A stretch of DNA of 64,000 nucleotides from Owenia fusiformis (Eukaryota; Annelida; Polychaeta; Sabellida; Oweniidae): positions 34,475,375-34,539,374 of the forward strand of contig CAIIXF020000005.1 in NCBI GenBank assembly GCA_903813345.2, read 5' to 3'. The translations under genes were made by a program, and so were the position numbers. The notes under the pieces are model-generated. The model saw nothing but the letters and a program-made list of their open reading frames with translations. It was not told the origin of the DNA and did no database searches. Of this stretch, positions 1 through 64,000 are shown one piece after another. Every line of letters starts with the position of its first letter. The first letter of the stretch is position 1.

Positions 1-1540
1 CAGATGAATCCCTCAAATGGTTTGGCTGAAAACCTGTAGACAAGTCTTGAAAGTGAAGATTTTAGGACGGAAAATCCAAAATGGCCACCTTAAAAGGAAG
101 TGTCTGGGTATATGCCCTTTTGGTCCCTCAGTCAAATGTATGTGAAACATGGTTTTTATTACTGTCCTATCTATATTTGATAAGTATATTTACTTTTTCA
201 TGAGTTTTGATGCATGATTAACCCCCTGCTGAGAGTCAGAATAAGTATCTTAACAAACAAAAAATAGTCATTATCATAGAAAAAAACACCAATGGCAACA
301 TGTATGACATACAAAGAAGAAATAACTTAAGACCCATGAAGAATTAAAAGAAAATCATATTTTTGAAATATATTTAAGGATTAAAAATTTTTTCAAATTT
401 TTGAATTTCCCACCAGTTTAATTTGCAGTGGGGAAAACAAGATGGCTGCCATTTGATGTAAGAAATATCAGAAAAAAGTTGCTTCACTTTTAGTTTTCAC
501 AATGAGCACAGTTTTCCGGTTTAGGTTTTTTGACTGATTCTGACTCTTCATCACCAGGGTCATGTATAGAGATTATAAAATTGAAACCAAAATGTTGTGC
601 TCAGCATGAATTTGACTGAAATATGTGTAACTTCACCAACACAATTGAAGTCTCAAAACTCGATGCTCAGTAACTTTGAGTGACTATAATCCCTTGATAA
701 CCCAGATAAACACCAATTCACTTATCCCGAAATACCATTCAATGTCTACACAAAGAAAGTAAGCAATGTTTTGGAGGATATGTTTCAAAATTTTTGTATG
801 AATAATTCATTTAATATTTGCCATTGATTTTTTTCAATTCTGACAAATTGATATGCACTGTCTTTGATGCCAATATTCTTCAACAATTGTGATACAAATT
901 GATATTTTTGTAATCTCAGAAGAAGGATAAGATATTGAAGTTTGATAATATGTGTGATTGAGTTGGTTTTTCAGACATTACAATTTTCAATATTTTCTAA
1001 GTCGATACCCAGACTCATTCCCAGACTCATCCTTTACCCAGAATGCCCAAAAACTAATCAGTTCTTGACTTTGATATGTAGAAACATCCCTGAAAATTTC
1101 AGATGAATCCCTCAAATAGTTTGGCTGGAAACCTGTAGACAAGCTGAAAAGTGAGACGCCGCCCGCCGATTTTAGGACGGAAAATCCAAAATGGCCACCT
1201 TAAAATTTACCCAGAATGCCCAAAAACTAATCAGTTCTTGACGTTGATATGTAGAAACATCCCTGAAAATTGCAGATGAATCCCTCAAATGGTTTGGCTG
1301 AAAACCTGTAGACAAGTCTTGAAAGTGAAGATTTTAGGATGGAAAATCCAAAATGGCCACCTTAAAATTTACCCAGAATGCCCAAAAACTAATCAGTTCT
1401 TGACTTTGATATGTAGAAACATCCCTGAAAATTTCAGATGAATCCCTCAAATGGTTTGGCTGGAAACCTGTAGACAAGCTGAAAAGTGAGACGCCGCCCG
1501 CCCGCTTGCCACCGCCCGTCAAGCTGACTACAATATCGTA
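1..1540. repeat. ATCCAAAATGGCC repeat family, partial tandem copies
   Basis: GATGAATCCCTCAAATGGTT TGGCTG(A/G)AAACCTGTAGACAAG recurs at 4, 1101, 1274 and 1436; GGAAAATCCAAAATGGCCAC at 69, 1178 and 1340. These resemble the internal units of 15138-16684. Position 120-960 is AT-rich intron with no recognised gene. The whole stretch should be intron of the SLP-76-like gene. Confidence 0.75.
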
Positions 1541-1606
1541 CCTCTTGTTAAGTACGATAAAAAGTTCACCTAATATATTCAATTACCTAACAAAATCTTA
1601 ATTTAC

Positions 1607-2153
1607 CTTTCAATGGTGATTTCTTTGTCTCTGGTACAGGAGGAACTGGGAGAGCGATACCCATTTTCTTAATATCTAGTTTATTTATCTTTCTAGTTGC
1701 GTCAGTAACTTGAGGTTTAATCCCTTTTCTTTCAGTGGGGATCTGAGGACCACCATTTTGAAAACGTTTTAATCTATCTTGTATTCCTTGGCCTATGTCT
1801 ATTCTGTTTTTTTCTAAATCTGTATCATCACTTGGTTGCGCAGGTAACGCTCTGTCGGGTTTAGTAGGGCTTGCTGGTAGTGGTGGGTTTGATGTTTTAC
1901 CCATATTGTTATTTTTTTCTCTATTACTAATAAATGGAATTGGAGGGGGTGAGTCTATTGAATTGAATGTCGGGGAATCTGGTGATCGAGCAACAGGGGG
2001 AGTATGTCTAGGTGCAGGAACAGCTGGAATTGTCCTTGGAATAGCTGGTACTGGCTTTGTTGGTTTCGCACTGTGAGGGGAAACAGACGTACTTTGGGGT
2101 GGAACTGACGGTAGTGGCCTATTTGGTAACTTGCTCTCCTGATTGAAGGTAGC
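1607..2153 (-). CDS. LCP2-like: SLP-76-like exon 12: long proline-rich segment
   Basis: A 547-nt exon, phase 0 to 1, about 182 residues, starting ATFNQESKLPNRPLPSVPP and ending at donor GTAAAT. It is rich in PxxP words (RPLPSVPP, KPTKPVPAIP, PPLPASPTKP, DRALPAQP, IALPVPPVP). A short charged, possibly helical stretch follows (GIQDRLKRFQNGG, TRKINKLDIKKMG). An SH2 domain would be expected in exons further left. Confidence 0.85.
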
Positions 2154-5100
2154 CTGAAAATACATTAACTAATTAAGTAATGATCAATTTACAGTGCTCA
2201 CCATAAATAAATGACACCTGGATTTGATGAAGTGAGGATTTCCCATGTTAAAAAGAAGAGAATATCTAAGAGGCTTACATCAGTGGATGAGAGTATACAA
2301 AGTGTAAAATATACAAAACTTAAGGGATATGTATTTAGACATTATTGGAAAGTATGAAGTCTCAAATCACCATGGTCAGAAAATGGTGATAGAAAATCCA
2401 GGTGTCATTTATTTTTGGTGAGCACTTTAATCTATGTTTAATATAGTTTATTACTGTCACATGCAACTTATATAAAATCCAATGAAAACATTTTTAAAAA
2501 CATTGCTTCCAGCCGCTGCCTGCTTATGAGGCAACATTTTAAGTACATGTATGGATAGTATTCAATTTCCAAAGTGAAATGACTTAATGCATCGTAAACA
2601 ATGATAAAGACCATGTATATATTGAGTTCATTATTTGTTCATTGTTTCTTTCCCTCTACTAAATGGAGACATCTTCCCCAAGGTTGATGTTTAGTCAATC
2701 AGTAGTACAGCATAATACAATAGTATCATAGGCGTAGCCAGGGGGTGACTGAAAGCTGGCTATGCCCCTTAGTATTATGATGCAGAAGAGCATGCACTCT
2801 AAATAACACAACCTATAATGCAATCATATACTGTATGAGCTAAAATCACTGTACCAAAATATAGCAATAATCTAAAATAATAAAGACATCTACTAAAATA
2901 CTCAACACACCTTAATACTGCTTGTAGGGCTTGGTATGGTAATATCCGGAGCTAAATAGTTTTCTGAATTTTTAAACCTACAAAAGCTATAGGAGGCCCT
3001 TTCAGGAGGGCCTCCTAATAAAGACATCTACTATAATACTCAACATACCTTAATACTGCTTGTAGGGCTTGGTATGGTAATATCTGGAGCTAAATAGTTT
3101 TCTGAAAAGAACAAAAAAGTTTAATCCAAATGCGTCTGTTGTCATGTCAAATGTATTGGGAGTCTTGAGCCCAAGTATTGTGAGAAATCAAATGACAAAA
3201 AAACGATTTCTCTAGAAATACAGGTGAAATCATGGGCTTGAAAGCCCATGGTGAAAGCAAGAGTCGGGACCAATGGTGCAAATTACAAGTATGAACCCCA
3301 ATACAATAGACTAGATGTGAATAAAAATAATCTTGATTTACTTCATTAAATATTCAAAATTCAAAGTGATGAATGGACAGACAGACATTCAGATGAATGG
3401 GTCTTTCTATAGGTCCACCATGTAAACCAAAAAAGTCCTTATGTGTATTCTCTTCTATTTTGGAGGGTAGAGATAACAAGTGAAATAACCCTCCAACAAG
3501 ATGTGCAGGTGCTTTGTGAAGATATTATCACATACTTATGCAAACTTATGATCTACAATAGCAAACTTATGGTCTACAACAGCAAACCTATGGTCTACAA
3601 TAGCAAACTTATGGTTTACAATAATGAGATACATTTTCCCTCTTTAAACACAATACATGTAAATATGCATAAATATTCAGAAAATTGAGACATATTCATA
3701 TATTTTAGATCATAATTTCATTGAATACTTTGTACCTAAAGATATAGTTGGACACTCAATCTTATCTAAGCTTCATTGATTGGTTCTTTCATTGTTTGAG
3801 AATAATTTTGAAGTTTGAAATCATTGCCTTTTAGACCTCCTCAAAAATTTGTTTTAAAACATAAGTACTTGATTCTCAGACAACTTTGTGAATAATGAGC
3901 CTCCATTAGCAGGTCAGATATTTAACATTACACTGTCACCTTTCAAATGGTATATTGGAACCTTGGGATAAACTGCGTCATTTATTTTACATTAATATGT
4001 AGAGTTTGACTTTGAAGCTTTCAATATTGCTCAACTTATAATACACTTTTTAAAATGACAACCATTTTGTTGGGGAATTGTTTGTAAACACTTGACCCGT
4101 AAATGTTACATTATGAACAAGCTATTTATCATGAGAAATTTAAATGTCAACATGTTACATGTACTCCATGTGAATGCTTAAATTGGCTAAATGCTGTACA
4201 TGGAGGATTTGCGGAAATAGCGTGCCAAATTAAATTTTCTAGCATTTCTCTACAATTTGAAATAAAACTTCATGTTTACTCTATAGATTGTCAATATTTT
4301 TTTTTTGAAATATGACCTCATCAATATTTTGTCCATGTTTGGTTAAAATGTTCAATCATGGTCATTGATCAAAGTGTATAAATGGCTTACCATCATCATC
4401 CTCTTCAGTGACAGATGGTTGGGCAGGCAAAGGTCTCACTACACCCACTGGCTGTGCACGGAGAGGCTTCGCAGGTGGGTCAAGACTTGTTCTTGGGGGT
4501 AAAGCTGGCCCGTCATCAAAATCCTCTGGGGGCGGAGGTGGCAAAGGCTTTCTTCGTGGTGGTTCCATTTTCGGTGGTATTTTTACTGTAAATATTTTTT
4601 CAATTTCTTTAAAAATGATATCATACATGTATGTCGGAATCACTCGTCCTCTGCAACCGACTAACCAATTTAATGATAAAATTAATTCTCATAAATTTTG
4701 GAAGATAGAGGATATACTTAATGTACAATAAAAGATCATATCCATTCGTACAATGTGCAAGACTTGATTATCCCAACTTTCACTTTTTCAATCATTACAA
4801 ACTACCTCAAACTCAGATGTATATTGCTAAGTCCATTAAATGACCATATATTTGTGCTACTTACATACAAGTGTTTAACTAAATATAACATTTATTAACC
4901 TTTATTACCACATAAAGGTATTAACAATATAGCCCCCAAGGGTGTTTAAAAAGTATAGTGGATTTTACAAGACAAGTTCGATTGGACATTGGTCTTGCAG
5001 CTCTAGTGCCTCCTCCCCCCCCCCCCCTTTACACCTGCCCTAACCCTAACACTAGATGAAAGAACTACAGTAAATAAAGATTTGGTTATGGATTTAATAT

Positions 5101-8100
5101 GTCACTTGTGTGATATCCATCATTTGATATAAGGGTTCATTGATGGAGAGACAACAAAGCAGATTATAGTCACAACAATATATAACATTTTTATAAATAA
5201 CTCAGAAACACAGGGTGGAGTTGATTTGTTAAGTAGTAGCTTTATATAATGATAATCTGCTTATATGTAGTGATCTAAAATAATCTACATGTACTGTAAA
5301 ACCTGATTTTGGTGAACACTTCTAGAACTGGTTAAAAGTGCTCGATTAAAAGGTCGATTAAAGGACTTAATATAGGATATAGAAAAATGGAACTGAAACT
5401 CTTAAAATTTGTTTAAATTTCTTGGAAAAAGGGGAGAATAAGGAAATAAAGATATTAGTCCACTTGCAATTAATACTTATAGTTTAATGTACAGCGTTAA
5501 GGAGTATTCAACCCAACATTTTTTTGTCTTATTTTTATTTATCAAAATTGTCTGAGTAACTCTGGGGTTATAATATAGAAAATCAAATTTTGGAAACTAT
5601 ACCTTTAAAAACTAAGCATCTGTGCCAAGCACAAGTAAATCATTTCTAAAATAAAATGGTGTCTAATAAAAAATTTGGTTGTCTAAATGGGAAGTACCCT
5701 TTTTAACATCTTGTAAAATTGTGAATTAGTTTTGAAAATTAATCTAATCTTGTCTCTATCCATTCTACTACCTTTAATAATATCGTTTTTAATATTATTT
5801 TCTGTAATTTATTAACATTAAATCTTTAAATTCTTCTGGTGTGCTTGCAAGTTTTTAAACAGACCTACAAAATATATACAACAATATACAGTAGATGTAC
5901 TCACACTGACTCTATTACGCGAATGATTAAAATTGCTATGCTAGTATCCTATTTCCAGATGTTTCCATTCATGATGAAAAAAAGTTCCCAAAATGCTGAT
6001 TTTTCTTGTTTTTAAATTATACACCACAACAAAATAACTCCTGCCCTCTGTCATACATATATATACCAATGAGGAAGTGATGCTTGCAAGTCTCAAGGTT
6101 TAAGTGCTGAGTGTTACTAACATTGCAAATAATTGTAAATACATGTAATAAATATCCGTCTGCACATACTTATTTAAGTTATTTCTCTCTTAAATTTGAA
6201 TGAAGTGTCTAAATTTTTATCATTTCTATACAATTTAGAGTGTTGACTATATGCCTGTTTATTTCATTGCTGATTCCACTCCTTTCTCGCTTATTTTTCA
6301 TTTCAAAATGTGACCATGTTGACATTTTATTCAAGGTGAAATTTTATTGGCACTGTGATAGGAGGAAGTATGAAACAAAAATTCAATAAATATACAATAT
6401 ACATGGAGTTCAATATGATTTAATGTTTAATGGAGATAAATTGCAATAAATTATGAGAATTTGAATTCACTATTGTGCTGCTTTTAATTTCAAGTACCAT
6501 ACACAGGGGCGTAGCCAGCTTTCAGTCAGGGGGTTGTGATCGTGGCATAAGCAAGCCAAAAAAGATTAAGATTTGTATTGAATTTTATCGCACCCCTCCT
6601 GGCTACGCCTATGATACATGTATAACTTATTTATTTAACTATTGTTTTGTCGTGACTAAGAAGCATTAAAGTTTCACTGCTGCTTACTTTACAAGGTTAG
6701 GTTGATTTATGCATCCTTGGAATTTTGAAATCATGACTTCCTTTATACATTCAAGTCAAGTTGGAAATATTTTAAAGTAAATATAAAATAAATAAATATA
6801 ATAGTAGTTCAAAGCACTTGGTATGTTCTGTATACGACAGGAAGATAACCACATTAGTTAAGTGGTTCATATCCAAACAGAAGATAGAAAATGCATGAAA
6901 ATACATTAATAAAATTTACTTCAATGTTAAATATCAACTAAAGAAAATGTCAATGCTACCTCTTCATTGACCAGGAATAATGAAAGGGTTTAATCAGTTT
7001 ATTTAATATATACACAACGAACTAATATCAATTGTATTACCAAAAATAAATCTGTTCTAACATAGTGCTTATTTACATCTACAGTAAAAATTGTATAAGG
7101 GAAACACCTTTGGTAGCTAAAAATAGTGTTCCAATTTTGAGGTGTTCAATCTATGCAGGTTCATATATTGTGAGGCTAACAGGACTTGTGAATGTTCTAC
7201 TAATAATGGAAGTTTTCCACTTACAGAGGTCTTTACAGGTTTTATTGTACAGGTTTTATTGTACAGGTTTTATTGTACAGGTTCTACTGTAATATATTTA
7301 CCTATGATAATATATCCTGGCATTTTGAAAGTATCAATTACCAAAGTATCAATTATCAAAATCTCAACTGAGATACAGTGTAACACATACTTTATACAAA
7401 TGATTTGATTTCACAGATCAAAGGTGGTTGACACACAGTATGAGGAGGGTTGAGATAAACACTGTCCTCTGTGTGTGAATAACACATGTAATTGGTCATT
7501 GGTCATAATGCAAAATTGACTGACCTTTGGAGAGATATATTTCGAGATCATTGATTCTATTTGTGACAGAATAGTGACATGATAGTGGAACATAATACTG
7601 CGGTGCAATGCAGGAAATGTCCCACAATCCCTTGCACAAAAGCTAAATTGAATACTGCTTCATTTATTTGGCTCCTTGATGAGTTTATGATATCCTTCAT
7701 TATATCACCACTGGTTTTGGGATTTATATTAACAATGTTATTGTTTACTTCCTTGTTTATTCCTTACAGAACATGGCTGATTTGCAAAGTCATTTCGGTA
7801 AGAGAGGTTTGTTTAAAGTGCATTCAATAAATGTTACCTTGAATAACCACTATCTAACCACACTGCCATCTGGCTATTAAACATAGCTTGTATATATGGT
7901 CTTTCAGTATGAAATTAATGACTCGTGATTTTCTAATTCATTTTCTGATTAGATAGAGGTCAGATGAGAAATATATGTAATTTAAAGATTATTTCCTTCC
8001 TCATTCAGAGGAGAATATTACATTTATACTTCCTCAAAGATTAAATGTAAAACAGGGCGACATCTTTCAGTAGCTTGAAAATGTAAAAATGTGTCAACTA

Positions 8101-11100
8101 GATAATGGCAACTCCGCGGAGTAGCAAATCCCAATGAACAAAATATCAATTACCGAATTCCAATCAATTATACTCATTACTTTGGTTGAAAATGAAAAAA
8201 ATAGATTTTAGAATTGCGAATTCCTGCAAAGCAGCCATTTTCTATTTTCTGAGGTACAAATCTGAAAAATAATACCATAATTGTGATCTACTCCTAATTC
8301 CTTCAATTTGAGTATAATATAGCCATACTTTGAAGGGATCGAAAAATTATTGCGAAATCGTACATTAGACGGCCATTTTGAATTTTACGAGGCTCGAATC
8401 AGAAAAAAGATACAATATTTGCAATCTACTCTTAATTGCCTTTCATTTGAGTATAATAAAGCTATACTTCAGAAAGATCTAAAAATTAGCGAAAATTTCT
8501 GTTTTCCTGCCCCCCCATACATGGCCCCTGGGGGTCAGGATGAAAAACACGGAATGAATCTGAAATGGATAAATGTTGTGAATACACTACCAAAATTTCA
8601 AACAATAATATTAATTTCTTTGGTTTAGAATGAAAAATTTATGATTTTTGCGAAAAAGTCCCGTCATTTTTAAAGCGGCGGCCATCTTGAAAAATATACA
8701 TCTTTCCACTAAATATGAAGAAAATCTGTCAACTAGTATTTGAGTTATCTTCCGGACAGACGGACGGACTGACGGACTGACGGACGGACGGACGGACGGA
8801 CGGACGGATGGACGGACGGACGGATGGACGGAGGGCTTCACTATATCCCTAACGAACTTCGTTCGTTGGGATAATAATGTAAATTGCAGTATGGTGATCC
8901 AAAAATAAAATATTGTACTCCCACTTAAAAGTGTGATATTGTTTAAAAGCTCTATACACTAGCGTGCCTTCCCCAGCTGTAGTGTTTTTCATTCAGTGTA
9001 AATCGAAAGTTTCATCCCATAATAGTCACAAATGATGTAACAACTAACCCTACTATCACACCAAACTAGTTCTCACTACGTTCTCGAAAACGGGCTTAAA
9101 CTGTGCACGAACGGTTTTGACGTACTAAGAACCAACTAAGAACCGTTTGGGATCTGTTTACAAACTACTAGAACGAGTAGGTCCTCCACAACTTAGAGCA
9201 TGCTCAAAATTTTCTGGTGATCGTCAAAACGTTGCCGAATCGGTTTTAAACTGTGTGCGAACTGAATGAACGTAGCTACAACGTTCTACGGTCTGTTTAC
9301 GAACTTCACGGACTTTCCCGGACGGGGAATGTGATTTAGAATTTTGAATCGATTCAAAATTCGATGGCGACCATGCCGTTCTGTAATCAGGTCATGATGA
9401 CCTTCTAGACTAAGGGACGGTTTACACTACGTTGCACTCCGACTTGGTGCGACCTGAACGAAGTGCGAATGAGATGGACGTATTGAAGACTGTTTATGAA
9501 CGAAGTAGCTAATTATTTTAGACATATATCCCGACCGCAGCCAGATTGAGCCCGTTTTACAACGTTTTCGTAGGACTGGCAAGAACGGGCAAGAACTAGT
9601 TTGGTGTGATAGGGGGGTAAGGTGAGTACCAAGGTGATGGAGATTCAATGATTCCTCAAAGCACCAAGAACAAGAATTCTAAAATTAACCTAAATATCTG
9701 TATTTTGTCACATCAAGTAACACAAATAGTTAATCCATATATACATGTACAATGTTCAACAGGATCACTTGTCTTGAAATTGAGTGAGTAATATATAGAA
9801 TTATGGAGTAAAATCTGCCACAAGTTTCAGTGGCTATATAATGGTATTATGGCTCATTTGACGGCACATTCAGAGCTAAATTAATCCCTCCTTCTGTTCA
9901 ACGACCAGGTGTAGTATGGCAAGTGATTTTAGACATGAAAGATGAGGTTATGAAAGAAATAATGTTCCACTTGCCATGTTATATGCACTCCTCTACCACC
10001 AATCACACATTAGTATGGTAGTTTGTAAGCACTCTCCAGCTTTGAACTCTTATACAAATGTAGGTTTTAATCCTTTGGTTAAAAAAAAGACAGGAGACTT
10101 ACTTGAACCTGGAGGAGCTTCAACAGGAGCGACATAGTCATCATCTTCACTTTCTTCACTAGCTGCTGTTGGTTCTATCACTACAATATCAAGATGTTCT
10201 TTTTATAGTTTATAAGATTTATAATTTATGCATCCAGCAACAATAGATACCAGGTATAAGAAAGGCAAACGAACTTCAACATTTCATTATTACATTAATT
10301 TTATTTACGATTTACCCTTTGGACAAGCCCTTGTATCTTCTTCATTGTTTATCTAGTTAGAGATAGAGAAAATAGGTGGGGGATGGGGACTGGGTTGGGA
10401 CCTGTTCCAAGATGTTCTTAAGTTTAATAAGGGAGGGTAAGCTCTGCCTTTTTCAAGAACGTGTAATAGTTTGACCCCCAAGGTGATTACTATCCCCCTC
10501 TCAATTGGTTCTTCCAGTAACCCAATCACCATACATCTCCTTTCATTTTGTATCTTATACGAAATCCAGCAAAGAAATACCATGAATGGTACGACTAATC
10601 ACAAGATGACCATAGTTTTAAATGTTCACTTATAAGTTCTCTTAAAAAATGTGTAGCTTGACCTCCCTATTATCAGATTATGTTCATTCTGATACTCGTC
10701 AAATATACTTTCTTACAATATAGTGTGTTCCACAGGATTTTTTCTCAAGTGGGTGCACAATTCTCATTTTCCCAATTCTGACCAAAATTGGTCGAAAAAT
10801 GCTAATTTTTCATGATTTCCCTCATTTTTAAGTGGGTGCAAATGGATTTTCAGGTGGGTGCAAGCCTGTTTTCCAAATCTCAGGTGGGTTCTGCGCCCAC
10901 TTGCTTTAATACTGGAGAGATCAATGCAATATGTTGCTTTAAAAGTTGAATGAATATACATGTACATGAAGTATACATACATGTGGTTCTTTTTGATGGG
11001 AGTGTTATATCTGGGTTTTCATAATCATCTTCATCTTCTTCATCTTCACCCATAGTAGGTATTACTGAAAAGAAAAAAAAAAAAATTTACCACTACATGT

Positions 11101-14100
11101 ATCATAATTATTATCCAAATCTAAACACCTTCTCATAGAAACATTTTTTCACGGGTGTTTAAACACGAATATACCATGAGCACATGCTTTGAGGATCCGC
11201 GTTGTTTGAACCTACCACCAAGGTCACTTATACATTAAGCCTCGTTACACAGTTATGATACCACCGAGCAAGCTCATTGCATCATCGGGTCTGCTTTACC
11301 CCCGTGTTTTTATTTAACATGAAATACTTCATAAGAAAATATGTTAGGATATGTATCCTAATATTAAGTTACTAATGTCAAAAGTTTTTGAAATGTCTCA
11401 ATCATAATTTGGCAATTAAATTCATGAGATAGGTAATAATATACAATGCATTTTTCAGAAATTACTGATCATGGTCAACTGGACTGTAAATACTTATGGA
11501 CAAGGTGTTCAAATTTCCTCAAAATCCTGAAACCAGTAAATGCAAAAATCTAGAAATGTGAACACCTCTGACAGTGAGGGATTAATCTGGAATATATGTT
11601 ACAATAAAGTTAAAATCTAAACAAAATAATACAAAATATCCACAGAATGAACACTTACATTGTGACTGGTTATTGTTTGTATGTGTATCTGATTTAGGGG
11701 GCGTAGATTCATCTGCTGGTAGGTCATAGATTTCCTGAAAACAAAATGTGAAATACAGCTTGTGTTAAAAAGAAAAACATGTACATGTACAGATGCAAAC
11801 TGATTAATATGAAAAATTATGTTTACAATTATCTAAGAAAGTAGCCAGCTTTTGCCAAGGGGGACCGAGGCTCACTTTTCAGAAAATTCCAGGGGTTCAC
11901 ATTTGACAAATTTGGCCTGAAATCGAAAAGTGCTGAGAATGGTGAAAAACAGCATGACTTCAAAAGAACTTTTGGCCAATGCTCGAACCCCCGTACCCCT
12001 CCTGGCTACAGGCCTGATATATGTCTGTCATCCTTGGGGAGCATATTACTCTTTTATCATGAGGATAATACATAATGATTTCAACTATGCATTTTCATTC
12101 CAAATGATTATTAGGTTATTCTCACCAAAATTATCTATTCAAAATAGTTACATTTAATTAGAATTTAGATGGTTTAGATTAAACCTGAATAATAACTAAT
12201 ACCCCAACTTTATTTAACACTTTAAACAACTATTTGCAATACCTCTGGGCCGTCATCATCATCAAATTCATCAGAGCCCCAATCATCATGTTCTTCCTCA
12301 TGTTCATGATGTGTCACTACTGAAATAGATTGATTCAAAAATGTGAACACAAGGGGTCTCATTTTGTTTCTACTTCCAGTGTAACCAAGGGAACACATAT
12401 ATATGTGTACATTAAACCTGAAACAAACTCTCACACTGAATATTCACCCAGCTAATCCAAAAATTTAAACTATTCAAAACTAGAAAAACAGCAACTCCAC
12501 GGAGTAGCAAATCCCACCGAACAAAACATATTATGCTTATTATAGCTAGTGTAGATGTTGAAATGTTTGTGCACTTTGTGATAGAAGCATGAAATTTGGC
12601 ACAAAGTTAGTTTATACCATTGTGAACTAGGCATCATCATATAAAATTTGAACCAAATCCTCTTGAACAGAGCTACTGTGTCCCTAGGCATAATCATATA
12701 ACATTTCAACCAAATCGGTTCACTGGTATTTGAGTTATCAAAGATTACGTTTTTTACGAAAAATTGCCGCCATTTTGAAATTAAGCGGCCATCTTAAAAA
12801 AATTTTGTCGAACCTAGCTACTGTGTCCCTAAGCATCATCATATACAATTTGAACCAAATCCCTTCACTGGTATTTGAGTTATCAAAGATTACATATTTT
12901 TACGAAAAATGGCCGCCATTTTGAAATTAAGTGGCCATCTTGAAAATTTCTATAAAATTTGAACCAAATCCGTCAACGGGTATTGGAGTAATCGCCCGGA
13001 CACATGGACAAACGAACGAACGAACGGACGGACGGACGAACGGACGGACGGCTTCTCTATATTTCCCTCGAACTTCGTTCGGTGGGATAATAAATTGTAC
13101 TGTTAAAGAACCTTCTATATGTCAATTGTAAAAAGTCCTCAAAACATGGAAAAAATAATAATTGTGACAGGCAGTCAAACAAGATTTTAGCAAAATTAAA
13201 GAACTTGAAATTTGTTTTCAGTATTTGTTTTCAGTATTTACCTGCATGATAATCTCTGGGAGGAACACCTGGAATTGGTTTATCTTTCTTGCCACCAAAT
13301 AAAGAGCTGAAATGATAGAACATGGCTGTATGTAGATCAAATGGTAATAGGATCATAAAGGGAAGTTTATAGTCTCTGTTTATTTTCTGGAAATGTGATA
13401 TTTAACCCTATTTGTGATGGTCTACAGAAAACCTATATTTTTCGATTTAAAACTCTATCAATTATTGCAATACAGTAAGATCCGTCTAAGTAGAACACCT
13501 TTGGTACCTCTAAAACTGTTTCACTTGACAATGTGAGGTGTTCCACTTCAAGAGGTTTGGTCATGGGACTCATGTGTTCCCACTTACAGAGGTGTTCCAG
13601 TACTAGATTTGTTTCATTATACATGTTTCACTGTTTTTCCATCTTCCATTTGCAATGTGGTTATTATGACATTAAATCATGGTTATAACTTTTTCAGCAA
13701 CTGAAACCTTGAGAATCAAGATGAATGTCTAAGTGTCAGGTTGACTTGAGGTTGGGTTAACTCAAGCACCTAAAGGCCTTGAAAAATCACTTGAATTCAT
13801 CTAGGGATGTGTATATGAAAGACATTCCAGGAAAGTTAAAAAAATACAATACATGTACTTACGATTTTTTGTTGACTGTTTTGTTAATATCAGCAACATA
13901 TTTGAGTATTTTCCTGAAACGAAAATGGTTCAATAAAAAAATGATTGACAGTCTACTCTAGTTTATTCCTTACATTTTGAGAGCAGTTGATCTAGTAGAT
14001 AGGGGGGGGGGTAGTTGGTAATAGTATAATGCATATAGTTTATTTGAACATTTACAAGATGTCCAACTCATTAAAATCAATCAGGTTTGTCAAGACAGGA

Positions 14101-17100
14101 ACAGATGTATAGAGCTATCAAATCTTAATGTGATAATGTGATGCATTTTGTTTAGGAGACATAACCAGAAAAACATCAAAATACATGTGGCCCATTCGTT
14201 AGACAAGCCACAAAGAACACTACAAAAGTTTATAAATATATCATATGTTTGTATTTTTCCATATAACAAGCTTTTGTGGTCCTTTGCCTGCTTATTTCTG
14301 CAAAAGCAAATTGACATTTTTTAAATTAATTGAATTGCAAAAGAGTACAACTTTAGGGAATTTTACACCAATTAAATGTACTTACTTTCGTCTACTAACT
14401 GGTACACCAGACATAGTCATTAAGTGAATTTCTTGGAGACCCTGGAATTTAAAACAAGACGCTTTACTATGAAACCCAGCATGTACAGATGTTGCATTCA
14501 ATTTTACATTACAGAATCAAGATATGGTACAAAATATAAGAAACTCAAAAATATGAGGTTTAAGGGGCTTCAAATATAAGGTACAAATGTAAATGTTTTC
14601 TTATATAATATACATGTACATGGAGATTATTCTATATAAGGCTTAGGATATTGGGATTATCCCAAGGCCAATACAATACAGTATATTTCTGTCCAAAATT
14701 TAATTTTCAAATTTTTGCAAGGTGGGCAGATATGATATAATATAGCTTTATCCTGCCAGGATGTATTTATCTTTATCCCATACTTGGATGTGTTACAGGT
14801 ACATAAAGCAGGTTTGTAAAAACTTATATTTTCATCAGCGGGCAGATATAGCTTAACATCACGCTCCGAGCGGGCAGATATAGTATATCTGCCCGCTACG
14901 TCATAAATCCCAATATCCTGAACCTCGTATAGGATAATCTCTACATATCCTGATTCCTATTCCTGCCCACTATTGAAAATACAACATTTTGCTAAATAAT
15001 AGCAGATACTAAGAGATACTACTTTACAAAAGCTAATCATGTTGAAATAAATTTTTGAATCTTTACTTCATGAATTATTTAAACAAATCTTCAAAAAAGC
15101 TAGAAATCAATAAATATTACAAGAACACAAATGTGTACAAAATGTCCCCACCAATGGGTGATCCCATCAAATGGTTATCCTGAAAATGAGTAGACAAGAC
15201 TTTACCAACACAATTTTAATTGATCCGTCACACAGTTAACTAGAAAACATGTAAACAAGATTTTAGGATGGAAAATCCAAAATGGCTGCCTTGACATTTA
15301 CCCAGAATGTCAAAAAACTAATCTGTTCCTAGATTTTCATACTGAGAATCATCCCTGAAAATATGACATTGATCTACCAAATGGTTCACCTGAAAACGCG
15401 TAGACAAGACTTTACAGACAAGATTTTAGGACAGAAAATCCAAAATGGCTGCCATGACATTTACACAGAATGCCAAAAACACTAATCAGATGTAGATTTT
15501 CACACTAAGAATCATCCCTGAAAATTTGAAATTGATCTACCAAATGGTTCACCTAAAAACGTGTAGACAAGACTTTACAGGCAAGATTTTAAGACGGAAA
15601 ATCCAAAATGGCTGCCTTGACATTTATCCAGAATGCCAAAAAACTAATCAGATCTAGATTTTCATACTAAGAATCATCCCTAAAAATTTGAAATTGATCT
15701 ACAGAACGGTTCACCTGGAAATGCATAGACAAGACTTTACAGACAAGATTTTAGGACAGAAAATCCAAAATGGCTGCCTTGACATTTGCCCAGAATGCCA
15801 AAAAACTAATCAGTTCTACATTTTCATACTAAGAATCATCTCTGAAAATTTTAAATTGATCTACCAAACGGTTCACCTGAAAATGCGTAGATAAGACTTT
15901 ACAGACAAGATTTTAGGACGGAAAATCCAAAATGGCTGCCTTGACATTTACCCAGAATGCCAAAAAACAAATCAGATCTAGATTTTTATACTAAAAATCA
16001 TCCCTGAAAATTTGAAATTGATCCACCAAACGGTTCACCTGAAAACATGTAGACAAGACTTCACAGACAAGATTTTAGGACGGAAAAATCCAAAATGGCC
16101 GACAATAAAAAAGTGATTATGTGTTTTTGCTGATTTCTTCTTACAAAATTATCACATATTACTACTGTTAACAATAACATAGGCTTTTACAACAAAGTAG
16201 ATCTGAAATTATTTATAAAGCTACTAAATAGTTAAAGTATGAAAACTCAAAAACACCATTCAATATGATACAAAGTATTATCGTGCGCTAACTTTTCTTA
16301 AGACATTCAAAATGGCTGACATGACTGAGCTAACAGGTCCAAAACCTAATCAGATCTAGAATGAAGTGAGCTGAACAAGATGTTAAAGTTTTAAAAGCAA
16401 CTGTGAAGCCGTTTTTCTTAAAGTTTGCAGACAAGGATTTTAGCATTTGACTTCAAAATGGCCGACAGGAAGTAGGTATCGAGTTAAAAATTTTTCATCC
16501 ACATCTGTATGCACTCATAAGTTATCCCTGAAAATTTGAAGGTGATATCTGTAGCAGTTTTGGAGAAAACTCCCGGACGTACGGACAGACGGACGGACAG
16601 ACGGACGGACGGACGGACGTACGGACGGACAGACGGACGCGCCTAGGCCGACAATATGGCCCCACACTATGTGGTGGGGACATAAAAAGCATTTTTCTTA
16701 CTTAATTTCCAAAACATTAAATTAAGCTGTGTGCTAAATCCTTTGACAGATGTAAAATGATTTATCAATTGGGAAACAGGAAGATACATCAAATGACACG
16801 TAAATGTAAAGTTTGGTAAATAACATTATCATTACAAACATGATTTCAGTAGATAAGGAAATATTTGCTGTTTTCCAAAATTGTGATTTATATGATAATT
16901 ACCATAGATGTTTACTCAGATTCTAACTAGGCTAGCTAAAAATAAACAGTTTTCTTGTTTTGGTAGGCAAAAAGATTTACCACATGTTTAAGTATCAAGG
17001 TTTCATGCACTCTGAAAAATGTATTTCAATTTACAAATGACATATATGACATACAATCGTGTGCTGTTCCTGTCATTAAAGATTTGAAAATTAAGTGATT

Positions 17101-20100
17101 ATTTAACTTAAATGCCCCATATAAAGATTAAACCACTTTTGCTTGTATTGTAGTCTTACCCAATATCATCAAAATGCTGATCTTTATCTCTTAACGTTTT
17201 TGAATATCCTAACATCAAATCTAATCCCTCTAACTTGCCTTTTGATACTTATTAATCTTTGCAAATATGTGAGTTAAGAAAATGTGTACGTCCCTTGTAT
17301 ACAGGTTCTTGACTACTTTTGCCTGATATTCAGAAAAACAGAAGTACAAATTACAAATAACTCTAGAGGGAATCATTCCTTGGTCCAGTGATCTCTCACA
17401 TATGCTATAAATCAATGAATCAAACGTATTTCAAATTCTTACTGCTTAAATACAAACCATACCTACATTCCAAGAAACAAGAAAAAAATTCACCTTGCAA
17501 GCAAAATATACTCCCTTTCAAAACTTTTATCAGATGCATTCATCTCAGAGGTTTTGTGACCTCTTGTGCTGTTTTCTAGTTATTTTACTTAATAGTGAGC
17601 TATTTTTGTGACATTTTAAAATTGTATTTATATATTAAGGTAACTGAACCCCTTAAACAATAATAATTTATGGATTTAATTACACATATCATAAATATAG
17701 GACCTGATATTTATCAGGTAGGTACCCTATAGTTAACAATACTGAGAATTTGTTTACCCATGAATGGTATGTGACTTATAACAGATAAGATAGCAAAATT
17801 GTTTATTTAACACTAGAGGAAGTATCATTCAAATGCTATCATAAAATCATTAATTACTTTTGGTAATTCAGAGAAAAAAATTAGTCAGCTATTTAGTAAT
17901 TCAGGTAAAAAGAATTAATCAAATATTTCGTAATTCAGAGAGCAATAAGATAACTGTTTAAATTCAACTCATAATTTAGCATGCAAGTTTATGTAAGTAA
18001 CCTACTTTCTCATTAGAGCCTCTCTCTCTGGCGGATCGAGAAGCTGACAAGGGGCGATCAAGTCAAAATAGAAAATGTTGAAAATTTTGAAAATTCAAGG
18101 CCCATTTTTTAATAATTTAGCCTAGAATTAAAGAATTAGGTCCAACAGGCCAAGAAATGCCCCTAAAGGCCCACTAATTGAGGCTCTACTAAATGTTTTC
18201 TGGCCCCATGCTATAGAGGCAGGCATTAAAGCCCTTCCCCTCCCCTTGGATCCGCCAGTGCCTCTTACCTATGGCATATTTATGATATCTCTGATCATAC
18301 AATAGAATATATGCCATGGTGGTGAACTGGTGGTATAACGGTTAGTTTGATTTATTAGCAAACAGATGTGTAATAAAAACTGCTTTATAACTGTATTGTA
18401 CACAATGACTTCTTCATTTTTTAACATGTAACTTGAAAAAACAGGCTTGTCAGAATCTGGAATTAATTTGAGGGAAAATATTGTGTCAGAATCTGGTTGC
18501 TTTACCAGCAAATACATGAGTTTAATGTATTGTACTTATTTACTCAAATATAACTTTACAGGTTTGCAAATTAGTTTTGACATTTTGACCTTGCTATGTA
18601 TTGCTAACTGCCCTTATATTGAACACTCACTCCCAATACAACACAGGCAACCAAATAACAAAAGGGAGGGGGGTAGGAGGGGTATGAGGGGGTAATCAAG
18701 GACTTGTCACGAGACTTTGCAAGAAATCTGCTCATGTAATGATATGGAAATCTGGCCCCATTAAGAACAATTGAGTATCAAGACCATAAAACAGTCTTAT
18801 GATATAAGGAGGGGGTGTTTAAAGTCAATTCTAGTTCCTTAGCCTATATCGCAGTTAGTATCATCCAGCTTTTTTAAAGTTATAATTTTGTCAAAAAAGA
18901 AACAAACCAAATGGCTAGATTGCGATTTAAGAGTGAAATGAATTTTGATGCCCATGGTATTATTTATAAGCTAGTTAAAATTGTGTGTATCAGGAGTAAA
19001 GTAGTTTACTATGCTTACCAGTAAAGCTTGTCCATTGATGTTCTTTTCTCCGAATGATTTAACACAATCCTCGAATCCAATCTGAAACAAATAGATGTAA
19101 TATCTAAGAAAAAACTTTTACATATGAAATGTACCGTTACTTCTTTTGTTTAGACTGCAGAAGAAATGTATTCAGAGTTATTTTGATCCGTATGTGTGTC
19201 ATGTTACAAAAAAGTTTTCTTTTAAAGTCTGTTTTTTACATCCTGTCATCATTATTCATTATGTCTCAATTACCCCACAAAATGATTCCACATAATACTA
19301 TTTAAAGTGTGTTTTACTTCAAGGTGCTTCTCCTCCAATTTTACATTGAGAAATTCTGTATTTTCCTTGTTGTTTTCATTCTACTTTACTTAATTATATT
19401 GAATGAGAATGCATTCATTGTTCATTGTTTTTTTCCCTTATTTACGATACATGTACAATCCCAGTCAATATATTCATTTTACAGGAGATGTACATGTACT
19501 GGTTTATGTAACTGTCCTTAATGAATTCATGTATTTAATTACATGTAAAGTATTTTCAAAATAAAACATGGAAATATATTCCATAAAACAATAACAGTTT
19601 GAGTACAATTTCAACATTCTAAAATCACACACTAAAAATGATAAAATTAGGAAAAAATCATGTAGAAAAGTAGTTTGAAGGGAATTAAGTTTAAAAAAAT
19701 GAAGTTGAAAATAATTGTAAGGGATAATTGACAAATTAGAAATAATGAGCTAAGGGCAATGATTCACTCCCGGCAAAATATTTTTACATATTTTTTCCTT
19801 GTATCAGGTGTATTTATCTCATCACATGTCAAAATTACCTTAAAATCAAGTTATATAAAATTCCGACACATCTTACCTATTAGCCTATATTTCATATAAT
19901 TTAATCGAGCTTACTTTAAAACATTCCATTCGAATGCATGTTTTTACAAGGGTTGAATGGTACAGAGTACATATTATAAGTTTTATTTCCTGGAAGTCAA
20001 ATCCAATTAAAATAAATTTCACAACTAATTTTATTGCATTCAAAATTGTAAACAGGAAGAGCAAAAAAGGGGAAGATGACATTTCCAACATTCATATATT

Positions 20101-23100
20101 CTTTCACATCTTATATCAACATATAATTTGTTTTGGTCAAAACTTTGATCAACAAGGCATTAAAATGTCACCACCTGCCATTAATTACAGTATATAATAT
20201 ATACTATAATAGTATATCTTACTGACATGATTAATATAGTGGTTAAGCGCCCCCCGATTTTGAAAAAATCGGGGGGCGCTTATAGGCATCGATGTTTAGT
20301 ATGAATTTCACCCAAACTTCGCATATATATAGATAAACTCATGATCTAGTCAAATCGGCATACCTGGTAAATATCCGACTTATGGTTTTCATAAAAGAAA
20401 CGACAATATTTTTAGCTCAAAACTGCCACATGTCCGCCATTTCGTGATTCCATCATGTCTAATATCATTTCTATATGACGTCACACCAATAAGACGAAAT
20501 ACATGACTACAGTATCCATTACAGTATTCCTGAATTCTGATCGCAAAAGGTCAATTGAAGGGTTCTGTGAACATGGTGAAGATCTTCCTAAATGACACAC
20601 AACAGAAAAATAAGTATGTGCATGCAAGATGTATTGGGAAGTTGAAGGATCATATATTGATGACATGGAAGTACTAAAATTCTAGTCATCAAGAAAATGG
20701 TCATTACAAACATTTAATGGTATGATTTTGTAAAATAGACTTTGTGAGATATGCCTGTTTTTTGACAATATATCCAACTGACCCAAATTTGCCAAATTAA
20801 TTCTAAAAAGGTCAAATGTCAGAGAATCAACAAATCAAATAGTATGATCTATGTACTGTCAATTTCAGTTTTAGAATACTGCAAATATCGTCAACCAAAT
20901 CATTGCCAAATATCTTAAAACTCATTTTACATTTAAAAAGATTTCTGTTGAGGGTGATGTTTTCAGTGCCAAATTCACAAATGATATTAGCAATATAAGT
21001 CTTTAATCATACTCATAAGGGGTGGCATACAAATACCAACAGTAGTGGAAAAACAAAATTAATATTGTGAAAATATTGATTTTTAACTCTGGAAATGTCT
21101 GTAAATCAACATTTGACCTTTCATTATGTGAAGAAAGAGAGTAAAACAATTACAAAACTAACTTTGTTTTTCCACAAGTTCTTGAACACCATCCCCCAAG
21201 TCAATAAAGATGAATTATTTTTGAGAACACGGTTAAGATTGTTAAAATTATTGGACCATGTGCCCTGGGTGCAGTCTAGTTATAATTATAACTAGTTATA
21301 AACTTAATACCCTCTGCCTCGTATAGAATCCTCTAAATACTTATTCCCCTCCCTCAATGAAAGAGAAATGGAATACAGTTTATTGTCATTCAAAGATTTC
21401 TTGAAATATGGTGCTGCCTCATGAAATACAGACTTTTTGAGGCATAATATTTTTTATGTTTCACTTGAATCATTGAATATTTTAGCACATCTGTACTTAA
21501 TAATTAATTCATTATTACATTGTTATAGTGTATATGACTAGTACAGTTCTGAAATGTAACCTAAAACCAGACTATAATTTGACATTTCCTATTATAGAGA
21601 GAACAATATAACATATCCTGGATTAATAAAAATGTTATTAAATATGAATCATCCAAAGTCATATGTAAAATTGTATATACAAGGGGTGATCCAAAAGTCT
21701 TGGACGCCCTGCTCTAATTTTGTTGGTTTTTGATAAAATAACTTTAAACTTTCCAATAATAAAGACCAACAACCTAACTACTTTGTATATTAATTTCATG
21801 GAGAAATGATATATTTTATGTAGTTTTCTAAATAGTTTTTAATATAGGGACCCTGCCACCCGGAACGGTTTTCGCACATGGCAACTTTCAGCCTTAAATG
21901 TTACTGCCAGATCACTTGATTCACAAATCTCGACCACTATCTTTCTTTGAATTTTGAATGTTAAACCATGTTAGTTTACTTCCTTTGTTACTAGGCAACC
22001 AATTTATTGTGTTTTAGTTATAATGTCACATATGACAATGGCCATATATGTCAAATTCTAAGAAAATGACTTCAGACAAGCAACCCTCATTCTGGTATCA
22101 TTTTTGCTGCAAGATGGCTGCTGAAATGCAGAACATGAAAGAAATCAAAGTGGAACAAAGAATACTACAAGATATTTTCACTATTATTGACCTTGAGTAG
22201 CTACCATATGCACGATACGGTCTAGACATGGCTCCGTGTGACTTTCTTCCTTTTCTCCAGAAATAATGAGGGTTGAAAGAATTTTTTTTATTACTCATTG
22301 TATGAGGTATAGAGTGGCACTCCAACAGCATTTGTATCACATAAACAATGGCAGTTTCATAAATGTCTTCAATTCATTGGTAAAGCGGTATGAAAAATGT
22401 GTTCAAATTCGTGGAAAATATGTTGAAAAGTAGGTCTTAATATGTGAAGATGATGATGGCAGATGACACTCAGACTGAAAATCGGAAATTCTCATATCAT
22501 GACTGGTGTTAGGTTGTGCACCCTGCACCTAAAGTATTTGCCATATTATAACAGTTGTGATGTGATTTGCTATATTTAAATACCGTTCCGGGTGGCAGGG
22601 AGCCGATATTAAAAAATGTTTAGAAAAGTAGCTAAAACATATTATTTTATGTTGAAACTTATACGCAAAGTTGTTAAGATGTTGATCTTTACTATCTGAA
22701 AGTTTCATGTAATTATATTAGAAAATAGCAAAGTTAGAGCGAGGCGTCCAAGACTTTTGGATCACCCTTCGTATTTATGTGTGTGTTATTTTATTTTATT
22801 TGTTTATTTTAGCTACCATTTCTGAAGTGAATATAACATTTGGGTTTGCTGAAGTTGCTTGTTACCCATATACTCAGAGCAGATAGAGCAGATAGAGCAG
22901 ATTCTAATTTATCGTAAGAAAATGATGGTGCCTTGCCATTGCATTCTGGTTATTGCTATATACTATGTAATGTTATGCTATGTCATGCGATGGAGGATTA
23001 AATCGTGCCTAAGAAAGTATCTATTTATTAACATTTTCCTCTTTGCATTATAGCAAGAAAAGCCTCATTTATTGGCAGCGCTTAATTTTACATTGAATTA

Positions 23101-25294
23101 TTTGAGAGAATATTGCACTTGCTCTTCCTGGTCACATTCAGGCTTTGTGATTAAATGATAAGTTAATCTTTGAAAAGTGTGTACACAAGATAATATAAAA
23201 CTGTCTACTTGTGCAACAATGATGAGTTTGTCTTTTGATTGGTCCTAACACTTTATTAACCATTTCTCCAGTCAGTATCACAAAATATCTTCTCTCTACA
23301 AGAGATATAGATAACAACAGCATAAAATAGAGGACATTTTCAATTAATATATTTCTACATATTGAGTTTGTGGTTGGTGGGATATAGTTTGTCCAAAATG
23401 CTCTGATACATATGTATAATTGAGCAGAACATTCCATAATGTCATATGATTTCATGAAAGTGCATGAAAGGTGTTTTAGAAAATCAAATCAAAAAAGATT
23501 CTAAAAATGCTTAAAAATGATTTTTTTCTAGTGTTATTCCAGTAATTACTGGAAAGGAAATAACGAAATTTACAATCAGATTGGTGATAATTATCAAATA
23601 TGGTAGATACCTTTATCAAAAGCAAGAGCAAGCATGATTTTTAAGCTGGCTTAAGGGTTACACAAGGATAGATAGGATAAAACACAGCACAGATTAAAAA
23701 ATAAGGCAAGCTAGGTTTAACTGCATCTACTTGTAGATGTATTGCTTCAGGAAGTGAAGATGTTTATAAAAAACACCTTGAAGCCATAAGAAATCGTTGT
23801 ATTCGTTGCAGTCATCAGATATTTCTTGAACTAGTGAAAGGTGTTCACTTGATACAGGTTTTACTGTACTGCAGTAAGTGGAATATGTGCTGAGAATTGG
23901 TGTTCACTAGACACAGGTGTTCACAAGACACAGGTGTTCACTAGTGTTGTCGCGATTAATCGATACATCGCAATATACATCGCCAAAGCTGATTCTGGCG
24001 ATGCATTGATGTCTGAAACAAAACATCATTGTTTTTAAAAAAATTATGGATGTACCAGAGTACTATTATTTATTTGTTGCATTCGGTATTTTAGTACATT
24101 AGTGTTCAGTATGTCAGTACAATTTTCTCAGACTTTTTCTCGATGTGCATCGCGATGTGTATCGATGTTTACTCCTGAAAATTGCCAATGCATCGATGAA
24201 TGATGATGGCACATTGCGACAACACTAGTGTTCACTAGAGAAAAGTGTTCACTAGATGTAGACGTTTTACTACCCTTTGCATTCGCTCAACTTCACTTCT
24301 TAAAAGAGAGCTTCGTCTTCACTCTTTCATTTTACAATAAATCTCTGATCTCACCGAGCCAATCAGAGTTCATCGTCGAAATATGGACGACTTTCTATAT
24401 GGTCATTTCCTCTGACATCCCCGCATAGTTAATGAGCATGTATTTAGCGCATGTTCCTTCCACTTTGCTGATTAGTTGAGAAAGGATCAGCGTGGTAGAT
24501 TTGAAATTATTTATTACCCGGGCTGTCACAGGCACCAATCTTCGGGGCGGGGCTGCTAAACTGAAATATAGTCTATACTAGGCAGAGTGTAGTTTATAAC
24601 TAGACTCTGCACGCAGGGTAATGTTTTATTGCACTCATTAGTTATACTCTTTATTTATCTTGAAAGCATTTGAAGCAAGAATATGTTACAATTCAACTAT
24701 GTTTTTTTCATACTAAGAATTTGAATTATAAAATTTGCGTTGGAGAAACGCAAGCGGTTGAATTTTTCGTGTCCCCTTTGAAAAATTTGTGCGGCTAACG
24801 CAAGCCATCTAAGAAATTACATAAAAATTCTCATTACAAGATCGATCTGCCTAATTTGTCGTTTGATGCACGGATGTCTATCTCGAAAACACATCCTTGT
24901 TTGATGCAACTAGTGAGACTATAGCATTGAGAAGTTTGTCGCCATCCCTGAATGCCCCCCTTTATTACACAATATTCATAAACGTAACACTGCAGGTGAA
25001 GTTTACAAAGTCAGGTCTAATTTATAATTAGGTCTACACCGTTTATCACTTGCTTACTTTGTTTGTGAATTAAAGCTAAATAGACTTCATCTAGGCTAAA
25101 AGTTATAAGCTAGTCTAGCCTAAAATCATTTAAAAATTAGCCTATGGCATATAAATAACCAAAATTCTAAAAGTGAAAGTGAAATTAGACCCATCATCAT
25201 GTAAAGAAAAAGTTACCTCTTTCAACCAGTCTGAGACATTCCTTGTATTCCATCTAAGTACATCTGAATACTTCGGGGTGGTCTTTAGCGCCAT
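1607..25294 (-). CDS. LCP2-like: SLP-76/BLNK-family adaptor gene, partial (12 coding exons in window; C-terminus off left edge)
   Basis: Scaffold adaptors of this family are phosphorylated by Syk/Tec-type kinases and assemble Vav, Nck, PLC-gamma and Grb2-type proteins beneath the plasma membrane. Coding exons, 5' to 3': 25294-25217, 19081-19019, 14441-14386, 13913-13863, 13306-13242, 12319-12243, 11734-11659, 11064-10981, 10180-10103, 4585-4391, one of 3101-3049 or 2963-2911, then 2153-1607. All junctions use GT-AG and all phases agree, giving 474 residues plus one base. The start MALKTTPKY resembles SLP-76 MALRNVPF. Residues about 10-80 form a SAM domain. An acidic stretch follows with Tyr133, 170, 199 and 277 in YxxP-like settings, then proline-rich segments. 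The SH2 domain typical of the family is not in the window. One exon of 3n length could be missed between 10103 and 4585. Family assignment is by remembered alignment to SLP-76 and BLNK. Confidence 0.85.
2154..2910. other. Intron between exons 12 and 11 of SLP-76-like gene
   Basis: AT-rich intron. It contains a small GGCGTAGCCAGG...CTGGCTATGCC foldback (2731-2770) of the family also seen at 6505-6610, 11843-12014 and 50541-50695. No other gene seen. Confidence 0.6.
2911..2963 (-). CDS. LCP2-like: SLP-76-like exon 11, 3' copy of duplicated exon
   Basis: This copy differs from 3049-3101 at one synonymous base (CCG versus CCA for the Pro of YLAP) and encodes the same 18 residues. Splice sites remain (TTCAG acceptor, GTGTGT donor), but the pyrimidine tract is poorer and the donor weaker. 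It may be an alternative exon or a recent spare copy. Confidence 0.65.
2964..3048 (-). other. 85-nt intron with GC-rich hairpin between duplicated exons
   Basis: Separates the two copies of exon 11. It holds TAGGAGGCCCT-TTC-AGGAGGGCCTCCTA (about 2990-3017), an 11-bp stem. Such a short, structured spacer would sterically hinder splicing of one copy to the other. Confidence 0.6.
3049..3101 (-). CDS. LCP2-like: SLP-76-like exon 11, 5' copy (ENYLAP), duplicated and probably mutually exclusive
   Basis: A 53-nt exon, phase 1 to 0, encoding ENYLAPDITIPSPTSSIK with Tyr277 in a YLAP motif. It has a strong pyrimidine tract (TTTTTTGTTCTTTTCAG) and a GTATGT donor. It joins exon 10 (phase 1) to exon 12 (phase 0). 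A second copy lies 85 nt downstream. Because 53 is not a multiple of three, using both copies would break the frame. Confidence 0.8.
3541..3622. repeat. 21-bp minisatellite, four copies
   Basis: Four copies of CAAACTTATGGTCTACAATAG in the intron between exons 11 and 10. The rest of 3102-4390 is AT-rich intron with nothing recognised. Confidence 0.8.
4391..4585 (-). CDS. LCP2-like: SLP-76-like exon 10: proline-rich SH3-ligand segment
   Basis: A 195-nt symmetric phase 1-1 exon of 65 residues. It contains PPRRKPLPPPPPEDFDDGPA, then PALPPRT, PPAKPLRAQP and VRPLPAQP, several R/K-x-x-P-x-x-P type SH3 ligands, and ends in an EEDDD acidic tail. No exact Gads-type RSTKP motif is present. Confidence 0.85.
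6505..6612. mobile_element. GGGGCGTAGCCAG MITE
   Basis: Inverted ends AGGGGCGTAGCCAGCTTTC and CCCCTCCTGGCTACGCCT, 106 bp. Family members occur at 2731-2770, 11843-12014 and 50541-50695. Confidence 0.7.
8104..8876. mobile_element. GGAC-tract element, copy 1
   Basis: Begins GGCAACTCCGCGGAGTAGCAAATCCCAATGAAC and ends AACTTCGTTCGTTGGGATAATAA. The interior has GCGGCCATCTTGAAAA words and a (GGAC)n tract at 8755-8830. A second copy lies at 12483-13093. Confidence 0.7.
8755..8830. repeat. (GGAC)n microsatellite
   Basis: About 18 imperfect GGAC/TGAC/GGAT units inside the element at 8104-8876. Its open frame (PSVRPSVRPS) is an artefact. Confidence 0.9.
9048..9617. mobile_element. 570-bp MITE with CCCTATCACACCAAACTAG termini
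   Basis: CCCTACTATCACACCAAACTAGTTCT at 9048 and its inverse AACTAGTTTGGTGTGATAGGG at 9594-9614. Inside are repeated AACGGTTTTGACG- and CGAACTG-type words. It lies in intron 9 of the SLP-76-like gene. Confidence 0.8.
10103..10180 (-). CDS. LCP2-like: SLP-76-like exon 9: DYVAP motif
   Basis: A 78-nt symmetric phase 1-1 exon. It encodes EESEDDDYVAPVEAPPGS around Tyr199. DYVAPVE closely matches BLNK DYVVPVE. The acceptor ends in TAG and the donor is GTAAGT. Skipping this exon would keep the frame. Confidence 0.85.
10735..10912. mobile_element. AAGTGGGTGCA repeat element
   Basis: CTCAAGTGGGTGCACAATTC (10744) pairs with GCGCCCACTTGCTTTAAT (10896) as inverted ends, with AGGTGGGTGCAAG repeats inside. 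Lies in intron 8. Confidence 0.55.
10981..11064 (-). CDS. LCP2-like: SLP-76-like exon 8: DYENP motif
   Basis: An 84-nt symmetric phase 1-1 exon. It encodes GEDEEDEDDYENPDITLPS around Tyr170. DYENP is identical to the BLNK motif SDYENPDE. The DITLPS tail is echoed by DITIPS in the duplicated exon at 2911-3101, so the two exons may share ancestry. Donor GTATGT. Confidence 0.85.
11659..11734 (-). CDS. LCP2-like: SLP-76-like exon 7: YDLP motif
   Basis: A 76-nt exon, phase 0 to 1, encoding EIYDLPADESTPP and a polar tail. Tyr133 in EIYDLP has the acidic-Y-x-x-P form of an SH2-binding site after phosphorylation, as in SLP-76 and BLNK. The partner is inferred, not shown. Confidence 0.85.
11843..12014. 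mobile_element. GTAGCCAG MITE copy in intron 6
   Basis: Ends AGTAGCCAGCTTTTGCCAAG and CCCCTCCTGGCTACAGGCCT, inverted; same family as 6505-6612. Confidence 0.6.
12243..12319 (-). CDS. LCP2-like: SLP-76-like exon 6: acidic W-x-D/E-F segment
   Basis: A 77-nt exon, phase 1 to 0, encoding VVTHHEHEEEHDDWGSDEF followed by DDDDGPE. The DDWGSDEFDDD stretch parallels SLP-76 GGWSSFEEDDY and BLNK EEQWSDDFDSDY, a conserved acidic patch just upstream of the phosphotyrosine motifs. Confidence 0.85.
12483..13093. mobile_element. GGAC-tract element, copy 2
   Basis: Begins AGCAACTCCACGGAGTAGCAAATCCCACCGAAC and ends CTCGAACTTCGTTCGGTGGGATAATAA. It has (GAAC)n/(GGAC)n at 13010-13050. A duplicated internal unit (ACTGGTATTTGAGTTATCAA) occurs at 12722 and 12868. 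Confidence 0.7.
13242..13306 (-). CDS. LCP2-like: SLP-76-like exon 5: basic/proline linker with PPRDY
   Basis: A 65-nt exon, phase 2 to 1. It encodes SLFGGKKDKPIPGVPPRDYH. The VPPRDY word resembles BLNK SVPRRDY immediately before its acidic region, which supports the family call. Tyr102 is present but lacks a YxxP context. Confidence 0.8.
13863..13913 (-). CDS. LCP2-like: SLP-76-like exon 4: last SAM helix
   Basis: A 51-nt exon, phase 2-2, encoding KILKYVADINKTVNKK plus partial codons. The DINK word aligns with SLP-76 LSKLSQEINKNEER, just after the SAM fold. Donor GTAAGT. Confidence 0.8.
14386..14441 (-). CDS. LCP2-like: SLP-76-like exon 3: end of SAM domain
   Basis: A 56-nt exon, phase 0 to 2, encoding GLQEIHLMTMSGVPVSRR with a GTAAGT donor. 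It supplies the L..L...G/V....RRKIL segment that closes a SAM fold and aligns with SLP-76 LTENDIQKFPKLRVP. Confidence 0.8.
14600..14945. mobile_element. GGGCAGATATA palindromic element
   Basis: Outer inverted words TAAGGCTTAGGATATTGGGATT and AATCCCAATATCCTGAACCTC enclose multiple GCGGGCAGATATA and TATATCTGCCCGC copies. Similar in style to the palindrome at 40309-40499. Confidence 0.65.
15138..16684. mobile_element. 1.55-kb element with TGTCCCCACC termini and about 180-bp internal tandem repeats
   Basis: The left end AATGTCCCCACC (15141) and right end GGTGGGGACAT (16673) are inverted. Inside are five to six units of about 180 bp, each with TTTAGGACGGAAAATCCAAA ATGGCTGCC and CCCAGAATGCCAAAAAACTA, then a (GGAC)n tract (16573-16640). 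Related units occur at 1-1480. Confidence 0.75.
18017..18262. mobile_element. CTGGCGGATC MITE
   Basis: CCTCTCTCTCTGGCGGATCGAG and GGATCCGCCAGTGCCTCT are inverted ends. Related to the GTGGCGGATCTGG start at 46125. Confidence 0.55.
19019..19081 (-). CDS. LCP2-like: SLP-76-like exon 2: middle of SAM domain
   Basis: A 63-nt, phase 0-0 exon encoding 21 residues (IGFEDCVKSF...INGQALL) between an AG acceptor and a GTAAGC donor. The segment GFEDC...F..INGQALL is typical SAM helix 2-4 sequence and aligns with SLP-76 YKDCEKAVKKYHIDGARFL. Introns of 6.1 and 4.6 kb flank it. Confidence 0.85.
20236..20276. repeat. Perfect GC-rich hairpin
   Basis: TAAGCGCCCCCCGATTTT and AAAATCGGGGGGCGCTTA are an 18-bp perfect stem with a tiny loop, in AT-rich intron. 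It may be the end of a decayed element. Confidence 0.75.
21681..22775 (+). mobile_element. Degenerate mariner-family transposon with about 185-bp inverted repeats
   Basis: Outer ends GGTGATCCAAAAGTCTTGGA (21685) and its inverse near 22750-22770 are mariner-like. Inversion continues inward to GCCACCCGGAACGGT (21854) and ACCGTTCCGGGTGGC (22583). Inside, plus-strand fragments read LDMAPCDFLPFLQK (22219-22260), matching the DLAPCDFFLFPKLK block of mariner transposase, and VKRYEKCVQIRGKYVEK (about 22380-22430), its usual C-terminus. Frameshifts and stops show it is dead. Confidence 0.8.
23943..24236. mobile_element. hAT-like MITE
   Basis: Perfect 15-bp termini CACTAGTGTTGTCGC and GCGACAACACTAGTG flank 294 bp containing ATCGATACATCGCAAT and related inverted words. 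The TGTTGTCGCGATTAATCGAT end is typical of hAT-family MITEs. Confidence 0.75.
25217..25294 (-). CDS. LCP2-like: SLP-76-like exon 1: start and first part of SAM domain
   Basis: Encodes 26 residues beginning MALKTTPKYSDVLRW and ending DWLKE, before a GTAACT donor in phase 0. The pattern of a W followed by a short DWL helix is the start of a SAM domain. An ATG two codons upstream (25300) and one further up are also in frame. MALK is preferred because SLP-76 starts the same way. Confidence 0.85.
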
Positions 25295-25453
25295 AATCAT
25301 GTATTTGTCACTAACAAGACAGCAGAAAGTTTTGAAGTTTTTTAATTTTACTTCCTCATTCAAAAACGTGATGCATCCTGGGTATTATGCGCGAAACCAG
25401 AACGAGGCTGTCACAACATTTGAAAGTTAGAAAAAGTTTGATTTTCAAAGTTT
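25295..25453. promoter_or_regulatory. Candidate bidirectional promoter between SLP-76-like and iRhom genes
   Basis: Only about 160 bp separates the two start codons, so the transcripts must start within or overlap this stretch unless there are upstream noncoding exons. It contains GCATCCTGGGTATTATGCGC near 25374-25393, which resembles half of a ZNF143/Staf-type site, and no obvious TATA box. Promoter identity is inferred from layout. Confidence 0.5.
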
Positions 25454-25582
25454 ATGCCGAAATTTTCGATTCATCCCTTAAGTATGTCGGCTGATGTTGA
25501 TGCTCATAGTGGAGAGAACATAGAAGAATTGAAAGAATACAAATTTCATAGATTTGAACCTCTGAATGACGCAAAAAGGAAG
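25454..25582 (+). CDS. RHBDF-like: iRhom exon 1: N-terminus
   Basis: 129 nt, phase 0, starting MPKFSIHPLSMSADVD and ending NDAKRK before GTGAGA. The upstream ATG has T at -3, while the ATG at 25484 has A at -3, so translation may begin at residue 11. The residues are charged and show no domain I recognise. Confidence 0.7.
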
Positions 25583-28500
25583 GTGAGAATTTTTTTAAAT
25601 TTTCCATCATCATTTGTCTAGGCCTAAAATGAAATCTGTATTGCTAAAGTGTGGGACAAAAATAAATCTCAACCCTCAAAAGTTGTCACAATGAGCTAAA
25701 TTCTAAGTTTCATGTCTCAAACTCTCCCAAGTGGTAGAAAAATAATTCCCATCCACTTTAAGGTCAGGGTGCATGATGGGAAATTTTCTGCAGTCCTCAA
25801 TTGAGTCACATGTTATTTTTCAAACAAGAATCACTCCTTCCCTTCATTGTCTATATCTTCCAGTTTTGCACAAAGAGTGCACTTATGTGCCTAGAAAAGA
25901 CTTGTGAGAAGAATCTTTTGATAAAGTGTATAAAAAACAAGAAAATTCAGTGAAAAAAATCAGAAAATTTTCAGAAATTTTTTTCACTGAATTTTCTCAT
26001 TTTTTATACATTTTACAAAACAAACCTTCTCACAAGGCTTTTCTAGGCACAGAGGTGCACTCTTTGTGCAAACTTGGAAGATGTAGACAATGTGGGGAAG
26101 GAGTTATTCATGTTTGAAAAATAACATGTGACTCATGATGGATAAATCCCTACCAAATCGGACTAATGTTTTCATGAATCGCCATGTTTGTGATCCAAGG
26201 TGGATTGACTCCCAGAATGCAACATCAAGTAACCTTATTTATTCGTGACGTATTTCAAAACGGCGGAATGGCATTTTGAAAGCTGACACGTGTCATGTTG
26301 CATTCTGGGAGCCAACCCACATTGCGGCGTAATCTGGCTCCAAAATCACCTCAACATTTGAAGAGTCGGCATTAACATGTGAATTCCACATCAAATTTTT
26401 AAGTTCTTATTTGTCATTATGGACACAAATTTCACTATATCTGGACTTACTATGACGGAGAAAATAGAGCACTGAATACACTGAGGTAAGAATTTATTAC
26501 ATATGCGACAACATGTAATTTCCATAGGTTTTGTAATTCTTTATGCCCCCCACTGTAGGCCATCAAGTACATGGCAAAAAGTCGTCGATTACGATTTCAT
26601 TGACGAGATGCTTCGAGAAAAGCAATTTGGAAAATCGTGGACAACTTCGTAGAAAACAAAAATCGTCAATCCGCAAATCGTAATCATAGGCCAAGGGAAA
26701 AGTAATAGTAAGCTGTATATAGAAGAGACAGGTAAACAATTAGGATTGAAAATTTTTTCAAAAACTTGCCGTCTTGGTACGAGTTCTCCTTACTGGTATC
26801 GAGTCGTACCACCAAATCTCCCAAGAATCTTCTCCAAAGTATTTTCGAAACGTATATTGTTGAATATTTCAAATCTATTTTTTTTTATTTTTTATTTAGA
26901 TTTTATTTATTCAGGGATATCTAATAAGAAATACATATGTTTTCTTGTTTCCATTAGAACCCTGCAGATACACATACACACTACATTTAACAATAAAATA
27001 TGTGACAATACATATCATAAAATTAGAAATTTGTAAAAACAGTACAATTAATATGTGTAAAAATACTATATGACTAGTCGATAAAAATATGCATTAAAAG
27101 TTTATTGTCACACTTGACATTTGAGCATATTAAGACATGTAAAATTACAATTATTCACTAATTGAAGCAAGGAATTGCTTTTTTAGAAGAACTTTAAAAG
27201 ATTGCACTGATGCAGATTCCTTTAAATCTAAAGGTGCCTTGTTCCAGAGAACAGATGCTCTGTGACTAAAAGTTTGTGTGCCTGCATTATTACAATTTTG
27301 TTTAATAAAAATACATTTGTTAGTTGTAGCACGAGTACCATAGTTGTGAGTGTCCTTAGTTAAGGTAAAACTGTCCTGCATATAAGTGGTATATCCTAAC
27401 TCTTCGATAAGACTGCATAAAAAAACACCAACTGTACGAACCTGCAATTGCCCGGCAAGTTGAAACTTCCGGATACATGGAAAGATTGAATCTTGTAACG
27501 ATTGATTTGATTGGTTGTAATTAGAAGTTTAAAATTCCAAGAAAAATGTTAATTTCACCATTTAAATTGGGTTTAAAAAGATATTATATGAAACAGATGT
27601 TTTGATAAATAATTATTAAGTACACCTTTTATAGTTTTGTACACTTTAATTGATTGTTATTTCTAGAATATGAATTACATTTTAGAACCAGATAGGTGTC
27701 ACTGGCGGCGGTTAGCAGGAACCAATCAAATTCCTTGTTTCAAACTTCCATTTACACGGAAATCCGGGTAACTTGCCAGACAATTGTAGGTTTTCAGAAT
27801 ATCTCGCCTCAAGACGGCTTTATTCACTCTATGTCACTTGAATGGGGTTGATTCATAGGTAAGAATAGCGAACTATCAATTTTGGATCAACTCTGCATTG
27901 TTTTTTGAAAATTATACACAAATAATGTTAAAATCGCCATGTTAACAAGTGGCCTAAATCCTAGTTGTTCACCTGTCTCTTCTATATACGGCTTACTATT
28001 ACTTTACCCTTGGCCTATGATCGTAATTGACGATATTTTCGAGAAACTGGCTCCTGGAGCGAATAATTTTGACGTAAAAATTGTCGTTTTTTTCATTTTA
28101 ATCACTTCTTTACATATTCTTCAGATATCTCAGCAACTACAGTGGGGATCATAAAGAATTGCAAAAGCTATGGAAATTACATGCTGTCGCACATGTAATA
28201 AATTCTTACCTCAGTGTATTTAGTGCTCTATTTTCTCCGTCTGAGTAAGTCCAAATATAGTGGAATTTGTCTCCCTAATGACAAATAAGAACTTCAAAAG
28301 TTGAAGTGGATATTCACATGTTATGCCGACTCTTCAAATGTTGAGGTGATTTCGTCGCCCGATTGCGCCGGAACGGAGGATTGGCTCCCAGAATGCAACA
28401 TGACACGTGCCAGCTTTCAAAATGCTGTTCCGCCATTTTGAAACCTGTCATGAGTAAATACGGTAACTAATGTTGCATTCTGGGAGTCAACCGTCTTTGG

Positions 28501-31500
28501 ATAACAAACATGGCGATTCAAGAAAACATTCATTCGATTTGGTAGGGATTTATCCATTATTTGCAGGTATGAAGCTTTGGATTCATTTATTGTGCTACTT
28601 TAGTGAACGGGAATTATTTTTCTACCGCTTGGGAGAGTTTGAGACACACAACTTGGAAATTAGCTCATTGTGACAACTTGTGAACGTTGAGTTTTATTTT
28701 TGTCCCCCACTGTAGAATCCATTTCACTGCTTCATTTCGTCAGTAGAACGGCAAAAATAAGAAATTGGGAGACCATTGTGCAATAATATATGGAAAAGTA
28801 TATTCATAATGTACATGAATGACATTTGTATATTTCAGATTTTTTAGTTTTTTGTGCAATAAGCCCGTGCCGTCTTGTAATTTGAAGAATTTCAGCCATG
28901 TTAATCTTATTGAAAATAACATGGCAGAGAAACATCCAAATATAAGAGGCCACACACTTTATAAGCCAAACTAGAAGCAATCCAAGATATACAAATGTCT
29001 TTCATGTACATTATGAATATACTTTTCCATATATTATTGCACAATGTTTGGGTATATCGGCAGAATGGGAACATTTTTCTTTTTCATCGAGAGATATTCC
29101 ATCACTTTCCAAGATGGCGGTTGAATTTAAAAGGGGATTCCCCGTTTGACTGACCCGGAACTGGCCCGGATAATCAATAAATGGAAGAATTTGACGGTTG
29201 AAATAAGTTAAATATTACACGCAAATGTTGCGATCAAGAACGAAAATTTCTTTGTTCTGCCGATAAACCCAGACAATTGTGGATTCAACTACACGAAAAG
29301 AATGCTAAAATACCAAGGAATCTATTGAAATAGGTATCTTTAAGTGTAAGAAGCGTAGAAAATTCTCCCATGTTGTAACCGTACAGGCAAAAGAATAAGA
29401 CGTTCGCAGGACTATAGTCCTGGCATGGGATAACTCCAGACAAGCCCCTGTGACTCGAGTCTCTAGCCAATTCTTGGGTAGAAGTAATTCCATCTAGAAC
29501 ACTGTGAACTATTGTAAAATTTCTAGTCGCTGCTCAATAGATTTAGCAATATTCTAAAAACCGTCATGAAATATTTCATGAATTGAAATGGAACTGGGCT
29601 CCTTGATTAGATATTGCATGGTTTCGCCAGGATTTTGTCTAAAATTAAAACAAACAGCTCCAAGAAAAATGACTATATTCAAAAACGGGACAAAATGTCG
29701 TTAACGTCTAACATTAGTTACTGGCTGTAAATTCTAAGTAAGGGATCCAGAAGATGTGAACCAATACATGTACATTGAGCACTTCATGTGTGTTTTGGAA
29801 TTTTTGATGAGGTAATAAGTCCAAAACTCACAATTCAAATTGTGATGTGGAAAAATGGCGAACATTTGATTTCAAATTTTATGATTGCAACATGACATGT
29901 ACATGTATGCAGCGACATAACTCACATCCAGCAGAGTAAAAAGCATGCAAGGATTTATCTTTGGACGAAGGCCACTATATGTATAGGCCTAAGATAAAGG
30001 TAAGTTTTGACTCATTCATTGAATGATTGGCTGTCCCTGAGAGTCAGTTTAGCCTCTACTTAGAGGAGGAAATACCCCAGAATTCCCTCTCTTGCCTCTA
30101 CTGTGTCTTTAGCCAACATACTTGTCTATATAGATGACTTGTTGTTGTAGGGTATGCCTTATCCTGTGCCAGAACCATAGTCCTGTGAGTGAGAACATCC
30201 AAATCTTTTGCCTGTGTGTGTATGATTCCAACATGTGAGAATAATTCTCGCCTCCTACACTTAATGCCTACCCCATTATAATACTTAAGTATTTTAGGAT
30301 TCTTCTTTTCATGTAGTTGAATCTGCCGATTAAAATAAAATACTGAGTTTCAAAATTTTTATATTGATGAATTCCCATCGTATGGGTCAATTGGCAAAAC
30401 GAGGAAATTTTCGTTTTTGATAGCGATTTTTGCATAATTTAACTTATTTCAACCATCAAAATTCCTCCATTTATTGGTACATCTGGGCTCTGCAGCACAA
30501 GACCAGGATATTCTTAACACGCCCGGTGATCGTGAATATGGGACGAAGGGGGGAGCAGGCAATTTCTGCTAGGAAATTCAACAAATCTGGAAGATTTATG
30601 TTTTCAAGAAAAAGTTTATTATTGAATTGCTAAATGAATAGGTGCATGGTATGGTAGAATATGTTAGGTTTTCTGGGATTTTTTCTGAAACGATATGCAT
30701 CTAAGGTATGAGATCTATTAAAAAAGGCGCAAGGCCATCAACAGGCACAAATCAAATAAGTGCGATATGAATTACTTATTAGATAAAGTATCTTGATTTA
30801 TGAAATAATTAAGATTTAGGCTTTTTTGTCTCTCGGGATTTGTTACTCCTTTTAGAGATGCTGTTTCTGTCAAAGGGATCTTCCTTATAAATGAAAAAAA
30901 ACTAATAAACATCAAATGTAGAAGTTACTGATGTATGTACTAAGCGACTATAAATGTATCTTATCTTTGCGTCATACATTTCAAAGTATAGGTATATCAC
31001 AATCTATATCATGTTTTTTCAGGATGTATCCCACTTTGATGTTGAGACGAAAGACAGTAAAGGACTACTGGATAGGGTTGGGTCATACCTCGGCATTAGT
31101 GACAACGCTGAAATGAGATCGTGGGAAAAATCTTTTAACAGCAGACAAATGGTAAAAAGATCTACATTACTGTTGCTTCACGACTCTGGACCACCCCCCC
31201 CCCCCCCCCCCCCCGGGGGACAGAGGACTCACAGGGCTTGTAGTTAGACAATATCTACATGTACATTTATATAATCACCCTTCAGACAGCTTACCGATTT
31301 TTATAAGAATCATGATTTCACTTCTTTTGATTTGCAATGAAAAACAGAAAACCAGCATTCAGGAAATAAAAAAATATATTTTGAAAGTAAGAGAATATAG
31401 AACTATGACAATGTGCTTCGGGAGTCTAGAATGAATCTTATGGCCAATTGATTATCCCATTTAGGTTTGGTCGCATTCTAATGTGTCAGTGTCTCTTACT

Positions 31501-34500
31501 AATCCCACCTTAGAGCTCCATATAGATATTATACATGTACACTGTAATTTGATTCATCCTCTAAAAACAGGGTTATGAGGTCCAAATTAGATTCTTTCTC
31601 TTTCCTCCTTTTTCTTGTCAAATGGAATTGTTCTGTAATGTAATATAGAATTGTTCAGTAAAATCATATGAACTTGTTCAGTAATATGATATGCAAGGGC
31701 TAATACAAAATGTAGTTGTAATTTTTGTTTTAATGCACAAATGTATGTAACAATTAATAAACTGACACAACATTCTTATTTTATATAAAATCATAAAGAA
31801 GCTGTTCATGTAGAAAGTGATTTGAAAATTGAAAAATATCCAAATTGTATTTGTCACTGTGCAACAGAACTAGCCATATAGATTACTAGGTATTACTAGG
31901 CAATGTTATCAATTTTGAAATGTTGATTTTTCTCTATATTTTAGGCATTTGACATGTTGATATGTTGATTTGCTGTTTACTCGAACCTCATTTGAAAATC
32001 AACATTTTTCACCAATGTAAAACTTAAAGTAACTTTCTCTATACAAAATAAACTTTGTTCTTCCTAGTGTCAATTTGACACTATCATGCCTTTTTCAGAA
32101 AATGGGTACTCGTCCATCTAAACAGGACAATGTCATCAAGAAGCTGAATGAAGCAATATCATTTGCCTCACTCAACCAATTGTCTTATGACAGTTTAATG
32201 TCTGATGATTTCTGTGCAAAGAAGATCAAGGACACTGATCAATGGGAAAACAGCAGTTCTGATTCAGAAAGGTACATTTTATCTTGATTTTAATATAGAA
32301 ATAAATTAGAAATCATGAAATATATCATCTATAGATTTTATACTATTGGGCTAATGGTTTTTAATTTTATTATTATCTATCTGAACCAAGTGTAAAATTT
32401 GGAAAACCATGAAAAATTATCTATGCAAACTGCAAAACCAAAGTTTAAGTCAGAATAATTTATGGTATACATATTGTTTTTTCAGTTCTGATGACTACTT
32501 TGAAAGCCCTTATGAAGAATCAGAGAATGAATATTCCATAACAAGTGATAAACAACAGGCTTCTCCCAACACTAGAGACAAGGCCTTTGTCACAAGCAAT
32601 ATCAAACAGGAAAAAAGCACTGGAAGGACATCTGATTTTTTCAATCCAATGTACCAATCTGCAAGTGTATGTTTCAATGTTGATGATGACAACCACGAAG
32701 CTGATAATGATGTCCATCTTGAAGCAATTGCTCGATGTAAGGAGGAGGACAGGGAAAGCTCAGATAAACCAACCAGAACAAGTTCTGTGTCGTTTGCACC
32801 AGTAGTGTCAGTAAGTATACACATTACACATATTAGTAATGATAACCTATATGTGAATTATTGTCACAATATAAGAACAATTGATTTGCTGGTTTACATT
32901 GAGGTATCTCTGACAAGTATATTTTATTATAGACCAGTAAATGAGATGTTACAGTGGTATAATTTGATCATTATTTGAATCACAACAAAGACTTCAATTC
33001 TATGAATTATGGCAAATAAATAACCAATACCAAAATACGGAACCCCAAGCTTATTCCTAAAGTAATGATGTATAGAAGTTATGATCTCAAATGTATAGTC
33101 AAACAGTCTAATGGATAAATAAAAAGTGAAGATAATTGTTTAAAATAACAAAATTTCAATATCTTTAGGTATCTGAGTTTCAATCACATGAGGCTAAAGA
33201 CAAACAAGGAAGTTTATTGCGATCTGTACTCACAAGACGTAAACCCAGCCTTAAAATGCAGCCAGAAAGTGACTTCATTGAAACAGAACGAGGCTCCCCA
33301 GGATCAAATATTAATGTTGGGCAAACATTATCAGCTGTTGGGTTTGACTTAAAACCAAAACGATCGTCTATGAAACGAACTTCCACTTTCGGTAAGGCAA
33401 AGGTAAATATGTCTGAATGTCATCAGCTGTCTAGCTCTTGCATGTTGAATCAACTTGGCTTTTATTTACAGAAGGCTTGTAAAAAATGTTTTTAAAATAC
33501 TTTCACAGCAAAGTCGTTTATTTACTTGATTATGTTTTAGATTTATTGTTCAATGTTTGTTGCAATTGTTAGTAAAGTGAAATATTCAGTTTTTTGTGGA
33601 TGGCGTTCGGTGTCTGTAACATGGCATAGAAAATTATGGTGTCTGTAACAAATGACAAGTGGTGACATTTTGCATGGTCTCTAACCTACTAGTCCCATGT
33701 AGTCATTCACAATCTTCATGTGTTCCAGGACTCCTGTGTTAATCTTCCCAAAGTAAAGGAACAACAAGAAGTGGTCATCAATGAAGAAAATATGGTTTAC
33801 CGTACTGAGGCTTTTGAACAATATCAGAAGTTTGCTCAGGTATCATTAAATATTATTAATATAAAAAGTTCCATTGTACTCTAGATTGTGCTTTACATTG
33901 TTTATATTTGTATGTCACCACCAAGAAGTTTTACCCACTATTATTGTAACTGGTATTGGTTGTTTGGAGCTCTGTAACGGCATTTGTAACAAATTGTCAC
34001 ACCTTTTGGATTGCAACTATTAGTAAATTGTCACATTTCGTTGCTAATCTTTGAAAATATAATATGCTGTATCAGCAACTAAGTCCTTCTTCATGATTGA
34101 CATATTACCATATATGGTCATAAAAGATTGACCATATATGGTCATAAAAGATTGACCATATATACTTTAAGTGCATAACTTTAACAACATTTGTTTAGAT
34201 GGAGCAGAAGAAAAAGCTAACAGATCTCAATGAGACAAGTGAAGATGTTCTCAGCTTCCTACAAGGCAAACTGGAAACATTAGATGGTGCCATCAAAGCT
34301 GCAAGAGGTAATTAGCACCCCCTGTAACTGTAACTTTAGTTAAAAGATCTGCTAAGAGGAAACACTCCTGGGAGCAGAAATTAACCAAAAGGGTAACAAG
34401 TCCATTGAATAATACATTTATTGAAGACAACTATTTACATCATATAATGGCTATTTTCAAATCAATCACCAGTGTAAATACCTCAATAAAATCCTTGAGT

Positions 34501-37500
34501 TCTTACCGATGTAGCAAAAGAAAACCATGCCATACTTAAACCTGCTTTCACTTTCCCATCTGCTGAAAATAACATTGATAAAACTTAATAATTTCATTAT
34601 TCATGACATACGGTAAAACCTGTGTTAGTGAAGGTCACCTCTCTCTAATGGACATTCTTCCTCTACATATACACCCCCAAAATGCAATCTGATTTTCGAC
34701 GCTGTTTTGGTGCCAAATTTCGGTGCCATTTTGTCACCAAATGGACTGACTAGTCCGGTGCTAAATTTTGGTGTCGAAAGGTTTCGTTGCCGGAATGGTG
34801 CCGTAACAGTGCCAAATTTTTTTGATGCCAAATTATATTGGCTGTGTACTGTTCTGACTTCTGTATAAATTATCCTCTCTGTCGTGAATATCAACCAACA
34901 CTAAACATGTTCAATATACACAGGTTTTACTGTATATTCCTTTAGAGCATTATTCTGGGGCTCATGTGAAGGAGTCCAAGTCAGTAGCTGATCAGATACA
35001 AAGCCTCAAGAGAAGAACATTTGGCAGATCACTGAGTAAAACAAAGAGCCTCATGCAATACAGCATTAGAAGCCAACTAGATGACCTGCATGAGTATACT
35101 CCTTGGTTCATGTACATCATAACACTGGTAGGTAGCTTTAGTAGACTCACATCCTAATATTGGTAGTATGACACCATTACACAGAGCAGATGACAGCATA
35201 ACATTTAATAAGTATGTTGACATCCTATGATAACAGGTGTTTTGACATCATTGGTAGATTGACTTCATTATATGGAGAGTTTTACATTATCATTCAGGTC
35301 ACATCACACTGGTAGGTAAATATTATAAAACAACTGAGTATGTTGACATCACAACAGATTGATGTCATACTGGTAAACTGACATCATAACACTGGTAGAA
35401 GGATATCATTTCTGGTATATGTTGACATTACTGCTTAGTTGCAATCATAACATGAGTAGGTTGCCATCATAACTCAAAAGAATATCAAGCTGGTATAATG
35501 ACATAGACTAACACAAGTAAGATGACATACTTAGCCTGGTCATCTTGTTGATGTCATATTTTATTCAAAATTTACAGTCATTTTATTTCAAGGCACAGTT
35601 AATCTGCCTGGCAGTGACATGCTACCTGCATTCGTTTGCTCCCATAGGCCTTCAACAAACAGTGAAACTCCAAGACGGCATCAAAACATTTCGGGGAACA
35701 GAAACGATTGATTCATGGATAAGTCCAAATATTTGGATTGGTCCCCCACTCTCTGGCCTCATTGGTTAGATTTTAACGTGGATAGAATATGTTAGTTGTT
35801 CTTGTTTATCTAGAGTATCCATTTTTCTCTTGTCTGTTAACCAGTATTCTTTGTTTCATTTTTAAAATAGTGTTTGAAAGATGAGCTTTCAAATGGTACT
35901 ATTTGTTGAAGTAATGTTATTATTTGCAGTTATGAAAAGAACCAGGTATGGTATGGCAAATGAATTGCAATTGAGCCAGTCATACCTTTGATCATGAGCA
36001 TTTCTCATCATAATTTCAACTTGTGTTCTCACTTTCATTGCAAAATAAGATCATACAGGAAGAGATTTAAAGGTAGAGTGGCAATGAAAGATATCAAACT
36101 TTAGGGACCAAAATTATGCTGAAACGTTTGACTGCATGAGTTTCCCTATAGGGAATTAACATGGGATATGTTGTTTTACCCTCTTCATTTCAGAAGTTAC
36201 TGACATAGTGTAGAACAAAATTTCTTAGGGTTAATTTTCTAAATAAGTCAAAATATTTTTAAAAATCTGTTGAGGTAGGGTCCTAATCCATGTTTTTTCG
36301 AAAGTCATATTGATAATTTTATTGTTCTGGGGACCTCAATTGAAGAAAAACATATTATTTTGATGAGACATGTTGAATTTATTGTGAGAGAATGCTTATG
36401 GTTTAAAATCATTTGCAGTATATAATTTATATTTAAACATTTTTAAGGCTAAACCATTTAATCAATGAAGGTTCCTTGGCATGATATCTTTCTTAGAATT
36501 AAATTTATATGTACATTTTATGAACATGAATAAGATGTATTCGTCTAGCTTGCATTTCCTTGTGGTAGTTTATAGTTTCACTGTTTTAAAATCAGATTGA
36601 TTTAAAACAACTTGATTAAACGTACATAAAAATGTGGATAAGAAAACAAGGTACACCATTGTGATCTTTAACTTTCAGAAAAGGGAGCATTCCATGCCCC
36701 CTGTTTACGTGAAGACTTAACGGTAATCACCTATTATGCTAAACAAGAATATGACAGTGTTGGTACACTGGGGTGCTGTGAGATGGCGCTGAGGAACACT
36801 GCAGGAACAACAACTGAGGATGAATGTTCAGACGCAACCTCAGGTAAAAATGTGAATTTTCATCTGATTTCTAGTTTGTTCTATTGTAATTACAAGTAGA
36901 ACTGTTAGACTATGTGTCCAACCACATCTTCGTTCACTCGGCTCCTGTCAGTCTGAACGCAGGGAAGACCAAGTGTGCGAAGATAGTCCAGCCTTAAAAC
37001 TATAGAAAAACACTTAAAGGAGTTTCTGGCTAGGAGTTGTCATATGTATGAAAACATTCAGGGCTGGTATCAACCTATCAGAAAGCAAGATTTCAACAAG
37101 CTTGACTAAGTATTTCATTATTTTATTTCTTTCTTATTGATAACACATTTCTTTCAATTTCAATCTACTTTCCACCATTCCAGTTGACCTTCATTTATCT
37201 ATTTCACCACATCACAATATGAAAGTTCATAAAATATGAGGTAGTCTTAGTATTCCTTGGCAACACAGACACCCTTGTACTCATCGAAGACAAGTCCGTA
37301 AGGGCAGGGACGGGCAAGGGCTTTTCCAGATGCATCGCACTGCCAGAAACAGCTGTTGTCAGAGTGCTTGAAGTGGAATTTTTGGGCAGGGGCCTGGTAT
37401 GTGTTGTAGCTGTTGTGCCTGTTGTAGCTATCATGTCCGTAGCTTGGCTGGGCAACATATGTTTCAGCTGGGTAGTAGCTCTTGGGGCATGTGAAGTAGC

Positions 37501-40500
37501 TGCTGTAGGAAGTGGCACATTTTCTGCATGTGTTGTACATGTAGGATCCATATCCGTAGCTGTTGCAGTAGCTGTAGCTCTTGGTTTCATATGCGTTGTA
37601 GCTTGGGGCTTCATAGCCATTGTAGCTTGAGGCTTTGTAGCTGTCCTGGGTGTTGTAGCTTGGGGCTTTGTAGCTGTCACGTGTGTTGTAGCTTGGGGCT
37701 TTGTAGCTGTCACGGGTGTTGTAGCTTGGGGCTTTGTAGCTATCATGTTCATTGTAGCTTGGTGCTACGTAGGATTCCTGGTCATAACCATCATTCCTCT
37801 GATAACCATCAGTTGGGTATTTGGGCTCATATGCCTTGCTGGAAAATGAGATTTTGTCAGTGAGTTATTAGATGATATAGAGAATGATAGGATATTTTTA
37901 CAAAAATGAGGCAAGGCTTTCTTGGAGGAATTGAATCGGACTCTTCCCCTCTTTGGTCAAGGATAAATTATATTCATCAATGGAAAGGATTTTCTAAACA
38001 AACCAGACCGCACTGTGCCTAACAAGTACAATATAACCTTTAAAGGGTACAAAATGATCATCATTTGTTCATAACCGTGAATTTTTAGTCTGAATTCTAT
38101 CCATATTTTTACAATTTTGGTCTTAATCATAACCTTTTGCCTGCCAAGAAGACATGTGAGACTTTTTCATTTCAGTTAAAAATGCATATTCTTTGTCACA
38201 TAGCCATTTCATTGTATAAGACAGGTTCCAATTCAAATTATTCAAGTTTTTGAGGCATTTTTTAGAAAAAGCAACAGACCTATTTTTACTAGATCAGTTT
38301 TTCATGCTGATAAAGATATTAAAAGATGACAGCTCAACGGGGTGGTCACGACACTAAATTTTGGCATTTTTACCCCCCTAGGAAAATATTCTAGGGGGTA
38401 CTATGAAACTAGTTCATAACTCAAAGGATATATGAGCTATTGTTCTGAGTTGTACACCATACATTGCTAGTACAAATATGAATACTATCCTAAAGTTATG
38501 GGTTGATACCCTTATTGGTCTCAGAAAAATACATAAAACAGGAAAAAGATACCAATTTTTGTCTTGCCAATTTTATATTTGTAGCTTCAAGCACAATATG
38601 AGAGCTTTAACAGCTCATAGTAGTATTTTAAAAATTTTCCAAGCTATGTGTGGTATTGTAATACATCTATTTTAGTTATGAAGTACTATTTTGTAATTTT
38701 AATATGACTTTATAGTGCCCTACCCCTGGAAAATTGAAGAAAGTGGATGTGGTGAATTTTATCATTTTGCAGCATTAAGTTAGAAACATGTATTGATAGA
38801 CACCAAATCAATAAATTCATACCATCATCAAATGTTAGGTGACATTCTAATTCATTTATTACTAGAATATAGGACTTAAGATATTTTATATGTAAGTTTT
38901 CAATTAAGTACATGTATCATAATGAAATCTAGTGTAACCACATACTAGAGAGGTTGGCATACAGTCTGGACATTGACATAAAGTCTAAACATTATAATCA
39001 TCAATTGATCTCATTTGAGCAACTAGACTATGGTGGTCATCATGCACAAGTAATGTACAGTAGAACCTGCTAAGTGGAACACCTCCGTAAGTGGAACACC
39101 TCCCAAGTGGAATGCCTTTTCAAAGTCCCGTTTTAAAAACCCATTGACTTAATGTTAATTGAACCTCTGTAAGTGGAACACCTCCAAACTTGAACAGTGA
39201 ACACCCCATATTGAAAAATTAACCTGCTAAGTGGAACAGTCAATTTCCATAGATTTCAATATTGATATATGTAAACAGAATTAATCTCCTTCAATGATAT
39301 CTGGGTATGAAAACAGGTAATACTGTGATAATTGGCAAATTAGGATTTCAATGGATTAACCTCCTGTAGAGGTCAACATGTGATGCAACCAATAATTAAT
39401 TTGATAATCAGCAAATTAGGATTTCATAAGATTTTCATTCAGAAAATTGGATTAACCTCCTGTAGAACTGGACACGTGATGCTACCACTAATTAATATCC
39501 CTTGCTGTTTGTTTCAAACTTAATAAGTAAGATTAAAAATGTCATTTAAAAACAATTGAATTATTAGCAGTAGGAACAAGTCTTTAAAACTTAATTGCCT
39601 AATCCTTGTACCTGAGACTGGCACAGTTAGGAGGATTAAGAATGTCAGAAAACATTTTTGGCAGAATGAGGAGGATTAAGAATGTCAGATACCTTTTTGA
39701 GTAAAATAAATGGATTATTAATGGTATATACCTGCCCTGTAATGAAGGGAGAATCATATTTCCAATGATACATATAAATCCTATATTTGATCTTGTATGT
39801 TCCCTGCGAACCCAAAACCTCCGTAAGTGGAACACCTTCTAAGTGGAACGCTTTGTGGCAGAATGGAGTGTTCCACTTACACAGGTTCTACTGTATTTAC
39901 ATAATAATGTTATAAAGGAGCATGTAGGTTATCGCAAACAACTTCAGACAATTCTAACTTGAATTATGAATATTTTCTGACCATGAACATGGGTATATCT
40001 TTTAGATCTATTCATTATCTTCAAGAAAAGTAAATATAATGATTTATTCCATAATACTACTGTTTTCCCAGGGAAATAGGAAGGAATAAAAATCGTATTG
40101 AATCGTATTACATGAAAAAATCGTATTGTCCCCAGGACAAAAATCGTATTGGAGCGTATTACATGGAAAAATTGTATTGTCCCCGGGACAAAAATCGTAT
40201 TGGAACGTATTAACCTATTTTTGGTTACCCGGTTATTTTTAACCTTGACTAATTGATAAAAGCATTATCCAAATGTAACATTTTAAAGAGGAATGTATTA
40301 TGGAATAAATAGGTTATTTCTGGTCGGGATTGAATGTGGGTTTTATTCCTCGGAAAATATGATATTGACCTTTGGAAATATGATATGGACACTCGGTCGC
40401 TGCGCTCCCTCGGTCAATATCATATTACCCTTCGGTCAATATCATATTGTCCCTCGGAATAAAACCCATATTCAATCCCTCCCAGTAAATAACCTATATT

Positions 40501-43500
40501 AATCAGACCTAAGTGATATTAAAGGGAATGGCCCAATCAACATACTTTTTACTAAAAATGTTGACCTAATTTTCACCAAAGATGCAACCTTTAATTATAT
40601 TGTTGAATGCATAATTAGAATATGCTTTGAGAGTGAGACATGTTCTATTTCCTAAGAGGAAAAGTGGATTGCTCCAGGGACTTTAAAGACACTGGATTTA
40701 AATGACCAAAATGAACTGAAACCAATGGATAGCATGAATTATTTCAAAGGGGAAATAACATGGGGAACACTAATCTTAGGGGAATTCAGTTTTCTTTTCA
40801 AGAGCTATTTGATACATTAAAATAAAGAATAGTAATGCATTAAACATTAATAAAATGATAGCATTTTTGGTGAAAATGAGGTCAACAACTTTGAAAAAAT
40901 ATATTGATGGGTTGATTGCTAGTGAAATATCTTTGAGTCGGATTGACTTTATTATCCCTGTATACCCTGACTTCATGGTCAGAAAATAGTCATAATCAAA
41001 GATATAACTGTCTGAAATTGTTTGTGATAACTTACCTGAACCTTTCCAGGTCAAATCAGGAGTGACAAAATTATTTCCACCAAATTTTTGACATGTCTTC
41101 AAATACGATAATATTTTCTTCATAAGATAGAGTGTCACTTGTGAAATTTATTGATTGACCTGAGATCGTACCATATCTTTATGACATAGAAGCGAAATAG
41201 CCATATTTAACTTTAATGATGTTTGTTTAATTGTTGTTTGCCACTTTTCGACAATTGTCAAAATTTGGGGGTTTTGGGGGAGGGGTACCAATACCAATAC
41301 GCGATAACGTTTTCGTTCAGTTTAGTTAACTCTCGTTTGAAGAGCTCTCATGTACGGTACAACATCGTCTACATCCGGGTTCTTTCCCATTGGATTACGC
41401 AGGGGTGCTATTTTCAATGCCGCACTGCGACTTTATTAAACATTTATGTAGAGTTGCATTTGCAGAAATGATAGGTATGTATGTAATTAAGATATGTTAC
41501 AAGGCTTTTTGAACTGTAATCACCAAATCCGAAGAAATCTGTAGTTGAAAATGCCGTCCAATTTCAGTGACGTCACTGATTTCCCAAATTGCTCAGACTT
41601 CATCGAAGATCGAAAAAATATCAATGATGTTACTTCGAATCTCCGATTATCTATCTGATTATTCAATAGATTGGATCATATAACTATGCTTGAGGGCTGA
41701 TGGAAGATCAGAAGCTGAGAAACGTTCAGAGTATAGACTCGTTCGGCGGGCCAATGAAAATTTGTCCCTTCCAAAGCGATGCATCATGGGAGATATTTAT
41801 GTAAATTACCACCTGAACTCTTATCGTGAATAGGAGTATTAGGTTAAAAAATTCACCTGATTCAGACTATCCTTAAATGAGCACTGATTCACCCAAGAGC
41901 ATAACTTTTTCAAAACATGTAAGTGTTATTTTTGAACCACTCACATTAATGTTTCGTCTAATTTTCCCTCAGAGTTTCATCATCATTGTCCAAATCTTAT
42001 GCTTATATTTTTTGAGATATATGGATGTTCATTATTAAAATCTTGCCTTCCTTTGCAGTTGGAAAAGATTCAGCATTAGGTGTTATAAGTCCCAGAGCAC
42101 GATAAATAAAAAAATAACAACAAAATGACATAGAACTGATAGATGTTTTCTCCTGTGCATGTCAGCCTTGGTCTACCAAGTTGCTATTCAGTAGGAAGAA
42201 ACTCATTTTTCAGTTTCCATTTTAATTTCCTGACAAATAGGGCGATCATCCCAGGATTTTTTCTATGATCTATGTGTCGCCATAGCAACTTCTGTTTTAG
42301 AGAACAATAGAACAATAGAAAAGATTACTTTACCATAATTTTAATCATCCCACATTGTAGACATATTTAGAATTAAAAATATGAAGAGAATGACACCAAC
42401 CCTCTATTCATGGGAATAGTTAACCATTGTAAAGCTACTCATGGTTAACTGACAGAATTGATTGTATCTTCAACTAAGAAGACAATAAAATGTTAAAACC
42501 AGAAGAAAACCACACCAACTTTCTTCTATTTACCAGGGGTAGGGCACTATAAAGTCATATTAAAATTACAAAATAGTACTTCATCACTATAATAGATGTA
42601 TTACAATATCACACATAGCTTGGGAATGTTGTTAGAATACTACTTTGAGCTGTTTAAGTTATCATATTTTGCTTGGAGCTACAAATATAAAATAAGCAAA
42701 AAAAATGACAAAAATTGCATATTTTTTTCTAATTAATTGTATTTTTCCGAAACCAACAAAGATATCAACCTATAAATTTAGGGTAGTATTCATCTCTGTA
42801 CTAACAATGTATGCTGTAGAACTCAGAACAATAGTTTATATATCCTTTGAGTTATGAACTAATATTATAGTACCCCCTAAAATAATTTCACAGGGGGGTA
42901 AAAACGCTAAAATTCAGTGTCGTGACCACCCCGTTGAGCTGTCATCTTTTAATATCTTTATCAGCATGAAAATCTGAGCCAGAAAAAATAGGTCTGTTGC
43001 TTTTTCTAAAAAATGCCTCAAAAACCCTTTCCCTTGAGATATTCTGAAATTGGAACCTGTCTATATCCTACTTACATTGGTGTCCATGATTTTATATCTA
43101 ATTAATCGCTCATATTAAGAGTGAAAAGATAGCCAGTGTCTTATAAAGGGTTAAGTTATTAATATTGATGTACAGATATCTTTCAGACTTCATGAGGGAT
43201 GGGTTGTAGAAAATTGAAGTTAATTTTGTTATGATTCCCCCTCCCTCATATATGCTGCCCATTGTGCTTTAACATGTATCATCTTCAACTCGACAATGGG
43301 AAGAACTGCTCTACCTAAGTGACTAATATGTCATGATATGACATCTAAAGAGTCGATAAAAGATATATAATATATATATCATAGAAATTGTGTAACAAAA
43401 CTTTATTGAAGTTCATTATTTTGGACACTTGAGATATATTTTTCACACTGTTAAACAGAGTAAGACACCTTATTGCAAAATAACTGATATTAATAAAAAA

Positions 43501-46500
43501 CTTAACATCTAATAGTGAATGTGAAAACTTAAGAATAACTTACGTGGCGTATTCACTGGCCATTGCCACAGCGATGCATCCTACGAAAACTGCGAGTACG
43601 GTTTGCATGTTGAATATCTGTGTAGAGCTTCTGAGAGACTGAGGAATAGTACAATGGTAGCCACTTATATAGTCCCAACACAATCCCAAATACCCAGATG
43701 TGCCACAGGGAGTATTACAATAAGTCACATAAGTGACCTCAATCTATTGTTGTAATTAATATAATTACACTAATGAAGCTAAGGTTAATAAGGTTGGCCA
43801 ACAAGAAAATCCAGTGAAAAATCACTGAAAAAATACAAAGACCCGAAGATAGAAGGGAATTGAAAGTGGAATCAAAGTAAATGGTTACATTGCCACAGGA
43901 GTCCCATTTATACTTGTATACTGTTCTGGACAGGAATGCATGCTCCTTTACCTCATGTTACATTTTGTACTAGGCCTTATTAGTTTTAAATCAGATTTAA
44001 AACTTTGACAAAATCCATGTCCGTATAAGTACTGTATTCTAATGCAGAACTTACCTGGGGTGATTGAAAGGAAGTTTACTTTTCCTAAAATCCATTGTTG
44101 TAACAATGACATCAGAAATAACTTGTAGACTTAAACTTTTCTGTTTATGGATAACTGTTATAAATTAAGAATTTTACATTGACTTGCATTTGTTAACTTG
44201 CATGAATACAGGAATAGGACTATAAACTTTACAACTTCAACATTATATGTCACCATCTCATGATTTCTACATGGTGACATAAAATTTTTTCTAACTTTAG
44301 CACATATATTGTGGTATCATAGAGCCCAAAAATAGACAACAAATTTCAGAAAGTCCAATTTAAACCCTGGTAGATGACTTCTAGACACTGGTTTTTCCTT
44401 GTTGCCCTTGGTAGTTGTCTTTGGAGATTCTTTGATTGATCCTCAGGTACTGTATGTCATTTTGGACTTGTTAACCTTTGTGATTACCTTGTGTGCCCTG
44501 GAAATGTAAAGGACGGAAAGGCATATTTATGACCTTTGTCAATACATTTATTTGTACACTTATCATTTCGTTCGAAAATATACATGTATTCTCTCAAAAT
44601 CAGGAAATCAGGGTGATGACCAGGGAAATTTTGTAGGGAATTTCAGTCACGAAAAACTAACGAGTGACAACTTACACTTGCTCCGAGTGTAATATCTACT
44701 TACTTTGGCCTTACTTTGGCCTTCGTAGTAGTTACACTTGTTGTTGTTGTTGCTGTAATAGGCCTATACTGCATGATGTTTTTGTAGTTGATGTCACTGA
44801 AAAAGAAATAAAGGGGTACAAAAAGGGGTGTGAACATTTAAGTTTGACATCGGCCACTGTGTCGTGTGGAGAGTGTGATACAAAATTGACGATGCAGCAC
44901 GATTAATACTCTAAATTAATAGGATAAGTCTATATTGATTTCTGATCACCTAGATAGGCCTAGATAGACTACTTTACAAAATGCATGTGAAACGTGTACT
45001 GATTTATTTTTTATTTTCCATTCATTTATTCTGGCACTGCTGAAATACCCCGGGTGAAATACACACTTCAGAGGGATTGCTGCTCCCACACGATCAGTCA
45101 GTGACACATGCCCTGCAGGCGCAAGCACGACCAGCATACTAGCCTAGCCATTCACAATCAAATTCAGAACATCTGAATTAGACTAAGACTTAAGTTTGGC
45201 CTAGGGTGAGACGATGAGAAACGAAATCAAAATTTCTTCAAGTTCATATTAAATTGATTTTTTCACCACTTCTGGCCTGAATAATGATTCAACACAATCA
45301 TAATTTACCATTCTACTCATTTCTACAATCAAGATGAAGTGAAATCCGGTTATAAATACACAAATCAGACTTTAAAATGACAGAAATGTTAAAATTCGCT
45401 TACCCGTTCAGACCAAACTTGAGAGCAATGGCGGATGCGTCGGTGACGTCACATGACGACATTACTTGGAAACACAATCGATTCGTAATCGCATCGTATG
45501 ACGTATTGATAGTTACCTTGACGATTTACCATATAAGGGAATAAAGGCGGTCTTTAGGTCACGTGAATGGCTTCAAGTGGGAATAAAGTACAAATCCCAG
45601 GCCACTTCGTGGGGAGTCTTTGTAAAAATCTTGTTAGTCTACTCATAAAAAGATATTTCTAGATTTGGATCATGTTTTGGATTCAAGGTTTCATTATATT
45701 GAATATGTTTCAATACATGTACAAGTAAATATTAATTTTATAATATACAGGGAAGGGGTTCATAGATTTTGTCACTCTTCAAAAAGATATAAAATATATT
45801 CATCAAAGCAGATGTAAAATAAGGTATGAAAACTTTTTTTGTATTATCCATGTATTATAACTCATCAAAGTGCTATATTGTGAACGTCTTGTGCTACTGT
45901 GATGGTGGGCTGGCAAGCGGCACATAAATCTTGTCAACAAAATCCAGAAAAAATCACTTACCTGTTCAACTCGAAATTTTTACAAATGCAGATTAGAGAC
46001 AAGATCTAATTAGTTATTGTGAATGTTCAGTAAATCTTTTGATAAAAAGTGTGATATTTTATCTTTTTTTGTGATTAGCAGTTGGTACTTACTACTTAAT
46101 CAGCACAAATTATTACATATTTCAGTGGCGGATCTGGGAACCAACAAAGGGGCCCAAATTTCAGGTCAGCACGAAAAAAATTTGGGCCCCATTTTCTTCA
46201 AAAGGACGATTCTCGGTTTGGAGAACGAAGTTCATCATTCTAAATGAGCATCATCCCTGCTTTGGACAAATTTGATTTTTTTACATAATGTAGATTTGAA
46301 TATCCTCTTTTGAATAGTCATAATTTAATTTGGGTAATATTTCTAGATTTTTCGCAAAAAAATATTAGCGCAGTACACTGATGAACTTCTTTCCCAAAAT
46401 CGAGACTTGTATTTTATTGAATCGGTCTAATTGAGCGTTATCCCTGCTTCAGACCAATTTGTTATTTTTACATCTTGTAGATTTAAATGTCCTCTTTTGA

Positions 46501-49500
46501 ATATTCATACAGTAGTTTAATTTGGGTAATATTTCTATATTTTTCATGAAAAAAATTATTAGCCCAGGAGACTGTTCTCCAAACCGAGAATCGTCCTTTG
46601 GCCTGAAATTAAAAAATAAGGCCTTACAAGGCCCAGTAATTGTCAAAAAGGCCCACTTTTTGGGGCCTTAAGGCCTTTTTTGGCATGGCCCAATTTTTTT
46701 TCTTGGACATGGCTTGAACATAGAATAACGTTTACTTACTTAAAAGGTATTTATCTATACAGGTGTTCGTATAAAATATATATGTTAAGAGTAAAATTGA
46801 TTGATATAAGAGCTGTAAGAGGAGATTGGTACAACCAAATAATGGTGAAAACAAAGTATCTTTAAATATGATCTAGATTGAGGGATGTATAATTTGATGA
46901 CAATTGTGTGATGATGAATATCTATATTGATGAGATCAATGAAAGAGATTGAAGCTAAATGCTTTGTTTTGCTTAATTGTCCTTCTCGAAACATTCATGA
47001 ATTTCATGTGTTTGCAAAGATAATTGCAAAATTTTTAATTGTGTGGTTCAGATAGGGCTTTGGTCTAAAGTGTCCTCCAAAGTTTTGGAGGGAAAGACTT
47101 GTGTTAAACTGTTGTGTCATTCTATGAACTTAGTATTTCGCTTTTTTGTACAATGTCATACACAATTCACACTTTCTTCCAGTAACCCTTAGTCTTTTAC
47201 TATTACACTTCCTTATTAGGCTGTCTCTCTCAGAAGCCCAATGGCATGAAAAAAGTAATGAAAACAGATATTTCAAGGAAAAAAACAGATGAGCCAACCA
47301 GATTTCTGTTAAAATAGTACGGATTTGCATAGCATTCAATTTTTAGTTGTAAATAGAGGCAAAAGGCAAAAAATCAAAAATCAAAATAAGAATGGCTGGC
47401 TTGTAGGTCTAGCATTTTTTTTTCATGGCAATCGGAAACGAGACATTTTTTCCTGACCTTCTTAATTGATTAATTGTTCGCTTGATTTTATGAGAACTAC
47501 TGGTTGAGCTTGATAGTTTCACTAGTGATGACCTTTTATAAAAGGTCATGCAGTTCACATTCACAGTCATCATCCACATTCTTGACAAAGATCTCAACTT
47601 CACATACAGCCAATATGTCATCCCCTGGATCAGCAGATTTATGTCCAAGAGCATTTTCTATCTTAATGAATCTGCCTACAGAGGCATTTGGGAGTGGTAT
47701 GATTGTAGGGTTCCCATGAACTCGACCATTGTGTGTGTGTTGTCTCCTCCAGCATGCGCTTTTCAAGTTCAGTCCATCAAATTCACATGCCACATCAATG
47801 GCAAAGTCATGAAGTCGATGGCCTTCAAATAAAAAATGATATCACCAAATTTAATTGTCTCAGCAATTTCAGGAACCAGATATCACTATATCAGTTCATA
47901 ATATTACTATATCAGTTCATAATATCACCATATCAGTTCATAATATCACCATATCAGTTTATAATATCACTATATCAGTTCATAATTACACTATATCAGT
48001 TCATAATATTACTATATCAGTTCATAATATTACTATATCAGTTTATAATATCACCATATCAGTTCATAATATCACCATATCAGTTTATAATATCACCATA
48101 TCAGTTCATAATATCACCATATCAGTTTATAATATCACTATATCAGTTCATAATTACACTATATCAGTTCATAATATTACTATATCAGTTCATAATATTA
48201 CTATATCAGTTCATAATATCACCATATCAGTTCATAATATCACCATATCAGTTCATAATATTACTATATCAGTTCATAATATTACTATATCAGTTCATAA
48301 TATTACTATATCAGTTCATAATATCACCATATCAGTTTATAATATCACTATATCAGTTCATAATTACACTATATCAGTTCATAATATTACTATATCAGTT
48401 CATAATATCACTATATCAGTTCATAATTACACTATATCAGTTCATAATTACACTATATCAGTTCATAATATTACTATATCAGTTCATAATATTACCATAT
48501 CAGTTCATAATATCACCATATCAGTTCATAATATCACCATATCAGTTCATAATATTACTATATCAGTTCATAATATTACTATATCAGTTCATAATATTAC
48601 TATATCAGTTCATAATATCACCAAATCAGTTCATAATATCACCATATCAGTTTATAATATCACTATATCAGTTCATAATATTACTATATCAGTTCATAAT
48701 ATTACTATATCAGTTCATAATATTACTATATCAGTTCATAATATTACCATATCAGTTCATAATATTACTATATCAGTTCATAATATCACCATATCAGTTT
48801 ATAATATCACTATATCAGTTCATAATATTACTATATCAGTTCATAATATTACTATATCAGTTCATAATATTACTATATCAGTTCATAATATTACTATATC
48901 AGTTCATAATATCACCATATCAGTTCATAATAGTACTATATCAGTTCATAATATTACTATATCAGTTCATAATATTACCATATCAGTTCATAATATCACC
49001 ATATCAGTTCATAATATTACTATATCAGTTCATAATATCACCATATCAGTTTATAATATCACTATATCAGTTCATAATATTACTATATCAGTTCATAATA
49101 TTACTATATCAGTTCATAATATTACTATATCAGTTCATAATATTACTATATCAGTTCATAATATTACTATATCAGTTCATAATATTACTATATCAGTTCA
49201 TAATATTACTATATCAGTTCATAATATTACTATATCAGTTCATAATATCACCATATCAGTTCATAATATTACTATATCAGTTCATAATATTACTTTATCC
49301 CACGATTAATGTGTTATCTGTACAATAACAGCTATTGATATTTCTGATATTATTGAAATCCGTGTGATATTTTCCAGAAAATCGTTTATCAAACTCATAT
49401 GCGTGTGATATCGTTTATCTCACGCATATCCGTGTGATATCACATCTGCATTTCGTGCCACAATATTGTTGGAAATTAGGTCAGATAATTTATTCTCTTT

Positions 49501-52500
49501 TGAGAAATTGGTCCCTTAATTTATTCTCTTTAAGTTTCGTTGGTGTATTGAATTACGATTGTGTATATAATTTGATAAGAAGGCTAACTAACGATTAAAA
49601 ATTGGTATTTATGACGAACAATATCATGTTATTTACTTTTTATTGTTAAAATAAAGTGTTTCAAATATTCAATTGATATTCTAATTTCTAGCTTATATTG
49701 TCTGTCAATGTCCTGGAAATTGGATCAGAACATCACAAGGTGATTGTAATCATGGGATAAACCCAATATCACATAATTTCTCGTGATATCATTTTATCAC
49801 CTCGTAGATATCAAATATCAACACTCATTCGCTACGCTCACTTGTGTTGATATTTGTTATCAACTCGGCGATAAAAATGATATCACTCAAAATGATGTGA
49901 TATTCTGTACATATCAGTTCATAATATTACCATATCAGTTCATAATATCACCATATCAGTTCATAATATTACTATATCAGTTCATAATATTACTATATCA
50001 GTTCATGATATTACTATATCAGTTCATAATATTACTATATCAGTTCATAATATTACCATATCAGTTCATAATATCACCATATCAGTTCATAATATTACTA
50101 TATCAGTTCATAATATCACCATATCAGTTCATAATATCACCATATCAGTTCATAATATTACTATATCAGTTCATAATATTACTATATCAGTTCATGATAT
50201 TACTATATCAGTTCATAATATTACTATATCAGTTCATAATATTACCATATCAGTTCATAATATCACCATATCAGTTCATAATATTACTATATCAGTTCAT
50301 AATATTACTATATCAGTTCATGATATTACTATATCAGTTCATAATATTAATATATCAGTTCATAATATTACCATATCAGTTCATAATATCACCATATCAG
50401 TTCATAATATTACTATATCAGTTCATAATATCACTATATCAGTTCATACAAGGTTACTTAGAACAGGAGAGTTTTTCATAAAAATTTAATACATTATTTG
50501 AGTAAGAGAATGTCTGTTAATCTCATAAGTAACAATTTGCAGGCGAACCCCCCCCCCCTGGCCAAAAATTCTTTCAAAATCATGCAGTTTTTGACCATTT
50601 TAGCCTAATTTGGGCCAAAATTGTCAAATGTGAACCCCCCCTGGAACTTTTTGAAAATTGAACTCCCCCTTGGCAAATCCTGGCTACGGGCCTGATTTGA
50701 ATAGAGAAGTAGGAGTCTGTCCTTTTTTCTGGAGTTTATGTAGTCAATACTGGAATGGTTTAAATGTGTAGCCCAAATGATGTTGTAGTACAGGGTGTCC
50801 AAAAAAACAGGACCGTAAGAAAGTTGAATAATTCGGTCAATTTTGCATATTTTCCCTTGAGATTTAAGAATTATTTAATTCATTCAATGACAATTTTGTT
50901 TGTTTTGTTGTCAAAAACTACTGACCTTACAAAACATGCTCAAAATGGGCACTTCTCTCTATGCACAAATGAATCCTGCGAACAAAGTTGTTAATGACCC
51001 TGACCTATACACATCAATGTGGATGGTATGAATTGGGGTAGTTATTGCCCTCTTAAGATTGTTAGGGGCCTGTCAGCATACATATTGGCTTTGAGAAATC
51101 CCCAAGATAAAAATCTGAGAGATTTAGATCTGGCGAATAAGCTGCCCATATGTTATGAGTTCTGTAACAGATGAGCTGATCACCAAAGCATTGCTTAAAC
51201 CATTTCAGCGTATCATTTGAAGTGTTGGGGTGGTGTTGGCTTGTTGAAACCACTGCCTATCTCCTTAGATGCCCCTTCTGGTGCTTAGTGACCTCCAAAA
51301 ATTAGTGAGAACTTGAATATACTGGTGCTTGTTCATGGGAAAGCACTTTAGGGCTGGTATCAACCAATCAGAATGCAAGATTTCAACAAACACACAAAGA
51401 TTTGACTTTGTATTTCATTATTTTATTTATTTCTTATTGATAACACATTTCTTTCAATTTCAATCTACTTTCCACCATTCCAGTTGACCTTCATTTATCT
51501 ATTTCACCACATCACAATATGAAAGTTCATAAAATATGAGGTAGTCTTAGTATTCCTTGGTAACACAGACACCCTTGTACTCATCGAAGACAAGTCCGTA
51601 AGGGCAGGGACGGGCAAGGGCTTTTCCGGAGGCATCGCACTGCCAGAAACAGCTGTTGTCAGAGTGCTTGAAGTCGAATTTTTGGGCAGGGGCCTGGTAT
51701 GCGTTGTAGCTGTTGTGGCTGTTGTAGCTGTTTTGCCTGTTGTAGCTATCATGTCCGTAGCTTGGCTGGGCAACATATGTTTCAGCTGGGTAGTAGCTCT
51801 TGGGGCATGTGAAGTAGCTGCTGTAGGTGGTGGCACATTTTCTGCATGTGTTGTACATGTAGGATCCATATCCGTAGCTGTTGCAGTAGCTGTAGCTCTT
51901 GGTTTCATATGCATTGTAGCTTGGGGCTTCATAGCCATTGTAGCTTGAGGCTTTGTAGCTGTCCTGGGTGTTGTAGCTTGGGGCTTTGTAGCTGCCCTGG
52001 GTGTTGTAGCTTGGGGCTTTGTAGCTGTCCTGGGTGTTGTAGCTTGGGGCTTTGTAGCTGTCACGGGTGTTGTAGCTTGGGGCTTTGTAGCTGTCACGGG
52101 TGTTATAGCTTGGGGCTTTGTAGCTATCATGTCCATTGTAGCTTGGTGCTACGTAGGATTCCTGGTCATAGCCATCATTCCTCTGATAACCATCAGTTGG
52201 GTATTTGGGCTCATATGCCTTGCTGGAAAAATGAGATTTTGTCAGTGAGTTATTAAATGATATAGAGAATGATGGGATAGGCTATCTTGGAGGAATTGAT
52301 TCGGACTCTTCCCCTTTTTGGTCAAGGATAAATTGTATTCATCAATGGAAAGGATTTTCTAAACAAACCAGGTACAAAGTGATCATCATTTGTTCATAAT
52401 CCTGAATTGGTAGTCTGAATTCTATCCATATTTTTACAATTTTGGTCTTAATCATAACCTTTTGCCTGCCAAGAAGACATGTGAAACTTTTTCATTTCAA

Positions 52501-55500
52501 TTAAAAATGCATGTTCTTTGTCACATAGCCATTCTGTTGTATCCTGCTTGCATTGGTGTCCATTTATAATTTTGGGCAACACAATACAAATTTCATTTTA
52601 TTGAGCTGAATGCCTGTGCACCTTTCACAAATAATGTTTCATGAAGCCTGAGGCCTGGGCTAATATTTTTATCTAATATTAAGAGTGAAGAGATAGCCAG
52701 CGTCTTATAAAGGGTTAAGTTATTAATATTGATGATACAGATGCACAGATATCTTTCAGTCCTCATAAAGGATGGTCTCCTACAACAGTTGTGGAAAAAT
52801 AAGTTAAATTTTGTTAGGGTTCCCCTTCCTCTCATATGCTGCCCATTGTGCTTTAACATCTATCATAGAAATTGTGGAACAAAACTTGAAGTCTTGAAGA
52901 ACTTGAATTGAAGTTCATAATTTTGGGCACTTGAGCTATATTTTTCACACTGTTAAACAGAGTAAGACACCTTATTGCAAAATAACTGATATTAATAAAA
53001 AACTTAACATCTAATAGTGAATGTGAAAACTTAAGAATAACTTACGTGGCGTATTCACTGGCCATTGCCACAGCGATGCATCCTACGAAAACTGCGAGTA
53101 CGGTTTGCATGTTGAATATCTGTGTATCTGTGTAGAGCTTCTGAGAGACTGAGGAATAGAACAATGGTAGCCACTTATATAGTCCCAACACGATCCCAAA
53201 TACCCAGATGTGCCACAGGGAGTATTACAATAAGTCACATAAGTGACCTCAATCTATTGTTGTAATTAATATAATTACACTAATGAAGCTAAGGTTAATA
53301 AGGTTGGCCAAAAATCTTGTTAGTCTACTCATAAAAAGATATATCTAAATTTGGATCATGTTTTTGATTCAAAGTTTTATTATATTGAATATGATGCAAT
53401 ACATGTACATATTAATTTTATGATATACAGGGAAGGGGTTTATACATTTTGTCACTCTTCAAAAAGATATGAAATTTATTCATCAAGGCAGATGCAAAAT
53501 AAGGTATGAAATTTTTTTTTGTATTATCCATGTATTATAACTCATCAAAGTTCTATTTTGTGATCATCTTGTGCTACTGGGTGGGTGGGCTGGCAAGCAG
53601 CACATAAATCTTATCATCAAAATCCAGAAAAATCGATTATCATTTCATCATGAAATTATTACAAATGCAGATTAGAGACGAGATCTAACTAGTTATTGTG
53701 AATGTTCAGTAAACTTTTGATAAAAATTTTTATCTTTTTGTGATTAGCACTTGGTATTTAATCACTTTAAAAAATTATTACATATTTATAACCGTTAATT
53801 TTTAAGTACTAAAAGAAGTGATTCTCAGCTTGACTTGAACATAGAATAATGTTTACTTAAAAGGTATTTATCCTATACAGGTGTTTGTGATCCATGATCC
53901 CTCTCCCAATATAATAATAACAAAACAAGGTGTGTGTGGTTGGTTAGAAGGCAGAAGCTTGTCTGTTGGACTGGTCATCACCGGGAGGGTTGTGAGTGGG
54001 GAAACCACGATCCCCGGGGTTACGATGGTCAGTCTAAGACTAAGAGTAAAATTGATTGAGAAACTTAAATTTTTTTCCTGGCCTTCTTAATTGATTCATT
54101 GTTCTCTTGATTTTATGAGAACTACTGGTTGAGCTTGACAGTTTCACTAGTGATGACCTTTTATAAAAGGTCATGCAGTTCACATTCACAGTCATCATCC
54201 ACATTCTTGACAAATATCTCAACTTCACATGGAGCCAACATGTCATCCCCTGGATCAGCAGATTTATGTCCAAGAGCATTTTCTGTCTTAATGAATCTGC
54301 CTACAGAGGCGTTTAGGAGTTGTATGATTGTAGGGTTGCCTTGTTCTTGACTATTGTGTGTTTGTTGTCTTCTCCAGTATGCACTTTTCAGGTTCACTCC
54401 ATCAAATTCACAAGCCATATCGATGGCAAAGTCATGAAGTCGATGGCCTTCAAATAGAAAATGATATCACCAAATTTAATTGTCTCAGCAATCCCAGGAA
54501 CCAGATATCACCATATCAGTTCGCTCATAATATCACTAAATTAGTTTATAATATTATTATATCAGTTCATAATATCACCATATCAGTTCATAATATCACT
54601 AAATCCGTTCATAATATTACTATATCAGTTCATTATATCACCATATCAGTTCATAATATCACTAAATCAGTTCATAATAATACTATATCAGTTCATAATA
54701 TCACCATATCAGTTCATAATATCACTAAATCAGTTCATAATAATACTATATCAGTTCATAATATCACCATATCAGTTCATAATATCACTAAATCAGTTCA
54801 TAATATCCCTATATCAGTTCATAATATCACCATATCAGTTCATAATATCACTAAATCAGTTCATAATATTACTATTTTAGTTCATAATATCACATTTTCC
54901 CGGAAAATGTTTTAAGAGACTTATTTAGATCCTCACCAAAATAATATTATCTAACTTACTGAAGTCTTAAAAGATTCCAAATGAATAACTTAGACAAGTA
55001 ATATGACTTTCCAAGGTCAATGATCCACCATGGAGGATAGCTTCCCACAACTGTATGGGAACATGAGGCCTTTGAAAAATCACCATCTGTATTGCCATCT
55101 ACTGCTTTTTCAGGACCGCGGGGTTTGTCTGTGTAATATGTGGATTGATATGTTGTTTTATTCAATGCCACATTGGTCTCTGTTGATATTTGGTGATCTG
55201 AAATAAGAGGCACATATAAGATTCACTGAAGAAAATTCAGATGCTGGAAATGTACAACTAACACAATGAAAAAAGAGTGAGGAAAAGTAACCAACGACAT
55301 TGGAGAAAATACCCAAAATCTTGAAAACTCAAGATTTGACCTTTGACATAGATAAAAAGTTAACTTAATTTCCCATCATCTCAGGCACATTTCCTAACTA
55401 GCCTTGTAAGCAGCTTGAAATTCTAGTTGTTGAGAAATCTGTTCTTGAAAAATAAAGAAAAATAAGAGAACTGGCAAAAGTAATAGTCTCAAAAAATGAA

Positions 55501-58500
55501 TTAAGTCTCAACACCAGAGCACTTTCCTTATATATAGATAAGTATGATAACAGAATGTACCTATTTTTATAACTCCAAGTTTCCACCTAGGTGAGCTGTT
55601 AAGTTTATCGCACTCCACCTTTTTGTACAACTCACATATTGAGGAATCTGCATTGTAGTTAAAGGCCTTGCAGGTTTGGGCATAAACACACATGAGTAGA
55701 CAGTGGTTCCATTACCCTATTTATATTATTGTATCATTCATTGAATTCAGTTGCTTGACATTGGTTCTTGGTGTCGCAAACAACCCTGTTGTCCAATGGG
55801 TGCAAATGATATTCTTCACAAAGAGAAGAAAAACAAATGATAATAGTTTCACCTCCATTTCATCATTGCGTGTGCTGTGTTCTTTGCTTTTGATTACATA
55901 AGCATGATAACGTTACATAAGCATTAAGATTACGTTACCTAAGCAACTTCTAGCAAGTATCCAATGTTAAAAATGACTCTTCACAACATGTGATCCTGAA
56001 AACGTGTTTACATACTAGTATAATGATGAACCATCGAATTAATGGAATTAAAATTCTTTTCTCCTCTACATGTTTACCTAGACTCAAGTGCAGGTAACAA
56101 TATGGCTACTGCAAAAATATGACATCTGCTTCATTTAATGACCCAATGAATTCTTCAGGGAGTAATTCATTAAAATGATGATGTCTGTGTGAGATAATTG
56201 TGACTCAAATAAATAAATGAATGAACTTTTGTTCTTTGGTGCTATCTAGGATCTAAAAGACATCATCCATATATTGTTCCCATGTGGAGGGATACCAATC
56301 AAATGGGTCTTGAGTGTCTCTTTTTCAGGCCACAGTATGAAAAGGTTGGGAATCGCTGTGTATACTGAGCTATCTGGCATTTCCAAAGAAACATCTGTAT
56401 ATACATGCAAAAGAATCTGCCATTTTGCAAGGCTAAAGACTGAGACTTGCACATCAAATGCTTTCCAATTCTGGAAATATTTCAAAACATCACTAGATTT
56501 GTTTAATTATTTGTGAGATTATACATTTTTATGACATCACCAAAAGTCTCCCAACTTTTTTGTGAAATTTGTTCGGCATTCGTTGACCAGCACCAGTAAC
56601 AAATGGCAGGTGGTTACATTTTGCATATTCATTTTATGATGAAGTTTTGTCCAATTCCAAAGTTAGAAGCTACATGTATGGCATAACAGCCACCCTCTTC
56701 TTACAGTAACCTTTAGTTCAGGTACAAACTTTCAGCCAAATGAAGTAATAATGTAAAAGCATCTTTGTTGTTCATAATTTATTCATTCTTTAACAATGCG
56801 TATCAAAACACATTATATAATTACAAAAATTGTAATGGAAATCAATGCAAATCAATAATGCAATAAGCCTATACTAGAAGGGTTGCTGAAATGCTGATTG
56901 AGGACTTGGTGTCTATTTTATAAACATACCAATAGTACATACTTTAGTTTAGGAAAACTAATGATTTTTACAGTAATTGTGTTTATAAATTCATAGAACC
57001 ATGCTGCCATGGTAACATGTATCACTGTCTCCTGGCAACCCATCAACAAGTCTGTGAACTTCAATTTACTTGTGAATTATCTCGTTTACAGGTGCAGGAG
57101 ATTGGAGGGATGGTGTAACATGCCGAGCCAGACCTCCAGGACAGAACAGTGTGGCTCACATTTTGAAACCATGTTGTCATGGTTACATGGGACATTGTCT
57201 CCTAGCAACACATGAACACTGCCTGTTTATTGGAGGTCAATTTCAAAAGAGAGCTGACCATTGCAGCCAGGTATTGTAAAACAATATATTTTCAAGGATC
57301 TAATCTCTGCTGACAAATACTGTATTGAATAAGATCATGAAACTTGTGTTATTTTTGTCTCTGGGGACAAGGTCGATGTATCAGTGTAATTCCACACCAG
57401 CATTGTTTAAATAACTTTTTAGGAGAAGGAGAAAGCAAAATTTAATTTAGCAAAAATAAATTAAATGTTTCATGAATAGTTGTCGTAAAATAGTTTATTA
57501 AAAATTCATGCTGTCATTATTATGATGTAGCCAATGTCCCCAATTTCACAACACTGCAAATGCATAACATACATAAAGTATAATACATCACTCTGCTGGA
57601 TGAAAAAATATTGCTGCAAAATACATATATAACAAAGTGATGTTTTATAGAAGGCAGCACGAATGTGACTCATCTCCAGAAAATGTTGAAAACTAAAATC
57701 TGTATTTGAGTTTCATTTCTATGTTTTGTAGGTGGATTGTATCTCCATTTTGTGTGGATTTGGTGGATTCTCTAAGACAAAAGATAAACCTTATAAACCA
57801 GAATCAATCAACCATTGGTGGAGGTTGTTCTTTGGCTTATTACATCATCATGGCATTTTTCATTGGTTGATGGTGGCTGCAATACAGCTTCTGATTGGTC
57901 GACAGATTGAGAAGCTGGCTGGTTGGTTGCGTATTGCAATCATATACATCTTGAGTGGGGTGTTTGGCCTTTTGGTGAGAAATCCCCCACTATGTTTTAA
58001 GGAATAAAAAGTTAAACTTTTTATATTGTGATTTTAAGATAGTATCAATATCTTTTAAGAAAAATATATTGAAGAAATGAAACATTGCTGATGCATTCTT
58101 TCAGAAAGACATGTCATCATAATGATGCTTCAAAATCAAGAACAATTTTTTTTTTTTTCGTGTCTTGATTGCTGTCAAATTTTTACTTGAGCACAGACTT
58201 AACAATTTTGTTGTGATATATGTAAAATGAAATATTTGAAGCGTAATATAGTACAAAAATGATGTATTTTCCAGGTGGGGGCAATATTTAATCCACATCG
58301 TGCTCAAGTAGGAGGCGGTGCTGCCATCTTTGGATTACTAGGTGTACTACTTGTTGAACTCATCCAATCCTGGGAGCTTGTCGCAAACCGATCATTCGAA
58401 CTTTTCAAACTCACCAACATTTTTCTCTTACTTCTATTCATCTCAACTCTACCACCCCTCGACAACATTAGTCACATAGCTGGGACTATTATGGGATGTT

Positions 58501-58706
58501 TAAGTGGAATCATACTTCTACCATACATTACATTTAATAGATGGCATGTGCGTAGGAAACGTATATTGATCGGTGTGTTATCCCCATTGGTGTTCGGAAT
58601 GATGTTTATAGTGCTGTATATCTTCTATAGTGTACAACCAGTGGATATATGCCCCGGCTGTGATTACATAAATTGTGTGCCATATTTCATCGGGATTTGT
58701 GATTGA
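25454..58706 (+). CDS. RHBDF-like: iRhom, inactive rhomboid family protein (complete, 13 coding exons)
   Basis: iRhoms are ER/Golgi polytopic pseudoproteases that steer ADAM17 trafficking and the fate of EGF- and TNF-family ligands. Exons: 25454-25582, 31023-31151, 32099-32271, 32486-32810, 33169-33402, 33729-33839, 34199-34307, 34946-35127, 35578-35764, 36679-36843, 57092-57270, 57732-57974, 58275-58706. All phases agree, giving 865 residues. A long cytosolic N-terminus (about 1-450) precedes TM1 (about 452-485), a cysteine-rich lumenal loop (about 486-640) and the rhomboid membrane core (641-865). The position of the rhomboid GxSG motif reads GGGA (735-738), so the nucleophile is absent. 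The helix histidine is kept (NISHIAG, His789). A second start at 25484 (MSADVD) has a better Kozak context. Intron 10 is 20.2 kb and contains nested genes. Confidence 0.92.
25641..26561. mobile_element. CTACAGTGGGG-terminated MITE, copy L (with internal palindrome)
   Basis: The left end is a decayed CTACAGTGGGGGACAAA-like terminus (GCTAAAGTGTGGGACAAAAA); the right end is CCCCCCACTGTAG. The 28136-28712 copy is its inverse and shares CCCAGAATGCAACAT, GCTCTATTTTCTCCGTC-type and AATAAATTCTTACCTCAG words. Both lie in iRhom intron 1. Confidence 0.7.
25808..26130. repeat. Long palindrome inside MITE copy L
   Basis: Arms of about 160 bp: CACATGTTATTTTTCAAACA at 25808 and its inverse near 26110-26130, AAGAGTGCAC against GTGCACTCTT, and a near-perfect centre around 25965-25985 flanked by AAAATTCAGTGAAAAAAAT and its complement. 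It can form a long hairpin. Confidence 0.85.
27151..27447 (-). pseudogene. Non-LTR retrotransposon reverse-transcriptase C-terminal tail
   Basis: 98-residue frame with THNYGTRATTNKCIF, QTFSHRASVLWNKAPLDLKE and SFKVLLKKQFL. This is the usual tail of CR1/L2/Jockey-type ORF2 (HNYNTR...FSYRG..LWN.LP......FK..LK). No upstream catalytic domain is present; the copy is 5'-truncated and lies in iRhom intron 1. Confidence 0.75.
28136..28712. mobile_element. CTACAGTGGGG-terminated MITE, copy R (inverted)
   Basis: Starts CTACAGTGGGGATCATAAAG and ends TTTTTGTCCCCCACTGTAG. It is inverted relative to copy L and lacks copy L's long palindrome. TA at each tip could be the target duplication of a Tc1/mariner-type MITE. 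Confidence 0.7.
28774..29047. repeat. Inverted repeat in iRhom intron 1
   Basis: CATTGTGCAATAATATATGG AAAAGTATATTC at 28774 recurs inverted at 29010-29047, with about 65-bp arms and a 140-bp spacer. Confidence 0.75.
29170..30500. mobile_element. Foldback-type sequence with about 100-bp inverted arms
   Basis: AATAAATGGAAGAATTTGAC and GGTTGAAATAAGTTAAAT (29178-29215) recur inverted at 30438-30475; CGAAAATTTC words also pair. No coding content recognised. Confidence 0.55.
31023..31151 (+). CDS. RHBDF-like: iRhom exon 2
   Basis: 129 nt, phase 0-0. It encodes a segment with LLDRVGSYLGIS...MRSWEKSFNSRQM, which aligns with the conserved iRhom1 N-terminal block [21 protein letters not shown]. A run of 21 C residues begins 42 bp after the GTAAAA donor. 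Confidence 0.85.
31194..31218. repeat. C21 homopolymer plus GGGGG
   Basis: 21 consecutive C residues followed by five G, 42 bp downstream of the iRhom exon 2 donor. Length may vary between alleles or be an assembly estimate. Confidence 0.85.
32099..32271 (+). CDS. RHBDF-like: iRhom exon 3
   Basis: 173 nt, phase 0 to 2, 57 codons, starting KMGTRPSKQDNVIKKL after a TTTTTCAG acceptor. It is part of the cytosolic N-terminus: polar, with a short amphipathic stretch and an acidic-serine end (ENSSSDSE). Confidence 0.8.
32486..32810 (+). CDS. RHBDF-like: iRhom exon 4
   Basis: 325 nt, phase 2 to 0. It starts SSDDYFESPYEESENEYS and ends in SVSFAPVVS before GTAAGT. Acidic, serine-rich and probably disordered cytosolic region. 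YFESPYEE resembles a tyrosine-phosphorylation site, but its role is unknown. Confidence 0.8.
33169..33402 (+). CDS. RHBDF-like: iRhom exon 5
   Basis: 234 nt, phase 0-0, 78 codons. Basic, serine-rich cytosolic segment including SLLRSVLTRRKPSLKM and KPKRSSMKRTSTFGKAK. R-x-x-S/T words (KRSS, KRTS) resemble the phosphorylated 14-3-3-binding sites that regulate vertebrate iRhom2; this is an inference. Confidence 0.8.
33590..34050. repeat. CTGTAACAAATG dispersed repeat around iRhom exon 6
   Basis: GGTGTCTGTAACAAATGACAAGTGG-type words at 33605-33665 and GTAACAAATTGTCACACC near 33985 flank exon 6. Related sequence lies at 56565-56640 and 63910-63980. Confidence 0.5.
33729..33839 (+). CDS. RHBDF-like: iRhom exon 6
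   Basis: 111 nt, phase 0-0, 37 codons, from DSCVNLPKVKEQQEVV to EQYQKFAQ. A cytosolic charged region, placed by AG/GT sites and frame continuity. Confidence 0.75.
34108..34165. repeat. 24-bp tandem repeat
   Basis: CATATATGGTCATAAAAGATTGAC occurs twice plus a partial third copy, just before iRhom exon 7. Confidence 0.75.
34199..34307 (+). CDS. RHBDF-like: iRhom exon 7
   Basis: 109 nt, phase 0 to 1, encoding MEQKKKLTDLNETSEDVLSF and a following helical stretch that ends KAAR. A charged, probably helical segment. The internal ATG at the exon start could be mistaken for a gene start, but the frame and acceptor show it is an internal exon. Confidence 0.75.
34946..35127 (+). CDS. RHBDF-like: iRhom exon 8: juxtamembrane region and start of TM1
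   Basis: 182 nt, phase 1 to 0. It encodes SLKRRTFGRSLSKTKSLMQY and then QLDDLHEYTPWFMYIITL. The block aligns well with iRhom1 NRTYRKRIDSFVKRQIED and DHRPFFTYWLTFV, the basic juxtamembrane segment just before TM1. Donor GTAGGT. Confidence 0.9.
35128..35577. repeat. Degenerate ACATCATAACACTGGTAG repeat filling iRhom intron 8
   Basis: Words such as TGACATCATAACACTGGTAG (35379), CATCACACTGGTAGGTAAAT (35304) and GATGTCATACTGGTAAACTG (35361) repeat through the intron. They resemble the exon 8 end and donor itself, CATCATAACACTGGTAGGTAG (35116). Confidence 0.65.
35578..35764 (+). CDS. RHBDF-like: iRhom exon 9: rest of TM1 and start of lumenal loop
   Basis: 187 nt, phase 0 to 1. The hydrophobic FYFKAQLICLAVTCYLHSFA completes TM1. 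ISPNIWIGPPLSGLI matches iRhom ENFWIGPSSEALI. An alternative acceptor 15 nt downstream (TTTCAAG) also keeps frame and would remove five residues. Confidence 0.85.
35765..36678. other. iRhom intron 9
   Basis: AT-rich sequence with no gene or element recognised. Confidence 0.5.
36679..36843 (+). CDS. RHBDF-like: iRhom exon 10: cysteine-rich lumenal domain, first part
   Basis: 165 nt, phase 1-1. It encodes KGAFHAPCLREDL and GTLGCCEMALRNTAG...EDECSDATS, matching iRhom1 GAKFSPCMRQD and ACCVRND...SEEECSS. The cysteine pattern of the iRhom homology domain is kept. The following intron is 20.2 kb. Confidence 0.88.
37247..37838 (-). CDS. Chitin-binding-like gene copy 1, main exon
   Basis: 592 nt with a TTCCAG acceptor and stop at 37247. 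It contains four to five 11-residue SYKAPSYN units and the CBM14-like end. The repeat is kept close to identical at DNA level, which suggests ongoing unit exchange. Confidence 0.85.
37247..43608 (-). CDS. Secreted Tyr-rich repeat protein with chitin-binding (CBM14-like) C-terminus, copy 1
   Basis: Exons 43608-43544 and 37838-37247, phase 2 junction, 218 residues. Exon 1 encodes a signal peptide (MQTVLAVFVGCIAVAMA, then SEYA). Exon 2 encodes imperfect 11-residue units of the form SYKAPSYNTRD, then a Tyr/Cys-rich middle (CNSYGYGSYMYNTCRKC). The C-terminal segment CFWQCDASGKALARPCPYGL...GVC resembles a peritrophin-type chitin-binding fold. A likely extracellular matrix, cuticle or shell-associated protein; the function is inferred. 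It is nested antisense in iRhom intron 10. Its intron is 5.7 kb because of a foldback insertion. TATA-like TATATAAG (43663-43671) lies about 55 bp upstream of the start, and a poly(A) signal lies near 37120. Confidence 0.85.
39058..39895. mobile_element. AGTGGAACACC repeat element
   Basis: Starts TACAGTAGAACCTGCTAAGTGG and ends TGTTCCACTTACACAGGTTCTACTGTA, inverted termini around several AAGTGGAACACCTCC words. Related short copies lie at 5288-5360, 7083-7300, 13468-13640, 23832-23960 and 34610-34935. Confidence 0.6.
40070..40215. repeat. About 58-bp tandem repeat (2.5 copies)
   Basis: Repeats of AAAAATCGTATTGGAGCGTA TTACATGG with TATTGTCCCCGGGAC between them. Confidence 0.7.
40309..40499. 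repeat. 190-bp palindrome
   Basis: Left half begins AGGTTATTTCTGG and continues GATTGAATGTGGGTTTTATTCC; right half is its inverse, ending AATAACCTAT. The centre is CACTCGGTCGCTGCGCTCCC. A truncated half copy occurs at 61986-62025, directly before the 62-bp array. Confidence 0.8.
43544..43608 (-). CDS. Chitin-binding-like gene copy 1, signal-peptide exon
   Basis: 65 nt, starting at ATG 43608 and ending at GTAAGT (43543-43538). It encodes MQTVLAVFVGCIAVAMASEYA, a short hydrophobic signal peptide with cleavage likely after AMA. Confidence 0.85.
43600..43690 (-). promoter_or_regulatory. TATA-containing promoter of chitin-binding-like gene copy 1
   Basis: TATATAAG at about 43663-43671 on the minus strand sits about 55 bp upstream of the ATG, leaving a short 5' UTR. 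The surrounding 250 bp (to 43800) is almost identical to 53110-53310 upstream of copy 2, so both genes should share core promoter elements. Confidence 0.6.
43801..45623. other. 1.8-kb sequence present only in the left duplication copy
   Basis: Inserted (or deleted from the right copy) between GGTTGGCCA and AAAATCTTGTTAG. It includes a TGACGTCA palindrome (45444-45451) inside a GC-richer patch. There a minus-strand ATG frame reads MSSCDVTDASAIALKFGLN and ends at a GTAAGC donor (near 45413). It could be a captured first exon of another gene, but no continuation is recognised. Confidence 0.45.
46125..46690. mobile_element. CAGTGGCGGATC element with inverted arms
   Basis: AGGACGATTCTCGGTTTGGAGAAC (46203) pairs with TTCTCCAAACCGAGAATCGTCCT (46574). 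A direct repeat TCCTCTTTTGAATA...TTTAATTTGGGTAATATTTCTA occurs at 46300 and 46490. Absent from the right duplication copy. Confidence 0.65.
47536..47822 (-). pseudogene. Orphan duplicate of the FTP second-half exon
   Basis: Nearly identical to 54161-54447, with the same TTTGAAG acceptor, the RLHDFAI start and an intact frame (FIKIENALGHKSADPGDDIL, CEVEIF). No first-half FTP exon or PAN exon is present upstream before the next paralogous block. It is therefore probably a non-functional by-product of the segmental duplication, though the reading frame is unbroken. Confidence 0.7.
47880..49300. repeat. 21-bp satellite array 1 (about 67 units)
   Basis: Tandem copies of ATATCAGTTCATAATATYACY. Variant units (ATTACACT, TTTATAATATC) recur in the same order several times, indicating a higher-order repeat. 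As the unit is a multiple of three without stops, long open frames cross it; these are artefacts of the repeat. It begins about 60 bp from the orphan FTP exon. Confidence 0.95.
49301..49908. mobile_element. Palindromic sequence separating satellite arrays 1 and 2
   Basis: The 600 bp between the two arrays is full of inverted words: TCACGCATATCCGTGTGATA near 49420, and ATATCAACACTCATTCGCTA with its complement at 49815-49855. Its outer ends are TTATCCCACG (49305) and TCATGGGATAA (49750). This looks like a foldback insertion into a once continuous array. Confidence 0.5.
49911..50446. repeat. 21-bp satellite array 2 (about 25 units)
   Basis: Same unit as array 1. A TTCATGATATT variant recurs at about 50003, 50192 and 50318, spacings of nine and six units, so a higher-order block was copied here. 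Confidence 0.95.
50541..50695. mobile_element. MITE of the GTAGCCAG family
   Basis: GGCGAACCCCCCCCCCCTGG and the end TCCTGGCTACGGGCCTGAT. Repeated TGTGAACCCCCCCTGG words inside. Same family as 11843-12014. Confidence 0.5.
50793..51060. mobile_element. Remainder of the transposase-bearing element, left terminal side
   Basis: Starts at the terminal-repeat-like GGGTGTCCAAAAAAACAGGA and runs to the transposase fragment. A matching right terminus is not found, so the element is truncated at the boundary with the duplicated chitin-binding block near 51340. Confidence 0.5.
51060..51255 (-). pseudogene. Tc1/mariner-superfamily transposase fragment
   Basis: The minus-strand frame reads KWFKQCFGDQLICYRTHNIW and AAYSPDLNLSDFYLGDFSKP, matching the conserved W....FG...I.R.....WPPRSPDLNPLDFFLWG..K block with the DDE-domain catalytic Asp. 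Adjacent 50793-50815 CAGGGTGTCCAAAAAAACAG resembles a mariner-type terminal repeat. The N-terminal part is missing. Confidence 0.75.
51547..52222 (-). CDS. Chitin-binding-like gene copy 2, main exon
   Basis: 676 nt, acceptor TTCCAG, stop at 51547. About six to seven SYKAPSYN units, with NTRD, NTQD and NTQG variants, precede the Tyr/Cys-rich middle and the CFWQCDASGKALARPCPYGL end. Confidence 0.85.
51547..53110 (-). CDS. Secreted Tyr-rich repeat protein with chitin-binding (CBM14-like) C-terminus, copy 2
   Basis: Paralogue of the gene at 37247-43608. Exons 53110-53046 and 52222-51547 give 246 residues. It is 28 residues longer: two extra 11-residue units in the N-terminal repeat plus a six-residue NSYNSH-type insertion before the chitin-binding-like segment. 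The signal peptide is identical. The intron is only about 0.8 kb, lacking the 4.85-kb insertion of copy 1. The TATA-like box (53173-53181) and poly(A) region (near 51420) are shared. Both copies have intact frames, so both may be functional. Confidence 0.85.
53046..53110 (-). CDS. Chitin-binding-like gene copy 2, signal-peptide exon
   Basis: 65 nt, identical in protein to the copy 1 signal exon, with a GTAAGT donor. The promoter side differs only by small changes, including a duplicated CTGTGTAT just upstream of the start. Confidence 0.85.
53100..53200 (-). promoter_or_regulatory. TATA-containing promoter of chitin-binding-like gene copy 2
   Basis: Same TATATAAG box at about 53173-53181, upstream of ATG 53110. 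Homology to copy 1 continues to the word GGTTGGCCA at 53309, where copy 1 has 1.8 kb of extra sequence. Confidence 0.6.
54161..54447 (-). CDS. FTP exon, second half of domain, with stop
   Basis: 287 nt from acceptor TTTGAAG to TAA at 54161. RLHDFAIDM, FIKTENALGHKSAD and APCEVEIF are the closing part of an FTP domain, followed by a short acidic tail. The acceptor lies about 60 bp from the 21-bp satellite array in the intron. Confidence 0.65.
54161..55693 (-). CDS. PAN-like plus fucolectin (FTP/F5-8C-like) lectin gene, partial
   Basis: Three minus-strand pieces. 55693-55561 encodes YAQTCKAFNYNADSSICELY, a PAN/apple-like cysteine motif. 55197-54960 encodes TNVALNKTTYQSTYYTDKP, EKAVDGNTDG and PWWIIDLGKSYYLSKLFIWN, the first half of a fucolectin/tachylectin-4/pentraxin-1 domain. 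54447-54161 encodes RLHDFAIDMACE and ENALGHKSADPGDDMLAPCE with VEIF, the second half. The PAN to FTP junction is phase-consistent (1 to 1). The FTP to last-exon junction is not: two bases are left over where one is needed. A small exon may be hidden by the satellite array, or the gene is broken. The start upstream of 55693 is not found. Likely an extracellular carbohydrate-binding protein. Confidence 0.6.
54505..54890. repeat. 21-bp satellite array 3 (about 18 units)
   Basis: Same 21-bp family, with a diagnostic variant AAATCAGTTCATAATAATACT and a regular three-unit period (ATATCACCATATCAG, ATATCACTAAATCAG, ATAATACTATATCAG). It sits in the intron next to the FTP second-half exon, the same position as array 1. 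Confidence 0.95.
54960..55197 (-). CDS. FTP (fucolectin-type) exon, first half of domain
   Basis: 238 nt between TTATTTCAG and GTAAGT. NVALNKTTYQST, AVDGNTDGDF, SCSHTV and PPWWIIDLG match the usual FTP order: NVAL.KP..QSS, AVDGN, C.HT, PWW..DLG. Confidence 0.75.
55561..55693 (-). CDS. PAN/apple-like exon (5' end uncertain)
   Basis: Reads CVYAQTCKAFNYNADSSICE and then LYKKVECDKLN...WKLGVIKI to a GTACAT donor. The C-x-A-F-N-Y...C-x-L pattern is typical of PAN domains. An ATG at 55693 is available but no clear acceptor is visible, so the left limit is provisional. Confidence 0.55.
55694..57091. other. iRhom intron 10, right end
   Basis: AT-rich intron with a CTGTAACAAATGG-type dispersed repeat at 56560-56650. 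The upstream part of the PAN/FTP gene may lie here but no exon was recognised. Confidence 0.5.
57092..57270 (+). CDS. RHBDF-like: iRhom exon 11: cysteine-rich lumenal domain, second part
   Basis: 179 nt, phase 1 to 0. It encodes DWRDGVTCRARPPGQ, ILKPCCHGYMGHCLLATHEH and DHCSQ, matching iRhom1 [27 protein letters not shown] and ATLCSQ. The block around VCHQDPRVCDEP of vertebrate iRhom1 is not seen; it is either lost here or lies in an exon I could not find in intron 10. Confidence 0.88.
57732..57974 (+). CDS. RHBDF-like: iRhom exon 12: first rhomboid-core membrane segments
   Basis: 243 nt, phase 0-0. INHWWRLFFGLLHHHGIFHW and EKLAGWLRIAIIYILSGVFG align with iRhom1 DQFYRLWLSLFLHAGILH and [20 protein letters not shown], the rhomboid L1 loop and following helices. 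Confidence 0.93.
58275..58706 (+). CDS. RHBDF-like: iRhom exon 13: rest of rhomboid core and C-terminus
   Basis: 432 nt including the TGA stop. VGAIFNPHRAQVGGGAAIFG aligns with iRhom1 [20 protein letters not shown]. Both the catalytic serine position and the diagnostic iRhom proline are glycine here. Further membrane helices follow, with DNISHIAGTIMG (iRhom DNFAHISGFISG) and a C-terminal CPGCDYINCVPYF like iRhom CEWCEFLTCIPF. Confidence 0.93.
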   Translation: MGAIFNPHRAQVGGGAAIFGLLGVLLVELIQSWELVANRSFELFKLTNIFLLLLFISTLPPLDNISHIAGTIMGCLSGIILLPYITFNRWHVRRKRILIGVLSPLVFGMMFIVLYIFYSVQPVDICPGCDYINCVPYFIGICD

Positions 58707-58923
58707 AAAAGATATCGATCTTGGTATGATTGATCTTGGTTTGATTCAGATCATACAGATATGGGTAGTTTAAAAATATGAAATCAACTTGAAGTGCCAC
58801 CAAATGGTTCAAAGAATTTATGTATTTAAATTACTCAGAAAATGCAATTAAATCACAACTCTTCCTAAAGTACTTGAAATATTTTGAATGATTGAAACTA
58901 TTGTTTTGTTGATGCCTGAATAT

Positions 58924-59116
58924 CTGAAGTATGTTGAATCTCTGAAGTATGTTGAATCTCTGAAGTATTTTGAATCTCTGAAGTGTGTTGAATCTCAGAA
59001 GTATGTTGAATCTCTGAAGTATGTTGAATCTCTGAAGTACACTGAGCTGTCTATGAGTGAGAAATCCATGCACAAGAAACTCGTGTAATCCATATAAATT
59101 ATTTATTCAAAATAAA
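58924..59116 (+). repeat. 18-bp minisatellite in iRhom 3' UTR, followed by poly(A) signal
   Basis: About 6.5 copies of CTGAAGTATGTTGAATCT run from 58924 to 59040, some 220 bp after the iRhom stop. An AATAAA hexamer follows at 59111-59116. The repeat is open in frame and would encode ESLKYV units, but it lies beyond the stop and is not joined to any exon I see. Confidence 0.7.
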
Positions 59117-61985
59117 TTATGTAATTATTGAAAATTATTTATTTATATGTTGTCATTTTATTTTGCCTCTGAAGTGCAGGTTTCATTTAGTTAATTTGAT
59201 TATTAAAGGAGCAATCCAATTTGAACTTAGGTTTGATTTTTATGTCTTACTTCTAGTGCTTTGCCGGTTTGCTGTAGGAATTTGATAAATAAGGCTTATA
59301 TCAAGGAGTGTTAAATTCCCATTTTGATTAATCATTCTAACCTCCCCATGATTGTTTTTCCTTTACTTATTTAATAGCCCATATAGATATACTCGATCCA
59401 TCCTAGTAAGATAACGAAGTTGAATGAAAACACCCTGATAATGAAAGATCTAAAAGTGAAATCTTATGTTAATAAAAAGTGTTTTTCTTAAAATGATCTA
59501 ATTCGAAAGAGAATATATGATGTTTCATATTTGATGATTTTCATGCATTTTTTATATGAAAGCTGTAAACCTCATGAGATTGTAGTAAGATTTGAGAAGG
59601 TTTGAAACTCTGGAAGGGATAATGTGAAATGGGTAGAATAGTTGGAGGTGTCGAATGTTGAGTGTTGTAAGTGTTGATTGCAACAGGTAAAAATCTTAGA
59701 ATTTTTTTAGAATAACCAGATAAGTTATCTCATAAGCTTTTATCTATGTTAGTATTTATCTGACAACAAATGATCAAAATCATAATCATGAGTTAGATTA
59801 GGAGTCTCCCATGTAGATATTTCATCCAATTTTTAGACAAGTGTGAATATTTGTTATTTTGGATAAAGCACGTCTGCTAGGGTTGTGGGGTATTATGGGT
59901 AAGTTGAGTCAGTGTGATGTAGAGCTGCTGTATAATGTTTCAACTCACCTGCTGTTACCAAGACAACATTGACTGATTCTTCATGAATTATAACCCATAT
60001 CTTAACGACCATTTGACCTACAACTTAATTTTCTCAAATTTTTTATCAGGAATCAACAGGGAGCTACCAAAAGTTCTCATTTTCTGCGAAATTCTGCAAT
60101 TTGGTTATCTAAACGGAGGAATTTGATTTTTATTATAGACACTTAGGAGGTAGGTTTATTTCTCCTAAAGCTGAAATTGAGCTGATATCGGTATGATTAA
60201 TCCAACTGTTGACGTTAATTATTTTTCAATGTGGAGGGAATAAAATGATGAGTATAAATATGCGTTATCAGAGTATTAGTAAACCCTTGGCAGCGCTTTT
60301 ATACTTTATTCTTCTTATTTATGTTTTAACTGGAATTCCAAGTTTTTAGTAGTTTGAGTTATTTGATATTTATTAGGCTGTTATTTTATGGAATGAAAAT
60401 TGTATCCTAATTTTTGAGGATTTTTATGTGAATGCACACGATTTAAAGGGACTTATGCTTCGTGAAATAGACACTAACATAACACTATAGCCTGATAGAT
60501 TAATATTACTGGTGGTCACATATTTCCACATTTTCGTTTCATTGAAATTGGAATTACTGATGGACCTCATGTGTTTCTAAAACTGTGTAATTTCCTTTAT
60601 TTAGCCAAATGAAATATATAATTAATTGCAAAAAACAATTATAGAATATAAACAGTTAACAGTTGGCAAATATACATAAACATGTTTCTATTTGTTCTAT
60701 TTATCTCCAGTTTCATTATTGTCACCGCGATATTCTCAGAAAAACACTGATCATATTTTGAAATGCAAAATAGCAGCATAAACAGGAAAATTTGGATCCT
60801 TTTATGTAAAAAGTAATACTTGTACTTTAAATTGTAAAGAAATGCAAAAATCAGGCGCATAGAGAGAAATAACCCAAAATAACCATGACAGGAGAGAGCA
60901 TCGCTAATAATGGAATGACTGGAGTATTCTTCATTTGACACTAGATTCCAGATTTCATAGGTTTCAATTCCCATGGTTTAAGTTTCAAATGTTTATATAA
61001 TACTACAGTGATGAACTAAGTGATGCCTCCATTTGGTAACTTATTATCTCTTTGGTGACTGAAATAGGTTTATTTAATGATAAAAGATTTCAAGGGGGAC
61101 ATTTCTTAGATTGCATCTAATCTTAATCAAATTCAAAGTTTAGTTGAATTGTGCCAAGTTAAACAAAAATATGTAAAAAATAATTATTATCTCAGTTATG
61201 ACCTCACTAAGCTACAAAACAAAACAAAAAATAATTGATATTAAATTGAAACAAACAAAAAGCAAGGAGATAGATAAAAAGCATTGACCTTCAGAGGTGT
61301 CTTATAACATGTACAATAAATATTATCTCTAATTATTTAATATTTGTTTATCAATAAACAGTTGGAATAATTCTTTAGGGGGCACTAAGTTCTGATTTTC
61401 AACTAATCAATATAAAGTATTTAAATGAGATATTTGATCTATTTAATAGGTGGTCCATAACTAGGTGTACAAAATGAGATTATTATTTTACATTAAATTG
61501 CGAATCTGTGCCAATTACTGATCTATCAGATGCTTTCCTGATTGCCTCTGGATGTCTGTCAAGAATTGATTCAGAAGCCATAGATTTTTCAGGTAATTTC
61601 CTCAAATCCTGGCTTAATATCTCTGAAATTGAGACATTAATTGGAATATACGGAAAAATAAACCTCAGAGTATGATAGATATTTACAATTTTCATGATGG
61701 AGAGCTAGGAACTGACACTTTGAATATGCTAGTCTATCATAATGTTGAAGCTCCCCACTGAGATATCACATATACTTTTAGACACTAATTAAAGTTCCTG
61801 AAAGTTGCAGCCCTGGCTGATAATTAGACTACCCCGCCTCTTGATAGTTGGTCCTTCTTGTGTGGCACCCTAGGAAATAAATATCATATGTTATGGTTTT
61901 TATGCAAGGAATGGTAAAGAGTGGGATCAGCAAGGATTGGAAGCTCTGATTAAGGATTGTGGCGAAAAGATGTATGTGTATAGAG
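59117..61985. other. Intergenic sequence downstream of iRhom
   Basis: AT-rich, with no gene, RNA gene or element that I can support. Short open frames here have no domain features. Confidence 0.5.
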
Positions 61986-62089
61986 GTTATTTACTGGGAG
62001 GGATGGAATATGGGTTTTATACTGGGTGAAATGATGATATCTGCTGAAGGTCTGAAATGACCCAGCGAATTATCATATTGACAGATGGA
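61986..62089. mobile_element. Truncated half of palindromic element at edge of minisatellite
   Basis: AGGTTATTTACTGGGAGGGA and AATATGGGTTTTAT match the right half (inverted) of the palindrome at 40309-40499. The 62-bp array starts immediately after. Confidence 0.6.
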
Positions 62090-63815
62090 AAACCAAGTGA
62101 ATACAAATTCAATATGGGGATGGCCAGGTGAATATAAATAAAATATGGGAATGTCCATGTGAATACAAATTCAATATGGGGATGGCCAGGTGAATATAAA
62201 TATAATAGGGGAATGTCCATGTGAATACAAATTCAATATGGGAATGTCCATGTGAATACAAATTCAATATGGGGATGGCCAGGTGAATATAAATATAATA
62301 GGGGAATGTCCATGTGAATACAAATTCAATATGGGAATGTCCATGTGAATACAAATTCAATATGGGGATGGCCAGGTGAATATAAATATAATAGGGGAAT
62401 GTCCATGTGAATACAAATTCAATATGGGAATGTCCATGTGAATACAAATTCAATATGGGGATGGCCAGGTGAATATAAATATAATATGGGAATGTCCAGG
62501 TGAATACAAATTCAATATGGGGATGGCCAGGTGAATATAAATATAATATGGAATGTCCGTGTGAATACAAATTCAATATGGGGATGGCCAGGTGAATATA
62601 GATATAATATGGGAATGTCCTTGTGAATACAAATTCAATATGGGGATGGCCAGGTGAATATAAATATAATATGGAATGTCCATGTGAATACAAATTCAAT
62701 ATGGGGATGGCCAGGTGAATATAGATATAATATGGGAATGTCCTTGTGAATACAAATTCAATATGGGGATGGCCAGGTGAATATAGATATAATATGGAAT
62801 GTCAATGTGAATACAAATTCAATATGGGGATGGCCAGGTGAATATAAATATAATATGGAATGTCCATGTGAATACAAATTCAATATGGGGATGGCCAGGT
62901 GAATATAGATATAATATGGGAATGTCCATGTGAATACAAATTCAATATGGGGATGGCCAGATGAATATAAATATAATATGGGAATGTCCATGTGAATACA
63001 AATTCAATATGGGGATGGCCAGGTGAATATAGATATAATATGGAATGTCAATGTGAATACAAATTCAATATGGGGATGGCCAGATGAATATAAATATAAT
63101 ATGGAATGTCCATGTGAATACAAATTCAATATGGGGATGGCCAGGTGAATATAAATATAATATGGAATGTCCATGTGAATACAAATTCAATATGGGGATG
63201 GCCAGGTGAATATAAATATAATATGGAATGTCCATGTGAATACAAATTCAATATGGGGATGGCCAGGTGAATATAGATATAATATGGGAATGTCCTTGTG
63301 AATACAAATTCAATATGGGGATGGCCAGGTGAATATAAATAAAATATGGGAATGTCCAGGTGAATACAAATTCAATATGGGGATGGCCAGATGAATATAA
63401 ATATAATATGGGAATGTCCAGGTGAATACAAATTCAATATGGGGATGGCCAGATGAATATAAATATAATATGGGAATGTCCAAGTGAATACAAATTCAAT
63501 ATGGGGATGGCCAGGTGAATATAAATATAATATGGGAATGTCCATGTGAATACAAATTCAATATGGGGATGGCCAGGTGAATATAGATATAATATGGGAA
63601 TGTCCAAGTGAATACAAATTCAATATGGGGATGGCCAGATGAATATAAATATAATATGGGAATGTTCATGTGAATACAAATTCAATATGGGGATGGCCAG
63701 GTGAATATAAATAAAATATGGGAATGTCCATGTGAATACAAATTCAATATGGGGATGGCCAGGTGAATATAAATATAATATGGGAATGTCCATGTGAATA
63801 CAAATTCAATATGGG
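62090..63815. repeat. Dimeric 62-bp minisatellite (about 28 units)
   Basis: Each unit is two related half-units of about 31 bp, GAATGTCCATGTGAATACAA (plus ATTCAATATGGG) and GATGGCCAGGTGAATATAAA (plus TATAATATGGG). The left part of the array contains some doubled A halves. Long minus-strand open frames across it are repeat artefacts. It extends to within about 180 bp of the window end. Confidence 0.95.
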
Positions 63816-64000
63816 GTTTGGGATGACCAGGTGTTGCTACATTGTTGAGAAATCTTAATGTCTACACGAATTTCTATGTCACCACAAGATAAATCTTGAC
63901 ATATTGTTATAGTCTCCAACCTTTTGTGGAAGGTGTTCGGTGGTTTACGTCTGTAACAAATGGCACTGATGGAAACATTTTCCGTGTCAATCCCTTGTTA

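Follow-up and report, generated by a model that had tools for sequence, protein, structure and literature searches.

A predicted SLP-76/BLNK-type adaptor gene with SAM and SH2 domains in the annelid Owenia fusiformis

The locus and the predicted gene

The window analysed here is a stretch of 64,000 nucleotides of the genome of Owenia fusiformis (C5:34475375-34539374). We read the left flank of the window over 20 kb, and our genome-wide searches covered the 498 Mb assembly (an assembly size of 505.8 Mb is reported, PMC9977687). The minus strand of the window carries an SLP-76/BLNK-type gene which extends past the left window edge. We described it by a predicted spliced chain of 16 exons, 12 of which lie within the window (from 25300 to 1607) and four in the left flank. 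All 15 introns are bounded by GT and AG, all phases are compatible, and the joined exons (2160 nt) are translated into 719 amino acids with a single stop, at the end. The exons were picked by eye with the GT-AG ends as a guide, and the weight of the model lies in the unbroken frame and in the domains it encodes; individual boundaries may be misplaced, and an additional exon might lie in the intron of 5.7 kb that separates exons 12 and 13. Judged from this prediction, the locus looks like one complete gene related to SLP-76 and BLNK, whose product has an N-terminal SAM domain, a linker of 530 residues and a C-terminal SH2 domain.

All exons are given here in window positions on the minus strand; negative positions are numbered with the base to the left of window base 1 counted as 0. 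Exon 1 (25217-25300; phase 0) contains the start codon and encodes an N-terminal tail, reading MALKTTPKYSDVLRW from residue 3 on, as well as the start of the SAM domain, which continues in exon 2 (19019-19081) and exon 3 (14386-14441) and ends in exon 4 (13863-13913). Exon 5 (13242-13306) encodes PIPGVPPRDY, where a PxxxPR motif immediately precedes the tyrosine Y104, and exon 6 (12243-12319) an acidic stretch. There follow three YxxP tyrosines, in EIYDLP (Y135; exon 7, 11659-11734), DDYENP (Y172; exon 8, 10981-11064) and DDYVAPVE (Y201; exon 9, 10103-10180). The proline-rich region starts in exon 10 (4391-4585), which contains a second PxxxPR motif (PALPPR), and occupies exon 12 (1607-2153) and exon 13 (-4139 to -4527), while the short exon 11 (3049-3101; 53 nt) carries another YxxP tyrosine, ENYLAP (Y279). 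The SH2 domain is spread over exon 14 (-4957 to -5040), exon 15 (-5535 to -5687; with its FLVR motif) and exon 16 (-6185 to -6289), which also contains the stop. In genome coordinates, exons 13-16 correspond to C5:34469085-34471235 and the three SH2 exons to C5:34469085-34470417.

Exon 11 sits in a tandem duplication of 89 nt (2880-2968 and 3018-3106, 97% identical), so that the exon is found a second time at 2911-2963 on the same strand, flanked by AG and GT like the first copy and coding for identical amino acids. Each copy has 53 nt, which means that using both would shift the frame. The two copies may be mutually exclusive exons, the product of a very recent duplication, or an error of the assembly. 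Taken alone, exon 12 matched no Pfam family, and the N-terminal 294 residues of the protein matched no family in NCBIfam.

The surroundings of the gene contain several other open reading frames. Two similar ones on the minus strand (37247-37864 and 51547-52281) contain repeats of the type SYKAPSYNT and a C-terminal chitin-binding CBM_14 domain (Pfam, 2.1e-5 and 4.2e-5). Two further similar frames of 101 amino acids on this strand (47536-47841 and 54161-54466), each beside a YQFIIS/VHNITIS minisatellite, have no Pfam match at 0.01. Together these two pairs suggest a duplicated block. A rhomboid-family protein is encoded on the plus strand at 57732-58706 in two open frames (Pfam, 6.7e-9 and 1.9e-12), and an open minisatellite frame with units of the type HSHIEFVFTWTFPYYIYIHLAIPILNLYS lies at 62109-62801 on the minus strand. 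To the left of the gene, open reading frames of membrane-transporter type, resembling monocarboxylate transporters by eye, are found in the stretch L002 at 1741-2814 (minus strand), 847-1362 and 4203-4865.

The two ends of the protein and the linker

The original prediction, made from the window, had described an SLP-76-like N-terminus with a SAM domain, and this is confirmed by exons 1-4 (25300-13863, minus strand). SAM_1 is detected at residues 17-76 (1.8e-10, above the Pfam cut-off). When the first 106 residues are compared to PDB chains, the best match is LCP2, that is SLP-76 (2eap, 8.6e-7), and polyhomeotic is a close second (1.1e-6). What separates the two is the tail preceding the SAM domain: MALKTTPKYSDVLRW is aligned to MALRNVPFRSEVLGW of LCP2 with 8 identical residues out of 15, counted by hand.

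The SH2 domain had been expected further to the left, and it is found just outside the window edge, at residues 615-697 (Pfam, 1.7e-12, profile positions 1-77 of 77, above the cut-off). The phosphotyrosine-binding arginine of the FLVR motif is retained. Among the best 60 of 177 matches to PDB chains (E <= 0.1), BLNK comes first (2eo6, 1.1e-10); the second is a RASA1 chain with two SH2 domains (3.4e-10), whose best single domain reaches 25.2 bits against 44.7 for BLNK, and it is followed by PLC-gamma, SHC and ABL. The phmmer scores are 44.7 bits for BLNK, 42.0 for CLNK, 32.9 for SHC1, 32.7 for ABL1 and 31.4 for LCP2. Since the N-terminus points to LCP2 and the SH2 domain to BLNK, the two ends of the protein indicate independently the same small family.

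We aligned 22 SH2 sequences: four from the output of the PDB search, four from this genome (the present domain and three others named by eye) and 14 others. In this alignment the worm domain has two loop insertions in common with BLNK, LCP2 and CLNK: a BC loop with two additional residues and PY[TV]L behind it, and a second loop longer by four to five residues (FALGSEKLNEEQF versus YALGKKKNGEEYF). None of the 18 other rows has the two insertions at full length; of the first, PIK3R1 shows a single residue, SOCS7_G000 has part of the second, and the ABL_G000 row ends before the second. In the best tree, for which sparsely filled columns were dropped, the worm sequence stands beside SHC1 (89/72) and adjoins the clade of LCP2, BLNK and CLNK (100/98). 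The worm domain and these three form a single clade in 4% of the bootstrap trees. If the four rows are constrained to form one clade, the log-likelihood falls by 0.60 units (AU p 0.366), which means that a single clade is not rejected.

The position beside SHC1 speaks for another reading, in which a different SH2 adaptor gained a SAM domain in this lineage and resembles SLP-76 and BLNK by domain order alone. Such a convergence would also fit a SAM domain nearly as close to polyhomeotic as to LCP2, and it must be kept in mind that SH2 and SAM are common domains and that YxxP motifs are short. We nevertheless consider it highly improbable: the two ends lead independently to one family, the N-terminus doing so with its pre-SAM tail included, both SH2 loop insertions are of similar length to those of the family, and the succession of SAM domain, tyrosine motifs, proline-rich region and SH2 domain equals the order described for SLP-76 (PMC5431462). 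The identity proposed in the original prediction, namely an invertebrate SAM/SH2 adaptor of the SLP-76/BLNK/CLNK family, is thus supported by the domains and by the PDB matches; the SH2 domain is present and the best matches do not belong to an unrelated family.

Between its two ends, the protein displays the other features of the family: besides the C-terminal SH2 domain of family type, there is an acidic region with several YxxP motifs and a proline-rich region with motifs of SH3 ligands. The protein contains 11 tyrosines, five of them within the linker (YHAV, YDLP, YENP, YVAP and YLAP). Four of these five are YxxP sites, a number reached by 833 of 100,000 shuffled linkers. Three sites follow the narrower pattern [DEN]YxxP, which 63 of 100,000 shuffles attain, for a pattern picked after the sites had been seen. 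The motifs VPPRDY, DYENP and DYVAPVE, on which a likeness to BLNK had been based, are all found in the spliced frame (exons 5, 8 and 9); EIYDLP in exon 7 and ENYLAP in exon 11 come in addition. Motifs resembling the first three are carried by human BLNK, to which the worm protein is closer in this respect. The five Syk sites of BLNK are described as canonical YxxP (PMC9994718).

Proline makes up 113 of the 530 residues of the linker. The pattern [RK]xxPxxP has 16 matches in the protein, 15 of them in the linker, where PxxPx[KR] occurs seven times. The two PxxxPR motifs of the linker fit the consensus reported to be bound by the SH3 domains of CIN85 in SLP65 (PMC10923291, PMC10786037); by estimate, two is about the chance expectation for so proline-rich a linker. 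The DYEPPP site for Itk is absent from all 719 residues. RxxK, the docking pattern of Gads type in the proline-rich region of SLP-76, does not occur in the linker either, the sole RxxK of the protein beginning at residue 66, within the SAM domain.

Copy number and candidate partner genes

Searching the genome with the SH2 domain gave seven matches, three in the gene itself and four weaker ones elsewhere; with the N-terminal 213 residues, nine matches out of nine fall within the gene. We read the four other SH2 matches as BCAR3-like, ABL, RASA1-like and CSK, and rejected them as paralogs. This includes C6:815680 and C10:27011278, which are BCAR3-like and RASA1-like by eye, neither apparently having the BC-loop insertion. 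Thus no second gene of the SLP-76/BLNK/CLNK family was detected by genome searches that work on single exons and report the best candidates, and which a diverged paralog could escape. The SH2 domain of our gene, divided over three exons, is not among the hits listed by the genome-wide Pfam search for SH2 and was found by reading the flank. From these searches, the gene is apparently the sole member of the family in the genome.

This bears on the possibility that the gene is an orthologue of SLP-76 alone, the split of SLP-76 and BLNK predating the parting of protostomes and deuterostomes and a BLNK-type gene having been lost here. The SAM domain and the N-terminal tail, which match LCP2, speak in its favour. 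We hold it to be unlikely, as the SH2 domain scores higher against BLNK (44.7 bits) and CLNK (42.0 bits) than against LCP2 (31.4 bits) and a second gene of the family was not found in the genome.

Among the other results of the genome searches, an Antennapedia query gave 24 matches, including a Hox cluster at C1:17.97-18.47 Mb. Two homeobox matches at its Post2 end (C1:17970454-17970630 and C1:17970805-17970981) are 351 bp apart and 58 and 59% identical to Antp. By reading, we assigned to the cluster a pair of Lox2/Lox4 type and a gene of Post2 type, and a gene of Post1 type far from it, at 56.85 Mb of this contig. Behind one homeodomain of the cluster is the peptide KLTGP, which we take to be a mark of Lox5. 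As read, the Hox set marks a lophotrochozoan. For the COX1 family, the genome gave no match. Owenia fusiformis is described as having 12 chromosomes, with 11 Hox genes on chromosome 1 and Post1 apart from the cluster (PMC9977687).

We then looked in the same genome for the genes whose products work with SLP-76 and BLNK. A kinase of the Syk family is represented by three kinase exons (C1:53041327-53042569), 51-64% identical to human SYK, and an SH2 exon lies 14 kb upstream of them. In the underlying search with the kinase domain, which gave 43 matches, 11 longer and less identical rows (32-53%) rank above the first Syk-family exon (64%). With the pair of SH2 domains of Syk as the query, two hits were obtained, read by us as exons of CSK and ABL. 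When the joined Syk-family pieces are compared to PDB chains (best 60 of 473 sequences), the top row is a chain of 678 residues titled EGFR, with two matched stretches summing to 356 bits, which we take to be two kinase domains; SYK and ZAP-70 follow with 262-256 bits, against 195 for TYK2. By single kinase domain, SYK and ZAP-70 are thus the best matches of these predicted exons.

SH2 exons of PLC-gamma are found at C3:9318039-9318526, with PLC-gamma-1 as the best PDB match (6.4e-34). A search for the BTK motif gave two matches. The better one, at C12:33011638, has no hit of the Pfam SH2 search nearby; the other, at C2:3926816 (6.5e-4, above the cut-off), is adjacent to SH3 exons, with SH2 hits at C2:3919453-3923488, and this locus is a probable Tec kinase gene. 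The SH3 exon of the latter is present there in three near-identical tandem copies (FVIALYDYQG[AE]ADGDLSITK; about 2381-3035 of L018, the stretch near C2:3926816, reverse strand). Finally, an SH3 domain of the CIN85/CD2AP type at C11:30652704 matches SH3KBP1 best (2.9e-22), then GRB2 (8.7e-19) and CD2AP (3.3e-18), and a second SH3 hit lies 21 kb downstream. The partner set is known here from exons, and the joint presence of its members in one cell and their binding are putative.

Proposed mechanism, origin and known relatives

In the T and B cells of vertebrates, signals from antigen are relayed by SLP-76 and BLNK. According to the reports consulted, Zap70 or Syk phosphorylates their N-terminal tyrosines, to which Vav, Tec kinases and PLC-gamma then bind, and their proline-rich motifs bind SH3 proteins (PMC5431462, PMC9994718); the SAM domain of human SLP-76 is reported to self-associate (PMC3795252), and co-expression of human SLP-76 with a Syk-family kinase and an ITAM adaptor in Drosophila S2 cells is reported as well (PMC5500614). 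As these parts recur in the worm protein in unchanged order and the partner genes are present, we infer that it works in the same way. A surface receptor, on an innate immune cell or on another cell, would activate the Syk-family kinase, which would phosphorylate the YxxP tyrosines of the acidic linker. The phosphotyrosines would recruit SH2 proteins, chiefly PLC-gamma and the Tec kinase, and the activation of PLC-gamma would lead to calcium release, as judged from vertebrate SLP-76 and BLNK and from the partner genes of this genome. By analogy with human SLP-76, self-association of the SAM domain would cluster the adaptor. The PxxxPR and [RK]xxPxxP motifs would bind SH3 proteins, for instance a CIN85-like one, while the C-terminal SH2 domain would tether the complex to a phosphorylated protein, either a receptor or a membrane protein. 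With a probability of roughly 80%, we conclude that the gene encodes an adaptor of the SLP-76/BLNK/CLNK family, apparently the only one of this lophotrochozoan, and that the passage from Syk through the YxxP sites to PLC-gamma and Tec is its most likely mechanism.

The same chemistry might serve a non-immune pathway only, for example calcium signalling in integrin function, phagocytosis or egg activation, with no link to immunity. This is a serious possibility, though short of an even chance. It concerns the cell type and not the mechanism, and nothing counts against it directly. In its favour, the transcript of a BLNK-like protein of a sea star is reported from mature eggs (PMC11593052), whereas the authors of an oyster study list a protein named lymphocyte cytosolic protein 2 among those of the immune response (PMC4531390). 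By analogy, the cells expressing the adaptor in the worm may be immune or reproductive, the latter being suggested by the sea star egg transcript (PMC11593052).

The gene had been proposed to be an ancestral form that existed before SLP-76 and BLNK were separated. The architecture is best read in this way, while in the SH2 tree the worm sequence falls beside SHC1, a single family clade not being rejected; moreover the gene is a living protostome descendant and not itself the ancestor. We regard a pre-split form of the family with a SAM domain as supported, though not proven, by the predicted protein. No SAM domain is known in BLNK. The simplest reading of its presence in the worm, the sea star, amphioxus and vertebrate SLP-76 is that the SAM domain is old and disappeared on the way to BLNK. 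Against this reading, one further loss is required by the sea squirt protein, for which the absence of a SAM domain is reported (PMC5431462). None of the 47 WW matches listed genome-wide lies in the worm gene, which fits a gain of the WW domain in amphioxus; the predicted gene thus suggests that the SAM domain is old and that the WW domain was an amphioxus gain. The amphioxus study remarks that the SAM domain did not arise earlier than amphioxus; both the worm gene and the protein of the sea star contradict this (PMC5431462, PMC11593052).

It can be proposed, tentatively and with considerable doubt, that the entire preformed module by which vertebrate B cells are primed, a scaffold of SLP-76/BLNK type that is pre-clustered by CIN85, acted on by Syk and linked through a Tec kinase to PLC-gamma, was complete in the ancestor of protostomes and deuterostomes, with a SAM domain on the scaffold, and that vertebrate lymphocytes inherited it whole; the scaffold would then have split into SLP-76, which kept the SAM domain, and BLNK, which lost it and gained a lipid-binding N-terminus. 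More generally, the basic design of the adaptor is probably older than vertebrate T and B cells. An apparently complete protostome gene, in which an N-terminus of SLP-76 type is joined to a BLNK-like SH2 domain and YxxP motifs, occurs in a genome that also encodes a large part of the partners known from vertebrates. Given the Syk-family, PLC-gamma, CIN85-like and probable Tec genes beside it, the scaffold and the majority of these partners would be traced to the bilaterian common ancestor. Owenia, with a published profile of its life cycle (PMC9977687), would allow the ancestral function to be studied in the absence of antigen receptors.

The presence of the family in invertebrates is already published for amphioxus and sea star, and the worm gene is a further member. 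Sequences of sea urchin and sea squirt are compared in the amphioxus slp76 study (PMC5431462), a lamprey BLNK is in print (PMC4850452), and lymphocyte cytosolic protein 2 is named in proteome papers on oyster and abalone (PMC4531390, PMC5713207). We found no protostome gene of the family analysed as such in the literature covered, which took in few subscription journals. Like vertebrate SLP-76, the worm protein has an N-terminal SAM domain preceded by a similar tail, tyrosine motifs, a proline-rich region and a C-terminal SH2 domain; unlike SLP-76, it has neither DYEPPP nor a Gads-type site in its linker, and its SH2 domain is nearer to that of BLNK. With vertebrate BLNK (SLP-65) it has in common an SH2 domain for which BLNK is the best PDB match, the YxxP sites and the PxxxPR pattern of CIN85-binding motifs, and it differs by its SAM domain, where a leucine zipper or a lipid-binding stretch is described at the N-terminus of BLNK (PMC4850452, PMC7016142). 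Amphioxus slp76 (Branchiostoma belcheri) is likewise an invertebrate protein with a SAM domain, a proline-rich region and an SH2 domain, but it is reported to have a WW domain beside the SAM domain and the DYEPPP site, which it shares with human SLP-76 (PMC5431462); the worm protein has no DYEPPP, and no WW match among the 47 listed falls in its gene. Finally, the BLNK-like protein of the sea star Patiria miniata (XP_038070561), likened here by its description, combines SAM and SH2 domains in one protein of at least 759 residues and comes from a deuterostome (PMC11593052).
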